From Bacillus sp. KH172YL63 (GTDB taxonomy: Bacteria; Bacillota; Bacilli; Bacillales; Bacillaceae_B), in assembly GCF_011398925.1 (NCBI RefSeq), contig NZ_AP022842.1:3842001-3906000 (forward strand): a stretch of DNA of 64,000 nt. Direction: 5' to 3'. A model generated the notes under the pieces. The model ran no database searches and was not told where the DNA came from. It was given only the letters and a program-made list of their open reading frames with translations. Position numbers and translations under genes: made by a program. Below, piece after piece: positions 1 to 64,000 of the stretch (position 1 is the first letter of the stretch; every line of letters starts with the position of its first letter).

Positions 1-36
1 TTATGCTCCCGACAATTCAATGGGCATGATTTTTCA

Positions 37-483
37 TTACTCAGCTACGTTAAGCCATTGACCGTCAGGACCAATTGTTATGTGAGGGATATTGTTTGTA
101 CTAAATATCTTATAAAGATCAATGTTCTTCTTATTTATATTTTTTAAATGTTGAGCTACATCAAAGCCTGAATAAACGAGAAAATCAATTGATGTAGAGC
201 GTAAATAGAACTCGTAGATATATCGTTTTTTACTAACCTTTATATACCCTACAAATCCTCTGGTTCTTGGAGAAATCCTTACTAAAGGAAACGTAATCGT
301 ATGTATTTGAATAAAATCATTATCTAGCAGATATAATAATTCTTCTTCCCACTCAGGAATAATTGCATAAATATAACAGTCTCCCTTATAAATGCTTTTG
401 ATTACATCAATAAATTCCTGTTCAGCAATTCCCTCATCCAATAAAATCTCCTTTACCTTTAGAGCGCTTTTCAACAAATCCAC
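37..483 (-). CDS. Hypothetical protein, 148 aa
   Basis: I do not recognise this family. The product is a small soluble protein with no signal peptide or membrane segment. It mixes hydrophobic beta-like stretches (YIYAIIPEW, IHTITFPLVRI, KRYIYEFYLRS) with a charged N-terminal helix, so a small alpha/beta fold is likely. The longest frame starts at a GTG, but the AAAGGGG Shine-Dalgarno sequence lies so close to it that a TTG codon three or four positions later is about as likely. It lies downstream of the polymer locus on the same strand and is separated from it by about 360 bp with a hairpin, so it is probably not part of that operon. Base use is AT-rich. The reading frame is well supported; the function is not. 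Confidence 0.6.
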   Translation of the reverse strand: MDLLKSALKVKEILLDEGIAEQEFIDVIKSIYKGDCYIYAIIPEWEEELLYLLDNDFIQIHTITFPLVRISPRTRGFVGYIKVSKKRYIYEFYLRSTSIDFLVYSGFDVAQHLKNINKKNIDLYKIFSTNNIPHITIGPDGQWLNVAE

Positions 484-840
484 CCCTTTGGCCCATAATA
501 AAATTAAAATTCGGGTGTTTCCATATTCAACAATCCATCCATTAATGGAATATAACCTTTCTTTGTCTATCCTTATTTTACCACAGGGCAGGTTGCTGAT
601 TTAACAGTTATGATTTGTTTTGACAGACAACTGCGAGGCAATTGACAATCATTTGGCACCTTTTTGCGCGGGCAATAGCTGTTGTCCGGAACAAACACCT
701 TGTTAAAAGGTTAATGCTTTATATACCTTGACATAACAAGAAACTGACCTATGCCAATTCATAGGTCAGTTTTATTTCAATATACAAAAGCACCAAAAAA
801 GGAACCCACTAATATCTAAGCAGTGCCGCCTTTTTATCGT
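484..840. other. Intergenic region with one hairpin
   Basis: No coding frame with a convincing ribosome-binding site was found in this stretch. Its only clear structure is the inverted repeat at 743-770, listed separately. The rest is AT-rich and unremarkable. Confidence 0.5.
743..770. terminator. Terminator-like hairpin after the flippase gene
   Basis: An 11-bp perfect stem (ACTGACCTATG paired with CATAGGTCAGT) encloses a 6-nt loop. T-rich tracts follow on either strand, so it could act in both directions. It lies about 70 bp beyond the stop of the flippase gene. Confidence 0.6.
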
Positions 841-2301
841 TTACACTTTTTTCTTTTTTAATGAGCCTTTTAGTTCCACAAGATATGCTTTATCGAAAGT
901 AAATACTAACGCACCGTAAATAATAACCCCAAGCAGAATCAATATACTTAAAGGTATAATTAATGTAGGAAAGTGAATGAATGAAAGTAGTAGATACCCC
1001 GCATAAACAATCACGGCCATAGATACGCTGAAAAATGCAGGCTTTGAAAGACCGCGGAAGTACTCTCTCCCGTCTAAACCTATTACGTGGTGAAGTAAGA
1101 TTCTTCCTAATAAAAAATTCAGGAGAGCAAGCAATACATATGTGATGGCGACAGCTTCTATTCCCATATTAACCACTAAATAAAAAGCGATTGCATGAAT
1201 TGAAGCCACCCCTAAATCCCATTTAAAACCAATATCAGCTCGACCTTTAGCTAGCAATATTGATCCATTTGGATTCATAAGTACTCTTAAAAGTCCTAAT
1301 GCCGATAATATTTGGACTAAAGGAATGGATGCAGTCCATTTCTCACCAAACATGACTGGAACCAATAAATCGGCTGTACACATTAATCCAAATAAAATAG
1401 GAAATGTTATAACAGCCAACATTTTTGACATGTCTGTAAACCCTTTGCTTAAAGAATCATTACTATTTTGCACCTTCGCGAATAGCGGAAAAGCAACTCT
1501 TGTAATCAAAGGGTTTATTTTGGTAACCGGAACAACAACCAACTGATACGCTATTGTGTAGATCCCCAATGCTTCTGCCCCTAAGAACCGTCCGATTAAT
1601 ATATAGTCAATGTTCGATGAAAAGTAACTCACTGACCTTGACCCCATTTGATAGACCCCAAAGCTAAGGAATCCCTTAACCTCTCCTAATTTAAAATAAA
1701 AACTCGGGCGAAAGGAACTCCACCCCTGAAGGCCATAAAGGATTGATTTAGTCGCATGGAATGCGATTTGACCAATAACAAGTGAATAAACACCAACACC
1801 GGCAAAGGCTAATATAATAGCAAGACAAACCCCTAAAACCACAGAGGTGATTTCAGTCTTTGCAATCCGGTCAAATTCTAAATTCTTTTGCATCAAGTAT
1901 TGAAACTGTTGCCCAAAGGGTATGATACAAAAAATCAGAGCGATCAGATGAATTAACTCAACTAACCTTGGCTCACTGTAAAAATGGGCGACAAGAGGCG
2001 CTGAAAGAAATACAATGATGGCTACACCGATTCCTGTAAATACATTCAACCAATACAGAGTTGACAATTGTTTGTGCGTAGCATTTTGCCTGTGAACTAT
2101 AGCATTCCCTACACCCATATCGGTAAATACTTGGGCGAAAGCAATAATCACTGTCACCATTCCCATAAGTCCAAAATCAGATTTAGCCAACAATCGGCCA
2201 AGAATAACATATTGTAATAATTGCATTCCGGTATTGATGATTGTTGCTGATCCAGTCCATTTCATGCCACCTATTAACTGCTTCATCAAAGAAGACAACA
2301 T
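841..2301 (-). CDS. tuaB: TuaB-like polysaccharide flippase (MOP/PST family)
   Basis: This is a 486-residue polytopic membrane protein of the polysaccharide transporter (Wzx-like) family, expected to flip lipid-linked repeat units of the wall polymer across the membrane. About 12-14 hydrophobic helices are visible. The N-terminal segment (GSATIINTGMQLLQYVILGR, GLMGMVTVIIAFAQVFTDMG) is typical of the family. The length is close to that of Bacillus subtilis TuaB (about 480 residues). It is the last gene of the locus and lies just after a terminator behind the tagO-like gene, so it may have its own promoter or depend on read-through. The ribosome-binding site GTAGGGA is weak. The assignment as the teichuronic-acid exporter rests on the neighbouring tua-type genes. 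Confidence 0.8.
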   Translation of the reverse strand: MLSSLMKQLIGGMKWTGSATIINTGMQLLQYVILGRLLAKSDFGLMGMVTVIIAFAQVFTDMGVGNAIVHRQNATHKQLSTLYWLNVFTGIGVAIIVFLSAPLVAHFYSEPRLVELIHLIALIFCIIPFGQQFQYLMQKNLEFDRIAKTEITSVVLGVCLAIILAFAGVGVYSLVIGQIAFHATKSILYGLQGWSSFRPSFYFKLGEVKGFLSFGVYQMGSRSVSYFSSNIDYILIGRFLGAEALGIYTIAYQLVVVPVTKINPLITRVAFPLFAKVQNSNDSLSKGFTDMSKMLAVITFPILFGLMCTADLLVPVMFGEKWTASIPLVQILSALGLLRVLMNPNGSILLAKGRADIGFKWDLGVASIHAIAFYLVVNMGIEAVAITYVLLALLNFLLGRILLHHVIGLDGREYFRGLSKPAFFSVSMAVIVYAGYLLLSFIHFPTLIIPLSILILLGVIIYGALVFTFDKAYLVELKGSLKKKKV

Positions 2302-2357
2302 GTTCCCTACTTTCTAATTCAAATTCCAAAATAATTTGGTTCAGTGTTCAAATAAAT

Positions 2358-2394
2358 AAACAGCCGTTTATGACCCTATCATAAACGGCTGTTT
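2358..2394 (-). terminator. Rho-independent terminator after the tagO-like gene
   Basis: A 16-bp perfect stem (2358-2373 with 2379-2394) and a 5-nt loop lie about 10 bp beyond the tagO-like stop. On the minus strand they are followed by TTTATTTATTTG. It separates the transferase gene from the flippase gene. Confidence 0.85.
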
Positions 2395-2402
2395 GGCTTA
2401 GA

Positions 2403-3461
2403 TTATTGTCGTCCGGAAACTTTTCTGTAGAACTTAATGAAAGGTCGATACTGTTCGTTAACTAGCCCTACAGATTCAACAATGAAATGAGTAATTAGAA
2501 ACAAACCGACAATAATAAGTAAGGAGCCCCATAAAGTAACTGATGATAACATGATCGCACTCACACTAAATAATATCCCAAGTGCGTATATAGCCAATAC
2601 CGTATTTCTATGTGACAAGCCCATGGCCAATATACGATGATGGAGATGTGATTTATCAGGTGCTGATATAGGCCTTTTATTTATGATCCGTCTTATTATC
2701 GCAAAGGTCGTGTCAAATATTGGTACTCCCAAGATGATGATGGGTATAATAAAACTGAAAAGTGTCACACTCTTATATAAACCAAGTAAGGATAAAATTG
2801 AAATAGAGTATCCCAAAAAGAGTGCTCCTGTATCCCCCATAAATATTTTTGCGGGGTGAAAATTATAAAAAAGAAAGCCCAGAGTACTTCCCAAGATGAT
2901 AATCGATAACAAGAGAATTAAATCTTTACCGGCCAGTCCGGCCATGATAGCTATCGTAGCAATACCGATTGAGGATATTCCAGCAGCCAGACCATCTAAC
3001 CCATCAATAAGGTTAATGGCATTGGTAATACCAACAATCCATAAAACCGTTATTGGAAACGACATCCATCCAAGATAAAACTTCTCTACAATGAACGGAA
3101 TGCTGATAAAGTCAATTGTTAATCCTGTACTTACGATGATCAATGCTACAACAATCTGGCCTGCGAACTTAACTTTGGCAGAAAGTTCATATTTATCATC
3201 AAGTATTCCCAATAATGTTATTAGGATACCACCCACAGTTATTGCGGTTACTTTTTCATTATAAAGCCCACTGACATAGTAACCAACAGCAACTCCTATA
3301 AAAATGGCGAGACCTCCCAAACGAGGCATAACTTTTTCATGTACTTTTCGATGATTTGGCTTATCTGTTGCACCAATTTTAATTGCCAGCTTTATAACGA
3401 GCGGAGTCGTAATCAGGACCGTAATCAGAGAGGCTAAAAAAGCTAAAATAACTTTGTCCAC
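2403..3461 (-). CDS. tagO: TagO/WecA-like undecaprenyl-phosphate sugar-1-phosphate transferase
   Basis: This 352-residue protein of the MraY/WecA family is predicted to transfer a HexNAc-1-phosphate to undecaprenyl phosphate, the first membrane step of wall-polymer synthesis. About 10-11 transmembrane helices are visible. Family signatures are present: DKPNHRKVHEKVMPRLGG near residue 35, NAINLIDGLDGLAAG near residue 147, the metal-binding FMGDTGALFLG near residue 209, and a late loop containing DKSHLHHRI. The start is a GTG behind AAGGGG with 8-nt spacing. No TuaA-type (PssY/WcaJ-like) initiating transferase is visible in the locus, so this enzyme may serve as the initiator. A housekeeping tagO may exist elsewhere, and the symbol means similarity only. 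Confidence 0.85.
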   Translation of the reverse strand: MDKVILAFLASLITVLITTPLVIKLAIKIGATDKPNHRKVHEKVMPRLGGLAIFIGVAVGYYVSGLYNEKVTAITVGGILITLLGILDDKYELSAKVKFAGQIVVALIIVSTGLTIDFISIPFIVEKFYLGWMSFPITVLWIVGITNAINLIDGLDGLAAGISSIGIATIAIMAGLAGKDLILLLSIIILGSTLGFLFYNFHPAKIFMGDTGALFLGYSISILSLLGLYKSVTLFSFIIPIIILGVPIFDTTFAIIRRIINKRPISAPDKSHLHHRILAMGLSHRNTVLAIYALGILFSVSAIMLSSVTLWGSLLIIVGLFLITHFIVESVGLVNEQYRPFIKFYRKVSGRQ

Positions 3462-3831
3462 AATTATATCCCCTTAATATTCAAGTTACAGTATTAGTTT
3501 GCATCAAATATCTACATAATTCCCTAGCAATAAGTGGACATTCGACAAACTTTTTGCATACTGTTTCTTTCAATATAGCATTCTTCTAAATTTTTTCATC
3601 ATAAAACATCATCATCGTATCATAATAATGAACATGTGCCAACACATTTCTAAATTATTTTGGTGGATGTTTCTTAATATCCCGCAAAAAACTACAGAGA
3701 ATGACACGGAGAAGTACCTAGACCATCATTAATTATTTACCCGATTGGAACTACAGAAAAACCACTGCGCCAAGCTCGAAAAACAATGAGACTTGTCGAA
3801 TTTGCACGCTACAGGGCCAGAAATTTTTGTA
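3462..3831. other. Intergenic region between tuaG-like and tagO-like genes
   Basis: No gene was found in these 370 bp. The stretch must hold the end of the tuaG transcript and the promoter of the tagO-like gene, but I could identify neither a convincing terminator hairpin nor a clean -35/-10 pair. Confidence 0.4.
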
Positions 3832-4590
3832 TTATAATCTTTTCTTCATTGCAAAGAATGCATAATTCAGAAAACACCAAATCGAATAGGGTAGGCTTAG
3901 TTTTTCAATTTTTCTGTAAACCTGCCAGTTCCTTTTTGCCGCCTTTACTTTATTACTTGATATCGACCCTTTTACTACCCTATATTTTGAAAGCGTCTCT
4001 TTTAAACCATAGGCTTTGAATCCTTTTTTCAGGATGGACAGCTCAAACGCGTAGTCTTGTCGAGTACGAATATTTGGCATTTCAACACTTCCAGTTTTTT
4101 CAACATTGATCATAACTGTCAAAAAGCCAATGATTGTATTTTTTAATAAACCATGGTAATCAATCTCCTCAGGGATTTCAATGATTTTTCCTGTATCTTT
4201 ACCAGATTGATCCATGATTGAGTATTGAGTGAAAGTGAAAGCGTAATGATTATCTTCCATGAATTGGATTTGTTTCTCTAACTTTTTGGGAAGCCATTGA
4301 TCATCAGCATCCAAAAATGCTATATATGGTCCTTTTGCTTTTTTCATGGCCGTATTACGTGCCACTGCGGCACCGCTATTACTTTCTAGAAAGAACACTT
4401 TGATTCTTTCGTCCGAATCGACCTCTTGATTAAGGATATCCCTTGTACGATCAGTTGAACAATCATCCACAATGATTAATTCCCAATTTTGATGAGTTTG
4501 GTTTTTGACTGAATCGATAGTTCCTTTGATATACGCCTCTGAGTTATATGTTGGCGTTATGATTGATACAAAAGGCTGTTTTTCTTGCAT
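3832..4590 (-). CDS. tuaG: TuaG-like family 2 glycosyltransferase
   Basis: This is a 252-residue cytoplasmic GT-A fold (GT2) enzyme. The N-terminal VSIITPTYNSEAYIKGTI is the nucleotide-sugar-binding start of GT2 enzymes. VDDCSTD follows near residue 42 and the metal-binding DADDQW (DxD motif) near residue 95. The length equals that of B. subtilis TuaG (recalled). It would add one sugar of the teichuronic-type repeat unit. The ribosome-binding site is GAGGTG. A hairpin separates it from tuaF upstream, so it may be transcribed at a lower level than the preceding genes. Confidence 0.85.
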   Translation of the reverse strand: MQEKQPFVSIITPTYNSEAYIKGTIDSVKNQTHQNWELIIVDDCSTDRTRDILNQEVDSDERIKVFFLESNSGAAVARNTAMKKAKGPYIAFLDADDQWLPKKLEKQIQFMEDNHYAFTFTQYSIMDQSGKDTGKIIEIPEEIDYHGLLKNTIIGFLTVMINVEKTGSVEMPNIRTRQDYAFELSILKKGFKAYGLKETLSKYRVVKGSISSNKVKAAKRNWQVYRKIEKLSLPYSIWCFLNYAFFAMKKRL

Positions 4591-4616
4591 GATTACGTCA
4601 CCTCATTTACAAAAAT

Positions 4617-4640
4617 AAAGCTGGCAGAAGCGCCAGCTTT
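4617..4640 (-). terminator. Hairpin between tuaF and tuaG
   Basis: A 9-bp perfect stem (AAAGCTGGC paired with GCCAGCTTT) with a 6-nt loop is followed on the minus strand by TATTTTTG. It lies 14 bp after the tuaF stop and before tuaG, so it could attenuate the downstream gene. Confidence 0.65.
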
Positions 4641-4653
4641 CACCAGATATATT

Positions 4654-5358
4654 CTAGTTTCGGAAAACTTCAGGAACTAATAGTAAAAAAGCACTTAGCA
4701 TTAGGCCGATTATGACACCAAATACTGTTTTCTTAAATGGATTTTGTTTTTGAGTGGTCATATTGGACGATTTTTCATCCAGAAGTGTGACTGGCTCCAT
4801 CACTTCCGCTTCCCTGGCGTTATATAAATCTTGTCGAAGATCATATAAGAACTCTTTTTGTTCAATCTCTTCTTCATTACTGACATTAGTCTCTTGCAAA
4901 TCTTCTACGGTCTCGTCAACTATGTTTGTCCATTCTTTGTACCTGCCACTACTTAAAGACAAAAATGCATCTACAATGCCTTGAAGGGACTTTTTCACAG
5001 TTTCTTTATCATTACCTGTTAATGAAATGACTAATAGCTCATCATATACATTCTCTAAAGTCATATTTTGTTTTAAATCTTCGACTTCAACATCTAATGC
5101 ATTCTCATCAATGACTTTGTTTAAAAAAGCAGAACTACTCACTAAATTTTTCACGCTATTAGGGTGGTTTAATTGAGGGTCATTGAATTGCCCTAAGCTT
5201 ATTGTTACATCAGCAAATTGTACGCCTTTATTCATTTCAGTACTATTATTGCCCCCAGCTAAAACAAAAGAAAGTACACCTGTAAAAACGGGGATTAAAA
5301 GCAGAAATACAGCAAATTTCTTAAAACGAGTAATAATATTGGATAATGTTTGTTTCAT
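4654..5358 (-). CDS. tuaF: TuaF-like chain-length (Wzz-type) membrane protein
   Basis: This 234-residue protein has one transmembrane helix at each end (about 16-36 and 211-229) and a large extracellular, coiled-coil-prone middle. That is the topology of Wzz-like polysaccharide co-polymerases. It is close in length to B. subtilis TuaF. Its start codon lies one base after the tuaC stop (TGATATG), implying translational coupling. The likely role is control of polymer length or assembly together with TuaE. Confidence 0.75.
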   Translation of the reverse strand: MKQTLSNIITRFKKFAVFLLLIPVFTGVLSFVLAGGNNSTEMNKGVQFADVTISLGQFNDPQLNHPNSVKNLVSSSAFLNKVIDENALDVEVEDLKQNMTLENVYDELLVISLTGNDKETVKKSLQGIVDAFLSLSSGRYKEWTNIVDETVEDLQETNVSNEEEIEQKEFLYDLRQDLYNAREAEVMEPVTLLDEKSSNMTTQKQNPFKKTVFGVIIGLMLSAFLLLVPEVFRN

Positions 5359-5359
5359 A

Positions 5360-6559
5360 TCATATCACCTTTACGTTTGGTAGTCCTTCATAGACATTAA
5401 TTATTTCACTAACATTCTTTTTCCAAGTGAATTGATCATTTACTTTATTTACCGCTCTCATTCCCATTTGTGTTCTGATAGCAGGATTCTCAATGAGGTA
5501 TTCAAATGCTTCTGTAAGTGTATCTGTTTCTTTAGAAGGAACAAGTAATCCTTCCTCGTTCACGGTAATGATTTCTTCAACGCCTTCCCCAATACACCCT
5601 ATTACAGCATTTCCACTTGCCATTGCTTCAATATAGACCACACCAAATGCTTCATTCCAACTTGGCAGTGAGAATACTTCACTCTCTTCCATAAGCTCCT
5701 TCACCACTTCTGGCTTAACCGCTCCCAAGAATTCCACATTCCCCTCCAAGTCCAACTCTTTGGTTAACTGAGTTAAAGCATCTCTTTCTGGGCCATCTCC
5801 AGCAATAATATAATGAAAATTTCGGTGTCCCAGTTTACTTAATGCTCTAAGATTGAACTCTATTCCCTTTCTCACAACTAAATGACATACACTAAGTATT
5901 CTTGTTTTACCAGGAGGGAAATATGTCTTAGCGTTCTCACATCTTTCCAGAAACAACTCATTGATTCCGTTGTGAATCACCTTAATTTTCTCATCAGGTA
6001 CTTGTAAATGGGTTTGATTGATTTTATTTAAACGTTCACTCACGAGAATGACTTTTGCAGCCTGATTCATCGTATTCTCTATGAGTGACTTTGCTTTATC
6101 GTTTAAATGAATTGATTTAAAAAAGTCTTCCCCATGGATTGTTACCACATAAGGTACTCCTAAATCCTTAGAGACTAGATTAGCCGCTACTCCATCTGGC
6201 AAGGCGACGTGAGCGTGTATAACGTCGAAGTCGAAATCTTGTTTCACTTCATTAACTAAATGTTTAATTCCTTTATACATATGGTCCCCATTACGTTCAA
6301 AGAGGATATTCCTAGGAAGTGATAAATATCTGGGATGATAAATTTTAACCCCGTCTCTAACGTCTGTCTTCGGGATTTCTGAGAATTCCCTCCACTTCTC
6401 ATTCAATAAATTTATTGGAAATGGTGTGGATTTAATAGGTGAAATAACTCTTACTTCACAGCCCTGTCTGATTAGTTCTTTAACTTGTTCATGTACAAAC
6501 GTCCCATATACAGGGTGTGTAGAAGATGGATACATGTGAGAAATAATCAATACTTTCAT
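5360..6559 (-). CDS. tuaC: TuaC-like family 4 glycosyltransferase
   Basis: This 399-residue GT-B enzyme has an N-terminal VLIISHMYPSSTHPVYGTFVH region typical of TuaC, followed by VIHAHVALPDGVAA. The C-terminal donor-binding part contains NEAFGVVYIEAMASGNAVIG, the EX7E region of GT4 retaining glycosyltransferases. It should add a sugar to the lipid-linked polymer unit at the cytoplasmic face of the membrane. It lies directly downstream of tuaE and is coupled to tuaF. Confidence 0.85.
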   Translation of the reverse strand: MKVLIISHMYPSSTHPVYGTFVHEQVKELIRQGCEVRVISPIKSTPFPINLLNEKWREFSEIPKTDVRDGVKIYHPRYLSLPRNILFERNGDHMYKGIKHLVNEVKQDFDFDVIHAHVALPDGVAANLVSKDLGVPYVVTIHGEDFFKSIHLNDKAKSLIENTMNQAAKVILVSERLNKINQTHLQVPDEKIKVIHNGINELFLERCENAKTYFPPGKTRILSVCHLVVRKGIEFNLRALSKLGHRNFHYIIAGDGPERDALTQLTKELDLEGNVEFLGAVKPEVVKELMEESEVFSLPSWNEAFGVVYIEAMASGNAVIGCIGEGVEEIITVNEEGLLVPSKETDTLTEAFEYLIENPAIRTQMGMRAVNKVNDQFTWKKNVSEIINVYEGLPNVKVI

Positions 6560-6579
6560 TTAAACATCTCCTATCTGGC

Positions 6580-8031
6580 TTAATAAATACGTGAATGAAC
6601 GGACGAATACTTTCTAGTATAATTCAAAAACCCTACGCTTACGGCAATTAAAACCCAGTGATAGAAAAGATTTGATACAGAGCTTGGGCTAATGGAAGCT
6701 GGGACAAATGTAATCAAAGCAAATAATAAACCCTCTGTGATCATTTTTTCCGAATCATCTGTAGATTTCTTCAAAAAACGATATAAAGACGTAATTAATG
6801 TAGAGAATAAAAGTACATACCCCACAAATATAATAAGCCCGAAATTACTGAATATTTCTAACCACCAATTATGCATAACAAAGATATCTCTTGTGAAGTA
6901 TTGTGAATAATGCTGTAAGTAATATTGAGAATTCCCTGCACCTACACCAAACCCAAAAGTTTCTGCAATAAAATAAAAAGCATTTTTTGTTAAATTAACC
7001 CTAACATCATTAGAACCCATATTAGAAGGGTTAATGCCTTCACCACTAAACTTTTGAGCTATACTTTGAAATTTCTCGGAGAAAAGGAGCATGATGAAAG
7101 ATATTAGTACTCCTCCTGAAATCAACATCCATTTCTTCACAACAGGTTTTGAAAGTAAAAAGATATAAGCCAGGATTCCTATACTTAGTCCTAAAATACT
7201 TCCTCTAGAAGATGTAACAAAAATTAAATATAGGGATAATCCTAAGAAAAGAAGTCCAACTAACTTCACCAATTGATTCTTTGAATACTTAATTAAGGAG
7301 ATAAAGAAAAATGAACTTATCGCTAGAAGCGTTGCATAATCATTTTGATTTACAAATACCGCTGTTGGGATTCCCTGTACATATTCAGCTTGGGTATTGA
7401 TAGTTGAGATGGCAAGATGCTGCTTTGTAAAATGATTCCACAACCCAATACTCACCAAGACTGCAAGCATAAAAATCCAAATGTAAAATAAGTTTAAGTA
7501 TTGTAAGCGGTTCGTAAAATAAATAGTTACTAACGTTACAAGCATGATTCCAATAAATAAAACCATTAAGTATTTTATGCCTTCCGTAATGGACTGCACC
7601 CATATGAGCGATAGAACTCCATATGCGAGCCAAAAATACAAAAAATAAAGAATAAATTTCACTTTTGAATGGTGAAGTGAAATCTCTCCTTTTACTAAAT
7701 GTACTAGGAACACTGCAAATGAAAGTAAAAAGAAAAACCTATATGGGAATAAACTGAATGGACCGAGACTTACTGACAATACTCCTGAATTTAAAAAAGC
7801 AGTAGCAATGAATAAATACAAAAATATATAGATCCAATCGTACTTGCTGATAATAAAAGCGCCTATGGCTGTAATGAAAACCAATAAAAGCATCATAAAA
7901 ACAAATTTTTTATCAGCAATCGTGTCTGAAAGTAGTTTGAATGCTACGTAAGAAAATACTCCACTTAAGAGTAGCGATAATAAAAGTTGAAGTGATTTAT
8001 GTTCAATTAGTTTATTTTTTAGGGTCTCCAC
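6580..8031 (-). CDS. tuaE: TuaE-like O-antigen ligase/polymerase-type membrane protein
   Basis: This 483-residue polytopic protein has about 12 hydrophobic segments and a larger external loop (about residues 320-385, containing GVGAGNSQYYLQHYS). That matches the Wzy/O-antigen-ligase superfamily. B. subtilis TuaE is of similar size. The probable role is polymerisation of translocated repeat units outside the membrane. Translation starts at GTG behind GGGGGG with good spacing. It lies between tuaH and tuaC in the same direction. Confidence 0.8.
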   Translation of the reverse strand: METLKNKLIEHKSLQLLLSLLLSGVFSYVAFKLLSDTIADKKFVFMMLLLVFITAIGAFIISKYDWIYIFLYLFIATAFLNSGVLSVSLGPFSLFPYRFFFLLSFAVFLVHLVKGEISLHHSKVKFILYFLYFWLAYGVLSLIWVQSITEGIKYLMVLFIGIMLVTLVTIYFTNRLQYLNLFYIWIFMLAVLVSIGLWNHFTKQHLAISTINTQAEYVQGIPTAVFVNQNDYATLLAISSFFFISLIKYSKNQLVKLVGLLFLGLSLYLIFVTSSRGSILGLSIGILAYIFLLSKPVVKKWMLISGGVLISFIMLLFSEKFQSIAQKFSGEGINPSNMGSNDVRVNLTKNAFYFIAETFGFGVGAGNSQYYLQHYSQYFTRDIFVMHNWWLEIFSNFGLIIFVGYVLLFSTLITSLYRFLKKSTDDSEKMITEGLLFALITFVPASISPSSVSNLFYHWVLIAVSVGFLNYTRKYSSVHSRIY

Positions 8032-8071
8032 TGTTTTCCCCCCTTTTTTGCTTAATTAATTAATTGAATGT

Positions 8072-9100
8072 TTATTTTTCAATTTCGTTTAAATATGGCT
8101 TGAAAATGTTTCTTCTGTAGAATCTTTGCCTTGTCTCAATTGGAATTCTCTTTTTTTCTGTAAGGGTTAAATATGGCTCAAAAAACTTTTGAAAGTGAGA
8201 ACCCTCTTTAAAGCAATCAAATATCGGCAAACCAAGGCCTAAATAATCAAAAGTTTTGGTACCATGCTCGATATCTTCATCTCGTATAATACAAAATCCA
8301 ATATCTGCTTTTGATGCTCTGGTTATTGCTTCATGATAGGGCATTCTTGGAATGAATCGAACATACTCTTCCATATCAAGTCTAGATATGATTGGGCGTA
8401 TTTTTTCTTCATTACATCCTATGAACTCTAATACAAACTTTTTATCCTCTTGAATATTGACATCTCTTAATTTCTTCAGTGCTCTCTCTGCTTTTTCTTC
8501 CCCATATTCAACAAATTTCCCCATACAAACATAAGTAGTTACATCATTATCAGGTAGTTCCTTCTGATATTGTGCGATTTCTTCAACATTAATATCATGC
8601 CCATTAATAACTATCGTGAACTTTTCTGTATTCCCTACTACCTCTTTGTGTGATTCTTTCATACCTTCAGTCACAGTCCAGATTTGTTCACTGTATTTAT
8701 ACATTAGTCTTTCCCAAAACTCCGCTCTTTTTATTACTAAATTGCTCGCTTTTGCTTTTGTCCCTCCAAAGCCTCTTTTTAAATTGGCAGACCACGGATC
8801 CCGAATATCGACAATGAATTTTTTCTTTCTTAATATACAAGCCAATAAAATAAAACGCAGATGCCAAAAAGGACCACATGAAACGAATAATTTATCATAA
8901 TCTGCAGTCATTAGGTGCTTAAATACTTGAAAACCCCATAGGATTTTGCTCTTTAAAGCTTTCTCACCAAACGTTTTTTTTGTGATGACTTCGAGATCAT
9001 TCCCTCTATCTTCCAACATTTCTGTCAAAACTCTCGACCTTAGAGAGGCTACCCCGTCCTCATCAAAAAAATAATATGCCACATAGGCTATTTTCGTCAT
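8072..9100 (-). CDS. tuaH: TuaH-like glycosyltransferase
   Basis: This 342-residue GT-B-like enzyme has an N-terminal IAYVAYYFFDEDGVASLRSR region resembling group 1 transferases with an acceptor-binding start, then FIVDIRDPWS near residue 95. The C-terminal part (EDIEHGTKTFDYLGLGLPIF) carries the donor-binding helix. I start it at the ATG at 9100, because AGGTGG lies 6 nt upstream; the longer frame would begin with a TTG inside that ribosome-binding site. It is shorter than B. subtilis TuaH (near 400 residues, recalled), so substrate specificity may differ. It is the first gene after a terminator, so a promoter probably lies at 9101-9160. Confidence 0.7.
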   Translation of the reverse strand: MTKIAYVAYYFFDEDGVASLRSRVLTEMLEDRGNDLEVITKKTFGEKALKSKILWGFQVFKHLMTADYDKLFVSCGPFWHLRFILLACILRKKKFIVDIRDPWSANLKRGFGGTKAKASNLVIKRAEFWERLMYKYSEQIWTVTEGMKESHKEVVGNTEKFTIVINGHDINVEEIAQYQKELPDNDVTTYVCMGKFVEYGEEKAERALKKLRDVNIQEDKKFVLEFIGCNEEKIRPIISRLDMEEYVRFIPRMPYHEAITRASKADIGFCIIRDEDIEHGTKTFDYLGLGLPIFDCFKEGSHFQKFFEPYLTLTEKKRIPIETRQRFYRRNIFKPYLNEIEK

Positions 9101-9161
9101 ACCTTGCCACCTCAAGATTAACTAATAATTTCCGAAAAGATCTTACAACTCCACATAAAAA

Positions 9162-9193
9162 TTTAGGATAGAACAACTTCATTCTATCCTAAA
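9162..9193 (-). terminator. Rho-independent terminator after tuaD
   Basis: A 12-bp perfect stem (TTTAGGATAGAA paired with TTCTATCCTAAA) with an 8-nt loop is followed on the minus strand by five T residues. It ends the gtaB-tuaD unit before tuaH. Confidence 0.8.
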
Positions 9194-9254
9194 GAATATT
9201 AATACGATTAAATTTTACGACAAATTTCTCCAGAAAGGAATAAGTTTTGAGTTT

Positions 9255-10556
9255 TTACACTAACGAAGGCCTTCCTATGGAGTGGTACTCTATTCCAAAT
9301 TCAGCTACATGGTCCAATGAAAAACAATTCCGCCCATCGAAAATCACCGGCTTATTTGGTGAATCAGCGATTTTAGAAAGATCCATCTCTTTGATTTCTT
9401 GCCAATCCGTCAGAATCATAATAATATCTGCATCTTTAATGGTTTCATCTAACGTTTCAGTAATGGTCACCTGCGAAGGTAAAACTTTCTTAGCTGTTTC
9501 TTTAGCAATTGGATCATACCCTTTAATAGTCGCACCTTGTTTAACGAGCTCGCTGGAAATTACAATGGAAGCAGCTTCTCGCATATCATCGGTGTTTGGT
9601 TTGAATGCAAGACCCAATAACGCAACATTCATTCCCTCTAATCGTCCGAATCTCTTCATCGCTTTTTCAATAAGGCGATGTTGTTGTTTGTTATTCACTT
9701 CAATGACTGATTTTAACAACCGGAAATCATGCTCAACTTCCCCTGAAATTTGGATGAGCGCTTTGGTATCTTTAGGGAAGCATGACCCGCCATATCCAAT
9801 TCCGGCACTTAGGAATTTCTCTCCAATACGGTCATCCAGACCCATTCCTTTAGCTACATCAATGACATTTGCATTCAGCTTTTCACATATATTCGCAATT
9901 TCATTAATAAAGCTAATTTTAGTGGCTAAAAAGGCATTGGAAGCATACTTAATCATTTCAGCCGTTTCAATATCGGTCACCATAATGGTTGTGTCAAATG
10001 GTTCATGAAGTTTACGCAGTATGTCCCCAGCCTTCTGAGATTCAACTCCTATAATTGCTCTTTCCATATTCATCGTATCATATATGGCTGAACCTTCTCG
10101 GAGAAACTCAGGATTGGAGGCAACATCAAATTGGTCATGTCCACAATACTCAGAGATAATGGATTTCACTCTTCGATTAGTGCCTACTGGAACTGTACTT
10201 TTCGTAACAATAACCTTGTAATCTGAAATATTTTCTCCGATTGATTTCGCAACTGCTTCAACAAAACGCAAATCTGCTTCTCCATTTTCTTTCTCAGGTG
10301 TCCCCACGGCAATAATAATAACATCAGCACTATCCATGCCTTCTTTTAAATCTGTGGTAAAGAATAATCGCTCTGCAGAAGAATTTTTTATTACCAGTTC
10401 TTTCAACCCTGGTTCATATATAGGTACAATTCCTTTTTTTAAGTTATTTATCTTGCTTTCATCAAGATCTACACATGTGACCCGATTTCCAATATCACTA
10501 AAGCAAACACCTGAAACCAAGCCAACATATCCTGTTCCAATTACACAAACGTTCAT
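9255..10556 (-). CDS. tuaD: UDP-glucose 6-dehydrogenase (TuaD/Ugd)
   Basis: This 433-residue cytoplasmic enzyme oxidises UDP-glucose to UDP-glucuronate with two NAD+, supplying the uronic acid of teichuronic-type polymers. The N-terminal Rossmann motif VIGTGYVGLVSG spans residues 5-16. The catalytic cysteine lies in GGSCFPKDT near residue 258. The C-terminal UDP-binding domain contains GLAFKPNTDDMREA. The ribosome-binding site is GGAGG. It is 20 bp downstream of gtaB, which makes its substrate, and a terminator follows it. Confidence 0.92.
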   Translation of the reverse strand: MNVCVIGTGYVGLVSGVCFSDIGNRVTCVDLDESKINNLKKGIVPIYEPGLKELVIKNSSAERLFFTTDLKEGMDSADVIIIAVGTPEKENGEADLRFVEAVAKSIGENISDYKVIVTKSTVPVGTNRRVKSIISEYCGHDQFDVASNPEFLREGSAIYDTMNMERAIIGVESQKAGDILRKLHEPFDTTIMVTDIETAEMIKYASNAFLATKISFINEIANICEKLNANVIDVAKGMGLDDRIGEKFLSAGIGYGGSCFPKDTKALIQISGEVEHDFRLLKSVIEVNNKQQHRLIEKAMKRFGRLEGMNVALLGLAFKPNTDDMREAASIVISSELVKQGATIKGYDPIAKETAKKVLPSQVTITETLDETIKDADIIMILTDWQEIKEMDLSKIADSPNKPVIFDGRNCFSLDHVAEFGIEYHSIGRPSLV

Positions 10557-10575
10557 GAATTCTATTCCTCCAAAA

Positions 10576-11448
10576 TTAATCTTCTATAATTTCTTTTAGC
10601 CACTTGCGTAAAGGATCTTTCAAATCATCCCTCATTAAGGCAAATTCAACAGTTGCTTGAATGAATCCATACTTATCACCAATATCATACCTTTTTCCAT
10701 TGAAATGGTACCCATACATATCCTGTTTAGAAGATAGTTCTTTCAGGGCATCAGTCAATTGTATTTCATTGCCCCTACCTGGTTCAATTGTTTCTAGTAT
10801 ATCTAAGATTTCAGGGGTTAAAACGTATCGTCCCATAATAGCAAGGTTTGAAGGAGCTTCTTCTAGTGAAGGTTTTTCTACCAGGTCTTTAATCTTCACT
10901 AAATTATCATTCGAAGATGAATCTTCTGGTGAGATCACTCCATATTTAGACACGTCTTTATCTGCCACTTCTTGTACACCTATAATTGAACTTTGTTTTT
11001 CTTCGAATTCATTAATAAGTTGTTTCAGGCAAGGGGTTTCAGAAACAACAATATCATCTCCAAGCATGACCGCAAACGGATCGTTTCCAATAAATTTGCG
11101 TGCACACCAGATGGCATGACCTAAGCCTTTAGGCTCTTTTTGTCGGATGTAATGAATATCTGCCATTGAAGAAATTTTTTGGATCTCTTCTAGTTGTTCA
11201 TATTTTCCTTTTGAAGCCAGCATTTCTTCTAAAACCAAAGATTTATCAAAATGATCTTCTATAGCTCTTTTCCCTCGGCCAGTTACGATAAGTATATCTT
11301 CTATTCCAGAAGAAACTGCCTCTTCTATTATATATTGGATAGTAGGTGTATCTACGATTGGAAGCATTTCCTTTGGTTGAGCTTTGGTAGCTGGAAGAAA
11401 TCTTGTACCCAGCCCAGCAGCAGGAATGATTGCCTTTTTCACTTTCAT
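10576..11448 (-). CDS. gtaB: UTP-glucose-1-phosphate uridylyltransferase
   Basis: This 290-residue nucleotidyltransferase makes UDP-glucose from UTP and glucose-1-phosphate. The signature [20 protein letters not shown] at residues 10-29 is the nucleotide-binding loop of GalU/GtaB enzymes. [14 protein letters not shown] and VMLGDDIV follow, then EKPS and a conserved YDIGDKYGF near the C-terminus. I start it at the ATG at 11448, 7 nt after GAGGTG; the longer frame begins inside the Shine-Dalgarno sequence. It heads the gtaB-tuaD unit and has a good extended -10 promoter upstream. Confidence 0.92.
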
Positions 11449-11495
11449 TATTCGACACCTCATTTGAATTTATTAAATACATTGAAAACAATTGT

Positions 11496-11504
11496 ATTAT
11501 AGCA
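11496..11504 (-). promoter_or_regulatory. Extended -10 promoter for gtaB-tuaD
   Basis: The minus strand reads TGCTATAAT, a perfect sigma-A -10 hexamer with the TGn extension, about 50 bp before the gtaB start. No good -35 hexamer is visible, which is usual for extended -10 promoters. Confidence 0.6.
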
Positions 11505-11590
11505 CAACCCTATAATAAAAATCTTGCTGTTACATGATTATAACCTCATTAACCATTTTGTAAATCTTTCAATACCAAAATATAAAAACA

Positions 11591-11621
11591 AAAGAGAAGA
11601 GACACACAGCCTCTTCTCTTT
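11591..11621 (-). terminator. Terminator after the lytB-like gene
   Basis: An 11-bp perfect stem (AAAGAGAAGAG paired with CTCTTCTCTTT) lies about 20 bp beyond the stop, with TTGTTTTTAT following on the minus strand. Confidence 0.85.
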
Positions 11622-11642
11622 AAAAACATATTATAAATTCTT

Positions 11643-13880
11643 TTAATTTCCTAATACTGTATTTGGGTAGTAGAAGTTTAGAATCTCAACATAAGATTGT
11701 CCAGCCTCGGCTCTGACTTTAGCGCCGTACTGACTCATTCCCACTCCATGTCCAAATCCTTTTCCTTTGATAATATATTTTCCTTGGTTATTAACAATTT
11801 GCTCTACTTGATAGCTTTTGAAGTAACTACCACCGAACATTGATCGAAGTTCACTGATGGGAGAATCTTTTAATTTAAGTGTGTATAGTTTAATATCCCC
11901 AAGCAAAGCATTCTTAACATCCGTTTTAGCCTGATTCGAAATTGTTGCCTCTCCACCTAGATAGAAAACATGGGGTCTTAAACCTAATTCTTTAACCCAA
12001 TTCTTTACCACCGAAGGAAGTGTATCTTTTTCAGTCAGCACGATAGGTGCAGATTTAGTTGCCGCAAGCACCGCACCTGGCAATGCATCAATAAATGTTT
12101 CACCTTGGGCAAAAAATACATTTTTCATATCAAAATTGTATTTCTCAGCTATATCGATACTTGTTTCATAACGGTTAGATCCTGCAATTCTATCAACTTT
12201 TGAGATTCCTAACTTGCGTATTTCTTTTTCTATATCTTCAGATAAAGCACTCGTTCCTCCAACCAATGTAACTTGTTCTATATTATTTGTTTTCAAAACT
12301 TCTTTTACTGAATTACTTAGCGCGTCTTTATCTGTCAGGAGAATCGGTCTTTGTTTCTCCGCAGCATAGGAAGCGATGGATAGTGCATCGGGAGATTCTT
12401 CATTTCCACTTGTGATAAATACCTGTTTAAACTCTTTTACTTCTTTAGCAACTTTTGCAGAAGTGTCATACCTTGTGGATCCTTCTATTCTTTTTACTTT
12501 ATATCCCATTGAAGATAATTTTTGATCAACTTCATACGAGATTGCTTTTCCTCCACCTAATATATAAATATCAGAAGCTTTCAACTCTTTAATTTGGTCC
12601 ATAATGACTGCCGGAAGCTTATCAGATTCTGTTAGCAATAATGGCGATGATAACTTTTTAGCCAAGACCGCACCTGTAATCGCATCAACATGTTTATCGC
12701 CCCGACCTAAGACTACGGCGTGTGCTACGTCCCAGCCTTCTTGGGAGATTTGCATACTCGTATGGTAACGGGTTTCCCCACCAAGGACCGTTGAATAGTC
12801 CTTAGGTATACTATTACTACTTTCTCGTTCAAATTCTCCATCTGAGTTTTTCACAAAGTACTCAACAGTTACACTGCCATTGGTTTTTTTACCAGTTTCT
12901 AATCCTTTATCTGACAGTGTACTTCCAGAAACACTAATATGGGGTACCCCTACAACTTTTATTTCGTCTCCACTATGTCCTGACTTCGTAATATACTTTT
13001 TAATATAGTTTAGGATTGTAGTATCTTCACTTTTTTCAAAGGTTTTATTCCACCATAGCTCTGGTCTGATAAGATCGAGGCTTGCGGTATTAATCTGTTC
13101 TTGATTAATGGATAAGTCCCATCCAATTTGTGGATCGTAATCGTCTGGTCTAGATGGTAAATAATTAAGTTTTGTGCCGCCCCAATAATTACTGTTAGAC
13201 TCCGTGTGTCCACCATTACTGGAGGAATAGTATGCACCTATCAATTTTCCATTTTGTCGAAGCACTTTACCTTTCGTTTCTTCAACAGCTTTTGTGGAAT
13301 TTGGATGCCAACTGTAGCCCGCATAAACTTGATTAGAAATGGTATCGTCAAAGTTTGAATTATTGACTCTCCCCATGGCATAAGTCCTGGCAGCGACAGT
13401 TTGTGCTTTCAATGCTTCTACATTCCACGAAGCAGGCATTTCACCTGGTACAACACCTTTTAAATAATCTTCGAAGGGGAGTTTATTAATAGGACGAATG
13501 TATCCAGATTCAATGGTAAATGTAACTGTACCCAGATATGGCTTGTCATTGATTGAGAAACGGTTACTCTCACTATATTGCTTTGGTTCAATCGTAAATT
13601 CCTGATTATAAGTCTTAATTATTGAGCTGTTTTTGTAAAGAGCTAACTTTCCACCTTCAATTTTGACTTCGTATTTATCATTAGAGGTCAACTTAGTATT
13701 GACGTCATCTGAAATGAAATATTCACCTTTTATCATTAACGATATCGCCTTTTGGTTCCCTAGGTAGTTCCGCAATTTGACTTTCACCTGGTCATCCGCT
13801 TGTGCAAAGGCTTTCGTATCAACAGAGACCGGAGCAAAAACAAACAATAAAACTAGGAACAAAGTTATCTTTCTCTTCAT
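11643..13880 (-). CDS. lytB: SpoIID/LytB-domain protein with three CWB2 repeats
   Basis: This 745-residue secreted protein has a signal peptide at about residues 1-27. The SpoIID/LytB fold begins near residue 140 (EDYLKGVVPGEMPASW) and includes YYSSSNGGHTE near residue 218. Three CWB2 repeats follow at about 368-655. The chain then returns to the characteristic SpoIID C-terminal motif GFGHGVGMSQYGA near residue 710, so the wall-binding repeats sit inside the catalytic-type fold. B. subtilis LytB enhances the LytC amidase, while SpoIID itself is a lytic transglycosylase. The gene is last in an amidase-lipoprotein-lytB unit, 25 bp after the lipoprotein gene, with GGGAGG as ribosome-binding site. 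An amidase-modifier role is inferred from context. Confidence 0.85.
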   Translation of the reverse strand: MKRKITLFLVLLFVFAPVSVDTKAFAQADDQVKVKLRNYLGNQKAISLMIKGEYFISDDVNTKLTSNDKYEVKIEGGKLALYKNSSIIKTYNQEFTIEPKQYSESNRFSINDKPYLGTVTFTIESGYIRPINKLPFEDYLKGVVPGEMPASWNVEALKAQTVAARTYAMGRVNNSNFDDTISNQVYAGYSWHPNSTKAVEETKGKVLRQNGKLIGAYYSSSNGGHTESNSNYWGGTKLNYLPSRPDDYDPQIGWDLSINQEQINTASLDLIRPELWWNKTFEKSEDTTILNYIKKYITKSGHSGDEIKVVGVPHISVSGSTLSDKGLETGKKTNGSVTVEYFVKNSDGEFERESSNSIPKDYSTVLGGETRYHTSMQISQEGWDVAHAVVLGRGDKHVDAITGAVLAKKLSSPLLLTESDKLPAVIMDQIKELKASDIYILGGGKAISYEVDQKLSSMGYKVKRIEGSTRYDTSAKVAKEVKEFKQVFITSGNEESPDALSIASYAAEKQRPILLTDKDALSNSVKEVLKTNNIEQVTLVGGTSALSEDIEKEIRKLGISKVDRIAGSNRYETSIDIAEKYNFDMKNVFFAQGETFIDALPGAVLAATKSAPIVLTEKDTLPSVVKNWVKELGLRPHVFYLGGEATISNQAKTDVKNALLGDIKLYTLKLKDSPISELRSMFGGSYFKSYQVEQIVNNQGKYIIKGKGFGHGVGMSQYGAKVRAEAGQSYVEILNFYYPNTVLGN

Positions 13881-13905
13881 TTAATATTGCCTCCCGTCTT
13901 ACACA

Positions 13906-14625
13906 TTATTTTAAAGTAGCAGTGGATGTGTATCCATTTTCACCTGTCACTTCGATTTCTTCCTTTATCAACCCATGACCAGCAGCATAGTATCTAGTTA
14001 AAGTCGTTTCACTTCCTGCAATTTCATCTGAAACGGTTTTCACAACATATACATTTTTATATTCTTTTCCATTCATTTTCACAGTAGTATCTTCTTCAAG
14101 GACATCCCAGTCTGTATCCACACCAAGAATGCGTTCGCCTTTATTGGATTCAAAGTCTCCTAAAATACTTTTTTCACCGTTATTCTGTTCTGCATAATCC
14201 TGATAGACTAGCGTAATTTCTTCATCAGTCCACTTGTAAATTTCTGTTGTTTGAGTACTCCCTAAAGTGACAAGAAGTTGTATGTATTCTTGATTCTGGT
14301 CTACAATTTCTTCAGTGAAGAGTGTCTGACCATTTTCAACAAAAGCCCTCGGCTCACCTTTTTCTGGTCGCAGAAGGAAATACTTCTTGCTATCTTGTTT
14401 TTTATCAACCTTACTTTGCTCTTCCTCTTTTTCATCCGACTCATCATCCTCAGGAGAAGAAGGAACAGAATCCTGATTCTGTTCCTCTTCAGCTAATGTG
14501 GAGTCCTCATTCGTATTGGTTGCAGATTCGTTAGAATTTCCGGTCGAGTCTGAGGCTTTCTCTTCTGAGCAAGCTGTTAAGAATAGCAAACAGCCTACCA
14601 TGAACGCAATTTGAAATTTATACAT
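13906..14625 (-). CDS. Acidic secreted lipoprotein of the lyt cluster
   Basis: This 239-residue protein has a lipoprotein signal ending in the lipobox LTAC near residue 19, then a very acidic, low-complexity linker (about residues 20-80, rich in E, D, S and N). A compact beta-rich C-terminal domain of about 150 residues follows. I start it at the ATG at 14625 because GGAGG lies 7 nt upstream; the longer frame begins with a GTG overlapping that site. Its position between the amidase and lytB genes recalls LytA, the short acidic lipoprotein of the B. subtilis lytABC operon. It is more than twice as long and the C-terminal domain is not one I recognise, so orthology is not claimed. It probably acts at the outer membrane face near the autolysin. 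Confidence 0.75.
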   Translation of the reverse strand: MYKFQIAFMVGCLLFLTACSEEKASDSTGNSNESATNTNEDSTLAEEEQNQDSVPSSPEDDESDEKEEEQSKVDKKQDSKKYFLLRPEKGEPRAFVENGQTLFTEEIVDQNQEYIQLLVTLGSTQTTEIYKWTDEEITLVYQDYAEQNNGEKSILGDFESNKGERILGVDTDWDVLEEDTTVKMNGKEYKNVYVVKTVSDEIAGSETTLTRYYAAGHGLIKEEIEVTGENGYTSTATLK

Positions 14626-14657
14626 AGTTACTTCCTCCACTTGAAAATATAAATCTA

Positions 14658-16742
14658 CTATTTCACCAAGTAAGTTGTATCTTTCACAACGTCATCTTTT
14701 AAAGTTCCACCAATGACGTTCACATTTAATATACGTTGATCATTACCAAGATTCATTAAGAACGCTTTAATTCCCTGATCCATCTTCTGACCTGATAAAA
14801 TAAGCGGAGCCTTAGTTGACACTGCTAACGATGACGCAGCCAGTGCATCTGGGAAATTATCACCTGTCGTTAGAAAGATAGCGTCTGATTTAAAGCTATC
14901 TTTGAACTCCCATAGTACAGCTGTTAATGTTTTGTAGCGGTCTTCTCCAGCAAGTCTCTTAGCGTCCGTGGTAGCTTGGCCAACCAACCTTTCCACTGAA
15001 TTTCCGATAACCGCGTCTCCACCGATCAGGCGAACTTTTTTCCCTTTTAATAGAGATAACGATGAAGATGTGATAGAGTCCTCTTTAGTTAGCACAATTC
15101 CCCATTTTTGTGCTGTAGCAATAGGCGCTACAGAAAGGGCATCGGCAAACTTGTCTCCAGAAGCAACAAAGTAACCATTAACGCTTCCTAACTTATTTAG
15201 GATTTCTAAATTAGTAGCATACCGGTCACTTCCTTGGATACGCTCAACACCAACATTCATACTCCTAATACTGGTTTCTACTTGTTTAGAAATAGCTTCT
15301 TGTCCACCGATAATAATAACTTTATCAGCACCCAGTCTCTTCAATTCCTCTTTCACCGTTGAATTTAATGCCTCGGTCTCCGAGAGCAGTAGGGGTGCCT
15401 GACCAAATTTCGAGGACAATGGACCTGCCGATAAGGCATCTGCCGAATCATATCCAGTAGCTAAGAGAACTACTTTTTGTTCTTTCTTGACATCAAAACC
15501 ATTGGGATATAGGGATTTTGAAACTTCTACTGAAGTCATAATCCTGTCCAAACCACTCAGTTCTTTTACAGCAGGTTTATTTTGCACCGAATCACTTGAT
15601 GAAGATGACCAGAGGATTTCCTTCGAATCATTTCTGATTACCCTACCAGATGATAACTTTTTAGCTTCGTGTAATGCTTGCTTATAATCATAATAATCTT
15701 TCTGTTTAGTGCTTGATTGATAAACAGAATAAATCGGTTTAAGTGTGTTCGACCAGAGAATCCAACCGTTTTCTTTATTTACTATATAGCTTTCATTTGT
15801 TGATTTCGCATAAGAATATGCTTGATCATATGAATAGAATTTTTTCTCAGCAACATCTTTACCATAATACACAATGTAATTTTCGTTATTGTAAATCGAT
15901 TTCTGATTATATTTATCAAAAACGGTTACTAATACTTTTTTACTATCAGCAAATTTAACCGCTTCTTCTTTTGTCGCTTTTACAGCTAATCTTTCATTAT
16001 TAGAATTGTATACTTCATATACTTTAAAGTATTCTTCTACACCTTGTGTTGCAGCCTTAGCTGCAGACCATTGGAAGTCGCTGGTTTTAATTCGGTTCTC
16101 CTCTTCAGCATTTGTCATATAGCCTAGTTCTAGTAAAACAGATGGTGATTGAGCATTCCGGATAACATAAAATGCTTCATCTGCGTGAATCCCTCTATCA
16201 ACTGTTTTAAGGTTACTAACCATATTAGGATGGATTTCTTCCGCCAATCGTTTACTGTCAGATAAATATTTGATTTGTAATGGATCATGAGGCCAGCGAG
16301 AATCATAGTATTTAATCCCGTCATAATAGTAAGTTTCTGTCCCTTTTACATATGGCGAACGCGGATGACCATTATGGTGCACGGAAATAAATACCGTTTG
16401 ATCATTATTTCCAGCTATCTGACTATTAGCATATCTCATCCTCATATCTAGATCTCCACCATTCCCAGATATGTAACTAGCAAAATCCTTATCTGTTTCT
16501 CTCGTCATCCTAACATCATAACCTTTATCTTTCAGTAGGGACTGTAGCTTTAAAGATACGAGAAGATTTACATCTCTTTCACACACTCTTGTAACATTTC
16601 CTGTTAACCCGCAAGTCCCTGTATGTTTTCCACCGTGCCCTGGGTCAATGATGACTCGCTTTTCTGCTGAAGCACCATCTGCTGATGCAAGCATGATAAG
16701 TCCCATTGAAAGTGCCATAGAAGCTAATAATTTTTTCTTCAT
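14658..16742 (-). CDS. lytC: N-acetylmuramoyl-L-alanine amidase with three CWB2 repeats (LytC-like)
   Basis: This 694-residue secreted autolysin has a signal peptide at 1-26. An Amidase_3 domain spans about 28-245, with zinc-ligand regions VIIDPGHGGKHTG, a glutamate in CERDVNLLVS, ISVHHNGH, and the late LLELGYMTNAEE. A linker at about 250-385 holds three roughly 40-residue repeats ending in YIVYYG, WILWSN or EILWSS. Three CWB2 repeats fill about 396-694. B. subtilis LytC has the same two parts but with CWB2 repeats at the N-terminus (recalled); here they are C-terminal. It heads the amidase-lipoprotein-lytB unit and has GGAGG as ribosome-binding site. It cleaves the bond between MurNAc and the stem peptide. 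Confidence 0.9.
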   Translation of the reverse strand: MKKKLLASMALSMGLIMLASADGASAEKRVIIDPGHGGKHTGTCGLTGNVTRVCERDVNLLVSLKLQSLLKDKGYDVRMTRETDKDFASYISGNGGDLDMRMRYANSQIAGNNDQTVFISVHHNGHPRSPYVKGTETYYYDGIKYYDSRWPHDPLQIKYLSDSKRLAEEIHPNMVSNLKTVDRGIHADEAFYVIRNAQSPSVLLELGYMTNAEEENRIKTSDFQWSAAKAATQGVEEYFKVYEVYNSNNERLAVKATKEEAVKFADSKKVLVTVFDKYNQKSIYNNENYIVYYGKDVAEKKFYSYDQAYSYAKSTNESYIVNKENGWILWSNTLKPIYSVYQSSTKQKDYYDYKQALHEAKKLSSGRVIRNDSKEILWSSSSSDSVQNKPAVKELSGLDRIMTSVEVSKSLYPNGFDVKKEQKVVLLATGYDSADALSAGPLSSKFGQAPLLLSETEALNSTVKEELKRLGADKVIIIGGQEAISKQVETSIRSMNVGVERIQGSDRYATNLEILNKLGSVNGYFVASGDKFADALSVAPIATAQKWGIVLTKEDSITSSSLSLLKGKKVRLIGGDAVIGNSVERLVGQATTDAKRLAGEDRYKTLTAVLWEFKDSFKSDAIFLTTGDNFPDALAASSLAVSTKAPLILSGQKMDQGIKAFLMNLGNDQRILNVNVIGGTLKDDVVKDTTYLVK

Positions 16743-17340
16743 TTCTTCCTCCTAAAAATGTCAATTATTCGTAATCTATGTCATATTATAGCAACATATT
16801 TCTCTTAACAACATAGATTATTTGGAAAATGGTTCTTGTTATCTAGAAGATTAAATTTCACTCTAGCCAGTCACCTCCAATGATATAAAAAATAGTTTCC
16901 AAACAAACTTGCCCTATGTAATTTTCCTGGACCTAGAAATATACGTAAATCAAACTAATTAAAGCACTCTACTCAGTTCATATCGGTTCGTTTTACTTAT
17001 TATTAATCGTTTACCGATATGTAAAAAATGGAATATTCTTGTGGGTATTTCATTTTTTGATTAGACTATTAAAATTTCAGCTTCCAATTTCTACATTCAT
17101 TATGTGTCTATTTATTAGGCGAATGCTATAGTCATAAACCAGTTATCACGAGAGCAAATGATATTTGCGGGAGCCAGCGCGATGTTCCGATCCAGTTCAG
17201 TAGCACAGTGAAAATATACACATCTTCAGTAGTTAATTAAGATGGGGCATCAGTGAAGCTCGAATGATGTTGCCGAAAATATAATTCAATACTTTTTTAT
17301 ACTGATGCTGCCAGATTATATAATAATACAGCTGAATAAT
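16743..17340. other. Leader and intergenic region upstream of the amidase gene
   Basis: No gene was found. The amidase promoter lies near 16785-16811. The remaining 500 bp are AT-rich with one more GC-rich patch (about 17120-17280) that resembled no riboswitch I could confirm. A 14-mer at 17254-17267 recurs at 24755-24768. Confidence 0.4.
16785..16793 (-). promoter_or_regulatory. Extended -10 promoter for the amidase operon
   Basis: TGCTATAAT on the minus strand is a perfect extended -10 element about 45 bp before the amidase start. TTGTTA lies 15 bp further upstream, a short spacing for a -35. No SigD-type GCCGATAT is present. Confidence 0.55.
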
Positions 17341-17374
17341 AAAAAGAGTGGGATGTTGTAATCCCACTCTTTTT
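17341..17374 (-). terminator. Terminator after the CWB2 subtilisin gene
   Basis: A 14-bp perfect stem with a 6-nt loop (GTTGTA on the plus strand) lies 10 bp beyond the stop. The T-rich arm itself supplies the U-tract. Confidence 0.85.
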
Positions 17375-17384
17375 ATTGACATGT

Positions 17385-19421
17385 TTATTCGTTATTTAAA
17401 TCATCAATTCTCCACGCCTTAGGTAAAGAAATAGCATCTTCTCCACCTAAAATAAAGTACCCCTGTTTATTTTCAAACCACTTCGTACTCTCTTCAATAT
17501 TGGATTGAGAAGGCCCCACTAATATCACAGGACCTTTTAATCTTCCTGCCAATGGTCCCGCTGTAAGGGCATCTGGATAGTTTTCACCCGTTGCAAAATA
17601 TAGATACGGAGAAGGATATTGCTTACCAAAAACTTGCTGAATATTCTTGTTTGTAGAATATCGATCTTCGCCGGCAATACGGTAAGGACTCGGAAGCCCA
17701 TTCTCAACTTTTCTAGAAATCACTGCTGTTCCACCAACAATATACGTTTTAGTTACTTCATTGGTATGAATGTATTTCTTTATTGAATCTGATATCGATT
17801 CCTTCTTCACAAACAAAATAGGATAGTTTAAAGCCCCGCTATAGCCCGCTACTGATAAAGCATCGGGATAATTTTCGCCAGAAACAATAAAGGCTTTGTT
17901 AGTATGATATGGTATCGCTTCGTTAATGGCTAAATTTGTCTCATATCTGGTATCACCGAATAGCCTATGAATACTAAGAGGTAAACGGTATAACGCGCCT
18001 TCTACATCATCAGAGAGCGCATTTTCCCCTCCCACAATGACTACTTGATCTGCTCCGAGTCTCTTAATCTCTTCAATTACTTCTTCTGAAACCTTCGATC
18101 CCTTTACCAACAAGATTGGACAATCTAAATATGATGCTAATGGAGAAGCTGCTAAACTATCAGCAAAAGTATCTCCACTAGCTAAAACGACAAATTTCCC
18201 TGAAAGCTTTTGGTTATCAATAAACCATTCTTTTTCATCTAAACCTTCCCAACCCTTTTGGGAAATCTCAACTGATGTTGATACGGAAGTAGGACCTGCC
18301 AACCTGTTCTTAGTATGGATATAATCCAAGGCTTCATAAGCATTTACAAGTCCTTCACCTAGCGAATAATCAGTCTCTATCGTATCTGAAGTATTTTCAA
18401 TAATTCCCTTAACCTGATGACCACTCAAATATGGTGCTTGCTGTTTTACCATTGCTGCGACGGAACTGACAATTCCAGTTGACATACTTGTACCTTCCAT
18501 TATAGTGTATCCACCTATACCTGTACTAAAGACATCTGTACCTGGTGCCACAACGTCCACAGATCTTCCGAAGTTTGAGAACTCTGCCTTCTTTAATGTT
18601 GAAGTATCAACACTACCCACCCCCAGAACACTTGAATATGCTGCGGGGTAAACCACCATTTCTGCATCATCATTTCCTGATGCTCCTACTACCAGCACTC
18701 CTTTGCTGGATGCATAATTAATAACATCTTCCAAAGATTTCATATTAGAATAACTGCCCAGACTTAGGTTAATGATATCAACACCTTGATCCACTGCGTA
18801 TTCAATCCCTTTAATAACTGTAGACATAGAGGTTGTATCATCTTCAAAAACCTTAATCGGCATAAGTTTAACATTTTTTGCTATAGAAGAGACTCCAACG
18901 GAATTATTAGTAATTGCCCCTATCAATCCTGCTACGTGTGTGCCATGCCCTTCATGATCAATGGGTGCCTCTCCTTCTTGAACAAAGTTCTTACCCTCTA
19001 CAATTGTTTCTTTTAGGTCAGGATGATTCAAATCTATTCCAGAATCAACTACTCCTACAACAATCGTATCTAAAGGCTTGTACTTTTCCCAAGCACTGGA
19101 TATATTCATTCTGTCGAATAATAAAGATTGAGAGTCGTAGAAAGGATCATTTGTGACTGAAGATAATAAAAATGCGGGTTGATCTACTTCAGCATACTGA
19201 ATTTCCGGATCCTTATTTAATTCCCTAATCCAGTTATCTTTCTCACTTATAGGTACTGAAAGGACGTCTAACTTAAATTTCCTTTCTTTCGTTACAGCCA
19301 TCGTCTCAACATTTTGTTTATACTTAATCATAATATTTACTTTCTTTTCTGCTAACGCGGGATTTACCTGGATGAACATTGCAGATAGAATAAGTACCAT
19401 AAAAAGCCTTAAATACTTCAT
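17385..19421 (-). CDS. Subtilisin-family (S8) serine protease with three CWB2 repeats
   Basis: This 678-residue secreted protease has a signal peptide at 1-24 and a short propeptide. The S8 catalytic domain has Asp in VVDSGID near residue 126, His in HEGHGTHVAG near 160 and Ser in EGTSMSTG near 311. Three CWB2 repeats fill about 375-678. All three catalytic residues are intact, so activity is expected. I start it at the ATG at 19421, 7 nt after GAGGTG; the longest frame begins at a TTG upstream of that site. It lies behind a second, larger CWB2 protease, each with its own terminator. The substrate is unknown; processing of neighbouring surface proteins is plausible. Confidence 0.88.
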   Translation of the reverse strand: MKYLRLFMVLILSAMFIQVNPALAEKKVNIMIKYKQNVETMAVTKERKFKLDVLSVPISEKDNWIRELNKDPEIQYAEVDQPAFLLSSVTNDPFYDSQSLLFDRMNISSAWEKYKPLDTIVVGVVDSGIDLNHPDLKETIVEGKNFVQEGEAPIDHEGHGTHVAGLIGAITNNSVGVSSIAKNVKLMPIKVFEDDTTSMSTVIKGIEYAVDQGVDIINLSLGSYSNMKSLEDVINYASSKGVLVVGASGNDDAEMVVYPAAYSSVLGVGSVDTSTLKKAEFSNFGRSVDVVAPGTDVFSTGIGGYTIMEGTSMSTGIVSSVAAMVKQQAPYLSGHQVKGIIENTSDTIETDYSLGEGLVNAYEALDYIHTKNRLAGPTSVSTSVEISQKGWEGLDEKEWFIDNQKLSGKFVVLASGDTFADSLAASPLASYLDCPILLVKGSKVSEEVIEEIKRLGADQVVIVGGENALSDDVEGALYRLPLSIHRLFGDTRYETNLAINEAIPYHTNKAFIVSGENYPDALSVAGYSGALNYPILFVKKESISDSIKKYIHTNEVTKTYIVGGTAVISRKVENGLPSPYRIAGEDRYSTNKNIQQVFGKQYPSPYLYFATGENYPDALTAGPLAGRLKGPVILVGPSQSNIEESTKWFENKQGYFILGGEDAISLPKAWRIDDLNNE

Positions 19422-19543
19422 TTTCCGCACCTCACATTTAAACAATTACATTAACTAACAGTATATCGAATAATTGTATAAAAAGTCTAAGGAATTTAGA
19501 ATGAAAATACTGAAAATTCCACAATTACATCATTTCACAATAA

Positions 19544-19575
19544 AAAGGACCGCCTAAGAAACTAAGCGGTCCTTT
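19544..19575 (-). terminator. Terminator after the large CWB2 protease gene
   Basis: A 10-bp perfect stem (AAAGGACCGC paired with GCGGTCCTTT) enclosing 12 nt is followed on the minus strand by TTATTGTG. It lies 11 bp beyond the stop. Confidence 0.8.
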
Positions 19576-19586
19576 GTCAAACAAAC

Positions 19587-22500
19587 TTATTTAGTTACTT
19601 TTTTGTGAAGAGAATCTCTAACTTTTTGATCTACAGCAGCTTGTCCACCAAGTACCGTAATAGTAGAAATATTGTTTGTATAAACATATTTTGTTAAGAA
19701 AGAGTCTACTTCTTTTGGCAGCTCATTCGGGTCTACCAGCAATAACAATCCATTGTTTGAAGTGACAAGCGGTGCAGCAGATAATGCATCCGGGAAGTTC
19801 TTACCACTTGCTACGAATAGTTCTGGAGATCCATTTGAAAATTTCTTCAGAATCTCTGCAAGAGTTCCATATCGGTTCACACCAGCAAGTCGATTGACTG
19901 AAAGTGCTACGGAGTCTGCTTCTTTAGCCACTTTCTCTGAAATTGCTGCTGTACCTCCTAATACATACACATCTTCATTCTCCAGAAGAGATTTCGCTTC
20001 TTCTGATAGTGTTTTTCCATCAGTTAGTACAATTGGCATATTATATTCTCCTGCAACAGCAGCGGCACTCAGTGCATCTGCAAAGTTTTCACCTGTTGCC
20101 AAGAATACGCCATCTCCAGAGAAGCCTTTTTCTTTTAGTTTTGCTGCTACAGCAAGGTTTGTACCATAACGAGTGGCCATACCTTCGGTTACTAAACGCT
20201 CTATATTTGAAGAGTTAATGCTGAGACTATTTAATTGGGTGTACACTTTAGGAGAGATAACTGCTTCTCCACCTAGTAAATACACATTTTCTGCTCCTAA
20301 ACGCTCAATTTCATTCAGCACTTCTTTAGTTAGCTTACCATCTTTTCCAACAGGTAGAATAGGTGCCTCAAGCTCTGAAGCTAATGGTCCAGCTGATAGT
20401 GCATCCGGGAAATTATATCCTGTAGTAAGGATGACCGTCTTACTATTTCCTTTAGGGAAACCATCTGGATATAGCTTTTTAGAGACCGCCAAGGCAGTTC
20501 CGATTCGGTCTTCACCGGCAACTTCAGTTATGATATCCCCATCCGCTTTAATTGGTAATAAAGACAGTACCTCATTTGTTTTCGCATCTAATAGATATAC
20601 CGCGCCGATGTAATTGTTTGATTCTTCAGGAGTAGTAATCTTCACATCTGAAGTTAGTGTTTTTCCTACACCTAAAGACGTTGTCTTATCAGAAACTTCA
20701 ATCTTTCCTTTTCCTTTTTCACCTGGCGACAGAACACTGAGTTCTGTTACAGAAAGATCAAGTTTCGTACTTGGATCCTGAGTGGCATAACCCTCGATTG
20801 CAATAGTATACTTTCCGTCCGCTAGACCGTTTAAAGTTACCATTTCATCCGATGTTCCACCCGCAGACATGCCAACTTGGTTTCCTTTTTCATCCAAGAT
20901 ATAAAGATCCACATCATCGCTTGCATAGGATGGATTTGACGTTTTCACAGATAACGAAACATTGTTCTTGATGTTAAGTTCTTGTTTATAAAATTGATTG
21001 TTACCTGGTACTTCTACTCTTGAATTCACTGTTTTAGGGCTGCTAAATTCAGCTGATGCTAACTTAACATCCTTTTTGGTAGATAAGTAGTTTGAAAATG
21101 ATACTGATTTGGTAATTGCTTTGTTTGGTTCCACTTTACCGAGTTTGATTTCCCCTGGCTCTGCCACAACATCTTGGACAACCGCTTCTAGTTGATATTT
21201 ATTTATCTCTTTCCCTTTCTCAGGTCCAAATGTTCCATAGACATGCACTTCCCATACACCTGGTTTCGGTGATTTGAATACATCATCTTCTACATCCATA
21301 CCTCCGTATCCTGCATACCCTTTAAATTCACTCACTTCTACACCATCTGGATCAAAGACGATCATTCGCACTCTGCCTTTGTAATCATTATTTTCACTTA
21401 AGGCATTGAGAGAGAATCGTAGTTCACTCACCCCAGGCTTCACTTCAAAAGTATACCCCTTAGATTTAGAGGCTTGAACCTCGTCTGTAATTCGAGAACG
21501 GAAGCGATTTTCTTTAGTGAATTTCTTTCCAACAATAATGGTTTGCGCTGATCTCGCCTCAACATATGCGGTAGACTTATCATCAATTAACAAAGTACCG
21601 GCATTGGTACCCTCTTTCAGTTTAGAAGAATCATAGTCTACAGTGATAAGCTTGTGCTCTCCAGGAGCAAGCTTTACCTCATGATCAGATGGCGTGAACC
21701 AGTCGTCTGATGCTGACACCATGAGATCCTTGGATTCATCTGTATTATTTTCTATAAGCACTTCAACTGTATCTGGAATATCTTTGTTTCGGACATAAAG
21801 GCCCGGCCCACCTGAAATTTTCTCACCGTGATAAACGGTAACATCCACTTCTTTAATATCATTGATAAAATGTTTACGTAGATACTCATAGGCTGCAGGA
21901 ACATTAATTAAGCCTGCACCTTCTTGGGCACGGTTATAACCATCAAGATGGTCTGCAGTTTGAATCAAAGCTTCCCGTGCAATCTCGTAGTTAAAAGGAA
22001 TACGGTCTTTTAGCGCGGCAGATTTCAATAGGGCGACTGCCCCGGCAACATATGGTGAAGACATACTTGTACCTTGCATCACAACATATGGTCCAGCTTG
22101 AACTGGATGGGCTGCATATGCAGAACCAGGTCCAACGATATCAGGCTTCTGGTTTCCAATTTCATTCGGCCCTACAGAAGAAAAATACCATAATCCTTCT
22201 CCTTCTTTAGGTGTTCCATCTTCATTTTTACCATAAGGATAAGCATTGTATTCTGTAGCCCACATTTCAGAAGTTATATGCGCTCCAACTGAAATAATTG
22301 GTCCTACATCTCCAGGTGACCCAACTGTATCAATTCCAGGTCCGGAATTACCTGCTGATGTGACAAAAATGATATCCGTCATTTCACTTAATAACTCCAT
22401 TAATTCTCCATACGAACCCATACCTTCATTTAGATCAGGTGAAGAACCTAAACTTAAGTTTGCTACGTCAACATCAAATCCTCCAGCTGCTTCAGGGAGC

Positions 22501-23735
22501 GCTGCATCTACCATCGCTGATTGGATACTGAACGTAGAAGCTCCACCCTCTTCTTTAAATACCCGTAACCCAACAAGTTCGGCACCTGGTGCTACACCTT
22601 CTCCCGCTACTGCTCCATACTTATTTGAACGTAAAGGTCCGTCAGCAGCTGCAATACCGGACACATGAGATCCATGTCCATTAAAATCAGTAAAAATGCT
22701 AGCAAATTTCCCCTTTGTGTCTAGATCAGAAATTCGGAAGTTTGCACCCAACAAATCGTCTGATACATTGACATCGAAAGTACCTGTTTCTCCGTTTGCA
22801 TATCCGGTCTCATCAGTGAAGTCGTGATCGTTATCTGTATCGATATATACCTTGTCATCCACTAATAATGTGGCAAAATTATCTTTAACTGCGCCATCTG
22901 CATTTAAATCCTGGCCTTCATTCTCAAATTTTGTCATACTAAAGTACAATTTATCATCAGAAGCATCTAATCCAGTCGTGGTATATGTAGTTTCACCAAC
23001 TGTAATGCTATCCCCTTCAGCATGGCCTTCATCATACAGTACATCTCCCTCGGCTAAATACGTCCCTTTAACAGGAGAGTAAATACCATATCGCCCATCT
23101 CGATCGGCGATTGTATAGTCACGTACGGCCACAATCTTAGACTCACCATATTTACGCGTAGCTTGGTCCATCTTCTCTGTAAATGATTCATGACCTGGAT
23201 CGGGACCTGAGTCAATGATTCCGATTCGAACTCCAGAACCATCAAATTTATTATGAAAATCCAGTACTCCTGTTGAAGAATGGGTCTCATGTTGTTCCGG
23301 AGTTACAATAGCACCTTCAGCCAGCTCGTTTTGCCCCTCCACCTTTAATTCTTTATCCTGTACTTTATCCACTTTCACTTCTGCATTTTTACCAACTGTA
23401 CGGATAGACTTTAGTCCCATAACATCCATAATTTTACCAGTAGGAACATCTGCCAGATATAAGAAATTCTTATGATTGATCTTAACTTTCACACCCAATT
23501 TCTCTAATTGGGCGCTCGCATCCACTTTACCATTCCCCACAATAACCAACTCTTGCATTTTTTTACTACTCATGGATAATGCAATGACATCCGAGAAATT
23601 TGATGCCTTGAACTTCTTTGTTTCCTGTAGGGCCGCTTCAGCTTTATCAGGATTAAAACTTGTAATCCCTGCAAACGAAGAAGCAACTAATGATGCACTC
23701 GCAACAATGGATAGAACTTTTTTCTTAATTACCAA
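19587..23735 (-). CDS. Large S8 serine protease with C-terminal CWB2 repeats
   Basis: This protein of about 1380 residues has a signal peptide ending near residue 35 and a propeptide-like region. In the S8 domain Asp lies in IGIIDSGPD near residue 173, His in GHGSHVSG near 355 and Ser in GTSMSSPYVAG near 557. The roughly 180-residue insert between Asp and His contains an acidic DTDNDHDFTDETG stretch, probably calcium-binding. Beta-sandwich regions follow (about 640-1060), including a TPPII-like segment and a PPC-like segment. Three CWB2 repeats occupy about 1070-1380. I prefer the TTG at 23735 as start because GGGGG lies just upstream; an upstream TTG in the same frame is the alternative. The catalytic residues look intact. 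It resembles Vpr-type minor extracellular proteases in scale but not in detail. Confidence 0.85.
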   Translation of the reverse strand: MVIKKKVLSIVASASLVASSFAGITSFNPDKAEAALQETKKFKASNFSDVIALSMSSKKMQELVIVGNGKVDASAQLEKLGVKVKINHKNFLYLADVPTGKIMDVMGLKSIRTVGKNAEVKVDKVQDKELKVEGQNELAEGAIVTPEQHETHSSTGVLDFHNKFDGSGVRIGIIDSGPDPGHESFTEKMDQATRKYGESKIVAVRDYTIADRDGRYGIYSPVKGTYLAEGDVLYDEGHAEGDSITVGETTYTTTGLDASDDKLYFSMTKFENEGQDLNADGAVKDNFATLLVDDKVYIDTDNDHDFTDETGYANGETGTFDVNVSDDLLGANFRISDLDTKGKFASIFTDFNGHGSHVSGIAAADGPLRSNKYGAVAGEGVAPGAELVGLRVFKEEGGASTFSIQSAMVDAALPEAAGGFDVDVANLSLGSSPDLNEGMGSYGELMELLSEMTDIIFVTSAGNSGPGIDTVGSPGDVGPIISVGAHITSEMWATEYNAYPYGKNEDGTPKEGEGLWYFSSVGPNEIGNQKPDIVGPGSAYAAHPVQAGPYVVMQGTSMSSPYVAGAVALLKSAALKDRIPFNYEIAREALIQTADHLDGYNRAQEGAGLINVPAAYEYLRKHFINDIKEVDVTVYHGEKISGGPGLYVRNKDIPDTVEVLIENNTDESKDLMVSASDDWFTPSDHEVKLAPGEHKLITVDYDSSKLKEGTNAGTLLIDDKSTAYVEARSAQTIIVGKKFTKENRFRSRITDEVQASKSKGYTFEVKPGVSELRFSLNALSENNDYKGRVRMIVFDPDGVEVSEFKGYAGYGGMDVEDDVFKSPKPGVWEVHVYGTFGPEKGKEINKYQLEAVVQDVVAEPGEIKLGKVEPNKAITKSVSFSNYLSTKKDVKLASAEFSSPKTVNSRVEVPGNNQFYKQELNIKNNVSLSVKTSNPSYASDDVDLYILDEKGNQVGMSAGGTSDEMVTLNGLADGKYTIAIEGYATQDPSTKLDLSVTELSVLSPGEKGKGKIEVSDKTTSLGVGKTLTSDVKITTPEESNNYIGAVYLLDAKTNEVLSLLPIKADGDIITEVAGEDRIGTALAVSKKLYPDGFPKGNSKTVILTTGYNFPDALSAGPLASELEAPILPVGKDGKLTKEVLNEIERLGAENVYLLGGEAVISPKVYTQLNSLSINSSNIERLVTEGMATRYGTNLAVAAKLKEKGFSGDGVFLATGENFADALSAAAVAGEYNMPIVLTDGKTLSEEAKSLLENEDVYVLGGTAAISEKVAKEADSVALSVNRLAGVNRYGTLAEILKKFSNGSPELFVASGKNFPDALSAAPLVTSNNGLLLLVDPNELPKEVDSFLTKYVYTNNISTITVLGGQAAVDQKVRDSLHKKVTK

Positions 23736-23992
23736 TACTCTTACCCCCAATTGATTTTTTTGAAAAACAGACCCAAAAAAACACTCAAATTTCCTTAATT
23801 AAGCAATTATGGAAACAAAAGAGTATAAGACTATTTTAATAGGAAAAAAATCTTTAGTCAACAAAAGGAGACGTTATTTTCTGAATAATTTATATTTTCA
23901 TTTTGCCACCAAGTTGGAAAACATTTATAAAAATTAGAAAATTATGATAAAATAAATGTGTATTAATATTTTTAAAGAAAGAGGAGAATACA

Positions 23993-24565
23993 TTGGATGA
24001 TATAAACCAATTAATGGGGTCGATTTTCATTAGTCTCACTAGCAATATAGATAAAGAAGCAGTCAAAAAAAACTCTGATCAATCACTAAAAGTTAAAAGA
24101 ACAAAGTATGTTGACGACGATCTATATATGAATAGTTTAATTTCTAATATTGCATTTCATATCGAAACAACAAGAGCTATGCATACAATCATTGAAAGAT
24201 TAATTAAAGATTCCAAGTATCCATACTTCCCTGGTATTAATAAAGCGATGGAAGTAGCACAAGATTATATCGAACAGGAAATGGATAGTTTAAAACCCCA
24301 ATACTTTAAGGTTATTTCAAAAACTGATAAGCATGAAGAAAAAATAGTGATATTAGAACAGTTATATACTTCAAGCAAGGTAGAGCAAGATTTGACTTAT
24401 ATCTTCCTTAAAGCTTTTGGTGAAATATCGAATCGTGAACTATTCAAATTTATGCTGGACTCTTCTTCTGAACAAACAATTGACTTACTCAGGAAATACT
24501 CAAGTTTTCATGCACTATTATTATTAGATGGGTTTTCCATTCAAAAACAGCCGGTTAGAGTATAA
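23993..24565 (+). CDS. Hypothetical protein, 190 aa
   Basis: I do not recognise this protein. It is soluble, helix-rich and has no signal peptide or membrane segment. Charged helices alternate with hydrophobic ones (YMNSLISNIAFHIETTRAMHT, DLTYIFLKAFGEI, FHALLLLDGFSI), so a helical bundle is likely. Translation starts at a TTG at 23993, with GAGGAG ending 6 nt upstream. It is alone on the plus strand between minus-strand CWB2 genes and is AT-rich. The strong ribosome-binding site and length support a real gene. Confidence 0.65.
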   Translation: MDDINQLMGSIFISLTSNIDKEAVKKNSDQSLKVKRTKYVDDDLYMNSLISNIAFHIETTRAMHTIIERLIKDSKYPYFPGINKAMEVAQDYIEQEMDSLKPQYFKVISKTDKHEEKIVILEQLYTSSKVEQDLTYIFLKAFGEISNRELFKFMLDSSSEQTIDLLRKYSSFHALLLLDGFSIQKQPVRV

Positions 24566-24883
24566 ATTTGCCAAGTATATTAATCTGAGTGCTTTCCTCG
24601 CTAAAACGCCGAGTTGTAAAATTGTTGGATGTTAATATAAGGTATGAATAGACCTTATTATTTGCGGAATCTGAGCCATAGTTCGAGTAAATTACGAAAG
24701 GTTGATCATAGTTTACAGAATAAAAAAATCCGAACAATTATTCGATCTCATTAATGAAGCTCGAATGACTGTTCGGATTTATTTTGCATATTATAAACCT
24801 TTGCATCAATTTCTATAAATTGTATCAAAGCCATTAGAAGGATTCAGATGTGTACTATCATTTTATAGTTTACCAACATCTGC
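24566..24883. other. Intergenic region with two hairpins
   Basis: No gene was found in these 318 bp between convergent genes. It holds an imperfect hairpin at 24845-24882 directly after the PPC-CWB2 stop and the strong hairpin at 24726-24780. Confidence 0.5.
24726..24780. terminator. Long bidirectional terminator-like hairpin
   Basis: The 11-bp outer stem (AAATCCGAACA paired with TGTTCGGATTT) encloses a second paired segment (ATTCGA with TCGAAT). Seven T residues follow on the minus strand and TATTTTG on the plus strand. It can serve both convergent neighbours. Confidence 0.75.
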
Positions 24884-26365
24884 TTAGTTACTAACTAGTT
24901 GACCAACCGCTTCTTGGCTGATAGCCGCTTCCCCTCCTAATACAGTGAAATACCAAGTTCCATTCTCTTGAATATACTTTGTTACGGGGGACGGTACGTT
25001 ATTCTTCTTCACAAGAATGATTGGCTCATAAAATTTCGCAGCCAGCACTGATCCTGTTAATGCATCCGCGAAGTTTTCCCCAGTAGCAACTGTAATCATT
25101 TCAGAAGACATTGGTAGCCTTTCTGCAACCTTGACTGATGTATCATACCGGTCCTTTCCGGCAATCCGCACAGGGTTTTTAGAAGCAAGTCCCTTTTTAA
25201 CTTTATCAGATATTACATTTGTACCACCAACGATAATCGTATGAGACACCTTCTTTAATGCGGTGCTAGTTTCAGCCGGCAATTGATCCTTTGGGCTTAG
25301 CAATATCGGAATCTGATTGGCAGCTGCGTACGGAGCTATCGACAACGCATCTGGGAAATTCTCACCATAAGCTATGACTGCTTTATCATAATCTCCTATT
25401 TCAGCAGCTATCTTTGCTGCTGTATCATAGCGACTTTTTCCGCCGATTCGCTTTATGTTCAACCCCATCTGCTTTAGTTCACGTTCAACTTTAGAGGTAA
25501 TGGCACTGGTACCACCAAGTATTATGACATTCTTCGCTTCTAAATATTTCAATTGATTCTTAACCGCACTTTGTAGGCTGTCTTTTGGATTTAAGAGGAT
25601 TGGCGCGTCGTGCTTATATGCAAGTGGGGCACCGGCCAATGCATCCGGAAAATTACTATCCCTTGCGAGTACCACTGTATCAGCCCCTTCTGGCCATCCA
25701 ACCTTTGACACTTCTACAGCCGTCTCATATCTGTTATTACCTGCAATTCTTAGTACATTTTCGTAGTTTTCTTCACCACTATCGTCTGAAACAGCCATAA
25801 GAGCATATCTACCATCCCCCCCATATTCGTAGAGGTCGGTTGTTGCTATATAATATGTTCCAGCCGGCAATGCATAGTAAGCTTGGATATCATCTGTTTC
25901 ATCTGAAACCCACTCATCCGGATATACCGGCTCCTGTCTTGAATCAAATAACAAATATCCTAAATCGTTAAAAGTATATTCTGTGCTTCCTAAGACATAT
26001 AAATCTTCGGTTTTATTAATTTGAATTTTATAAACATCCACGTCTTGTGACCAATTAAACTGACCAATAATAATATCATCTTTCCGAATGTTATTCGCCT
26101 GTGGGAAATCATCATTCGGCTCGTTTTCATATATTTCTCCCAAAAGACTTATATGATCTTGTGATTCATTCTTGTGAAGAGCCTCATTCAACTTATCAAA
26201 CTTCGGAACAGTAATATCATTTAAATCATCTCCTTTGATAATTTTAGCAATATCACTCTTTAAATCGTTGCTGTCCATCCCTTCATTCGCTAATGTTGGG
26301 AATGGTTCGAACATAAAACCCACAAATAGAAGGGAAAGAGCTGTAAACACTAATAACTTTCTCAT
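24884..26365 (-). CDS. Secreted PPC-domain protein with three CWB2 repeats
   Basis: This 493-residue secreted protein has a signal peptide at about 1-24 and a charged region. A prepeptidase C-terminal (PPC)-like beta domain follows at about 78-190, with the typical NEPNDDFPQANNI opening, a DVDVYKI core strand and LPAGTYYIATTD. Three CWB2 repeats fill about 207-493. No protease or hydrolase domain is present, which is unusual because PPC domains normally trail a peptidase. The start is the ATG at 26365 (or the GTG one codon earlier) behind GAGGAG. It may be a surface binding or scaffold protein. Confidence 0.8.
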   Translation of the reverse strand: MRKLLVFTALSLLFVGFMFEPFPTLANEGMDSNDLKSDIAKIIKGDDLNDITVPKFDKLNEALHKNESQDHISLLGEIYENEPNDDFPQANNIRKDDIIIGQFNWSQDVDVYKIQINKTEDLYVLGSTEYTFNDLGYLLFDSRQEPVYPDEWVSDETDDIQAYYALPAGTYYIATTDLYEYGGDGRYALMAVSDDSGEENYENVLRIAGNNRYETAVEVSKVGWPEGADTVVLARDSNFPDALAGAPLAYKHDAPILLNPKDSLQSAVKNQLKYLEAKNVIILGGTSAITSKVERELKQMGLNIKRIGGKSRYDTAAKIAAEIGDYDKAVIAYGENFPDALSIAPYAAANQIPILLSPKDQLPAETSTALKKVSHTIIVGGTNVISDKVKKGLASKNPVRIAGKDRYDTSVKVAERLPMSSEMITVATGENFADALTGSVLAAKFYEPIILVKKNNVPSPVTKYIQENGTWYFTVLGGEAAISQEAVGQLVSN

Positions 26366-26538
26366 CACTACACATCTCCTCAATTATAATAGTTTAATTG
26401 TATTTCATTTTTACACTAAATGGAATAAAATTGAAAAATTTTCTTGTCTATGTTTATAGATTATTAAATGTTTATAGTTTATTAAATTGGGAATAAAAAT
26501 AGTATAAACACTACTCTTCGGGTATTTATAATACAAAA

Positions 26539-26572
26539 AAAGTTGTTCACGTGCTTACACGCAAACAACTTT
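26539..26572 (-). terminator. Terminator after the NlpC/P60-CWB2 gene
   Basis: A 9-bp outer stem (AAAGTTGTT paired with AACAACTTT) and a 4-bp inner stem (CGTG with CACG) lie just beyond the stop. Seven T residues follow on the minus strand. Confidence 0.85.
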
Positions 26573-26575
26573 ACA

Positions 26576-27910
26576 TTATTTCAACACTCTCACTGCACCC
26601 AAATATCTTGGCTTGAAGTAGACATTATCCATACTAGTAACTTCTACTCCACGATCTCCTGAGTGTATGAATTTATTATCCCCCATATAAATTCCAACAT
26701 GGGATGGACCTGGCTTATATGTTGTAAATACAACTATGTCCCCTATTGCTGGCTTATTTACTCTAGGATTTTCATTCCACATTCCTGTGGTTGTCCTTGA
26801 AACATTAATTCCGTGCTGATTGTATACATATCCGATATATCCGCTACAATCAAATCCGCTCGGAGTTGTCCCTCCCCACTTATATGGGGTCCCGATATAT
26901 TTTTTTGCTGTTTCTATGATGACAGTTGGGTCAAATGTCAACATTGAAACAGCATGGTCAGATACAACTGAAGTTCCCCCGATAATCGTGAAATTGTTAA
27001 TATTATAGTTATTGATGGTTTCCTTCACAACTTTAGGAACGCTATCTGATTCTATCAGCATAATTGGCTCATCATTCTTTGCAGCCATGACAGATCCAGT
27101 AAGTGCATCTGCAAAACTCTCTCCTGTTGCAACCACTGTGTTACTTGAACCAGAAGCTGAATACAATGTTTTCACTACTTTAGTTGCTGTATCATAACGA
27201 TCAGATCCTGTGATTCTCTTTGGACTTGGCAATTGACGATAGACTTCATCGCTCACTACTTTATTTCCTCCGACGACAATGGTAGAGTCATATTGATGTA
27301 GTGACTTCTTTGTACTATCCGGAAGTACATTTGTACTAGTCAATAATATCGGTATAGCCTTGCTTGCAGCGTATGACGCTATGGCAAGACTATCAGGAAA
27401 ATTCTCACCGTACGTAATAATTGCTTTATTTCCTCCGACTATTTCTGCTATTTTAGCAGCTGTTGCATAACGATCTTTCCCAGCAACCCTTGTAACAACT
27501 ATTCCCATACTCGCAAGTTGTTGCGCTACCTCTTCACTAATAACTGATTTCCCACCTAATATGTATGCATGCTTTGCGTTCAGTCTATTAATCTCTTTAT
27601 TCACATCACCGGGTATACTCGACTTGGATACTAATAATATAGGAGCATTCATTTTATGTGCCAGTGGTGCCCCTGCTAAGGCATCCGGGAAATTATCTCC
27701 CACTGCAATTACGACGGTATCCGCTCCTTCAGGCCACCCTTGTTGAGAAACTTTTACAGAGGTATCATATCTATTTGTTCCACTTACTCTATCCACAGTC
27801 TTACCGCTTGCTTCAACTAATCCCCCACTATTGATTTGAAGTGCTAATCCAAAGACTAATATAAAAACAAACAACTTACATTTTCCAGATAATAAGTGTA
27901 ATTTTGACAT
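26576..27910 (-). CDS. NlpC/P60 endopeptidase with three N-terminal CWB2 repeats
   Basis: This 444-residue secreted wall hydrolase has a signal peptide at about 1-34, three CWB2 repeats at about 38-330, and an NlpC/P60 domain at about 333-444. The catalytic cysteine lies in GFDCSGY near residue 353, the histidine in PSHVGIYMGD near 402, and the third polar residue in FIHSGDRG. Family enzymes cleave stem-peptide bonds of peptidoglycan such as D-Glu-to-diamino-acid. The repeats precede the enzyme here, the reverse of the amidase. The ribosome-binding site is GGGGAG. It is divergent from the 1088-residue mosaic gene. Confidence 0.9.
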   Translation of the reverse strand: MSKLHLLSGKCKLFVFILVFGLALQINSGGLVEASGKTVDRVSGTNRYDTSVKVSQQGWPEGADTVVIAVGDNFPDALAGAPLAHKMNAPILLVSKSSIPGDVNKEINRLNAKHAYILGGKSVISEEVAQQLASMGIVVTRVAGKDRYATAAKIAEIVGGNKAIITYGENFPDSLAIASYAASKAIPILLTSTNVLPDSTKKSLHQYDSTIVVGGNKVVSDEVYRQLPSPKRITGSDRYDTATKVVKTLYSASGSSNTVVATGESFADALTGSVMAAKNDEPIMLIESDSVPKVVKETINNYNINNFTIIGGTSVVSDHAVSMLTFDPTVIIETAKKYIGTPYKWGGTTPSGFDCSGYIGYVYNQHGINVSRTTTGMWNENPRVNKPAIGDIVVFTTYKPGPSHVGIYMGDNKFIHSGDRGVEVTSMDNVYFKPRYLGAVRVLK

Positions 27911-28143
27911 TCTTTGTGCTCCCCATTTTCCTTTTTTCTACAAAATTTATTGTAACATTAATTTCACCAAATTATTTTACAATTACGTTACAAGTAAATA
28001 GATTATTTTAAATTTTCAAAAATAAGTATATAGGTACTAGTATCTAATTAACAAATATCTCCCATAAATTTTAAAGATTTGTAGAATTAGTATGAGAAAT
28101 CTCGTAAAGTATAGTGTGGATACATTTATTAGGAGGACTGAAA

Positions 28144-31100
28144 TTGTTAAAGAAAGTAACCTGTTACACCTTAGTATTTGTCACATTGCTATTTTGTTTA
28201 ATATTTGAACAACATTTTACTGAAGCAAGCAATGATTCCAATCGGATTGCCGGATTAGATCGATATGAAACTGCAGTTAAAATCTCAAAAAAAGGGTGGC
28301 CTTCCGGGACCAACATTGTCGTACTAACAAGGGGAGATCTATTTCCAGACGCACTAGCTGGTGCCCCGCTAGCCAGAAAATACGATGCTCCAATTCTACT
28401 TACATCTCAATCGAGACTACCTCAATCAACCAAAAATCAGATACTTGCATTAAAAGCAAAAAAAGTTGTGATTTTAGGGGGGCCTCAGGCCATTAGTTTA
28501 TCTATTGATAAAAATCTAAAAACATTAGGACTCAGTGTTGAAAGGATATATGGACAAGATCGTTACTCAACAGCCATTGAGATTTCCAAAAAATTAGGGA
28601 ATACGAATAATGAATTTATTATTACAACTGGGAAAGATTTTCCCGATGCGCTAGCAGTAGCTCCCTATGCCGCTGAGCATGCTATACCTATTTTACTCAG
28701 CAGACCAGATTCACTACCATCTGATGTTAAAAGTACTGTAAAAAATGCCAAAAAAACATATATTATAGGAGGAAAAAACGCATTATATGAAAGCATTGAC
28801 CCCCTTCTTCCTAATTCACAAAGAATTTCCGGTCCAACCAGATATGATACAGCCAACGAAATCATCTCAAATTTCTACCATGCTAACCCTAAAATGTATG
28901 TTAGTACTGGTACCAATTTCGCTGATGCACTCACAGGTTCTGTTTTAGCTGCTAAGCAAAAAACAGCCATATTATTAGTGGATCAAAATCAAACGAAGGG
29001 CGAAACGGAATATTTATTTAATCGAAATAGAGTACAGGATTTTAATATTCTAGGTGGTACATCTGCTGTTTCCGATCATGTACAAAAAGAACTTACCACC
29101 TTAATCAGTTCTGTAGATAAAGAAACAATCGGTGCTTCAAACGTAACGTCCAAACTATCAAAACTCTCTGCTACCCAAACACTTGCTATTAAAAAGAGCT
29201 ACAAACAAAGATTAAATGACACTATGCATATCACTGTAGGAAAAGAAGTGTCTAAAACATTTAACGAAGGTCAACTATTTGTCATTCCACCTACTACTGA
29301 ATTTCCAAATGGTTTCGTGGCCAAAATCATGTCTATTAATGAAGTAATGGGTACTATCACCATTAGCCAACCCTCTATTGGAGATGTGTTTGATAAACTA
29401 TCCTTGCATGATGAACAATCACTTTCTTTGGAGAAGTTAAATAATTTCGTCCTGAATGACGGGGTGTTTTTGAAAGTTGGTCAAAGCAAGATTTCGACCA
29501 TACAAGAATTAAACTCAATAAGAAATCTAAGCACAGATGACCTGACATTTTCCATATCATCAAGATGGATGGAAAAAGAAAATTTAAAGATGAATATTGC
29601 CGGAGAGATACAGCTACAAGACCTTAAAACAAGAACTGACACTGAATATGATGCAAACCGAGGAATTTCAACTTTTAATGTGAATCTTGACTATACAGAA
29701 AAATACAATACTACCCTTGATATAAATGGTTCTACAGATTCACTAGCGTCTGATTCACTGCCAACGTCCGACTGGACTACATTAAACGAAGACCAATCGG
29801 CGGCATCATTTGTATTAGGTTCTGTTTCGTACAAGCTTGGAAACATACCTCTACTGACGTCTGTGAAATTTGGTCAAGTTCACATGCCCGTCTCCCTGGC
29901 TATTACCTTTACTCTGGACTCAGAAGGAAAGGTTGCATCAGAGGCCCAATTCAGCGTCATAGAAGAAGAAAGGAATCAATTGGAACTTACTTGGAACGAA
30001 AAGACCCAACAGATTGAGACCGATCATCTGAATACTCCTATCACTCATAAACAAATGATTAATGGTAAAGTCGATGGAGCATTAACGAATAAAATAAACA
30101 TGAATGTTGGTTTACAGATCGCCAGTATCTTCCCATTTGAAACGAAGCATTATTTAACCTCCGTCCATAATTGGACTGGGGAAGGGATGTCGAACTTTAA
30201 TGTCCTTACTCAAGAAACCTTAAATAAATCAGGTTGTTTTACACAGCAGCTTGATATATCAAGAAAAGATATCCTTATCACAAGGTTACAAGCTTCTAAA
30301 ATAAACAAAAATACTATCATGGACAAAACTCTAGTCAATCATGATCTTGATTTTTGTGTGCAAACTGGAAATGTTTCAGGGGATGCATTCGCTGGAAGTA
30401 GTCTAGATCATTCAAACATTGCTGTTAAAGCTATGCAAAATAATGAACTGATGGGCACAGCGACTACCGATGAAGATGGAGGCTATGAATTATCACTGCC
30501 TGAGGGGAAATATACCTTATCATTTACCAAAAAAGGATATCAAACAGAAATCATTTACGATACAGAAATTAAACCTGACACCACTTTCACCTTACCTACA
30601 GTTAACTTGATAGAACTAGACAAAATTGGTAAGGGCTCGATTAATGGGAAGTTAATAGATGGAGTATCAGGAGAAGCTGTCACCAATGCAAAGATGATCA
30701 TTCGAAGTGGATTCCATCATTCAAATGGAGAAATCCTAATGGCAACGTACACGGATGAAAATGGAGAGTATGAGGTTCTAAACCTTCTTTCAGGACTTTA
30801 TTCTATCGAAGTGATAAAAGATGGATACATTTCATACTTATTTAACACTCATATCCAAAAAGGTACCAATATCAATCATCCAAATGAAAGTATCTCCCCC
30901 TTACTCGAACACGGAAAGACTAGATTTATTTTGAACTGGGGAAATCATGCAATGGATTTAGATTCACACTTTACCGGCCCAGGAACGAACAATAATCGCT
31001 TTCATCTCTATTGGGACGCACCACTGTATAAAGACAATGATGATATGATTGCAAGCTTGGATTTATTTGATAAAGAGGCGTTGACTGGACCTGAAACGAT

Positions 31101-31410
31101 AACATTACACCAGCAGAAACCGGGTTCTTATAAATACAGTGTATATAACTATTCTTATCGCTTACATGAAGGTTCAAATGCTTTAGCTAATTCTGAAGCC
31201 AAAATAGATATCTACCAGAACGGATCATTGAAAAAAACTTTATATGTTCCGAACGATCAACCTGGAAAACTTTGGACAGCATTTGAACTCAATAACAATG
31301 AAATAAACTATTTAAATATGATAAGTGATAATGAAGTAACATTGATGTCCAATATATCTGATTCCATTGATAACGCCATACTACCCTCTTTACAAAAAGA
31401 TAAAAAATAA
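28144..31410 (+). CDS. Surface mosaic: CWB2, unknown central region, two carboxypeptidase-regulatory-like domains, YfaP-like C-terminus
   Basis: This secreted protein of about 1088 residues has a signal peptide at 1-27 and three CWB2 repeats at about 32-322. A roughly 410-residue middle part of beta character I cannot assign follows. Two beta-sandwich repeats of carboxypeptidase-regulatory/CNA-B type lie at about 744-920 (TTDEDGGYELSLPEGKYTL and YTDENGEYEVLNLLSGLYSI). A C-terminal domain at about 926-1045 opens FILNWGNHAMDLDSHFTGP, resembling YfaP/DUF2135. Two cysteines (KSGCF and LDFCV) flank the end of the middle part and could form a disulfide. The start is the TTG at 28144, 7 nt after AGGAGG; an upstream GTG in frame has no ribosome-binding site. 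It looks like a stalk-type adhesin or ligand-binding surface protein. Confidence 0.8.
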   Translation: MLKKVTCYTLVFVTLLFCLIFEQHFTEASNDSNRIAGLDRYETAVKISKKGWPSGTNIVVLTRGDLFPDALAGAPLARKYDAPILLTSQSRLPQSTKNQILALKAKKVVILGGPQAISLSIDKNLKTLGLSVERIYGQDRYSTAIEISKKLGNTNNEFIITTGKDFPDALAVAPYAAEHAIPILLSRPDSLPSDVKSTVKNAKKTYIIGGKNALYESIDPLLPNSQRISGPTRYDTANEIISNFYHANPKMYVSTGTNFADALTGSVLAAKQKTAILLVDQNQTKGETEYLFNRNRVQDFNILGGTSAVSDHVQKELTTLISSVDKETIGASNVTSKLSKLSATQTLAIKKSYKQRLNDTMHITVGKEVSKTFNEGQLFVIPPTTEFPNGFVAKIMSINEVMGTITISQPSIGDVFDKLSLHDEQSLSLEKLNNFVLNDGVFLKVGQSKISTIQELNSIRNLSTDDLTFSISSRWMEKENLKMNIAGEIQLQDLKTRTDTEYDANRGISTFNVNLDYTEKYNTTLDINGSTDSLASDSLPTSDWTTLNEDQSAASFVLGSVSYKLGNIPLLTSVKFGQVHMPVSLAITFTLDSEGKVASEAQFSVIEEERNQLELTWNEKTQQIETDHLNTPITHKQMINGKVDGALTNKINMNVGLQIASIFPFETKHYLTSVHNWTGEGMSNFNVLTQETLNKSGCFTQQLDISRKDILITRLQASKINKNTIMDKTLVNHDLDFCVQTGNVSGDAFAGSSLDHSNIAVKAMQNNELMGTATTDEDGGYELSLPEGKYTLSFTKKGYQTEIIYDTEIKPDTTFTLPTVNLIELDKIGKGSINGKLIDGVSGEAVTNAKMIIRSGFHHSNGEILMATYTDENGEYEVLNLLSGLYSIEVIKDGYISYLFNTHIQKGTNINHPNESISPLLEHGKTRFILNWGNHAMDLDSHFTGPGTNNNRFHLYWDAPLYKDNDDMIASLDLFDKEALTGPETITLHQQKPGSYKYSVYNYSYRLHEGSNALANSEAKIDIYQNGSLKKTLYVPNDQPGKLWTAFELNNNEINYLNMISDNEVTLMSNISDSIDNAILPSLQKDKK

Positions 31411-31458
31411 TATTAGCAGCATAAGTAATATAGGCATTAACCACGCAAATAATAGTGA

Positions 31459-31488
31459 AAACCCCAGATCTAATGTGAACTGGGGTTT
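31459..31488 (+). terminator. Terminator-like hairpin after the mosaic gene
   Basis: A 9-bp perfect stem (AAACCCCAG paired with CTGGGGTTT) with a 12-nt loop lies about 50 bp after the stop. The T-tract is weak. Confidence 0.55.
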
Positions 31489-31534
31489 CGTTATGTTATT
31501 CACTTTTCATTAGGTTAGTTAAAGTCACGTGTAC

Positions 31535-31999
31535 TTACGGCTCCTTAGAGGAGTTTTTGCTTTGTGATTTGCTAATAGCATATTTTCTATTCTGTTTCTC
31601 CGCCATAATTGAATCAACTACCCAAAATGGAAGCGCAGATATACATCCATAAATGAATAACAAAGAAAAAGATCTAACATCTATTATGCTCATATCCATA
31701 TCCTCTAAATAGAGTACAACCGTAATAGCAGCAAATCCACCACCTAAAACATGAAATATCACAGATAGAATTTTTTTATCTCTAGGTAGATTCGCAAATT
31801 TCTCCCCAAGAAATTCAGATAATATAGACCAGATAGACGCATAAATCAAGAAAAGTGGAGACCACCAGACTACCATTAACCCAAAATAAAGAATATCCCA
31901 CCCCATGAGCACGGCACTCATTAAAATCATGAATAACAAAAAACCAATTAAAATCAATCCACTATACAATTTTCTACTTATTATTATTTTCAAGTCCAC
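31535..31999 (-). CDS. Hypothetical membrane protein, 154 aa
   Basis: This small protein has four predicted transmembrane helices (about 12-33, 36-60, 76-98 and 105-130) and a basic, serine-rich C-terminal tail that should be cytoplasmic. I recognise no motif or family. It is AT-rich and lies alone on the minus strand between the mosaic gene and the PIG-L operon. The reading frame is supported by length and the clean hydrophobic pattern. Confidence 0.6.
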   Translation of the reverse strand: MDLKIIISRKLYSGLILIGFLLFMILMSAVLMGWDILYFGLMVVWWSPLFLIYASIWSILSEFLGEKFANLPRDKKILSVIFHVLGGGFAAITVVLYLEDMDMSIIDVRSFSLLFIYGCISALPFWVVDSIMAEKQNRKYAISKSQSKNSSKEP

Positions 32000-32323
32000 T
32001 TGTCCACCTATCTCCCCATATATTCCAATAAAAGTATTTGTATCTTCTTCAACTATCTGTAATAGAATAACTATTTTTCACCATTTTATCATATGGATTC
32101 TTCTTGGATTCTTCTCACGGAATTATAAGTGAACGATGCAGTCATCCTTTATATGTACAATAATCTAGATTTTAATGAGATCTTCATTGATCACAAATGT
32201 GAATACAAACTATAGTTTAATGACAAATAAAGCAGGCTAACTCCCTTGGAATTAGCCTGCTATTTCAATGTCATCTATAGTTTCCACATAAGAAGGACAT
32301 TCTTAGAATAAGCGAATATATTG
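32000..32323. other. Intergenic region with a terminator
   Basis: No gene was found in these 324 bp. The PIG-L operon terminator lies at 32231-32261, and the promoter of the 154-residue membrane protein must lie toward 32000. Nothing else stands out. Confidence 0.45.
32231..32261 (-). terminator. Terminator of the toroid-LRR-PIG-L operon
   Basis: A 10-bp perfect stem (AGCAGGCTAA paired with TTAGCCTGCT) is followed on the minus strand by TTATTTG. It lies about 60 bp after the PIG-L stop. Confidence 0.75.
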
Positions 32324-33076
32324 CTATTGATCAATTAAGTGGTACTTACTTCTTGGGTCCCTTTCCAGCAAATTAAAATCATACGGAACAGAAATGATTC
32401 CAATAGAATACATCCTTCTTAAAGGATTCCATTCTTTATAAGGAATGGTAGCATTAACGATTGGTTGATCAAGAATTGATGAGTATGTCTCGTATACACC
32501 TTTAACTATATTTCTTTCGTTATTTTGGATATAAAATTTGGGTTCTTTCAGTAATCCATTTTTAAACAAATTATTTAACGCCAGTCCGGAGTTACGATGG
32601 TCGTTATGATCATCATGGTAGCTTAGAGCCATATGAATGGCTTCCGGAAAACGGGTTTTATACTTTAATACTGTTTCTTCCACCTGGTTGACAGTTGTTT
32701 TACCATCTTTTAACCGTGAGAAATGCATATTCTTTCTCTCAACCCCCAGGGCACTTAACGATCGAATGAATTCCAAGTTCCTGGCATCAGAAAATTCCTT
32801 TGTTGACATTGGGCTTAAATAATGCTTAACGACCTCTTTATTTACTGAATGAATAGCATTAGTCGCAGATCCATCGGTCAATAATACAACGTGCACTTCG
32901 TAGCCATTATGAACATAAAGGGTAATAGCGTGACCCATTGTTAGTAGTTCATCATCTTGATGTGGGGAGTAAAAAATGGCTACAGGTTTATTAATAGGTT
33001 CTTCCGCGCTAACATTGATTAGATTACAATGGAAAAAGAAGAGTAATGTACCTAAGATAAATGGTTTGAATTTCAT
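32324..33076 (-). CDS. Secreted PIG-L family deacetylase
   Basis: This 250-residue protein has an N-terminal signal peptide (about 1-24), so it acts outside the membrane. The PIG-L/LmbE fold carries its zinc-binding motif SPHQDDE near residue 37 and a second histidine region YHDDHNDHRNSG near 155. Family enzymes remove the acetyl group from N-acetylglucosamine-type residues on small molecules or glycans. Its ATG overlaps the stop of the LRR-CWB2 gene by one base (TAATG), so the two are translationally coupled. It has no CWB2 repeats of its own. Deacetylation of a wall glycan or of the material handled by its operon partners is inferred. Confidence 0.85.
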   Translation of the reverse strand: MKFKPFILGTLLFFFHCNLINVSAEEPINKPVAIFYSPHQDDELLTMGHAITLYVHNGYEVHVVLLTDGSATNAIHSVNKEVVKHYLSPMSTKEFSDARNLEFIRSLSALGVERKNMHFSRLKDGKTTVNQVEETVLKYKTRFPEAIHMALSYHDDHNDHRNSGLALNNLFKNGLLKEPKFYIQNNERNIVKGVYETYSSILDQPIVNATIPYKEWNPLRRMYSIGIISVPYDFNLLERDPRSKYHLIDQ

Positions 33077-35001
33077 TATTGTTCATTTAAACTCCCTTCA
33101 TATAATTTTGTAAGATTATAAATAACTTCATCCTCGATAACCGCTTTCCCACCTAGAACAGTAAAGTTTTCCACTGTGTAACCATTGAAAATATCCTGCG
33201 TTTCTACTGGGATTCCGGTTTTATTAACCAATAATAATGCAGCACTTTTTTTGGCTGCCAAGACCGAACCTGTCAAGGAATCGGCAAATCCATAACCATT
33301 TCCTATAAAGAAGGTAGTGCTTGTTCCATTTAACTCTTTAAATACTTTTGTGGCTGTCTCAAAGCGATTTTTACCGCCAATCCTTTGGGGAGATGGTAGT
33401 TCAGATAGGATCGAGTTACTTACTACTCCTTCGCCACCGACGACAATAGATTGATTTACATTCTCTAAAAAGCTCTTAGTTGAGTTTGGAAGTGAGTCTT
33501 TATCCGTTAATAATATTGGATAGCCCATGCGCGCAGCATATGGGGCAATTGATAACGCATCTGGGAAATTCTTCCCGTAAGCAATAATTGCTTTCTTAGG
33601 CTTCAAGTTTAATTCCTCTGCTATTAATCTAGCAGTATCAAAACGATCCTTACCCGAAACCCTTTTCGTAATCAACTGTATGGATTTCAATTCATCTTCC
33701 ACTTCTAAAGAGATGGCAGAGGATCCGCCCAATAGTATCACTTCTTCCGCTTGTAACCTTTCTATCTCCCTCTTCGTTTCGGTACTTAATCTATTCTTTT
33801 CCGTTAATAAAATCGGGGCATTCTTTTCATAAGCTAGGGTTACTCCAGCAAGGGCATCGGCAAATGAATCCCCTCTAGCTAAAAAGACAGTATGGGATTC
33901 TCCCCATCCTTCTTTGGATATTTCAACCGCCGTCGCATATCGGTTTGAACCAGCGAGCCGCTTTTCACCCATCTCAGGTAATTCTATGGGGTCATAGCTT
34001 ACATTTACCCCACGCTCTTTTAAAGTATAAATGATGTCCATCGCGTCTTCGTTTAAAGGGTTACCTTTTAACAAAACTGTTCCTTGAACAACTTCACTCA
34101 ACGCCCTTATGCTTTGAATTTCATTATTTTCTAAATTCACATAGCCCTTTGTCATACCTGATAAGCTTTTTATATCCTTAATTTTATTCCCCTGCAGCTC
34201 AAAATAATAGCCTCCTTTAGAATCTACTTGAATGCCATCTAAGGATTCTATACGATTATCAGCCGCTTTCACCACTTGAAGTTTAGATTTTGATAATGGG
34301 GATAAGGTGACTAAGTCATTATTGTTAATATTCAAGTACTTAAGGTTTTCAAGCGGCGATAATGCTTCAATGTCAGATAAGTGATTTTTAGATGCCGATA
34401 ACTCCGTTAGTGCAGACGCTTGTTGCAATCCATCTAAATTTTTCAGTTCATTGTTTGATGCATCAATATATAAAGAAGCTGCATCTTTAGGAAATGATGT
34501 GTTTTTTAGCGGTGTCAAACTTGCTATTCGGTTATCATTCAGGGCCAGACTTATTTCATTTCCTTGAAACGCCATAGATCGAAGAGGAGATATATCCATA
34601 ATGCGGTTATAACTTAAATCTAATAATGAAACTTTATTAAAGTCTTCCGGCACGGTTATCTCCTCTATTTGATTTTCCGCCAAGGACAATACCTCAAGAT
34701 TTTTTAATGGTTTTAATTCATTTATTCGTTTAAGATTATTGCCCTCAAGATAAAGCGATACTAAATTATCAGCATGCTGAATGCCTTCCAGATCACTTAT
34801 CCCCCAAAAACTCCCATCGAGGTTAACCAAATCTTCTAGTTGTATTAAAGAAATGTTAACTTTTTCATCAATATTATAATGGTACTTTACAACCTCCTCT
34901 AGGTTTGGATCTTTAATAATAGGTTCCGCCGCACCTACTGTTAGACCGAAACCGAAGAATGCTGTGACAATAACGACAAAGTTTACTATCAATAGTTTCA
35001 T
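33076..35001 (-). CDS. Leucine-rich-repeat surface protein with three CWB2 repeats
   Basis: This 641-residue secreted protein has a signal peptide at about 1-24, a helical cap (IKDPNLEEVVKYHYN), and roughly ten internalin-like leucine-rich repeats of about 21-24 residues at 55-330 (for example LVSLYLEGNNLKRINELKPL). Three CWB2 repeats fill about 346-641. The LRR part would be a concave binding surface for protein or glycan, and CWB2 replaces the LPXTG or GW anchors of Listeria internalins. It lies 49 bp after the toroid-CWB2 gene and is coupled to the PIG-L gene. Confidence 0.85.
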   Translation of the reverse strand: MKLLIVNFVVIVTAFFGFGLTVGAAEPIIKDPNLEEVVKYHYNIDEKVNISLIQLEDLVNLDGSFWGISDLEGIQHADNLVSLYLEGNNLKRINELKPLKNLEVLSLAENQIEEITVPEDFNKVSLLDLSYNRIMDISPLRSMAFQGNEISLALNDNRIASLTPLKNTSFPKDAASLYIDASNNELKNLDGLQQASALTELSASKNHLSDIEALSPLENLKYLNINNNDLVTLSPLSKSKLQVVKAADNRIESLDGIQVDSKGGYYFELQGNKIKDIKSLSGMTKGYVNLENNEIQSIRALSEVVQGTVLLKGNPLNEDAMDIIYTLKERGVNVSYDPIELPEMGEKRLAGSNRYATAVEISKEGWGESHTVFLARGDSFADALAGVTLAYEKNAPILLTEKNRLSTETKREIERLQAEEVILLGGSSAISLEVEDELKSIQLITKRVSGKDRFDTARLIAEELNLKPKKAIIAYGKNFPDALSIAPYAARMGYPILLTDKDSLPNSTKSFLENVNQSIVVGGEGVVSNSILSELPSPQRIGGKNRFETATKVFKELNGTSTTFFIGNGYGFADSLTGSVLAAKKSAALLLVNKTGIPVETQDIFNGYTVENFTVLGGKAVIEDEVIYNLTKLYEGSLNEQ

Positions 35002-35050
35002 AAATCCTCCTAAAGCATTTTAGTATGGTAAGAGATAAACAGAAAGTACA

Positions 35051-37294
35051 TCACTGTCTTAATAAGCTTAATGGAACATGAGCAGCAAGAGTATTTTCTC
35101 CACCTAACAGGTAAAAGTGCTCAATGGAATTTCGCTTAAACACATTCAAGGTTGCATCAGGAATATCGTTAAAGCCTGTTAAAACCAATGAAGCGTTTAA
35201 CTTTGATGCCAATGCAGAACCAGACAGTGCATCTGGAAAAGCCCCCCCGTTGGAAACCATTATCGTCTTGGCCCCCGGCTGGAGTGTCTCCATTACCTTT
35301 ACAGCTGTTTCATATCGGTCCACCCCTGCAATCCTTGTAGCTTTTGGAAATGTTTGTTCAACGTTTTTTCCAATGACGTTCTCCCCACCTATAAGAGTTA
35401 TAGAACGGACTTGCTCAAGGACCTCTTGAGTTGAAGGAGGTATTTCATCTTTTTTTGTCAACAATATCGGGATACCATTTTTACCAGCTATCGAAGCGAC
35501 AGAGAGAGCATCCGGAAAAGTTTTTCCATTTACTAGAAATGCTTGATCTGAAGATGCCCCGATGTATTTGGCAATATTCACAGACGTTTCATAACGATCA
35601 CTTCCATCTATTCTGCTGACCTTTACGTCTAAATCTCTTATGGCTTCTGCAACCTCATCCGTGACAGCCGAAGTTCCACCTATAATAATTATCCTTTCAG
35701 CATCCAGTCTGACCAATTCCTTCTCTACACTACCTGGCAAGTGATTATGGTTCGTCAATAAAATGGGGGCCTTATATTTTCCTGCTAAAGGAGCGGAAGC
35801 AAGCGCGTCCGGGAAATCTTCTCCACTGGCAATGACAACTGTTTCAGATGATCCCCATCCTTCTTTCGAAATTTCGACCGATGTTTCAAACCTATCCTTT
35901 CCAGATAATCGTTCATAGGTTGGCCCATAAGATTTTTCTGAGATCTTTAAAGCGGGGTCGTTCTTCATCCACTTTGCCATCAAAGCCCAAGCAGCATGAT
36001 GGGCAACCCATTCCTCTCTACCATCATATGTATCCTCCATGTAAGAAGCATACGTATGTCCATCGGAATGTCGATTTTGCATATCTAATACTTTCTGAGC
36101 GTGTAACGGTTCCCAGTATGAGCCACCTCTACTTAAAGATGAATCAAACTCAAACACATCTGCAAAGATATCAAGAGTTGCAAACTGCATTCTTCTATCT
36201 GTACCCCAATCATTTCCTTGAGGATAGTAAATATCTGATGAGTTTTGTTTATAAATTGTTCCGCCCGCCCCCTCAAAAGGTGGACTTGAAAAAGAATGTT
36301 CCACATAGGCACCATAAACAAGGTCAGAGTTAAAAAAAGCAGCTTCCGGTGTTGCCATGCCCGCCAGTGTATAATGAATTCCTGAAGTATTATTGAATGC
36401 GATGAACTCCATATAATCAGGATGTATAAATCCATGGTTCACAACAGTTCCATCATCATTAATATTACTCCCTTTAACCCATTCTCTTACCTCTTTCCCG
36501 TTAACCACCTCACTATTGGTAAGGTCCATAGGGGTTGCTGCTGAAGACACCATGAGCTCAATATTTTTATTCATCCAGGCATGCCAATTTTGATGCTCCG
36601 GCATCATGGCTGTAGCTAACTGTAACAATTGTGCGTTCCAAGCATTCTCCTCGGCTTTTGTATCTCCAGGAAAAAGCACTTCTCCTCCTGCGTTTTTCCA
36701 ATAAGGCACTTTATAATCAATAAAACGATTGGCTTCGTACTCAACCATTTTGCGAACATATTCTTGATTTTCTTTAGATAAGTCGTCCCATATTAACCAT
36801 CCGCCAAAGCCCGCAAAATATGCCCAATGAGCCGATTGCCATCTATTTCCCCAACCATTTTGTGAATTCGCCCGATGATGAAAAGCCAGAGAAGAAACAA
36901 GCTGCGAAGTATGATCTATCGCTTCACTCTCAGGTACGCCAATATAGGAAGGATTATATACTTTAAAAGATAAGGAAGTCGCAAGCCCAAGTGACATTGC
37001 TGCAGGATGGCGAATGTCACTCTCATCTCTACCTCCAAAATCAAGGTACCCTTTCCCTTGGTCATCAAAATTCTTCTCTTCATCCCACCATGTTGTCAAT
37101 CCATATTTATTCGTGTTCAATAATATCTTCTTAATTCTGGCAGAGTTCTCGTCGGTTGGATAACTTAAGGGATCTATACTTATAGATATAGGCTCTACCT
37201 CATTACTCGCTGCTGCAAAGCCTTTAATAGGATCGATACTCATAGAAACCATGAACAACACAGCTGATATTGTTATTCCTATCACCTTATTCAT
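35051..37294 (-). CDS. Unidentified alpha-helical probable enzyme with three CWB2 repeats
   Basis: This 747-residue secreted protein has a signal peptide at about 1-28. A 420-residue N-terminal domain with no motif I can name spans about 30-450, followed by three CWB2 repeats at about 455-747. The N-terminal part is helix-rich and dense in aromatics, His and acidic residues: NGWGNRWQSAHWAYFAGFGG, HPDYMEFIAFNN, GNDWGTDRRMQFATLDIFAD and EEWVAHHAAWALMAKW. Regular helical hairpins with a conserved aromatic cleft suggest an (alpha/alpha) toroid such as polysaccharide lyases or heparinase-like proteins have. That is an inference from pattern only. It heads the operon with the LRR protein and PIG-L deacetylase. 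The ribosome-binding site GAGGAG is a long 12 nt from the ATG. Confidence 0.75.
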   Translation of the reverse strand: MNKVIGITISAVLFMVSMSIDPIKGFAAASNEVEPISISIDPLSYPTDENSARIKKILLNTNKYGLTTWWDEEKNFDDQGKGYLDFGGRDESDIRHPAAMSLGLATSLSFKVYNPSYIGVPESEAIDHTSQLVSSLAFHHRANSQNGWGNRWQSAHWAYFAGFGGWLIWDDLSKENQEYVRKMVEYEANRFIDYKVPYWKNAGGEVLFPGDTKAEENAWNAQLLQLATAMMPEHQNWHAWMNKNIELMVSSAATPMDLTNSEVVNGKEVREWVKGSNINDDGTVVNHGFIHPDYMEFIAFNNTSGIHYTLAGMATPEAAFFNSDLVYGAYVEHSFSSPPFEGAGGTIYKQNSSDIYYPQGNDWGTDRRMQFATLDIFADVFEFDSSLSRGGSYWEPLHAQKVLDMQNRHSDGHTYASYMEDTYDGREEWVAHHAAWALMAKWMKNDPALKISEKSYGPTYERLSGKDRFETSVEISKEGWGSSETVVIASGEDFPDALASAPLAGKYKAPILLTNHNHLPGSVEKELVRLDAERIIIIGGTSAVTDEVAEAIRDLDVKVSRIDGSDRYETSVNIAKYIGASSDQAFLVNGKTFPDALSVASIAGKNGIPILLTKKDEIPPSTQEVLEQVRSITLIGGENVIGKNVEQTFPKATRIAGVDRYETAVKVMETLQPGAKTIMVSNGGAFPDALSGSALASKLNASLVLTGFNDIPDATLNVFKRNSIEHFYLLGGENTLAAHVPLSLLRQ

Positions 37295-37441
37295 TTCTAA
37301 TACACACTCCTCTATTTATTTCCTATTTTATATAGTAACATCTACAAAAAGAAAAATTATCTAATATACCGAATCACTTCCAGTGTATATACTACCATTA
37401 AAGTAAAATTATTACATGATTACATAAACCCAATATCACCC

Positions 37442-37469
37442 TTTAGAAATTTCCTATAAATGGTATAAT
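37442..37469 (+). promoter_or_regulatory. SigA-type promoter for the transglycosylase gene
   Basis: TGGTATAAT at 37461-37469 is a perfect extended -10. TTTAGA at 37442-37447 is a partial -35 with a 16-bp spacer. An AGGAGG ribosome-binding site at 37486-37491 and the ATG at 37498 follow. Confidence 0.65.
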
Positions 37470-37497
37470 GAAAGTATAATAACTTAGGAGGTAAATA

Positions 37498-39315
37498 ATG
37501 AAATTAGCAAAAAAAATGACTGCGATCTTATTGACCAGCGCAATATTCATACCTTTCCATAGTGAAGCCAAAGCAAGTTCATGTGAGGTAGATTCCCAAA
37601 ATTTAATAGAGATTAATAAGCTTTTAACAGATAAAGCTAAGGAATTTAGCATTCCTCCTGAAGTCGTGAAAGCCATTGCTTTACGTGAAAATGATACTTG
37701 GGATCAATCCAAAGTATCCGACGATGACGGAGACGGTCACCCAGACGGTATCGGTCTGATGCAGGTGACAGATACTGGGACCGGAGGTGTGCATTTCGAT
37801 AAAGACAAACTCAAGAATGACGTCTGTTACAATGTCGAAGCAGGATTAACTATCTTAGAAGACAAGTGGAGAAACAGCCCAATACCGGTCGTTAACCATA
37901 GTGAAAGAAATGTAATAGAAAACTGGTATTTTGCAATCATGGCCTATAATGGTATTGTGCCATCCAACAGTCCCATTGATAAAAGCGGAAATATAAATGA
38001 TGATGCGTATCAGAATGTAGTCTATGATTACATTGACAAATATAGCTTTCTAAGTGACTATCCATTAAAAAGATTAGCTTTCAAAGTTGGAGATTTTAGT
38101 TATGACCCAAATGATGGTCAATCCTTCCGTTTTATTAAGAAAGAATTCACTGAAGGTAGAAAGTTAACTCGCTCAAGTTTGAACTTCAATGAAGAGAATA
38201 TTGCTACAACTGTTGATTCAGTAAACTTTTATATAGATTCACAAGGAATCAATAAAGCTGGCACTCTTTCCAAAAACACTTTGGTCGATGTTCTTGACGA
38301 GAAACATAATACCCAGGAAAAAGGGTTCACGAGTGATAGACATTGGGTCCGTTACAATGTAAAGGTTCTCGATGGCTCAAACAGGGTGGGGTATGTTGCA
38401 TCCTCCTATCTACAACCTGTGACTTCTAGAATTTCTGGAAATACAAGATATGATACGGCAGTAGAAATTTCAAAAGAAGGATGGTTTGAAGGTGCAGAAA
38501 CAGTGGTCATCGCTGTAGGCGATAATTTTCCAGACGCACTTGCAGGCACTACTATTGCCCAATCATACAATGCGCCCATTTTGTTGACCGAAAGTAAAAA
38601 ACTCAATAACAAGACAAAAAATGAGGTGAAACGACTGAAAGCTAAACATGCGATCATCTTAGGGGGAGCTTCCGCGGTCTCCGCAGAGGTTGAAAAAACA
38701 CTCGAAAATTTAGGGTTGGACACACAACGCCTTTCAGGAAGCGATCGTTACCGCACAGCTATTGATGTAGCAAAACATCTTAGCCAAAAACAAACAAGCA
38801 ACAAAGCGATTCTTGCAACGGGAGCAAATTTCCCAGATTCGTTAGCCATTGCGCCTTATGCAGCTGAAAACGGAATTCCTATTTTCCTTTCAAATCAAGA
38901 TAAGGATTCTATTGATTCAGAAACTCTTAAACTTCTGAATCAGAAAGAAGAAGTCCTCATTGTAGGAGACAAAGGTGTTGTCAGCGAGAAAATAGTAAAT
39001 AGTATCAGAACTAAAACGACTAGAATTGGTGGTAAAGACCGCTACGACACAGCAAAAAAAATCATTGAACAATTGGATCTTGGTCAACATGATGCTTATG
39101 TTGCTACAGGACTAAATTTTGCTGATGCTTTAACTGGTGCTTCGCTGGCAGGAAAGCGTCAAAGCCCCATTCTCTTTTCTAAAGAAAAGGAACTCCCCTC
39201 TTCTATGAATCAGCTCATTCGCAATAGGAAGTTCTCTAACCTTACTATTCTTGGTGGAGTAGACGTTGTAGGCACAGACAACGCCCTGGCTAATGCCGCT
39301 AACACAGCTTGGTAA
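37498..39315 (+). CDS. Lytic transglycosylase (SLT)-like protein with SH3-like linker and three CWB2 repeats
   Basis: This 605-residue secreted protein has a signal peptide at about 1-26. A goose-type/SLT lysozyme-like domain spans about 35-185: the catalytic glutamate in AIALRENDTW near residue 64, the GLMQVT motif near 89, NVEAGLTIL near 115 and MAYNG near 147. Between the glutamate and GLMQVT it carries SDDDGDGHPDGIG, an EF-hand-like calcium loop. An SH3-like beta region follows at about 225-308, then three CWB2 repeats at 310-605. It would cut the glycan strand between MurNAc and GlcNAc, complementing the amidase and NlpC enzymes nearby. Ribosome-binding site and promoter are both clear. 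Confidence 0.85.
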   Translation: MKLAKKMTAILLTSAIFIPFHSEAKASSCEVDSQNLIEINKLLTDKAKEFSIPPEVVKAIALRENDTWDQSKVSDDDGDGHPDGIGLMQVTDTGTGGVHFDKDKLKNDVCYNVEAGLTILEDKWRNSPIPVVNHSERNVIENWYFAIMAYNGIVPSNSPIDKSGNINDDAYQNVVYDYIDKYSFLSDYPLKRLAFKVGDFSYDPNDGQSFRFIKKEFTEGRKLTRSSLNFNEENIATTVDSVNFYIDSQGINKAGTLSKNTLVDVLDEKHNTQEKGFTSDRHWVRYNVKVLDGSNRVGYVASSYLQPVTSRISGNTRYDTAVEISKEGWFEGAETVVIAVGDNFPDALAGTTIAQSYNAPILLTESKKLNNKTKNEVKRLKAKHAIILGGASAVSAEVEKTLENLGLDTQRLSGSDRYRTAIDVAKHLSQKQTSNKAILATGANFPDSLAIAPYAAENGIPIFLSNQDKDSIDSETLKLLNQKEEVLIVGDKGVVSEKIVNSIRTKTTRIGGKDRYDTAKKIIEQLDLGQHDAYVATGLNFADALTGASLAGKRQSPILFSKEKELPSSMNQLIRNRKFSNLTILGGVDVVGTDNALANAANTAW

Positions 39316-39331
39316 AGTAATGTTCATACAG

Positions 39332-39367
39332 AAAAGGGATCATCTTTAAATAAAGGTGATCCCTTTT
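39332..39367. terminator. Terminator after the transglycosylase gene
   Basis: A 16-bp stem with a single G-T pair (39332-39347 with 39352-39367) and a 4-nt loop lies 17 bp after the stop, with a T-rich 3' arm on the plus strand. Confidence 0.85.
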
Positions 39368-39530
39368 CTATAGACCGATGCACCAGACACATCCATCGCA
39401 AGACCCGATTGATGCTCGTTGTAACCGATATACTCTGGTATTCGCACATCTCTTTTTATCAATGGTCTTATTAGGATAGAGAAAGCAATAAAAACGTATG
39501 GGCAAACCCATACGTCTTTCATCATTCATA

Positions 39531-40661
39531 CTATTCTCTTGTATACAGCTTTATATATTCATTAGACACAGCATCCCAATTAAACTGCTTAGATTCATAT
39601 ACACATTTTGCAGACATCTCATCATAGTTTTGCGTGATTTTCTTTATTGCTTCAGTAATCGTCTCACTTTGATCAGGATCTACAGAATAACCTACCTCAC
39701 CTTCTTTAAAGAAGCCGTCTATTCCTTGTTCATACGAATAGATGACTGGCAACCCTCGGGACATCGCTTCAATGTATACAAGTCCAAAGGTTTCCCTGTA
39801 GGATGGCATAACAAAGATATCTGATTGATTCATGATAGATTGTATTTTCGCCTGATCTTTTACATATCCATGAAATACGACATGATCTTGGATGCCTAAC
39901 TCTTTGCATAGGTCCTTATTTTGGATTTCCAGCGGACCATTTCCAACAACCTCCAAAGAAGCATTAACTCCATCTTTTATCAATTTCTCACAGGCTTTAA
40001 TAACGGTACCCAGGTTTTTATTTTCATCGATCAAACCTATGAAGAGTAGTCTTACGTTACTCGATTCCTTTATGCGTCCCTCTGAGAGAGCTTGATCGTG
40101 CCAGTAATCATCGGCACCATTCGGTATAACATGGCATTTCTCCCGGATTTCCGATAAAACCTTTTCTGGCAGGAGATCAAGGGTTTTTTGTTTATACGCA
40201 TGTGAAATGAAAACGACCGCTTTTGCATTCTTTAATATCTTGTACATAAATGGTCTTAAGTGAATCGCATACTTGTAGAAGAAATTAATATCTGTGTTCC
40301 GGACACTTACTATATAATCCGTGCCATACTTTTTATGAAGCTTATAAGCCGTTCCACCATCACTGAATACCGTGTGAGCGTGAATAAAGTCAATTTCTTT
40401 GGGGTCGAGGGACTTCTCTATCTCTTTCATCTGCTTAGAAATCTTGTTGTGATACAAGAACTTATCATGTTTTTTCACGATATTTTTATAATAATAGTGA
40501 ACCGTTTGATACTCCAGGGGTAATTGATTACTCCCGCTATGCTCTTCATCTTTTATTGGCACAAATACATCTTGTTCAATACGCTTATTCGCCAACCTTT
40601 TGAATAAGTTCATATACAACTTATTTCCAATGTAATATGAGCAAATATGTAAAAGCCTCAT
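39531..40661 (-). CDS. Family 4 glycosyltransferase
   Basis: This 376-residue GT-B enzyme has an N-terminal MRLLHICSYYIGNKLYMNLF acceptor region, then DFIHAHTVFSDGGTAYKLH. The C-terminal donor site contains YRETFGLVYIEAMSRGLPVI (EX7E region). I start it at the ATG at 40661; the longer frame starts at 40703 without a ribosome-binding site and inside a hairpin. The site AAGGGTG before 40661 is modest. It lies downstream of the UDP-HexNAc dehydrogenase gene, so it may use the uronic amino sugar that enzyme makes. Confidence 0.8.
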   Translation of the reverse strand: MRLLHICSYYIGNKLYMNLFKRLANKRIEQDVFVPIKDEEHSGSNQLPLEYQTVHYYYKNIVKKHDKFLYHNKISKQMKEIEKSLDPKEIDFIHAHTVFSDGGTAYKLHKKYGTDYIVSVRNTDINFFYKYAIHLRPFMYKILKNAKAVVFISHAYKQKTLDLLPEKVLSEIREKCHVIPNGADDYWHDQALSEGRIKESSNVRLLFIGLIDENKNLGTVIKACEKLIKDGVNASLEVVGNGPLEIQNKDLCKELGIQDHVVFHGYVKDQAKIQSIMNQSDIFVMPSYRETFGLVYIEAMSRGLPVIYSYEQGIDGFFKEGEVGYSVDPDQSETITEAIKKITQNYDEMSAKCVYESKQFNWDAVSNEYIKLYTRE

Positions 40662-40689
40662 TTTATAACACCCTTGCTTAGAAATGATA

Positions 40690-40720
40690 CGAATCGAATT
40701 CATAACATGAATTCGATTCG
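40690..40720. repeat. Perfect 14-bp inverted repeat
   Basis: CGAATCGAATTCAT and its exact reverse complement are separated by three bases, 17 bp after the stop of the dehydrogenase gene. It may be a terminator or processing hairpin, but no strong T-tract follows on the minus strand, so read-through into the glycosyltransferase gene is possible. Confidence 0.75.
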
Positions 40721-40737
40721 CTTAGACAATAATGATT

Positions 40738-42051
40738 TTACAAACTCCAGTACGTATATCCTTCTTGCTCACAATCTTTTCGGTTAAGAACGCTTTTCAC
40801 ATCTACAATCACTTTCTGTTCGTTTGCATACAAGTTATTAAAGAAATCTAGGGTATACTCCTCTTTAAATACTTTATGAGCTACAGCAAGTACAATGCCA
40901 TTTAAGTCCTTGAGTTCTTCTTTCTCAACCAATTCAATATTATATTCTCTGAGCACTTCTTCTTTATCAGCCACAGGGTCATGAACCAACACTTCGATTC
41001 CAAAATCCTCCAGTTCTCTGATAATGTCAATTACTTTAGTATTTCTAACATCTGGACAATCTTCTTTGAAAGTTAAGCCAAGCACAGCCACTCTGCTTCC
41101 TTTCACAGGTTGCTCTGCTTTGATCAGCTTTTTGATGATGTTACTTGCTACATACTTACCCATGTCATCATTGATTTTTCTTCCTGCCAATATAATTTGT
41201 GAGTGATAACCTAACTGCTCAGCTTTATATGTGAAGTAATAAGGATCTACCCCAATACAATGTCCTCCTACAAGTCCAGGAGTGAATTTTAAGAAATTCC
41301 ACTTTGTACCTGCAGCTTCAAGGACAGCATTTGTATCAATATCCATTTTATTAAATACCATTGCAAGTTCATTCATGAAGGCAATATTAATATCTCGCTG
41401 TGAGTTCTCAATCACCTTTGCCGCTTCAGCAACTTTAATTGATTCTGCCCTGTAGACGCCGGCTTCAATGATTGCTCCATAAACGTTTGAAACAATATCA
41501 AGGGTTTCTGCATCCGAACCTGAAACAATTTTAATGATTTTTGTTAAAGTATTAACTTTATCTCCCGGATTGATGCGTTCTGGAGAGTAACCCACCGTGA
41601 AGTCAACACCAAAAGTTAATCCTGATTCTTTCTCAAGAATCGGTATACATACCTCTTCTGTAGTACCCGGATAAACCGTAGATTCAAATACAACTACAGA
41701 CCCTTTTGATAAATTCTTTCCTACTATTTCACTTGCCCCGATAACAGGTGTGAGGTCAGGTGTCTTATCACTATTGATTGGCGTAGGCACTGCCACTACA
41801 TGAAATTTACAATCTTTCAGGTTTTGTCCATCATTTGTGAAATGAATGGTAGTGTTTTTTACTTCCTCGTCTCCCACTTCATTCGTGACGTCGATCCCAT
41901 TGATGTATTTTTCTAATTTGTTGGTATTTACGTCGAAACCAACCACTTTAAATTTTCTTGCGAATTCAATAGCTAACGGAAGGCCAACATATCCTAAACC
42001 AATGACAGAAATTTTTTCTTCTTTATTTTGCAACTTCGTAAACAAATCCAT
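40738..42051 (-). CDS. Nucleotide-sugar dehydrogenase (UDP-HexNAc 6-dehydrogenase, TviB/WbpO type)
   Basis: This 437-residue enzyme is of the UDP-glucose/GDP-mannose dehydrogenase family. The Rossmann motif VIGLGYVGLPLA lies at residues 16-27, STVYPGTTEE near 123, YSPERINPGDK near 154, the catalytic cysteine in GGHCIGVDPYY near 260, and GLTFKEDCPDVRNTK near 320. The GHCIGVDPYY signature and the YSPERINPG segment are typical of enzymes oxidising UDP-GlcNAc, UDP-GalNAc or UDP-ManNAc, unlike the UDP-glucose enzyme TuaD at 9255. The product would be a HexNAc uronate for a wall or capsular polymer. The precise substrate cannot be read from sequence alone. Confidence 0.85.
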   Translation of the reverse strand: MDLFTKLQNKEEKISVIGLGYVGLPLAIEFARKFKVVGFDVNTNKLEKYINGIDVTNEVGDEEVKNTTIHFTNDGQNLKDCKFHVVAVPTPINSDKTPDLTPVIGASEIVGKNLSKGSVVVFESTVYPGTTEEVCIPILEKESGLTFGVDFTVGYSPERINPGDKVNTLTKIIKIVSGSDAETLDIVSNVYGAIIEAGVYRAESIKVAEAAKVIENSQRDINIAFMNELAMVFNKMDIDTNAVLEAAGTKWNFLKFTPGLVGGHCIGVDPYYFTYKAEQLGYHSQIILAGRKINDDMGKYVASNIIKKLIKAEQPVKGSRVAVLGLTFKEDCPDVRNTKVIDIIRELEDFGIEVLVHDPVADKEEVLREYNIELVEKEELKDLNGIVLAVAHKVFKEEYTLDFFNNLYANEQKVIVDVKSVLNRKDCEQEGYTYWSL

Positions 42052-42469
42052 TTATAGGTCGCTCCTCACTCATGTTCAAGGTATCTTTCTTTTATGTTAA
42101 TTATCATTTTTCAAATCATTTATTGGTGCTTAAACTAGAATATTTCCATCTTAATTATACACAAAAATTCTCTATTGTCGCATTATATTACTATAAGTGT
42201 ATTTTGTCGAATCACCTGAACCCTGTTGGGGGAACAGTGCTGGAACATTGAAGAAATATTATTACCTTATTGATATTTTTGTCTGTTTTATAAGCAATTA
42301 TAAGTCGTATATACTAATGGGAAATAAATAAATAAATGACCCCGGTAAAATACCTGAGTTAATTCTTAGCAGCTTAGGCTCTTTTTTTAAAACTGTCCGA
42401 ATTATGGGGCATAGTTCAATCAATCAGACCGGTTCTTTTTTTTTGTTGAATCATCATGCAACTGCGCCA
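42052..42469. other. Intergenic region between the dehydrogenase and VanZ-like genes
   Basis: No gene was found in these 418 bp. Two T-rich runs occur at about 42383-42389 and 42434-42443 on the plus strand, without convincing stems. The dehydrogenase promoter should lie at the left end, but I cannot place it reliably. Confidence 0.4.
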
Positions 42470-42898
42470 TTACCCGCTCTGGACCTTTGAAGGGCTCTTC
42501 AAAAGCTTTTGTCCTACTGAATGAAAAATAAAATAAAGTGTTATGCCTAGCACATTATACCCTGCATCAAGGAGGCAGCCGGTCCTGGAGAAGAACAGCT
42601 GGGCGATTTCCGGACAAATACCAAAGACAGTCGATAATATAAATACAGCGGACGCCCTCTTGATGGCTGCATGACTGATGAGGGCAAAAAGAAAAAATGC
42701 GAGAATATGACCTGATTTTTGAGTGATATAGGCCGGACTATCAAAAGGGTAATGGTGAAAATCTAAAAAGCTCTTAAAATCAGGATCAGGATTCCATAAA
42801 AAGGACGGTCGTCCCTCCATGGAAAATTTCTTTATACTTTCAGTACAAGTAAGAATCAATATGAAAATACCATAGAATATAGACAATAAATGACGCAC
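42470..42898 (-). CDS. VanZ-like membrane protein
   Basis: This 142-residue protein has four transmembrane helices and the VanZ-type pattern: a periplasmic loop (PDPDFKSFLDFHHYPF), KSGHILAFFLFALISH, CPEIAQLFFSRTGCLLDAGYNVLG, then a last helix. VanZ-family proteins occur with glycopeptide resistance and polysaccharide loci; their biochemical function is not established. I start it at the GTG at 42898, 8 nt after AAAGGAGG, rather than at the upstream TTG that precedes the ribosome-binding site. Confidence 0.8.
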   Translation of the reverse strand: MRHLLSIFYGIFILILTCTESIKKFSMEGRPSFLWNPDPDFKSFLDFHHYPFDSPAYITQKSGHILAFFLFALISHAAIKRASAVFILSTVFGICPEIAQLFFSRTGCLLDAGYNVLGITLYFIFHSVGQKLLKSPSKVQSG

Positions 42899-42962
42899 TC
42901 CTGCTCCCTCCTTTAGGAGTAGGATGTACAAATCTACGTTATTCTAAAATAATCCCACAAAG

Positions 42963-42990
42963 AAAAGCCATCGAATACACGATGGCTTTT
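42963..42990 (-). terminator. Terminator after the 5'-nucleotidase gene
   Basis: An 11-bp perfect stem (AAAAGCCATCG paired with CGATGGCTTTT) with a 6-nt loop lies 14 bp beyond the stop, followed on the minus strand by CTTTG. Confidence 0.85.
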
Positions 42991-43004
42991 CCTGTTAATT
43001 TATT

Positions 43005-45449
43005 CTATTCCATTAATTTTCCACTCACTACATCACTTACAGCTTTCTCACCGCCAAGAATATAGAAATCTTTCGCTTTCATATCTTTAATGGCTTTTGA
43101 TGTAGACGCTGGAAGGTCGTTTGGTTGAACCAGAAGCATAGAAGCATCTTCTTTCGCGGCAAGTACTGAACCTGCTAAAGCATCAGCGAAGTTTTCCCCA
43201 GTTGCTACATATGCTGCCTTTGATGGATTAAGGTCAGTTGCGATTTTAGCTGCCGTTTCATAACGGTCAAGACCAGCATAACGCATTGCATCAGGAAGGG
43301 ACTTAAACACTTTTTGATTGACCACGGCTTCCCCACCGACTACAATGGTATGCTCAATTCCTTTTAATGCTTTTACCGTTTCGGCTGGAAGTTTATCAGA
43401 TTCAGTTAGTAAAATCGGATAACCGTTTTTCGCTGCGTATGAAGCGACAGCCAGGGCATCAGGAAAATTCTTACCATTCGCGATCACCGCTTTTTCTTGA
43501 GAACCACCTAAACTTGCAGCAATGTTCACTGCTGTTTCCCAGCGATCCTGTCCACCAATACGTTCTACATCAACCCCCATTCCTTCTAGCTGATATTCCA
43601 CGTAATGACTTACAGCTTCTGTTCCTCCAAGAATGATAACATTTTTGGCACCAAGGCGTTTGATTTCTGCTTTTGCCGCAGCGTTTAAAGAGCCTTTTTC
43701 TGTCAGTAGGATAGGCGCATCATGTTTATAGGCAAGAGGTGCACCTGCAAGGGCGTCAGGGAATGAGTCCCCACGTGCAAGAATAACCGTGTCTGCAGTT
43801 TCCCATCCTTTCATAGAAATTTCGACCGCTGTCTCGTAACGCGTTTCACCAGTCAATCTAGTCACTTCAGGTGCTTCTTCTTGAACGATTCTATTCTCTA
43901 CGGCAGGTGAAACAGGATTATTCTTTTCAATGTATGAAGTAAATACTTCAAAGTCAACGACAAACAGCTCAGTAAGACGCCCTTCTTCTTTAGCTTCCTT
44001 GAACATTGTATAGCCGTCTCCGCCATTTGCAGTAAATGCATTCGTAGCTACTGAATAGGTCATTTCCGGATCGATTTCTTCAAACCCGTCTTTCGTCATG
44101 ACCTCTACATGCCACACTCTTTCTCCTGCAGGTTTAGACACATCGTACTTGTAGTTAATACCAGATACTTGAAGGAATTCACCCGGTGCGTCTTCCCCTT
44201 CCACTCTTGCCACACTGTGTTCAAGGGCAGATACAATTTCTTCTCCAGTTAAATCAAGTGTAACAAGATTGTTTCCGAATGGCATGGTCGTCAATACTTC
44301 TCCGAGTGTAATGTCTCCTGCATCAATAGAAGCACGAATTCCTCCACCATTTTGAAGTCCGATGTATGTTTCAACAAACTCATTCGCTTTGGCCACCATG
44401 CCATCAGCAATCAGGTTTCCTAAGTTCGTCTCTTTTCTTCTTACATCTGCCCGTTCACCGTTCAGGGCCACTTCAGTTTTACCGATAACTTCTGCTTTCA
44501 ACTCTTCCAGAGGAGCTTTGAATTCATTCACCTTGGCAAGGGCGTCCTCGTTTTCTTTATAGTCCTTAAGGTTGATGACTTCACCGTTGTGGTCCGTCAC
44601 TACACCTTTGTCATCGAAGGTAACATCCAATAAGCCAAGTAAATTTAAGTATTCTCCCGCTTGAACAATCACAGTAGGCTCATCTTTGTCAATGACAACA
44701 GGCTCTTCTAGAACTGTATGAGAGTGGCCGCCCACGATGATATCAAGCCCATCCACTTCCTCTGCCAATTCTAAATCGTTAGAATAACCAAGGTGAGAAA
44801 GTGCAATGATTTTGTTCACACCTTTATCCTTCAGCATTTTAATAGTGCTTTTGGATTTTTCAACAGCATCTTCAAATACCACGTTTTCTCCTGGATTTGA
44901 GATAAATGCCGTATCCGGAGTCGTCAATCCATATATTCCAATCTGTTCTCCATCGACCTCTTTAATCATCGCAGGATAGACATTCCCGCCGTCTCCCGGC
45001 TGTCCGATTGCATTTTTGAATAATGGCTCAAGATCTTTATCACCCGTAACAGTTACATTTGATGAAACCATCGGGAAGTTCATATTTTTAATGAAGTCTG
45101 CAAGCGTCTTGGAATCTTTATCGAATTCATGATTACCAAGTGTCATCGCGTCGTACTTCAGCTCATTCATAAAGTGAAGATCAGCTTGTCCAAGGTATTG
45201 ACGGAAATACAAAGTCCCTGAAAATACATCACCGGCGTCAACTAGTAAAGAGTTGGCTTTTTCTGTGCGCAGCTCATTTACCGCTGTCACTAAACGAGGA
45301 TATCCTTCTACATGGGCATGGGTATCATTTGTATGCATGATGGTTAGATCAAATTCTCCTCCTTCTGCAGAAGCAGGTGATGCTGCAAGAATGGTAGCAG
45401 CAAGGGCTGCAGTTGATAACACGGCGTATAAAGGTTTCTTAATATTCAT
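43005..45449 (-). CDS. Wall-anchored 5'-nucleotidase (UshA-like) with three CWB2 repeats
   Basis: This 814-residue secreted enzyme has a signal peptide at 1-28. A metallophosphatase domain spans about 32-260, with IMHTNDTHAHVEG, VDAGDVFSGT, LGNHEFD and VGGHSHT metal ligands. The 5'-nucleotidase C-terminal substrate domain lies at about 325-490 (ETNLGNLIADGM, NGGGIRA, TANGGDGYTMF). Three CWB2 repeats fill about 526-814. It should release phosphate from extracellular nucleotides or UDP-sugars at the cell surface. A TATAAT box lies near 45510-45515, about 60 bp before the start. The gene is next to the CWB2 nuclease, whose products it could use. Codon and base use is more GC-rich than the CWB2 genes at 24-39 kb. 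Confidence 0.9.
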   Translation of the reverse strand: MNIKKPLYAVLSTAALAATILAASPASAEGGEFDLTIMHTNDTHAHVEGYPRLVTAVNELRTEKANSLLVDAGDVFSGTLYFRQYLGQADLHFMNELKYDAMTLGNHEFDKDSKTLADFIKNMNFPMVSSNVTVTGDKDLEPLFKNAIGQPGDGGNVYPAMIKEVDGEQIGIYGLTTPDTAFISNPGENVVFEDAVEKSKSTIKMLKDKGVNKIIALSHLGYSNDLELAEEVDGLDIIVGGHSHTVLEEPVVIDKDEPTVIVQAGEYLNLLGLLDVTFDDKGVVTDHNGEVINLKDYKENEDALAKVNEFKAPLEELKAEVIGKTEVALNGERADVRRKETNLGNLIADGMVAKANEFVETYIGLQNGGGIRASIDAGDITLGEVLTTMPFGNNLVTLDLTGEEIVSALEHSVARVEGEDAPGEFLQVSGINYKYDVSKPAGERVWHVEVMTKDGFEEIDPEMTYSVATNAFTANGGDGYTMFKEAKEEGRLTELFVVDFEVFTSYIEKNNPVSPAVENRIVQEEAPEVTRLTGETRYETAVEISMKGWETADTVILARGDSFPDALAGAPLAYKHDAPILLTEKGSLNAAAKAEIKRLGAKNVIILGGTEAVSHYVEYQLEGMGVDVERIGGQDRWETAVNIAASLGGSQEKAVIANGKNFPDALAVASYAAKNGYPILLTESDKLPAETVKALKGIEHTIVVGGEAVVNQKVFKSLPDAMRYAGLDRYETAAKIATDLNPSKAAYVATGENFADALAGSVLAAKEDASMLLVQPNDLPASTSKAIKDMKAKDFYILGGEKAVSDVVSGKLME

Positions 45450-45624
45450 TGGTTGATCCCTTCCTTTTCATATGTAGGTATTTGTCGCAATTTCCCGCCG
45501 ACAATACCCATTATATAGTAGTTTAGTAGTGCTATGTGACGAATTTTTCAAATAATTTTGTAGAATCAAAATTCAGTTGATGACCAGGTAAAGGAGGGAC
45601 ATTTCATAGTCCCTGATCCCTTCA

Positions 45625-48600
45625 TTATTTCTTTAATTGCGTCATTACGTCCTCGCTTACAGCATTCTTTCCGCCAACAACGTGGAAGTTGCGAATATCG
45701 TCCACTTCAATTGCTCTCATGATCCCTTCAGGAACTGTATCTTTCTTCACCAGTAAGATTTCAGCCCCTGCTTTAGCAGCAAGAACAGAACCTGCCAGTG
45801 CATCAGCGAAATTGCCTCCGGTAGCTACGACCGCATGATTGGTTTTCGGAGTTAAGTGTTTGGCGATTTCAGCTGACGTTTCGTAACGGTCGGAACCACT
45901 ATAGCGGGTCGCTTCTTCAAAGCTTTCAAAAATCTTGTTGCTGATGGCATTTTGCCCGCCCACGACAATCTTTTCGTCAATTCCCTTTAATACTCTCTCT
46001 GAAGCATCCGACAATTTATCTTGAGCAGATAGAACAATCGGGTATCCATTCTGCGCTGCATAAGAAGCAACAGATAGTGCATCAGCGAACTGATATGCGT
46101 TTGCTACAATTGCTTTTTCAGGATTTCCGTCTAATCTGGCTGCAATATTCGCAGCTGTTTCAAACCGGTCGGCACCTGAAATACGATTTGTTTTCAGGCC
46201 TAATCCTTTCAGTTGGTATTGAACATACTTAGATACCGCACCTTCACCGCCAAGGATGATTGCTTTCTTTGCACCCAACCGCTTAATTTCTTCCTGTACC
46301 TCATCGTTCAAGTAACCTTTTTCGGTCAATAAAATCGGCGCATCATGTTTATAGGCAAGGGGAGCTCCTGCAAGGGCATCAGGGAACTGATCCCCTCTGG
46401 CGATGACCACCGTCTCTGCAGATTCCCATCCTTCTTCAGAGATTTCTATGGCTGTTTGATAACGATCAGCACCGGAAATACGTTCTACCTTTTTGCCAAA
46501 CTGAATTTTTGCAAGTACAGGATCGTGATCACTTGCACGTCCATCCTCTTCACTGAAATCAGCGTTAATATTAATGCTGTCAATCATGGTTCGATGGGCT
46601 AAATTATTCGTCACCAGGATGTGATCAAGCACTTGGGAATTCCCTTGATAAATGTAAGTGTAACGTTCCTTCGCAGGGAGCTTTTCCATCATATTGGTTA
46701 AAACGTCCCCTTCCAGCGTATCGATCGGTGCTGAGAATTCGAAGTCGTTTAAGTCACCGAGGACCACTACGTTTGCATCTTTCACTGTCTCTTTCACGTC
46801 ATCTACAAAATGATTGATGACTTTTGCCTGTTCCAAGCGCTGCACTTCGCTTCCGAGAACAACAGGATGATCGGCACCAAACAATGCCCCGTCCCCACCC
46901 TTGGAGTTAAAGTGGTTCGCTACAACAATAATTTTTTCACCATTAAACATAAATTCTGCAGCAAGGGCTTTACGTGAGTCTTCAAATGCTTTGTTCATAG
47001 GATCGACTCGACCTGGATTATGAGTAAGGCCATCCTTGTCCACACCAACAGATGTGACCGCATCTCCTGTTTGTTTATCCGTCAATTCGACACGCTCTGG
47101 GTTGTAGATGAATCCGACACGGATATTCCCCCCAGGTTGACCACCGTCTGTTTTGTCTGCAGGCGCGATGTCTGTAAACTTGTATGTCGGTCCACCTGCT
47201 TCTTTTATCGCTTTGATGATTGTTTCGTAAGATTCACTTGCATCGGTCGTGCCATCGTCTTCAGGACCGTTATTATCCTGTACCTCGACAAGTCCGATAA
47301 TGTCCGGGGTTTTTAAATTCTTGACGATTGATTCGGCAATCTTCTCTACTTTGCTTTGATCAATGCCGGCATAGAAGTTTTCGATATTATAAGACGCAAT
47401 GGTCAAGTCTTCTTCTCCTGAAGTAATTCCCGTAACCTCACGGACAGTTCCGCCATCAATCACTTCAGGGAAGTCACCTGTTGGACGGATTTTGAAGTTA
47501 CTATAGTCATAGCTAACGTTACCGATTACAGATCCATCGAGCATATCGCCTGTCTTCGCATTGATCTTCATACCATCAACGTCAATCATCATACGCTCAG
47601 GATTATAATCTTCAGGTGAAATCAGAATGCCCCCTGCTCTTGTGCGAAGCTGATCTTCACTTGTGTTCACAATGACCGGCAGTTCATCGTATTTTACTGG
47701 ACCCGTGATCGTCGCATCTGGAATTTCAATCAGCATACCTTCAAGGCTTTCATAAAAATCCAGTCCATCTGTTGCCGGGTCGAATGTTTTCATGTCATCA
47801 TCTTCTACCACTTCAGTAGGCGGAACCCGATCCTCTCCCATTACAACAGGTGCAGGGACAGTGTTGCCAGAGGATTCTATCGCAACGGCCGATGCGGTAA
47901 TTTGTGTCGTAAGAAGATCTTTCGCATCATCATAGCCATCTTCTCTCCACTCTTTCACCTGTCCAGAGACACTTACTTTGTCTCCTGCTTGAACAGAATT
48001 TCCCCTTGCGTAAACATAGATCCCCTCGGATGTCGCCACGTTATCATCCGGTGCCGCTTCCTGCATATAGAAAGCATTGGAACCGGCTTTCGCGGTCACA
48101 ATTCCTTCAACATTTGTAACAGTCATATTTTCATAAGGGGAAGTATGTGAGCTTCCTTGAATATCGTGAATGCTTAAGCCATCTGCAGACTTTAGGATTT
48201 TGTAAGTATAGGTGGCTATCTCACTCGTCTTACCGTCTTTTATCACCACGGCTTTAATGGTCACATCTGAAGTAAGTTCTATCGGCGCAGTATAAACCGG
48301 ACTTGAAGATGTAGGGTTTGTCCCATCCATTGTGTAGTGAATAGTCCCGCCTTCAATTGCTGTTTGAAGTGTAACCTCCGTTCCTTCAACAACAGAGCCT
48401 GAACCAGTACTTGCCGCTACAGAAAATGCCTTTTCAATAACATCTAATGAATGGCGCGGTACCAGCTTATATTCATTAAAGTTATAATCGACTACTCCGC
48501 GAAGAATTTCGTAGGTTTTTCCCACTTCGAGAATAGATGAATCACTTGGTTTAATGACAAATTTCCCTGCTGTATCTTTGGCAGTGAAGTTCCCATTATT

Positions 48601-49593
48601 GTCCTTGGATTCAACAGTGACATTCATGAATTCGACAAACATGCCTTCATGTTCTTCACCATTCGCAGATGAAAGGTCTGTAGAAGTGAGGGAAGCTGGT
48701 GCCGGCACCCCTTTACTTTCCATGGTCACTTCAACATGTGAAGCAGTCGCTTCGATCTGCTGCATGCCGTAATAGTCCCCAAGTTTACCTTCAGCGATTA
48801 TTTCATCACCAGGCTGGGCTGGCAGTCCGCTTCCACGGATGATGACACCCGCAGTTCCATCTTGAATGAATAAATTCGTTTGGCCTCCGGCCTCGAAGGA
48901 TGCTGTTGCAACCCCCTGGACTTTCACGACGGTACCTTTTGGTGCGGTGCGTGCATCTGCAATGGTGGATAGTTCTACTGGAGTCGTATCTAGGGTTGGG
49001 GTATCAGATAAGTGAGTGCCAAGGTCAGTGAAAATATCCGTTCCTAAATTCGTCCACTCTGTTGACACCTGAAAAGCATCGGTTACATCGGTATCACCCG
49101 TCATCACAGAATCATTTCGGATGATGGTGACATCCTTTGCGAAATCTGCAGTCGAGCCCACTTGTCCGATTGAATCAATGATTGTTCCGTTTTTCTTTAG
49201 TGTGATTGGATCATTGCCGTTGAAGTTAATAAATTTGTCTTTAATATCAGCTTGATCGAGGATTGCCTTTGCTGCCTGTTCATGGGAAAGTACCAAAGTA
49301 TCCCCAGCTTTTAAAGTGCCTGATAAAGATAAAGACTTATCAGCAGTCTCCGCACCATTTGTATGTAACTCTAAGGTGTAATTCGTTAAATCAATGGATT
49401 CCCCGGTACCGTTATAAAGTTCAATTGCTTTATTATAACTCGTACCTTCAATATATTCAGAAATGATTAAATCCTGAAAAGCTTCATCCGCAGCTGATAC
49501 CTGCTGGGATAAAGGCGGGGCAAACAAACTTAAAACCATACTAGAGGCAACTGTTACACTTAACAATTGACGCTTTATTGCATTACCACTCAT
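45625..49593 (-). CDS. Extracellular nuclease (ExeM-like) with lamin-tail, OB-fold and CWB2 modules
   Basis: This protein of about 1322 residues has a signal peptide at about 1-35. A lamin-tail domain opens with LIISEYIEGTSYNKAIELYN. OB-fold-like regions follow (about 210-320 and 460-700), plus a chitobiase-type beta domain near 385-460 (IHYTMDGTNPTSSSPVY). An endonuclease/exonuclease/phosphatase domain spans about 725-1025, with catalytic SYNIENF, LVEVQD, VLGDLND and SDHDPV. Three CWB2 repeats lie at about 1036-1322. The order matches ExeM/YhcR-like extracellular DNases. I start it at the ATG at 49593, 6 nt after AGGAGG; the longer frame starts before the site. It should degrade extracellular DNA at the wall. 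A candidate PhoP-box-like array lies upstream. Confidence 0.88.
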   Translation of the reverse strand: MSGNAIKRQLLSVTVASSMVLSLFAPPLSQQVSAADEAFQDLIISEYIEGTSYNKAIELYNGTGESIDLTNYTLELHTNGAETADKSLSLSGTLKAGDTLVLSHEQAAKAILDQADIKDKFINFNGNDPITLKKNGTIIDSIGQVGSTADFAKDVTIIRNDSVMTGDTDVTDAFQVSTEWTNLGTDIFTDLGTHLSDTPTLDTTPVELSTIADARTAPKGTVVKVQGVATASFEAGGQTNLFIQDGTAGVIIRGSGLPAQPGDEIIAEGKLGDYYGMQQIEATASHVEVTMESKGVPAPASLTSTDLSSANGEEHEGMFVEFMNVTVESKDNNGNFTAKDTAGKFVIKPSDSSILEVGKTYEILRGVVDYNFNEYKLVPRHSLDVIEKAFSVAASTGSGSVVEGTEVTLQTAIEGGTIHYTMDGTNPTSSSPVYTAPIELTSDVTIKAVVIKDGKTSEIATYTYKILKSADGLSIHDIQGSSHTSPYENMTVTNVEGIVTAKAGSNAFYMQEAAPDDNVATSEGIYVYARGNSVQAGDKVSVSGQVKEWREDGYDDAKDLLTTQITASAVAIESSGNTVPAPVVMGEDRVPPTEVVEDDDMKTFDPATDGLDFYESLEGMLIEIPDATITGPVKYDELPVIVNTSEDQLRTRAGGILISPEDYNPERMMIDVDGMKINAKTGDMLDGSVIGNVSYDYSNFKIRPTGDFPEVIDGGTVREVTGITSGEEDLTIASYNIENFYAGIDQSKVEKIAESIVKNLKTPDIIGLVEVQDNNGPEDDGTTDASESYETIIKAIKEAGGPTYKFTDIAPADKTDGGQPGGNIRVGFIYNPERVELTDKQTGDAVTSVGVDKDGLTHNPGRVDPMNKAFEDSRKALAAEFMFNGEKIIVVANHFNSKGGDGALFGADHPVVLGSEVQRLEQAKVINHFVDDVKETVKDANVVVLGDLNDFEFSAPIDTLEGDVLTNMMEKLPAKERYTYIYQGNSQVLDHILVTNNLAHRTMIDSININADFSEEDGRASDHDPVLAKIQFGKKVERISGADRYQTAIEISEEGWESAETVVIARGDQFPDALAGAPLAYKHDAPILLTEKGYLNDEVQEEIKRLGAKKAIILGGEGAVSKYVQYQLKGLGLKTNRISGADRFETAANIAARLDGNPEKAIVANAYQFADALSVASYAAQNGYPIVLSAQDKLSDASERVLKGIDEKIVVGGQNAISNKIFESFEEATRYSGSDRYETSAEIAKHLTPKTNHAVVATGGNFADALAGSVLAAKAGAEILLVKKDTVPEGIMRAIEVDDIRNFHVVGGKNAVSEDVMTQLKK

Positions 49594-49646
49594 TTTACTC
49601 CTCCTACTCATAGTTTAATAACGTGACAGATTCGCCACCAAGTACC

Positions 49647-49701
49647 AGTATACAACAGGATTTGTCATAATTGTGTAAAAAAAGAGTAAATTGTCTGAAA
49701 T
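49647..49701 (-). promoter_or_regulatory. Candidate Pho-box-like direct repeats and -10 for the nuclease gene
   Basis: On the minus strand four hexamers recur at exactly 11-bp steps: ATTTCA, TTTACT, TTTACA and ATGACA (49696, 49685, 49674 and 49663 as left ends). A TATACT -10 follows 10 bp later. The B. subtilis PhoP box is a run of TTAACA-like hexamers at 11-bp steps just upstream of the -10. Individual matches are imperfect (about 4 of 6), so this is a candidate only. Confidence 0.4.
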
Positions 49702-49769
49702 TTGTTACCGCTTACATTAAGTGATAGTAAATTGGAACTGCAAAACTTGACATAGTCTGTTCAGGGCGA

Positions 49770-49854
49770 GGGACGGACCTTCACATTCACATGTGAAAGT
49801 CCGTCCCTATAAGCTTTCCGCACAACCTGATGCCGATTTTGAAGGTCCGTCCCC
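49770..49854. repeat. GGGACGGAC palindromic element, copy 1
   Basis: GGGACGGACCTTCACAT at 49770 pairs with ATGTGAAAGTCCGTCCC ending at 49807, with one small mismatch. After about 33 bp a half-element GAAGGTCCGTCCC follows (49841-49853). The same layout recurs at 51095-51179. Confidence 0.8.
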
Positions 49855-49918
49855 TTCCCTTTTCCCAAACGACCCATTAAACTAAAGGGTAATATGAAAG
49901 TCAAAGGAAGGTTATCCA

Positions 49919-51004
49919 ATGAATCATTTTGTTAAAAAGGTGGAACCGTTCTTCTTAAGTGAAGATCCGTTTGTGCAGAGGTTTGCCATTGAGCTATTAG
50001 AGGACACGTATTTACCTGGAGGGGAAACATTCCTGACCGGGTTGAAGGCGGTTGACCGGGGGCCGGTAGCGTCGTACTCATCTCCGATACTTCCGAATCT
50101 GTTGTACATGCCAATGAATGAGAAAGGGATCGTGGAAGTGATCAATCGCTTGAACCGTCTTGATGATACAGAAACCGACCTGGTCTACTATACCCAGCTG
50201 CTGCTGAATGCTGATACGGATTTGTTGATTCAACACAGTGCTGAAGTGGAACGCTTTATCGGTCGCAATCAATTAGCAGAAATCATCACGCTCCCTTCGA
50301 TGACGGCAGAAGCACTACACATGAAACTCGCAGATATTACCTTTTATCTGGAGACGGGAGGATATGATCAGGCGCATTTTGATATGGGTAAGAGAATCAT
50401 CAAAGAACTAATAAGGAAAGAAGGCGTCTCAGGTAAGGAACTCCAGTTGGGCATAGCAGAGGCGGTGGAGCAAGAAGAGCACTTTGGATTCAGCATGATC
50501 TTCACCGTCTATGCAGCGGGAGAACTCGGAGAAGAAACCGTCGCCCCAGTATTAGCAGGCCTCTTCAAAGACGAGGATAAAAGTGACCTTCTATTCGAGG
50601 AAACAGCCAACGCACTGGTCAAGATAGGGACGGACCTCGTGGTGAATGAAGTCGAAAAAATCGCCCTCGGCTGGAACACGACCTTCTATTCGCTCGACGT
50701 ACTTGGAAGGATCAAAACAAAAGAAGCGGAAAAGGCTTTGCTCAGATTGTTTGATCAAGCAGATGACCTGATGGCCAAAACACTCATCGCAGACAACCTA
50801 TGCCGCCATTTATCAGCGGACGCGATACCGAAAGTAGAAGGGTTAATCGAAACAGGATATGAGAATGAGCTGATTTGTCTGGAAGAATCCCTGTATGTCA
50901 ATTGCGTCATGAACGGGATTCAACATCCGAAACTGGATGAATGGAGACACTTCCTCGAACTCATAGAGATTGAAATGAACGGCGGGCTGCCGGAGGGAAT
51001 TTAG
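49919..51004 (+). CDS. HEAT-like repeat protein, 361 aa
   Basis: This soluble, acidic, strongly helical protein shows degenerate HEAT-type helical pairs, such as DPFVQRFAIELLEDTYLPGG at the N-terminus and EETVAPVLAGLFKDEDKSDLLFEETANALVKIG in the C-terminal half. No catalytic motif or signal peptide is seen. HEAT proteins are usually cytoplasmic interaction scaffolds. The ribosome-binding site GGAAGG precedes the ATG. It is a single plus-strand gene bracketed by two copies of the palindromic element, and the 13-mer GGGACGGACCTCG of that element also occurs inside its coding sequence (50627-50639). Confidence 0.75.
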   Translation: MNHFVKKVEPFFLSEDPFVQRFAIELLEDTYLPGGETFLTGLKAVDRGPVASYSSPILPNLLYMPMNEKGIVEVINRLNRLDDTETDLVYYTQLLLNADTDLLIQHSAEVERFIGRNQLAEIITLPSMTAEALHMKLADITFYLETGGYDQAHFDMGKRIIKELIRKEGVSGKELQLGIAEAVEQEEHFGFSMIFTVYAAGELGEETVAPVLAGLFKDEDKSDLLFEETANALVKIGTDLVVNEVEKIALGWNTTFYSLDVLGRIKTKEAEKALLRLFDQADDLMAKTLIADNLCRHLSADAIPKVEGLIETGYENELICLEESLYVNCVMNGIQHPKLDEWRHFLELIEIEMNGGLPEGI

Positions 51005-51094
51005 GGGCCCGTCACCACGGATGAGAAAACAGGGTGTAACGACCCCTGGCCATTGGAAGTGGGAAGAAATATAAGAAGTGCTGTTTATAAGAAG

Positions 51095-51179
51095 AGGGAC
51101 GGACCTCCGCATTTTCATGCGGAAGCCCGTCCCTTTCCTGTTTCTGTCTCTGATATGGGTCGATTTGAAGGTCCGTCCC
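51095..51179. repeat. GGGACGGAC palindromic element, copy 2
   Basis: GAGGGACGGACCTCCGCA pairs with TGCGGAAGCCCGTCCC (one mismatch) around a short loop. A half-element GAAGGTCCGTCCC follows about 33 bp later and abuts the metQ stop codon, so it may double as the metQ terminator. The layout is the same as copy 1. Confidence 0.8.
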
Positions 51180-51994
51180 TACTTCATCCACTCCGGTTTT
51201 CCGAAGCCTTTGAATTGTTCATCGATGATGGTTTCGAATTGGTCTGCTTCGATGACTGCTTTGATGTCTTTGGCGAGTTGGGAGTCGACGTCTTTGGTGT
51301 TCACGACGACCCGGTTGCGGTACTGGTCAGGCATGTCCTCGAGCTGGAGGGCATCGAGTAGGTCCATGTTTGCTGCCAGTGCATAGTTCCCGGGTACGGC
51401 AGATAGGTCCACGCTATCCACGGCGCGTGGAAGCTGGGCCGCTTCGATCGGTTTGAACTGCAGGTTCTTGACGTTTTCTGCTATGTCTTTCTCTGAAACC
51501 GTCAGTGGGTCTGTGTCCGGCTTTAAGGTGATTAGCTTCGCGTCCTCAAGAATTTGAAATGCCCTCGCTGCGTTGGTCGGGTCGTTCGGAATCGCGATAG
51601 CACTTCCTTCTTTGATATCTTCAATCGAATCGAACTTCTGTGAGTAGATGCCCATCGGTGCCGTCGGGACGACGATGACCTCTGACAGCTTCATGTTATG
51701 CTGTTTGGCGAAAGTTTCCATGTACACTTTATGCTGGAATAGATTCGCATCCAGATCTCCCTGCGCAAGGGCATTGTTCGGCTGGATGTAGTCACTAAAC
51801 TCCCTCACTTCGACACTGTATCCCTTCTCTTCCAGCCCAGGCTTGATCGCTTTTGTCACCATATCACTGTACGGACCTGACGTCGCCCCGATGGTGACTT
51901 CTTTTTTATTCTCCGAGCTTGCCTCATCCCCACCGCAAGCTGCAACTACGCTCATAACTGCTGCGATTGCTGCGAATAATATCCACTTTTTCAC
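51179..51994 (-). CDS. metQ: Methionine ABC transporter substrate-binding lipoprotein
   Basis: This 271-residue lipoprotein has a signal ending in the lipobox VAAC near residue 19, then a NlpA/MetQ fold: VTIGATSGPYSDMV, YSVEVREFSDYIQPN, DANLFQHKVYMETF and IPNDPTNAARAFQIL. It captures methionine outside the membrane and delivers it to MetI-MetN. I start it at the GTG at 51994, 7 nt after GGGGG; the ATG further upstream lies before that site. It is last in the metN-metI-metQ operon and ends at the palindromic element. Confidence 0.92.
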   Translation of the reverse strand: MKKWILFAAIAAVMSVVAACGGDEASSENKKEVTIGATSGPYSDMVTKAIKPGLEEKGYSVEVREFSDYIQPNNALAQGDLDANLFQHKVYMETFAKQHNMKLSEVIVVPTAPMGIYSQKFDSIEDIKEGSAIAIPNDPTNAARAFQILEDAKLITLKPDTDPLTVSEKDIAENVKNLQFKPIEAAQLPRAVDSVDLSAVPGNYALAANMDLLDALQLEDMPDQYRNRVVVNTKDVDSQLAKDIKAVIEADQFETIIDEQFKGFGKPEWMK

Positions 51995-52015
51995 TTCGTA
52001 TTCCCCCTGCATTCT

Positions 52016-52681
52016 TTATCGTTTATCTACTAATCTGGCAAACACATCACCCGTATATTGGATGAGTTGAACCAGGCAAATCAAGATGACGACCGTGGTG
52101 ATCATCACCGTATTGTCGTATCTGTAATATCCGAAGCGGATCGCCAGGTCCCCGACGCCGCCTCCACCTACGATGCCTGCCATGGCGGAATAGGCGACCA
52201 GGCTGATGGTCGTGATCGTGATCGCCTGGATCAGGGCCGGACGCGCTTCCGGCAGCAGCACATCCTTAATGATCATCCACGGGCTCGCCCCGACTGAAAC
52301 CGAGGCTTCGATGACCCCTTTATCGATTTCCCTCAGTGACGTTTCCACCATTCTTGCAAAAAACGGGATGCCGGCCACCGACAGGGACACCGATGCGGCG
52401 GTCGGCCCGATCGTGGTGCCTGTTAGAATCTTGGTCAGCGGCAGCAGCGCCACGAGTAAGATGATGAACGGAACCGAACGAACCATGTTCACGAAGAATC
52501 CTACTCCTTTTTTAATCAAACCGTTTTGTAAAAACAATCCCTTATCGGTGACAAACAACAGAATACCCAATGGCATCCCGATGATAATGGCCACTGCAAG
52601 TGAAATGCCCACCATATAAACCGTTTCAAAAAAGGCTTTATTCAATTCCGGCAGGATCGCAGTCAATGAATCAGGCAGCAT
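52016..52681 (-). CDS. metI: Methionine ABC transporter permease
   Basis: This 221-residue inner-membrane permease has five to six helices and the EAA-loop GASPWMIIKDVLLPEARPAL near residue 133, which docks on the ATPase. MVRSVPFIILLVALLP near residue 65 is characteristic of MetI-type permeases. Its start overlaps the metN stop by 11 bases, indicating coupling. It forms the channel of the methionine importer (named metP in B. subtilis). Confidence 0.92.
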   Translation of the reverse strand: MLPDSLTAILPELNKAFFETVYMVGISLAVAIIIGMPLGILLFVTDKGLFLQNGLIKKGVGFFVNMVRSVPFIILLVALLPLTKILTGTTIGPTAASVSLSVAGIPFFARMVETSLREIDKGVIEASVSVGASPWMIIKDVLLPEARPALIQAITITTISLVAYSAMAGIVGGGGVGDLAIRFGYYRYDNTVMITTVVILICLVQLIQYTGDVFARLVDKR

Positions 52682-53684
52682 CCCCGATCACCTCCAGGCT
52701 TTGTGTCTTTGCCGTAATATAGCGGATGGCCGCATCGATCTCACCCGGTGCACCGATCAGTTCCATGATAAAAATTCCAAGAGGGACGTCCTGTATGTAT
52801 TCAATTTTCCCGTGAAGGATGTTCCCCTGGACTTTGTATCGCTGAAACACTTCAGACACGACGCTTTCTTCTGCAATCGAGCCTTTGAACTGGATCTTGA
52901 TGATCTTTCCTTTTCGGGATTGAGCCAGGTGGGATGGCAATTCGAATTGAAGGATTGTCTCGATGAATTGCTTCGTCAATTCTTCCTTCGGTTGGGCGAA
53001 CAAGTCATATACCGGACCTTCCTCCACGATTTTCCCGCTCTGCATGACCGCCATCCTGTCGCAAATCTCTTTCACCACTTCCATCTCATGTGTGATGAGT
53101 ACAATCGTCAAGCCGAGCTCCCTGTTGATTTTTTTCAGCAGCTTTAAAATCGATTTCGTCGTATTCGGATCCAGTGCCGATGTCGCTTCATCGCACAGCA
53201 GGACCGACGGATTGTTGGCAAGCGCCCTTGCGATCCCTACCCTCTGCTTTTGACCGCCGCTGAGTTCGGCCGGGTAGGCATCCGCCTTATCCGAAAGACC
53301 GACCATCGCGAGGAGCTCGGTGACCCTCGGTTTGATATCTGCTTTAGAAACAGAGGCCGCTTTCAATGCAAACGCCAAATTGTCATAAACCGTCTTCGAT
53401 TTGATCAAGTGAAAATGTTGAAAAATCATGCTCGTTTTCTGGCGGGCGAGCCGTAGCTGCTTCGATGAAAGCCGGGTGAAATCCTGGCCGTCGATGATGA
53501 TCTCACCTGAGGTCGGGGTTTCCAGCAGATTCAGGCAGCGCAGGAGGGAACTCTTCCCTGCCCCGCTGTATCCGACGATCCCAAAGATCTCGCCTTTTTC
53601 AATGGTGACCGACACGTGATCAACGCCGACCACCGTCTGCTTCTTTGTTCTGTACGTTTTCACCAGATTCCGTATCTCGATCAA
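52671..53684 (-). CDS. metN: Methionine ABC transporter ATP-binding protein
   Basis: This 337-residue ATPase has Walker A GYSGAGKSSLLRCLN near residue 35, the signature ELSGGQKQRVGIARAL near 134, Walker B VLLCDEATSALD near 155 and the H-loop ITHEM. A C-terminal NIL (ACT-like) domain at about 260-337 senses methionine in known MetN proteins. I start it at the TTG at 53684 behind AAAGGGGTG, giving the usual MetN opening IEIRNLVK; the longer frame starts inside the riboswitch terminator. It is first in the operon and controlled by the upstream S-box. Confidence 0.93.
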   Translation of the reverse strand: MIEIRNLVKTYRTKKQTVVGVDHVSVTIEKGEIFGIVGYSGAGKSSLLRCLNLLETPTSGEIIIDGQDFTRLSSKQLRLARQKTSMIFQHFHLIKSKTVYDNLAFALKAASVSKADIKPRVTELLAMVGLSDKADAYPAELSGGQKQRVGIARALANNPSVLLCDEATSALDPNTTKSILKLLKKINRELGLTIVLITHEMEVVKEICDRMAVMQSGKIVEEGPVYDLFAQPKEELTKQFIETILQFELPSHLAQSRKGKIIKIQFKGSIAEESVVSEVFQRYKVQGNILHGKIEYIQDVPLGIFIMELIGAPGEIDAAIRYITAKTQSLEVIGDAA

Positions 53685-53708
53685 TGTGCACACCCCTTTT
53701 TCGTTCAT

Positions 53709-53860
53709 AAAAAAATGCCTCTTTCAACTGAAAGAAGCATCGCCTGTATATCCCGACTTATCTTTCAGAATGAATCATTCTGCAGGAATTGGCACCGTTC
53801 CATTTCTGGAGGTTGCCGGACGTCATAGGGCCTGATCCCTCGGTCACTCTTGATAATTGA
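53709..53860 (-). ncRNA. SAM-I (S-box) riboswitch with terminator controlling metNIQ
   Basis: Read on the minus strand, the leader begins TTATCAAGAGTGACCGAGGG. It then has ATCAGGCCCTATGACGTCCG and GCAACC (the S-box core), a GGTGCCAATTCC segment, and GATAAG closing the P1 helix. A terminator hairpin follows (stem 53715-53725 with 53730-53740) ending in seven T residues just before metN. SAM binding should favour this terminator and shut off methionine uptake genes. Boundaries are approximate. Confidence 0.92.
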
Positions 53861-53985
53861 AAGTATGTAATTTTCTAACTATTTATCTTATAGAGGATAA
53901 TACTGGGTATTGGGAGGGAAGTCAATAGAGGATTTTTACGGCGGTATTTTGTAAGCGTTATCTTTATTGACGGGCTAGGATTGTG

Positions 53986-54098
53986 TTTTGAAAATAAAAT
54001 TTTGTTTTTGAAAATAAGTGGGGGTTTTTTGAAAATATAATCTTAGTTTTGAAAATAAGTTGGTCCATTTTGAAAATATAATCCCAGTTTTGAAAATA
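53986..54098. repeat. Six phased TTTTGAAAATA repeats
   Basis: The exact 11-mer TTTTGAAAATA begins at 53986, 54006, 54027, 54047, 54068 and 54088, giving steps of 20, 21, 20, 21 and 20 bp, about two helical turns each. The longer repeating unit is 41 bp. Intervening bases are variable and GC-richer. Confidence 0.9.
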
Positions 54099-54142
54099 AG
54101 CCCGCCCATTTTAAAGTAAACACCCCTCCCGACACCAAAAAA

Positions 54143-54169
54143 AGCGTCCCCCATCCTCCAGGGAACGCT
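54143..54169 (-). terminator. Terminator after the DUF2922 gene
   Basis: An AGCGT-plus-CCC stem pairs with GGG-plus-ACGCT (one bulged base), and seven T residues follow on the minus strand. Confidence 0.8.
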
Positions 54170-54178
54170 CTCCTCACC

Positions 54179-54397
54179 TTACATCACCTCATAATCAGTC
54201 ACATTACGCTCGACTACGCGGGCGCCTTCGACTCCGACGAATGCTCCGTTCGAGCTTCCGAATACGTTGGTGGCGATCAGGTTGTTCATTGCTGCTTTCA
54301 CTGCAGCTGTATCGATCGGTTCAACCGGATCGTTGATCGTCAGCTTTGCCGGTTTGCCCGTTTCTGTTTTAAACTCAAGCTCCAATACTTTTGCCAT
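54179..54397 (-). CDS. DUF2922 family small protein
   Basis: This 72-residue protein is of the DUF2922 type: an N-terminal beta strand (KVLELEFKTETGKPAKLTI), then IDTAAVKAAMNNLIATNVF, and a C-terminal ARVVERNVTDYEV. The function is unknown; members occur widely in Bacillales, usually paired with a DUF1659 gene as here. The ribosome-binding site is GGAGGG. A terminator follows. Family assignment rests on recall of the typical pair. Confidence 0.8.
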   Translation of the reverse strand: MAKVLELEFKTETGKPAKLTINDPVEPIDTAAVKAAMNNLIATNVFGSSNGAFVGVEGARVVERNVTDYEVM

Positions 54398-54432
54398 GCT
54401 TCTCCCTCCTTTCCTTTAAGATTCATCATCGA

Positions 54433-54651
54433 TTATTCGTTGATGTCGAAGTTCTGCAACTTTTCGACGTTGGATAATCCTTTTGAAGATAAGCTTGCGA
54501 TCGATAATGCTGCGCTGTTCACTGCATCGGCCGTAGCCAGTGGGTTGATGTAGCTGTACGATTTGTACGCGAACTTCTGCTTGCCCTTTTCATCAAGCCC
54601 GTCCATGTATGAAAGTCGTATTCTCGTCGACTTCAGATCCGCTGTTGCCAT
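54433..54651 (-). CDS. DUF1659 family small protein
   Basis: This 72-residue protein is of the DUF1659 type (ADLKSTRIRLSYMDGLDEKG, then KQKFAYKSYSYINPLATADA). The function is unknown. I start it at the ATG at 54651, downstream of AAAGGAGGTGA; a GTG three codons earlier overlaps the site. It precedes the DUF2922 gene by 35 bp and forms a two-gene operon with it. Confidence 0.8.
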   Translation of the reverse strand: MATADLKSTRIRLSYMDGLDEKGKQKFAYKSYSYINPLATADAVNSAALSIASLSSKGLSNVEKLQNFDINE

Positions 54652-54717
54652 GTGCCTCACCTCCTTTCACCCTTTATATAGGGGAAAAAGGAAGAGTCGG
54701 ACACCCCGGCAATAAAA

Positions 54718-54745
54718 AAACTCGGAAGGGCGTCCCTCCGAGTTT
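54718..54745 (-). terminator. Terminator after the yhgE-like gene
   Basis: A 9-bp perfect stem (AAACTCGGA paired with TCCGAGTTT) is followed on the minus strand by a T-tract, a few bases after the stop. Confidence 0.85.
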
Positions 54746-54748
54746 CCT

Positions 54749-57475
54749 TTATGCTTCTAATTCACGATATTGCTTGCGGCGGATGACCCGGAATCTGAAC
54801 GTCAGATAAAGGATCGTCCCGCTCGTCGCGATTAATAAGAATAGGAGCGTGTACGCGATATTGTGCCACATGAACGCATAATCTCCTGTCGAAATGATCG
54901 CTCTGAAAGCAGAAATCGTATATGTCATCGGTAAGAAGTTTGTAAAGTGCTGCAGCGGCTCCGGCACCAGTTCAATCGGATACGTTCCTGCACTGCTCGT
55001 CAGCTGAAGAATCAGGATCATGATGCCGAGGAAGCGCCCTGGATTATCAAGTGATGTGACCAGGAATTGAACGATGGATAAGAACGTCCAGCTCGCCAAT
55101 ATGCTCATCATGATAAAGAGCGGGATGCTCGTCACGTCCAATCCGAGGACGGCAAGCAGAATCGTATCTGCCAGCAGGGCCTGGAATAATCCTGCGAAGA
55201 TCAGGACCCCGAACTTCCCGAAGAACCAGCCGATTCCGCTCATCGGTTTCACAGCCGGTTCCCGGAGTGGGAAGATGATTGAAATCACCAATGCCCCGAC
55301 GAATAAACTAAGGGATAAGAAATACGGTGTAAATCCTGTCCCGTAGTTGGGTACATCATGGATCGGATGATCGGTCAGTGTGACAGGTTTTGCGAACATG
55401 TCGTAAATGTCATCATTGGCGTTTACATCATTCGCATCCCTGGCACCGTCTGCAAGCTCCGTTTCAAGCTCTGAAGAACCGTCGGACAGTTTTGAAAGAC
55501 CGTCCGTCAATTCACCTGAGCCGCCAGAAAGCCTGCCAAGACCGGACGATAGATCAGTGGACCCCTGCTTCAATTGACCGAGACCGCTCATCAGCTCCTG
55601 AAATTTCGACGAGAACATTCCCAGGCCATCCGATAAATCAGTCGTGCCTTTTGAAAGCTCTCCAAGCCCTGAATAGAGCTGTCCCGATCCTGCATAAAGA
55701 CCTCCGAGTCCGTTCACAAGCTGGCCGGACCCTGCCGACAGGCGGTTTGTACCGTCAGCAAGCTCCGAAGAACCGTTTGCAAGTTTCGTGGAGCCTTCTT
55801 CAAGTGCCCCTGTCCCTTCATCGAGCTTAGCGAGCCCGGTTGTAAGGGCGGACCCTCCAGCTTTCATGTCCTGCAGGCGTTCTTTTGCGCTTGAAAGGTT
55901 TTCTGCAAATGAGGTCAGACCCCCGACCAGTAGCTTTTGGCCATCGGCAAGTTCGTCTGCTCCTTTTGCAAGGGATTCCTGGCCTTTCGTGATTTTATCA
56001 AACCCGGTGGTCAGACTTTGTTGACCTTGATTGGCTTGTGTAGCAATATCTGATAGATCTTGAGCTTTTCCCACTACAGAAGTAGTCCTGTCAGAAATAG
56101 CTGCGATGTCCCCGCTCACGCCCTGACTGTCACCAGCCAGAGAGGTGATCGATGCTTGCAATGCTTTTAACTGTTCCTTTTGATCTGGGTCCTGTTCCTG
56201 TTGGATCAAGGCATCCAGATCTTGAGATGCATCGTTGAGGCCTTGAGTGACTCCATCAGATGCAGCTTTTGTATTGTTCACGCTGCTTTGATTTTCAGTA
56301 GCCTTTTGAGATAATTCTTGGGCCCCGTCCGCCACATTCTGTGACATAACTGCAAGCGACGGAAGCTTCTCGTTCATGTCCTGCAGTGCCGCGAGTGACC
56401 CATTTAGTCCCGTTGAAAGGTCTTTCGCACCCTGCTGGGATTTTTCGGCCCAGGCAAGGAGCTTCTGATTTCCTTCCTGCATGGAGCCGACAGCCTCATC
56501 AAAGGCCTGGATACCTTGAGACAGCTGCTTGAATCCCGTGTAGGCTTGATCGACACCGTCTGAAAACGTGACAGACTTGCCGGCAAGTTCCTGCAATTTG
56601 GCTTTTAGTTCCTGGGCACCGCTGTTCACATTGTTGATCCCGGTGTCCAAGTCTTCAGCGCCATGTTGCGCTTTCCCGAGGTTGTCTTTCAGCTCCCCTG
56701 CCCCGGTTTGGGCCGAGTTGACGCCGTCCTTGATTTGTTCGGCACCCTGCTGGACAGAACCGACACCAGCGCCCAGCTTGTTGGCACCGTCTTCGGCACC
56801 TGCAAGGCCACTTTCAAGCTCGCTAGCACCATCATGAGCGGAAGCGATGCCGTCATGGATATCATCGGATCCGCTCGTTGCGTCTCCAAGCTTGTCATTC
56901 AGTTTGCCGGCTCCGTCACTTGCTTCGTTTAACCCGTCTGCGACATCCTTGATTTGATCAAACATGGATTCTGCATACGTTTTGGTGACAGCACCCGATA
57001 CCTCTTCTTTGATCTTTTCAATCGCTGAATCTCCTATTTTAGAAGAAAGATAGTTTGAGCCCTGATTGGCCGTATAGATCAATTCCAGTTTCTCAGGATG
57101 GACATCCTCAAGGGTCGTCGCATTCTGTGAAAAAGTTTCCGGAATCTCTATTTTTAAATAGTACTTCTGCTCTTCAAGTCCTTGATCGGCTGTGTCTTCA
57201 TCAACAAACTGCCAATCAAACGTATCATTTTCTTTCAGATCATCAACGAAGTCCTGACCGATCGTCAGTTCCTCACCGTTGAAGTCTGCCCCTTTGTCAT
57301 TGTTCACGACCGCTACCGGCAGCTGGTCCACCTGTCCGTACGGATCCCAGAATGCCCATAGGAACGTCCCGCTGTAAAGCACGGGAATGAACAAGACGCC
57401 AATGACCGCCATCAATAACGTCTTGTTCGTCAAAATATGGCGGAACTCACCTTTCAGTGAATGTAGTGCTTTCAT
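54749..57475 (-). CDS. yhgE: YhgE/Pip-type membrane protein (ABC-2-like, EsaA-related)
   Basis: This 908-residue membrane protein has one N-terminal helix (about 19-40) and five C-terminal ones (about 705-895). Between them lies a roughly 650-residue external, coiled-coil and low-complexity region with many repeats of the type LxxGxxxLxxGxxxL (for example GLGGLYAGSGQLYSGLGELS). The start KALHSLKGEFRHILTNKTLL and the VVNNDKGADF segment are typical of YhgE/Pip proteins. Pip is the phage-infection protein of Lactococcus, and EsaA is a type VII secretion component of the same superfamily. It lies downstream of a TetR gene, as yhgD-yhgE do in B. subtilis. Confidence 0.85.
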   Translation of the reverse strand: MKALHSLKGEFRHILTNKTLLMAVIGVLFIPVLYSGTFLWAFWDPYGQVDQLPVAVVNNDKGADFNGEELTIGQDFVDDLKENDTFDWQFVDEDTADQGLEEQKYYLKIEIPETFSQNATTLEDVHPEKLELIYTANQGSNYLSSKIGDSAIEKIKEEVSGAVTKTYAESMFDQIKDVADGLNEASDGAGKLNDKLGDATSGSDDIHDGIASAHDGASELESGLAGAEDGANKLGAGVGSVQQGAEQIKDGVNSAQTGAGELKDNLGKAQHGAEDLDTGINNVNSGAQELKAKLQELAGKSVTFSDGVDQAYTGFKQLSQGIQAFDEAVGSMQEGNQKLLAWAEKSQQGAKDLSTGLNGSLAALQDMNEKLPSLAVMSQNVADGAQELSQKATENQSSVNNTKAASDGVTQGLNDASQDLDALIQQEQDPDQKEQLKALQASITSLAGDSQGVSGDIAAISDRTTSVVGKAQDLSDIATQANQGQQSLTTGFDKITKGQESLAKGADELADGQKLLVGGLTSFAENLSSAKERLQDMKAGGSALTTGLAKLDEGTGALEEGSTKLANGSSELADGTNRLSAGSGQLVNGLGGLYAGSGQLYSGLGELSKGTTDLSDGLGMFSSKFQELMSGLGQLKQGSTDLSSGLGRLSGGSGELTDGLSKLSDGSSELETELADGARDANDVNANDDIYDMFAKPVTLTDHPIHDVPNYGTGFTPYFLSLSLFVGALVISIIFPLREPAVKPMSGIGWFFGKFGVLIFAGLFQALLADTILLAVLGLDVTSIPLFIMMSILASWTFLSIVQFLVTSLDNPGRFLGIMILILQLTSSAGTYPIELVPEPLQHFTNFLPMTYTISAFRAIISTGDYAFMWHNIAYTLLFLLIATSGTILYLTFRFRVIRRKQYRELEA

Positions 57476-57547
57476 TGTATCGACTCCTTAGAATGTATGA
57501 CTATTTCAACCACCTGGTCAAATACGCCCAAAAAAAGAAAGGACCAT

Positions 57548-58120
57548 CTACTTAGACAATCCATTTAATAAATAATCCTTCATGATCCCAGCTATTTTCT
57601 CTGAAGATAACGGTTCATGCTTCCGCTCCCAGTCAGAAAGAAGAGCAATATATACTTTTAATAAAATAAACGAAATGATCTCTGGATCACAGGACTTGAT
57701 CTGTCCATTGTCCATAGCACGCTGAATTTTATTCTTCACGTACAGGATCAATTCGTCTTCTATATGATTCAGCATTTCCTGTACGGCACGGGTGCCGATT
57801 TCTTTTTCTTCTTCAATCAGCTTCAACATGAGCTGATGATCGGTCCGATAATCAAGTAATGTCACCAATGCCTGATGGACATTATCATAAAAGGATTGCT
57901 GGGGCTTGATGACAAGATCAGCCGAGGCCTTCATTTCCCTGACCATCCCATACACAATTTCCTGAAAAAGCTCATCCTTATTCTTAAAGAACGTATAAAT
58001 CGTCCCTTTCCCTACATTCGCAACCTTCGCAACCTGATCCATCGTCGTCGCTTTATATCCGAACAGAGAAAAAGACTTCGTCGCTGCCTCAATCACCAGC
58101 TTCCTGCGATCAATAGCCAT
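57548..58120 (-). CDS. TetR family regulator (YhgD-like)
   Basis: This 190-residue regulator has an N-terminal helix-turn-helix (DRRKLVIEAATKSFSLFGYK, then TTMDQVAKVANVGKGTIYTF) and a helical ligand-binding C-terminal half. It sits 72 bp before the yhgE-like gene on the same strand and probably represses that operon in response to an unknown ligand. Confidence 0.88.
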   Translation of the reverse strand: MAIDRRKLVIEAATKSFSLFGYKATTMDQVAKVANVGKGTIYTFFKNKDELFQEIVYGMVREMKASADLVIKPQQSFYDNVHQALVTLLDYRTDHQLMLKLIEEEKEIGTRAVQEMLNHIEDELILYVKNKIQRAMDNGQIKSCDPEIISFILLKVYIALLSDWERKHEPLSSEKIAGIMKDYLLNGLSK

Positions 58121-58203
58121 TATCCGAACCCCCTGACCAAAACAGTGTTTCGTTCAAACTTACACAACAACAAATATACCACGTCCAACACCAGGATTCA
58201 AAC

Positions 58204-58258
58204 GAGGGACGGACCTCGACTCCTAGTACCAGCTCCTAGGAATCGAGGTCCGTCCCTC
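58204..58258. repeat. GGGACGGAC palindromic element, copy 3 (terminator-like)
   Basis: GAGGGACGGACCTCGA pairs perfectly with its reverse complement ending at 58258. An inner TCCTAG stem extends it after one mismatch. It lies 7 bp beyond the dehydrogenase stop on the minus strand, so it may end that transcript. Copies 1 and 2 share the outer stem sequence. Confidence 0.85.
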
Positions 58259-58265
58259 AAAAAAA

Positions 58266-59645
58266 TCAGTATAGTTTCCCCTGCCTGTATAATACCGTCG
58301 AGAGTTTCATGACGGAGTGGATGTAGCAGTTTTGGCGGAGTGGGAATGGGTCGCCAAAGAATAGGGGGAGTACGGTATCCATGGTGGATTGCATTTTGTC
58401 ATAGAGGAGGTTGAATACTTCTTCCTCTGTGTAGAACTGGGTTTCCCGGCCCTGCAGCCATTCGAAGTAGGAGACGATGACTCCTCCTGCATTGGCGAGG
58501 ATATCAGGGATGATGATGACCCCTTTGTCGCTCAGGTAGCTGTCCGCCTCTGTTGTGACCGGGGCATTCGCGCCTTCTACGATGATGCGGGCTTTCACTT
58601 TTTCCACGTTATCTTTGTGTACCTGATCTTCAAGGGCCGCCAGGAAGAGCACATCCACATCAAGATACAGTACCTCATCACGGTCACGGACCTCTGCGGT
58701 GACACCGATTTCCTTCAGCTGCTGATCGTCTGTCGGCAGATCTCCCTGGTTCTTCATCGTCCATTCGGCAAGCGTTGGGATATCCAGTCCGTCGGCATTG
58801 AACAGCGTCACATTCCGGTCGCTCACCGCCACCACTTTATTCTGTAATTCGGTGGACTGATGGGCCTCGAGTGCCGCGACCGATCCGACATTCCCAAACC
58901 CCTGGACGGCAATCGACAACGGACGGTCTTCATAATCCAGGGCCGTCTTTGCGAAAATATTATCGGTTTTCGTCAGCAGGCTTTTCTGATTCTTCACGAA
59001 GTCATGGACGAGGTAGCGAAATGTAAAGAACACCCCTTTACCTGTCGCTTCCCTCCGTCCAAGCGATCCTCCGTTCACAACGCTCTTCCCTGTAAAGCTC
59101 CCCCGGTAAGGAAGTCCCGGCCGGATGCTTTTATACTCTGCCATCATCCAGTCCATCTCACGCTCCCCGGATCCCATGTCAGGTGCCGGGATATCCTTGT
59201 CCGGACCGAGCACATCACTGAAATACTGGACATATTTCCTCGCAATCAGATGCAGCTCCTTTTCAGAGTACTCCCGAGGGTTCAGGATGATCCCGCCTTT
59301 TCCACCACCGAACGGGACATCATGCAGGGCATTCTTCAACGTCATCAGGGAAGCAAGATTCACAACCTCCTCCTCATTCACCATCTCATGAAACCGGATC
59401 CCGCCCTTGTATGGACCGAGGGCGTTATTATGCTGCACCCGGAACGCAGGAATCCGCTCCACCTTCCCGTTCTCAAGCGGTATCCTCAGGAACGATTTAT
59501 GTACATGATTTGGCGTCGACAGAATTGACGTTAATGACGTAAACGCTTTCTTTCTCCCCTCACCTTTCACATCAGGTAAAAATGTCTCGTCCTCCAATAG
59601 CGCATCCAGTGATTTCTGGACAATTTCTCTCGTTTGACTGATCAT
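58266..59645 (-). CDS. Glu/Leu/Phe/Val-type amino acid dehydrogenase
   Basis: This 459-residue NAD(P)-dependent dehydrogenase has the N-terminal substrate domain with GPYKGGIRFH near residue 79, PFGGGKGGI with the catalytic lysine near 112, and the conserved PAPDMGSG near 157. The Rossmann motif VQGFGNVGSVAA lies near residue 251, and ILANAGGVIVSYFEW near 385 is typical of glutamate dehydrogenases. It converts glutamate to 2-oxoglutarate, or acts on a related amino acid. The chain is somewhat longer than RocG/GudB of B. subtilis and the sequence differs, so substrate assignment is left open. GGAGGG precedes the ATG. Confidence 0.85.
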   Translation of the reverse strand: MISQTREIVQKSLDALLEDETFLPDVKGEGRKKAFTSLTSILSTPNHVHKSFLRIPLENGKVERIPAFRVQHNNALGPYKGGIRFHEMVNEEEVVNLASLMTLKNALHDVPFGGGKGGIILNPREYSEKELHLIARKYVQYFSDVLGPDKDIPAPDMGSGEREMDWMMAEYKSIRPGLPYRGSFTGKSVVNGGSLGRREATGKGVFFTFRYLVHDFVKNQKSLLTKTDNIFAKTALDYEDRPLSIAVQGFGNVGSVAALEAHQSTELQNKVVAVSDRNVTLFNADGLDIPTLAEWTMKNQGDLPTDDQQLKEIGVTAEVRDRDEVLYLDVDVLFLAALEDQVHKDNVEKVKARIIVEGANAPVTTEADSYLSDKGVIIIPDILANAGGVIVSYFEWLQGRETQFYTEEEVFNLLYDKMQSTMDTVLPLFFGDPFPLRQNCYIHSVMKLSTVLYRQGKLY

Positions 59646-59748
59646 TTCGGGTCCCTCCTATAAGTGATAAGAAAATATTGGTATATGGTTTAGGATTACC
59701 CTTTTGGGGGTGGTTGAAAACGGGGGATGGGGAAAGAGGGAATAATAA

Positions 59749-59780
59749 AGTCGACAACCCATGCGGAGGGATTGTCGACT
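59749..59780 (-). terminator. Terminator after the sigma-factor operon
   Basis: A 9-bp stem (AGTCGACAA paired with TTGTCGACT) plus a CCC/GGG extension is followed on the minus strand by TTATTATT. Confidence 0.75.
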
Positions 59781-59791
59781 GGAACATTTAC

Positions 59792-61141
59792 TTACCAAAT
59801 ATGATAGATCAAAAATCCATTTTCCACTTCTAGACTCTCTCCCTCCTTACCTTTTTCAATTTTATAAGGTTTTCCAGTTTCAATCACTTTTTCAACTATT
59901 TCAGAAAATTCTTCTTTGGAGTAGGCTGTTTTAATTGCCATCAAATCAATAAATAAGTCTTTATATTCAAGGGAAGATACAGACACCAATGAAATAGTGG
60001 CGATAACATCCATGTCCTTTATAATATAAGACATATCGGATTTAGGTGTATAATAATATCTTCCCCCATATTTCTTCGCAATTTCATCATATTTAAGGAA
60101 TTTCTTATTCCCCATCAGGTCTCTGCTTAACCTGATTGTTTGACCTTGAGAATTTGTCCTAGTAAATTCCATTGGGTACTCATCTTCTTGTGATTGCTTT
60201 TCTTCCTTATTTTTCTCCTCCTCTTCTTTTTTCTTTTCAACCTCGATTTGCTCTTTCGTTTCATAATATTTTGTTTGACTTGCATCGATTTGTATCTGTA
60301 ATTGTTCCATCGCCTGATTACTATTTAAGTTTCCTATGTCTTTGTTTAACTTTGCCACTTCTTTTTCAAAAGATGATTCGCTTAAGGATTGACCTTCAGC
60401 TATTTCATTCAACTTTTCAATATCCGCTTGCAACTCTGTATATGTTTGATAGTCTTCTTCTATTTTCCTTAATTGTGAAGTGTACCTGTCATCGAAAAAT
60501 GCTCTAAGGGTATCACTTTCTAAAAGATTGAACTGCTCAGTGATTAAATCGGACTTTTTGTTTAGGTCATTAATTTTTTCATCAAAAGTCTCATTCAATG
60601 GATCATCATTCAAATTTCTTTTTACTTCATTGATTTTCTGTTGCATTTCATTAGCAAGCGGAACAATCTTTTTGTATTCCTCTAATTCGTTTAATTTAGG
60701 CATTAATTGCTGATTCATTTTCTTTTTCATTTGATCATTATTCTTGTTCATCTTTTCTTCCGCACCATTTAAGCTTGTTTGAGCAGACTTCAACTCAATA
60801 TGATCGATTGTCTTTAATAAGCCCGCAGAATTAGACGATTTCAAATTCCCCTCCATTTCCGAATATAGAGAATTGATTTGTTCCTCCGCAGCTGCAAATA
60901 GTTGTTCTGCTTCCCCTCGTTTTGCCTCTGATATCATATAAACAGTCAATACAGAGAATAGCGCCAGCGCCATAACCGCACTAGCTATACTAATAAATTT
61001 CCCTTCTTGCCATGCGTTTCTTTTACGTGTTTCTTTAGGTTCGTGACGGAGGATCTTGCTGTGGATCTTAGTTTTGGCATCTTCGGTTAAATGTAGTTGC
61101 GGAAACATAGTTTGCAGGTTTTTGTTTTCACGATTCTTCAT
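59792..61141 (-). CDS. Coiled-coil membrane protein, probable anti-sigma factor
   Basis: This 449-residue protein has a cytoplasmic N-terminus of about 50 residues, one transmembrane helix (about 52-74, ISIASAVMALALFSVLTVYM), then a long external coiled coil (about 80-330). An acidic, charged hinge (KKEEEEKNKEEK) and a compact C-terminal domain of about 110 residues follow. Its ATG, behind GGGGAGG, overlaps the end of the sigma gene by 14 bases. Single-pass topology with coupling to an ECF sigma factor is the usual anti-sigma arrangement, but I see no zinc-binding HCC motif. The anti-sigma role is therefore inferred from context. Confidence 0.7.
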   Translation of the reverse strand: MKNRENKNLQTMFPQLHLTEDAKTKIHSKILRHEPKETRKRNAWQEGKFISIASAVMALALFSVLTVYMISEAKRGEAEQLFAAAEEQINSLYSEMEGNLKSSNSAGLLKTIDHIELKSAQTSLNGAEEKMNKNNDQMKKKMNQQLMPKLNELEEYKKIVPLANEMQQKINEVKRNLNDDPLNETFDEKINDLNKKSDLITEQFNLLESDTLRAFFDDRYTSQLRKIEEDYQTYTELQADIEKLNEIAEGQSLSESSFEKEVAKLNKDIGNLNSNQAMEQLQIQIDASQTKYYETKEQIEVEKKKEEEEKNKEEKQSQEDEYPMEFTRTNSQGQTIRLSRDLMGNKKFLKYDEIAKKYGGRYYYTPKSDMSYIIKDMDVIATISLVSVSSLEYKDLFIDLMAIKTAYSKEEFSEIVEKVIETGKPYKIEKGKEGESLEVENGFLIYHIW

Positions 61142-61634
61142 TGATGGATCCTCCCCATTTTGATTGTAATTTTTTACAGGCACGGTGATAGGTGACCCGA
61201 ACTTTATTTTCAGTCCAACCTAGAATAGCAGCTGTTTCTTTCACATCTAATCCATTCATTCCTTTTAAAAGCAGTACATCCCGATAATTTGCTTTCAACC
61301 CATGTATGACCGTAAGCATTTCCCGGCTATCTTCATTTAAAATCAGCAATGATTCCGGCGTCTCAATGGAAGCCGCTTCAAAAAATGAAGAAATCGATCG
61401 ATTTGCTTTGCTTCTTTTCCTCATTTCATCAACTGCAAGATTTCTTGCAATTGAATACAGCCATGTTTTGGGATTAGCCTTTCCCTCAAATGATCCATAA
61501 GAATTCAATGCCCGGATGAACACTTCCTGTACAAGATCCTCTACATCGGCAGTACCCATTCGATACACTAAGAACGTATAAATCGAATCACTGTAAAGGT
61601 GAAACCAATCGGCAATCACTCTATTGTTGGACAT
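61128..61634 (-). CDS. ECF-type RNA polymerase sigma factor
   Basis: This 168-residue sigma factor has region 2 (DSIYTFLVYRM, VEDLVQEVFIRALNSYGSFEG, KTWLYSIARNLAVDEMRK) and region 4 (YRDVLLLKGMNGLDVKETAA, ILGWTENKVRVTYHRACKKL). It lacks region 3, as ECF factors do. It is coupled to a membrane coiled-coil partner. The upstream region carries a TGTAAT-17-CGTC element of ECF type, consistent with self-regulation. The stimulus is unknown; wall or envelope stress is the usual one. Confidence 0.9.
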   Translation of the reverse strand: MSNNRVIADWFHLYSDSIYTFLVYRMGTADVEDLVQEVFIRALNSYGSFEGKANPKTWLYSIARNLAVDEMRKRSKANRSISSFFEAASIETPESLLILNEDSREMLTVIHGLKANYRDVLLLKGMNGLDVKETAAILGWTENKVRVTYHRACKKLQSKWGGSINEES

Positions 61635-61667
61635 CCCATTCCCCCGCTTTTTTTCTTTTTCTAATTA

Positions 61668-61694
61668 GACGATTCAGATGTAACATCTATTACA
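61668..61694 (-). promoter_or_regulatory. ECF-type promoter, likely autoregulatory
   Basis: On the minus strand TGTAAT and CGTC are 17 bp apart, with the -10 about 34 bp before the sigma-factor ATG. A palindrome AGATGT-TACATCT lies in the spacer. The CGTC -10 is characteristic of Bacillus ECF sigma factors. Confidence 0.5.
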
Positions 61695-61813
61695 TTTTTT
61701 AAATTTTTTTACAAATAATTTTTAAACAAAACTCATTCTATCCTACAAAAACTGAAAAATTTGTCGAAATAAATGATATACTGTTATAAATAGGTAAATA
61801 GAGGTAGGTATAT

Positions 61814-64000
61814 ATGACCACTTTCATTATGATCTTTATCAACTTAACCATCAGCATCGCTTTGTCTGCCGCCTGTAGTTATTTGGCGCTTAGGCAGGCT
61901 TTTAATAAAATCGGGCAGAATTTAAGCAAAAATGAAGCTTTGCTTTCCTCCTTCACTTATACCGTTTTTTATACATTGCTTCACGCATCCGTCATCATGA
62001 CGGCTTCTTATGAGATTTTCATTCAGCGGTTTCTTTATTTCCTTCCCGTCTTTTTTATCGTCTGTTTCATCACCATCTATCAATCTCTCCAACTTTTTCA
62101 GGACGTGAACATGGACAAGGTCAACTTTTTAAGGGGAGGTTTCACTTTCTCCTTTATGTTATTGGCCGGAAACTTTGCAGCATACGGTGGGTTGGTGTAT
62201 CCATATTTCTCACTCAAGCTGATGGATGTTTCATTGACGATCTTGATGACCTTCGGAGTGACCTTTCCTCTTTTTCGGATGTTATTACAGCTGAATAACC
62301 AGGACATCAGTTCTTCCATGGGGAAGAAACATGTCGCCTGGAGCATCGTGATGGGATTTGGCTATTCAGGAATCGCCTATTTGACAGTCTATTCCCTTCT
62401 CTCGCCTGATAAATATGGGGAAGGACTATCCCTCCTGGAACATTATCATCTCATTCCTTTTATTATTGAAATGGCGATATTACTGATACTCTGGTTCATT
62501 CCGGACCATCTGGCGAATTCCTTACATAAGAAACAACTGAAACAAATCTACCAAAAAGAACAGGAATATAAATCGCTATACGAAAATAATCTGTCAGCCA
62601 TCTTCACTTATAATCGAGAAGGCATCATTGTTGAAGCAAATGAACGGGCCGCGACTATGACTGGTTACCCATTAGAGAAAATCATCGGGAAAGAATTCCT
62701 TACATATATGATGGAAAAAAATCTTGGTCAAATTAAAACTGCCTTCCTTCGTTCTTTGCGGGGAGAAGCCATGACATTTGAACTGGACTTCCCCCACCGG
62801 GAGGGGCATATTCTTTATATTCAGGTCATCGTCGTCCCAATTCATCTTGACGGGGAAGTGACTGGCGCTCACGTTCTCGCCACAGATATTACAGAAGCTA
62901 CAAAGGATAAAAAGAAAATCCAGTTCCTCGCCTATCATGATGAATTGACCGGATTGCCGAACAGGCGGTATTTCAATGAAGCATTTGAAACAAAAGTCAA
63001 AGAGGGCCATGATCAGATGGCGATCCTCCTTCTGGACCTTAACCGCTTTAAGATTGTCAATGATACATTGGGCCATGGATATGGAGACGAACTGATTTCC
63101 AAATTCGGAAAGAGATGCAAAGACGCATTAGGAGAAAAAGGACTCATTGCACGGATGAGCGGGGATGAATTTATTGTACTGCTTCCTTCCATTCAAGGAC
63201 GGAGTGAGATTCATAAAGTGGTGAAGGCGATCCATAAGAGTCTGCAAACTCCCTTTACGATCGGCGGTCATGACATTATGACCTCGACATCCATCGGGAT
63301 TTCCCTATACCCTCATGATGGGAAAGATCTTTCCACGTTACTGAAAAAAGCAGATATCGCCATGTACACAACGAAAAAAAGCGCAGGAGCGTATCAGCTT
63401 CTCTTTTCCGACCAGCTTGAAGAGAAAGGGATCAATCCAATCGAACTCGAGGAAAACCTGCGAAAAGCACTGATTAATGATGAGTTTGAGCTTTACTATC
63501 AGCCTCAGTTCTCATTGCAGACAAATCGGGTTGTCGGGGTGGAGGCTTTAATCAGATGGAATCACCCTGTCAAAGGGTTGATTTCACCAGACGATTTCAT
63601 CCCCCTGGCTGAAGAAACAGGACTGATCATCCCCCTCGGCCGTTGGATTTTAAACAGAGCCTGTGAACAATTTAAAGTGTGGGAAAAGGGTGGACATGAA
63701 TTTAAGATTTCAATCAATGTGTCATCACGGCAGTTCCACGATGCGACGTTCGTAGAGATGGTGAGGGAATTATTGTTTACGCATGACATCCCCCCATCTT
63801 TCATAGAGTTGGAGCTGACGGAAAGTACCGCCATGCACCATGTGGAAGAGGCAATGGCGAAAATGAACGCACTTCGGGAAATCGGAGTTTCAATCGCGAT
63901 CGACGACTTCGGAATCGAATACAGTTCGTTAAGCTATCTGCAGAAATTCTCAATTCAGACGTTGAAGATCGATCGCAGCTTCATCATGGATCTCGATGAA
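61814..64000 (+). CDS. Membrane PAS-GGDEF-EAL protein, truncated by the window end
   Basis: The gene runs off the right edge after 729 codons. The N-terminal part (about 1-235) has seven or so transmembrane helices. A PAS domain follows at about 250-375 (SAIFTYNREGIIVEANERAA). A GGDEF domain at about 380-535 carries SGDEF in place of GGDEF near residue 448, a common variant that can still be active. An EAL domain begins near 550 with VEALIRW, NVSSRQF, ELTES and IDDFG, then IEYSSL where GTGYSSL is usual. It should make and/or degrade cyclic di-GMP in response to a signal seen by the membrane or PAS part. The start ATG follows GAGGT. Confidence 0.88.
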   Translation, partial: MTTFIMIFINLTISIALSAACSYLALRQAFNKIGQNLSKNEALLSSFTYTVFYTLLHASVIMTASYEIFIQRFLYFLPVFFIVCFITIYQSLQLFQDVNMDKVNFLRGGFTFSFMLLAGNFAAYGGLVYPYFSLKLMDVSLTILMTFGVTFPLFRMLLQLNNQDISSSMGKKHVAWSIVMGFGYSGIAYLTVYSLLSPDKYGEGLSLLEHYHLIPFIIEMAILLILWFIPDHLANSLHKKQLKQIYQKEQEYKSLYENNLSAIFTYNREGIIVEANERAATMTGYPLEKIIGKEFLTYMMEKNLGQIKTAFLRSLRGEAMTFELDFPHREGHILYIQVIVVPIHLDGEVTGAHVLATDITEATKDKKKIQFLAYHDELTGLPNRRYFNEAFETKVKEGHDQMAILLLDLNRFKIVNDTLGHGYGDELISKFGKRCKDALGEKGLIARMSGDEFIVLLPSIQGRSEIHKVVKAIHKSLQTPFTIGGHDIMTSTSIGISLYPHDGKDLSTLLKKADIAMYTTKKSAGAYQLLFSDQLEEKGINPIELEENLRKALINDEFELYYQPQFSLQTNRVVGVEALIRWNHPVKGLISPDDFIPLAEETGLIIPLGRWILNRACEQFKVWEKGGHEFKISINVSSRQFHDATFVEMVRELLFTHDIPPSFIELELTESTAMHHVEEAMAKMNALREIGVSIAIDDFGIEYSSLSYLQKFSIQTLKIDRSFIMDLDE

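Follow-up and report, generated by a model that had tools for sequence, protein, structure and literature searches.

Why twelve proteins with CWB2 repeats should be encoded side by side among wall-polymer genes, and what these repeats might bind, is the question raised by a 64-kb stretch of DNA from Bacillus sp. KH172YL63 (contig NZ_AP022842.1, positions 3,842,001 to 3,906,000; below, the window, in whose coordinates all features are given). The repeats are CWB2, and we read them as wall anchors of the Clostridioides difficile CWP type; that the modules anchor here, and to which polymer, we infer. A profile search of the whole genome (G000) found 45 PF04122 repeats above the curated cut-off. 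Of these, 36 are inside the window, where they form 12 open frames of three repeats each, in agreement with the original prediction. The array covers the predicted 38 kb (11643-49611), its end lying at 49611 instead of 49593. Three more CWB2 proteins are encoded beyond the window, and all 15 are confined to about 115 kb of the 4.25 Mb genome. Export of the window proteins is predicted, as judged by eye from their N-termini. A PILL-like motif is kept in 36/36 repeats (a pattern search caught 35 and the alignment shows PIML in the last); its substitutions are mostly at P, and the first letter is not invariably P. Sequence comparison showed that the nearest repeat from another protein occupies the same position (1, 2 or 3) in 35/36 cases. 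A genome-wide profile search gave 0 matches to the SLH domain in G000, and no main S-layer protein was identified in this genome.

The module is C-terminal in nine proteins, N-terminal in two and internal in one. The partners differ and were compared with Pfam; the genes are on the minus strand unless marked (+). In the LytB-type protein (11643..13880) the triple CWB2 is inserted within the SpoIID/LytB core (residues 366-651). The LytC-type amidase (14658..16742) carries an N-terminal Amidase_3 domain and C-terminal CWB2 repeats. Two S8 proteases follow, S8a (17385..19445) and the large S8b, which includes a PPC domain (19587..23750; 71% in G003, G007 and G010). The module of 24884..26383, which matches solved Cwp6/Cwp8/S-layer chains, follows a short N-terminal domain that is PPC-like by eye and has no Pfam match. 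The two N-terminal modules precede an NlpC/P60 endopeptidase (26576..27910) and carboxypeptidase-regulatory-like domains (28114..31410, +). The remaining partners are leucine-rich repeats (LRR; 33076..35001), a domain of about 430 residues with no Pfam match and, by sequence search, no PDB relative (35051..37294), an SLT-type domain with an SH3_3 match below cut-off (37498..39315, +), a 5'-nucleotidase/metallophosphoesterase (43005..45449; 84% in G003) and, in EEP, LTD, CHB_HEX and endo/exonuclease-phosphatase domains (45625..49611; 83% in G003). A PIG-L-type deacetylase with a signal-peptide-like start (32324..33076) overlaps the LRR gene by one base. Between LytC and LytB lies a lipoprotein-like ORF of 244 residues without Pfam match (13906..14640); it has 5 database homologues and occupies the equivalent place in G003, G007, G010, G125, G199 and G293, while in G188 it is beside LytC alone.

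Polymer genes occupy 0.8-11.5 kb on the left of the array, all on the minus strand. The equivalog profiles (NCBIfam) for TuaB, C, D, E, F and G each have one window ORF as best match, and only the TuaB flippase exceeds its cut-off (841..2301; 595 bits, cut-off 580). The others are TuaG (glycosyltransferase, 3832..4590; 399.7 against 400), TuaF-like (4654..5358; 154 against 340), TuaC-like (glycosyltransferase, 5360..6559; 214 against 550), TuaE (Wzy-type polymerase, 6580..8031; 367 against 400) and TuaD-type (UDP-glucose 6-dehydrogenase, 9255..10556; 644 against 700), so the "tua set" predicted at 0.8-11.4 kb holds above threshold for TuaB alone, with TuaG at the margin. Among them are a TagO-type initiating transferase (2403..3461; Pfam; 67-68% to its positional counterpart in g43 genomes, which we take to be the B. 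subtilis group), a frame that is glycosyltransferase-like by eye, with no family match (8072..9115), and a gtaB-type UTP-glucose-1-P uridylyltransferase (10576..11463; NTP_transferase; 61-66% to genes at g43/g11 tua loci). A terminator-like hairpin between lytB and gtaB (11591..11621, minus strand) is a consensus match only, from a scan that found 11 against 10.5 expected. A glycosyltransferase and an LCP gene lie just outside the window, with DegS, a DegU-type regulator and UPF0029 also to its left.

A second set at 39.5-42 kb contains a group 1 glycosyltransferase (39531..40703, minus strand, Pfam) and a UDP-HexNAc 6-dehydrogenase of TviB type (40738..42051, minus strand), whose relatives stand next to CWB2 genes in G254 (74%) and G067 (57%). 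The prediction of a dehydrogenase and glycosyltransferase pair here was correct; a second TuaD was ruled out by the scores (TviB 513 bits, TuaD 132). Polymer genes thus lie to the left of the array and interrupt it once, so that "bracketed" overstates the layout. The ORFs scanned with Pfam beyond 49.6 kb are two without any match, an ECF sigma factor, a methionine-type ABC transporter, ABC-2, TetR, a protein of glutamate-dehydrogenase type and one that is HEAT-like below the cut-off. The polyol-phosphate teichoic-acid polymerase family (PF04464) had no match in G000, while B. subtilis was matched under the same search. Absence of this family leaves room for other phosphate polymers.

In B. subtilis, degS and degU presumably lie beside the tagO side of the locus. 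The accessible text of PMC8753576 describes a tagV–tua–lytCBA–tagU–mnaA–gtaB region in which lytC and lytB are beside tua genes and tua and teichoic-acid genes lie together. Five g43 genomes show the order tagO-tuaG-F-E-D-C-B-LytC-LytB, and in those examined Amidase_3 and SpoIID were confirmed. The locus here shares with it a CWB2-bearing LytC amidase and a LytB SpoIID protein directly beside tua, with tagO, gtaB and LCP near, as well as degS/degU and an LCP gene (tagV in that text) on the tagO side. The "island" is therefore not a new place, since lytC and lytB already adjoin tua in B. subtilis. It differs from that region by ten further CWB2 proteins, by gtaB being joined to tuaD, by the extra TviB-type dehydrogenase and glycosyltransferase, by the lack of a TuaA-type sugar transferase among the 38 window ORFs scanned, and by the lipoprotein-like ORF at the place of LytA.

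A second known system is the C. difficile cwp/PSII locus, where, in the accessible parts of PMC4973711 and PMC5842191, many CWB2-trio proteins with varied partners and a PILL motif also adjoin an anionic-polymer locus; the trio anchors to the anionic polymer, and its repeats are position-specific and not interchangeable (PMC4973711), which the pairing of repeats by position in the window matches. PSII, however, is a hexasaccharide-phosphate polymer, and C. difficile is believed to have no TagO homologue, whereas tua and TagO-type genes are found here. SLH proteins bound to pyruvylated wall polymer (Bacillus anthracis, Paenibacillus alvei), as far as the accessible sources describe them, likewise dock non-covalently, through a trimeric anchor, on a secondary wall polymer, but G000 has no SLH match. 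As far as we found in the accessible literature, the CWB2 ligand has been shown in C. difficile alone, and our search turned up no binding experiments with CWB2 modules from Bacillus.

Gene neighbourhoods were compared across genomes. CWB2 lies within 17 kb of TuaE in 17/20 genomes having both (8/11 genera), and TuaE occurs in 23/77 CWB2 genomes against 15/222 others (OR 5.9), or 11/32 CWB2 genera against 5/81 (OR 8). In CWB2-rich genomes without TuaE, a UDP-sugar dehydrogenase is within about 10 kb of CWB2 in 12/17; dehydrogenase-positive windows number 13/56 around CWB2 against 0/20 for grid windows. Of 13 genomes with teichoic-acid polymerases, 6 have a CWB2 gene no more than 10 kb from PF04464, where about 0.2 of 13 would be expected by chance, and 2 have one that close to a dehydrogenase. 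CWB2 genes thus stand next to wall-polymer genes more often than by chance, which bears out the predicted likeness to the C. difficile cwp/PSII arrangement (PMC4973711, accessible text). Yet 26/39 CWB2 proteins of these 13 genomes are separated from both markers by more than 10 kb or by lying on a different contig, and in G018 the S8a/S8b and EEP/5'-nucleotidase pairs are hundreds of kb away from its LytC/TagO locus. Adjacency therefore does not hold for most CWB2 proteins of the set, and the 26/39 figure comes part of the way to the outcome that the original prediction named as refuting it, CWB2 clusters regularly without polymer genes nearby. No CWB2 gene is near either marker in 5/17 TuaE-negative genomes (G029, G044, G115, G141, G227) and 6/13 teichoic-acid genomes (G084, G144, G192, G227, G302, G304); in G232, also of the teichoic-acid set, the nearest CWB2 is 13.9 kb from a marker.

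The reading that would join these observations, to which we give a probability of about 0.6, is that the window represents an enlarged Bacillaceae wall locus, degSU–LCP–tagO–tua–gtaB–lytB/lytC, to which ten more CWB2 proteins are attached, among them proteases, hydrolases of peptidoglycan and of nucleotides, and proteins with LRR or unknown domains. Each CWB2 protein would be exported and then dock non-covalently, through its trio of unlike repeats, to an anionic wall glycopolymer, so that enzymes for wall remodelling and scavenging stay with the cell. The module would not be tua-specific; it accompanies different anionic wall-polymer loci across Bacillales.

An alternative explains the neighbourhood of lytB/lytC and polymer genes by a joint role in the wall and shared ancestry; the CWB2 ligand would then be something that all these walls have in common (linkage unit or peptidoglycan), and not the neighbouring polymer. 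The nearby CWB2 gene has LytB or LytC as best match in 8/13 positive dehydrogenase windows (in some through the module alone), and TagO-type genes recur at these loci. In the g43 genomes a single region holds both tua and teichoic-acid genes (PMC8753576, accessible text), so that adjacency there cannot separate them. However, five positive windows (L098, L105, L109, L133, L146) have no LytB/LytC best match, and according to the accessible text of PMC4973711 HF-treated C. difficile peptidoglycan lost binding, in an organism whose TagO homologue is thought absent.

The descent of the LytB/LytC modules also bears on this alternative. Without its module, the SpoIID core of the window LytB is 45-52% identical to six LytB proteins (g43, g11, g61, g62), although the position of the module varies among these proteins from the N-terminus to the interior or the C-terminus. 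The window LytC has the amidase before CWB2, the B. subtilis type the reverse; the LytB module is internal here and N-terminal there. A single clade was rejected for the LytC modules (AU p 1.5e-7) and for the LytB modules (AU p 0.0035); the catalytic domain defined the groups, but a first tree had been seen before the tests. The CWB2-first order and the module descent of the B. subtilis type are thus absent from the window pair. On this sequence evidence the pair is retained at the locus across genera, and the anchor has apparently been fitted to it at least twice: because the module varies both in its place along the chain and in its descent, it was probably gained or exchanged on more than one occasion, which argues that anchoring of the pair is selected. 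With at least two descents, common descent of one fused pair is insufficient for all cases, and we consider this alternative rather unlikely.

On the reading of the original prediction, the modules here and in relatives would recognise a teichuronic-type, glucuronate-containing polymer, the cluster being an anchor-plus-ligand island. Co-occurrence and adjacency with TuaE speak for it, but TuaE is missing from 35/46 CWB2-rich genomes and the dehydrogenase of positive windows is TviB-type in 6/13. The excess of polymerase over dehydrogenase neighbours in teichoic-acid genomes also opposes it, as do G074, whose tua locus has no CWB2 within 20 kb on either side and whose one CWB2 gene adjoins a teichoic-acid polymerase, and G192, which has a CWB2 protein and no PF00984 dehydrogenase match. 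Moreover, the EEP, 5'-nucleotidase and S8b modules diverge no faster where TuaE is absent, their conservation in the TuaE-negative congener G003 equalling that of the remaining protein. As a general rule, this specificity is improbable.

A further candidate ligand is wall teichoic acid of the polyol-phosphate type, binding to which is reported for N-acetylmuramoyl-L-alanine amidase (Herbold and Glaser 1975, as cited in the accessible text of PMC5842191); it would fit the adjacency to PF04464. Its case is nevertheless very weak, since PF04464 is absent at E<1e-20 from 29/46 CWB2-rich genomes and unmatched in G000, G003, G007 and G010, which carry 41-48 repeats. That a single CWB2 gene was recently amplified in tandem in this lineage, as the clustering of the 12 genes might suggest, is scarcely credible, being refuted for the eight modules (S8b, S8a, LytC, LytB, NlpC, PPC-type, 5'-nucleotidase, EEP) that group in the tree with same-architecture counterparts in other species, while no two G000 modules are sisters. 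The CarbReg (28114), LRR (33076), 747 (35051) and SLT (37498) modules sit on long branches without an obvious counterpart, and could be of recent origin.

Returning to docking on an anionic glycopolymer, the likeliest ligand in this strain would be the tua product, because the genome has no polyol-phosphate teichoic-acid polymerase match, perhaps together with the polymer that the TviB-type dehydrogenase serves. More tentatively, the trio may be an anchor able to adapt to whichever anionic glycopolymer predominates in a Bacillales wall, fitted to LytB/LytC independently in at least two lineages, with the S8b, EEP and 5'-nucleotidase modules kept while adjacent polymer genes were exchanged (tua, TviB-type, teichoic-acid type). 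If so, the trio would read a feature common to chemically unlike polymers, and bacilli without polyol-phosphate teichoic acid would use a uronic-acid polymer as the counterpart of PSII for CWB2.

The window is thus an expanded form of a gene neighbourhood already known from Bacillus, whose layout is real and recurs widely and singles out no one polymer as ligand. G000, an environmental relative of Bacillus (15 CWB2 proteins, a tua operon, no PF04464 match), and its congener G003 (orthologous EEP, 5'-nucleotidase and S8b modules, no TuaE) form a natural pair for the ligand question. If the finding stands, recurrent fusion of the anchor, at differing positions, to a single enzyme pair would provide an evolutionary argument that wall anchoring matters for these autolysin-type proteins.

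A profile search of the strain's own genome (4.25 Mb) located 45 CWB2 (PF04122) repeats, 36 of which lie within the window. The array of CWB2 proteins noticed at the outset is thus sound: it consists of twelve open frames with three repeats each, spanning 11643-49611. Three further CWB2 proteins, two subtilases and one 411-aa protein, are encoded about 11 to 63 kb past the right edge. The repeat trio is C-terminal in nine of the window proteins, N-terminal in two and internal in one, and the best named homologues of two proteins encoded in the window (83% and 58%) come from Rossellomorea arthrocnemi, which makes Rossellomorea the probable genus. When each window repeat was compared with its nearest repeat in another protein, 35 of 36 matched one in the same position, indicating that the trio moves as a unit.

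To trace descent, 53 triple modules of five genomes were placed in a tree. The modules of the proteases S8a and S8b, LytC, LytB, the NlpC and PPC-type proteins, the 5'-nucleotidase and the endo/exonuclease-phosphatase (EEP) group with counterparts in other species, and no sister pairs were observed among window-genome modules. This tree rules out recent local duplication for eight of the twelve modules. It contains no clear counterpart for those of the 747 (35051-37294), CarbReg (at 28114), LRR and SLT proteins. The SLT-type proteins of congeners are separate from the window SLT protein, and an SLT-matching protein of comparison genome G018 bears a LytB-clade module, which counts against a pure architecture rule. 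Species-wise concerted change of the modules, tracking the local polymer, was not seen, save that in G018 the EEP and 5'-nucleotidase modules form a weakly supported pair (81/34). In G018, hundreds of kb separate the LytC/TagO locus from the S8a/S8b and EEP/5'-nucleotidase pairs, and in the congener G003 the main cluster and the EEP/5'-nucleotidase pair are about 250 kb apart. Gathering into one 38-kb array is a local feature of a set that is otherwise scattered in part.

CWB2 and polymer genes were compared over 299 Bacillales genomes, with counts uncorrected for phylogeny unless given by genus. All presence thresholds were our own. CWB2 was scored as present at three or more matches, which left 77 of 87 genomes once ten with a single match were dropped; CWB2-rich genomes had at least 15 first-look candidates, matches being scored to about 18-20 per genome. 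TuaE was accepted at E<=1e-60 (38 of 54 genomes listed, the 16 weaker ones being dropped) and the teichoic-acid polymerase marker PF04464 at E<1e-20 (123 of 136). CWB2 and TuaE occur together in 23 genomes. TuaE is commoner with CWB2 than without it (23/77 versus 15/222 genomes; 11/32 versus 5/81 genera), yet at the TuaE threshold used it is absent from 35 of the 46 CWB2-rich genomes. In 17 of 20 fetched genomes having both, and in 8 of 11 genera, no more than 17 kb separates a CWB2 gene from TuaE, the sample covering all 22 other genomes with both except G054 and G245, which share a genus with five of those fetched. In three genomes no such gene was found; contig ends truncate the fetched stretch in G073 and G114 but not in G074. 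Two kinds of TuaE locus were seen: one is a tua operon that includes TuaD, and the other combines TuaE/TuaF with TagO and a dehydrogenase of TviB type.

CWB2-rich, TuaE-negative genomes were sampled once per genus, for 17 of the 18 genera, omitting one dehydrogenase match with E>1e-10. A CWB2 gene lies near some UDP-sugar dehydrogenase in 12 of these 17, in windows at most 20 kb long, several of them shortened by contig ends or adjoining neighbours. Counted by window, 13 of 56 dehydrogenase windows contain a CWB2 gene versus none of 20 grid windows, a small control drawn from four genomes. The enzyme is TviB-like in six of the positive windows and TuaD-like (51-63%) in another six; in the last one, L105, its likeness to TuaD is only 30%. 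Positives comprise 9 of the 12 genomes without PF04464 and 3 of the 5 with it. The location of CWB2 genes beside wall-polymer genes, as claimed in the original prediction, is real and recurrent. At locus L002 of G003, a CWB2 protein adjoins a second polymer cluster encoding glycosyltransferases, a dehydrogenase, Asp2-like and heparinase II/III-like proteins, an ABC ATPase and a UDP-GlcNAc 2-epimerase.

Uronic-acid loci as the specific partner would fit both the TuaE and the dehydrogenase adjacency, but this specificity was lost in 13 genomes having both CWB2 and teichoic-acid polymerases. In this non-random sample, restricted to genomes with listed PF04464 places (some weaker ones are missing) and CWB2 numbers small enough for a complete list, six genomes have CWB2 no more than 10 kb from a polymerase (the distance in a seventh is 13.9 kb) and two have it within that same 10 kb of a dehydrogenase; chance would give about 0.2 and 0.3 genomes of 13, respectively. 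Altogether, 13 of the 39 CWB2 proteins mapped there are within 10 kb of either marker. G192, which is 99% complete and carries CWB2, has no match to the dehydrogenase marker PF00984. In G074 the tua locus has no CWB2 gene within +-20 kb, and the CWB2 gene lies 4.1 kb from a teichoic-acid polymerase. CWB2 adjacency is not specific to uronic-acid polymers. The original interpretation, with its teichuronic-type, glucuronate-containing ligand, was half right: the neighbourhood of polymer genes recurs, but a tua or glucuronate ligand is not singled out. Mutual exclusion of CWB2 and polyol-phosphate teichoic acid was suggested by 13 genomes of the genus examined first, among which CWB2 exceeded the cut-off in 6 of the 8 lacking PF04464 and in none of the 5 having it. 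It fails at order level, where PF04464 occurs in 36/77 CWB2 genomes versus 87/222 others (p 0.28) and in 17 of the 46 rich ones, and further sampling of that genus brought exceptions, G192 and G302 having both.

No TuaE match was found in G003. Between the window genome and G003, two modules are conserved to roughly the degree of their proteins' other parts: the EEP module is 86% identical and the remainder of the protein 82%, and the 5'-nucleotidase module is 82% identical and its remainder 85%. Since G003 retains gtaB and a 61% TuaD near LytB, a shared glucuronate feature is possible for this pair.

In C. difficile, CWB2 trios are reported to bind the anionic polymer PSII, all three repeats being required, and binding is described as absent with HF-treated peptidoglycan (PMC4973711). 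Crystal structures are reported to assign the PILL motif to trimerisation and to spread the PSII contacts over all of the three repeats, and older work cited with them describes binding of amidases to teichoic acid (PMC5842191). The window repeats likewise retain the PILL motif and positional differences, and two arginines are strongly conserved (32/36 and 35/36). These sequence features make it likely that the window proteins anchor to the wall. The isoelectric points of the modules range from 4.8 to 9.5, so no simple charge argument applies. The window genome has neither a PF04464 nor an SLH match, which by elimination leaves the tua product and whatever the TviB-type pair contributes as the inferred ligand in this strain. 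A tua/glucuronate ligand is one possibility. Our literature search, mostly outside subscription papers, found no test of a CWB2 ligand in Bacillus.

Several other features of the window were observed. The N-terminal domain (about 430 aa) of the 35051-37294 protein has 751 homologues at E<=0.001. The 120 listed are spread over Bacillales, Paenibacillus, Actinobacteria and further groups; in some of them different Pfam modules take the place of CWB2, and two Rossellomorea proteins, of 501 and 507 aa, contain the domain but lack CWB2. The domain has no PDB relative by sequence, and 58 family members gave no Pfam match except CWB2 and single weak matches. Going by source-given names, we would guess at a secreted glycan-active enzyme. 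Relatives (26-34%) of a 190-aa ORF (23993-24565, plus strand) likewise adjoin PPC-type CWB2 genes in the congeners G003, G007 and G010. A secreted-looking PIG-L deacetylase gene (32324-33076, minus strand) overlaps the LRR-CWB2 gene, and its relatives lie near CWB2 genes in G003, G010, G067 and G018. Upstream of methionine-type ABC transporter genes (51179-53708) are an ordinary SAM riboswitch (RF00162, 88.8 bits; 53755-53859, minus strand) and a 41-bp tandem repeat of 2-3 copies (53986-54112).

Leftwards in the window, the gene order is lytC, a lipoprotein-like ORF, lytB, a terminator-like hairpin, gtaB, tuaD, a GT-like ORF, tuaE, tuaC, tuaF, tuaG, tagO and tuaB, followed outside it by a GT gene, an LCP gene, a UPF0029 gene, degS and a degU-type gene. 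This lyt-tua place is an already known neighbourhood. A B. subtilis table lists lytC and lytB between tuaA and lytA/tagU/mnaA/gtaB (PMC8753576), and five genomes of genus g43 directly show the order tagO-tuaG-F-E-D-C-B-LytC-LytB; their TuaE scores and CWB2 repeat numbers (six or slightly more) are the grounds for taking them as the B. subtilis group. In four of these (G122, G287, G149 and G267) gtaB follows within about 3 kb; none was seen within the fetched stretch of the fifth, G223. The lipoprotein-like ORF (13906-14640, minus strand) also lies between LytC and LytB in six other fetched genomes and has only 5 database homologues by sequence; it is apparently fast-evolving at a fixed position.

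The anchors of this enzyme pair differ from those of the B. subtilis type. In g43 and g11, LytC has CWB2 first and Amidase_3 last, whereas the order is reversed in the window genome, G125 and G199. In the LytB proteins of g43 and g11, CWB2 occupies residues 62-350 and precedes SpoIID; the trio is internal in the window protein (366-651) and in G125 (370-657), and C-terminal in G003, G007, G010 and G199. With the module excised, the LytB core of the window is shared, being 45-52% identical over about 390-430 residues to LytB of g43, g11, g61 and g62 alike. For the amidase part of the window LytC, identity is 36-43% with g43/g11 and 60-62% with g61/g62. In a quick tree, the LytC and LytB modules of g43/g11 form one clade, separate from the window-type LytC and LytB modules. 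AU tests, with groups set by catalytic domain but run only after the first tree had been seen and excluding a protein labelled LytB from G293 (genus g7) that lacks the SpoIID core, rejected a single clade of LytC modules (p 1.5e-7) and of LytB modules (p 0.0035). Domain order, module tree and AU tests overturn plain orthology with the B. subtilis-type pair. The different placement of the trio and the rejected single clades suggest that it was joined to, or replaced on, the LytB/LytC pair at least twice. The unexpected part is an anchor that is differently placed and of different descent on one and the same enzyme pair.
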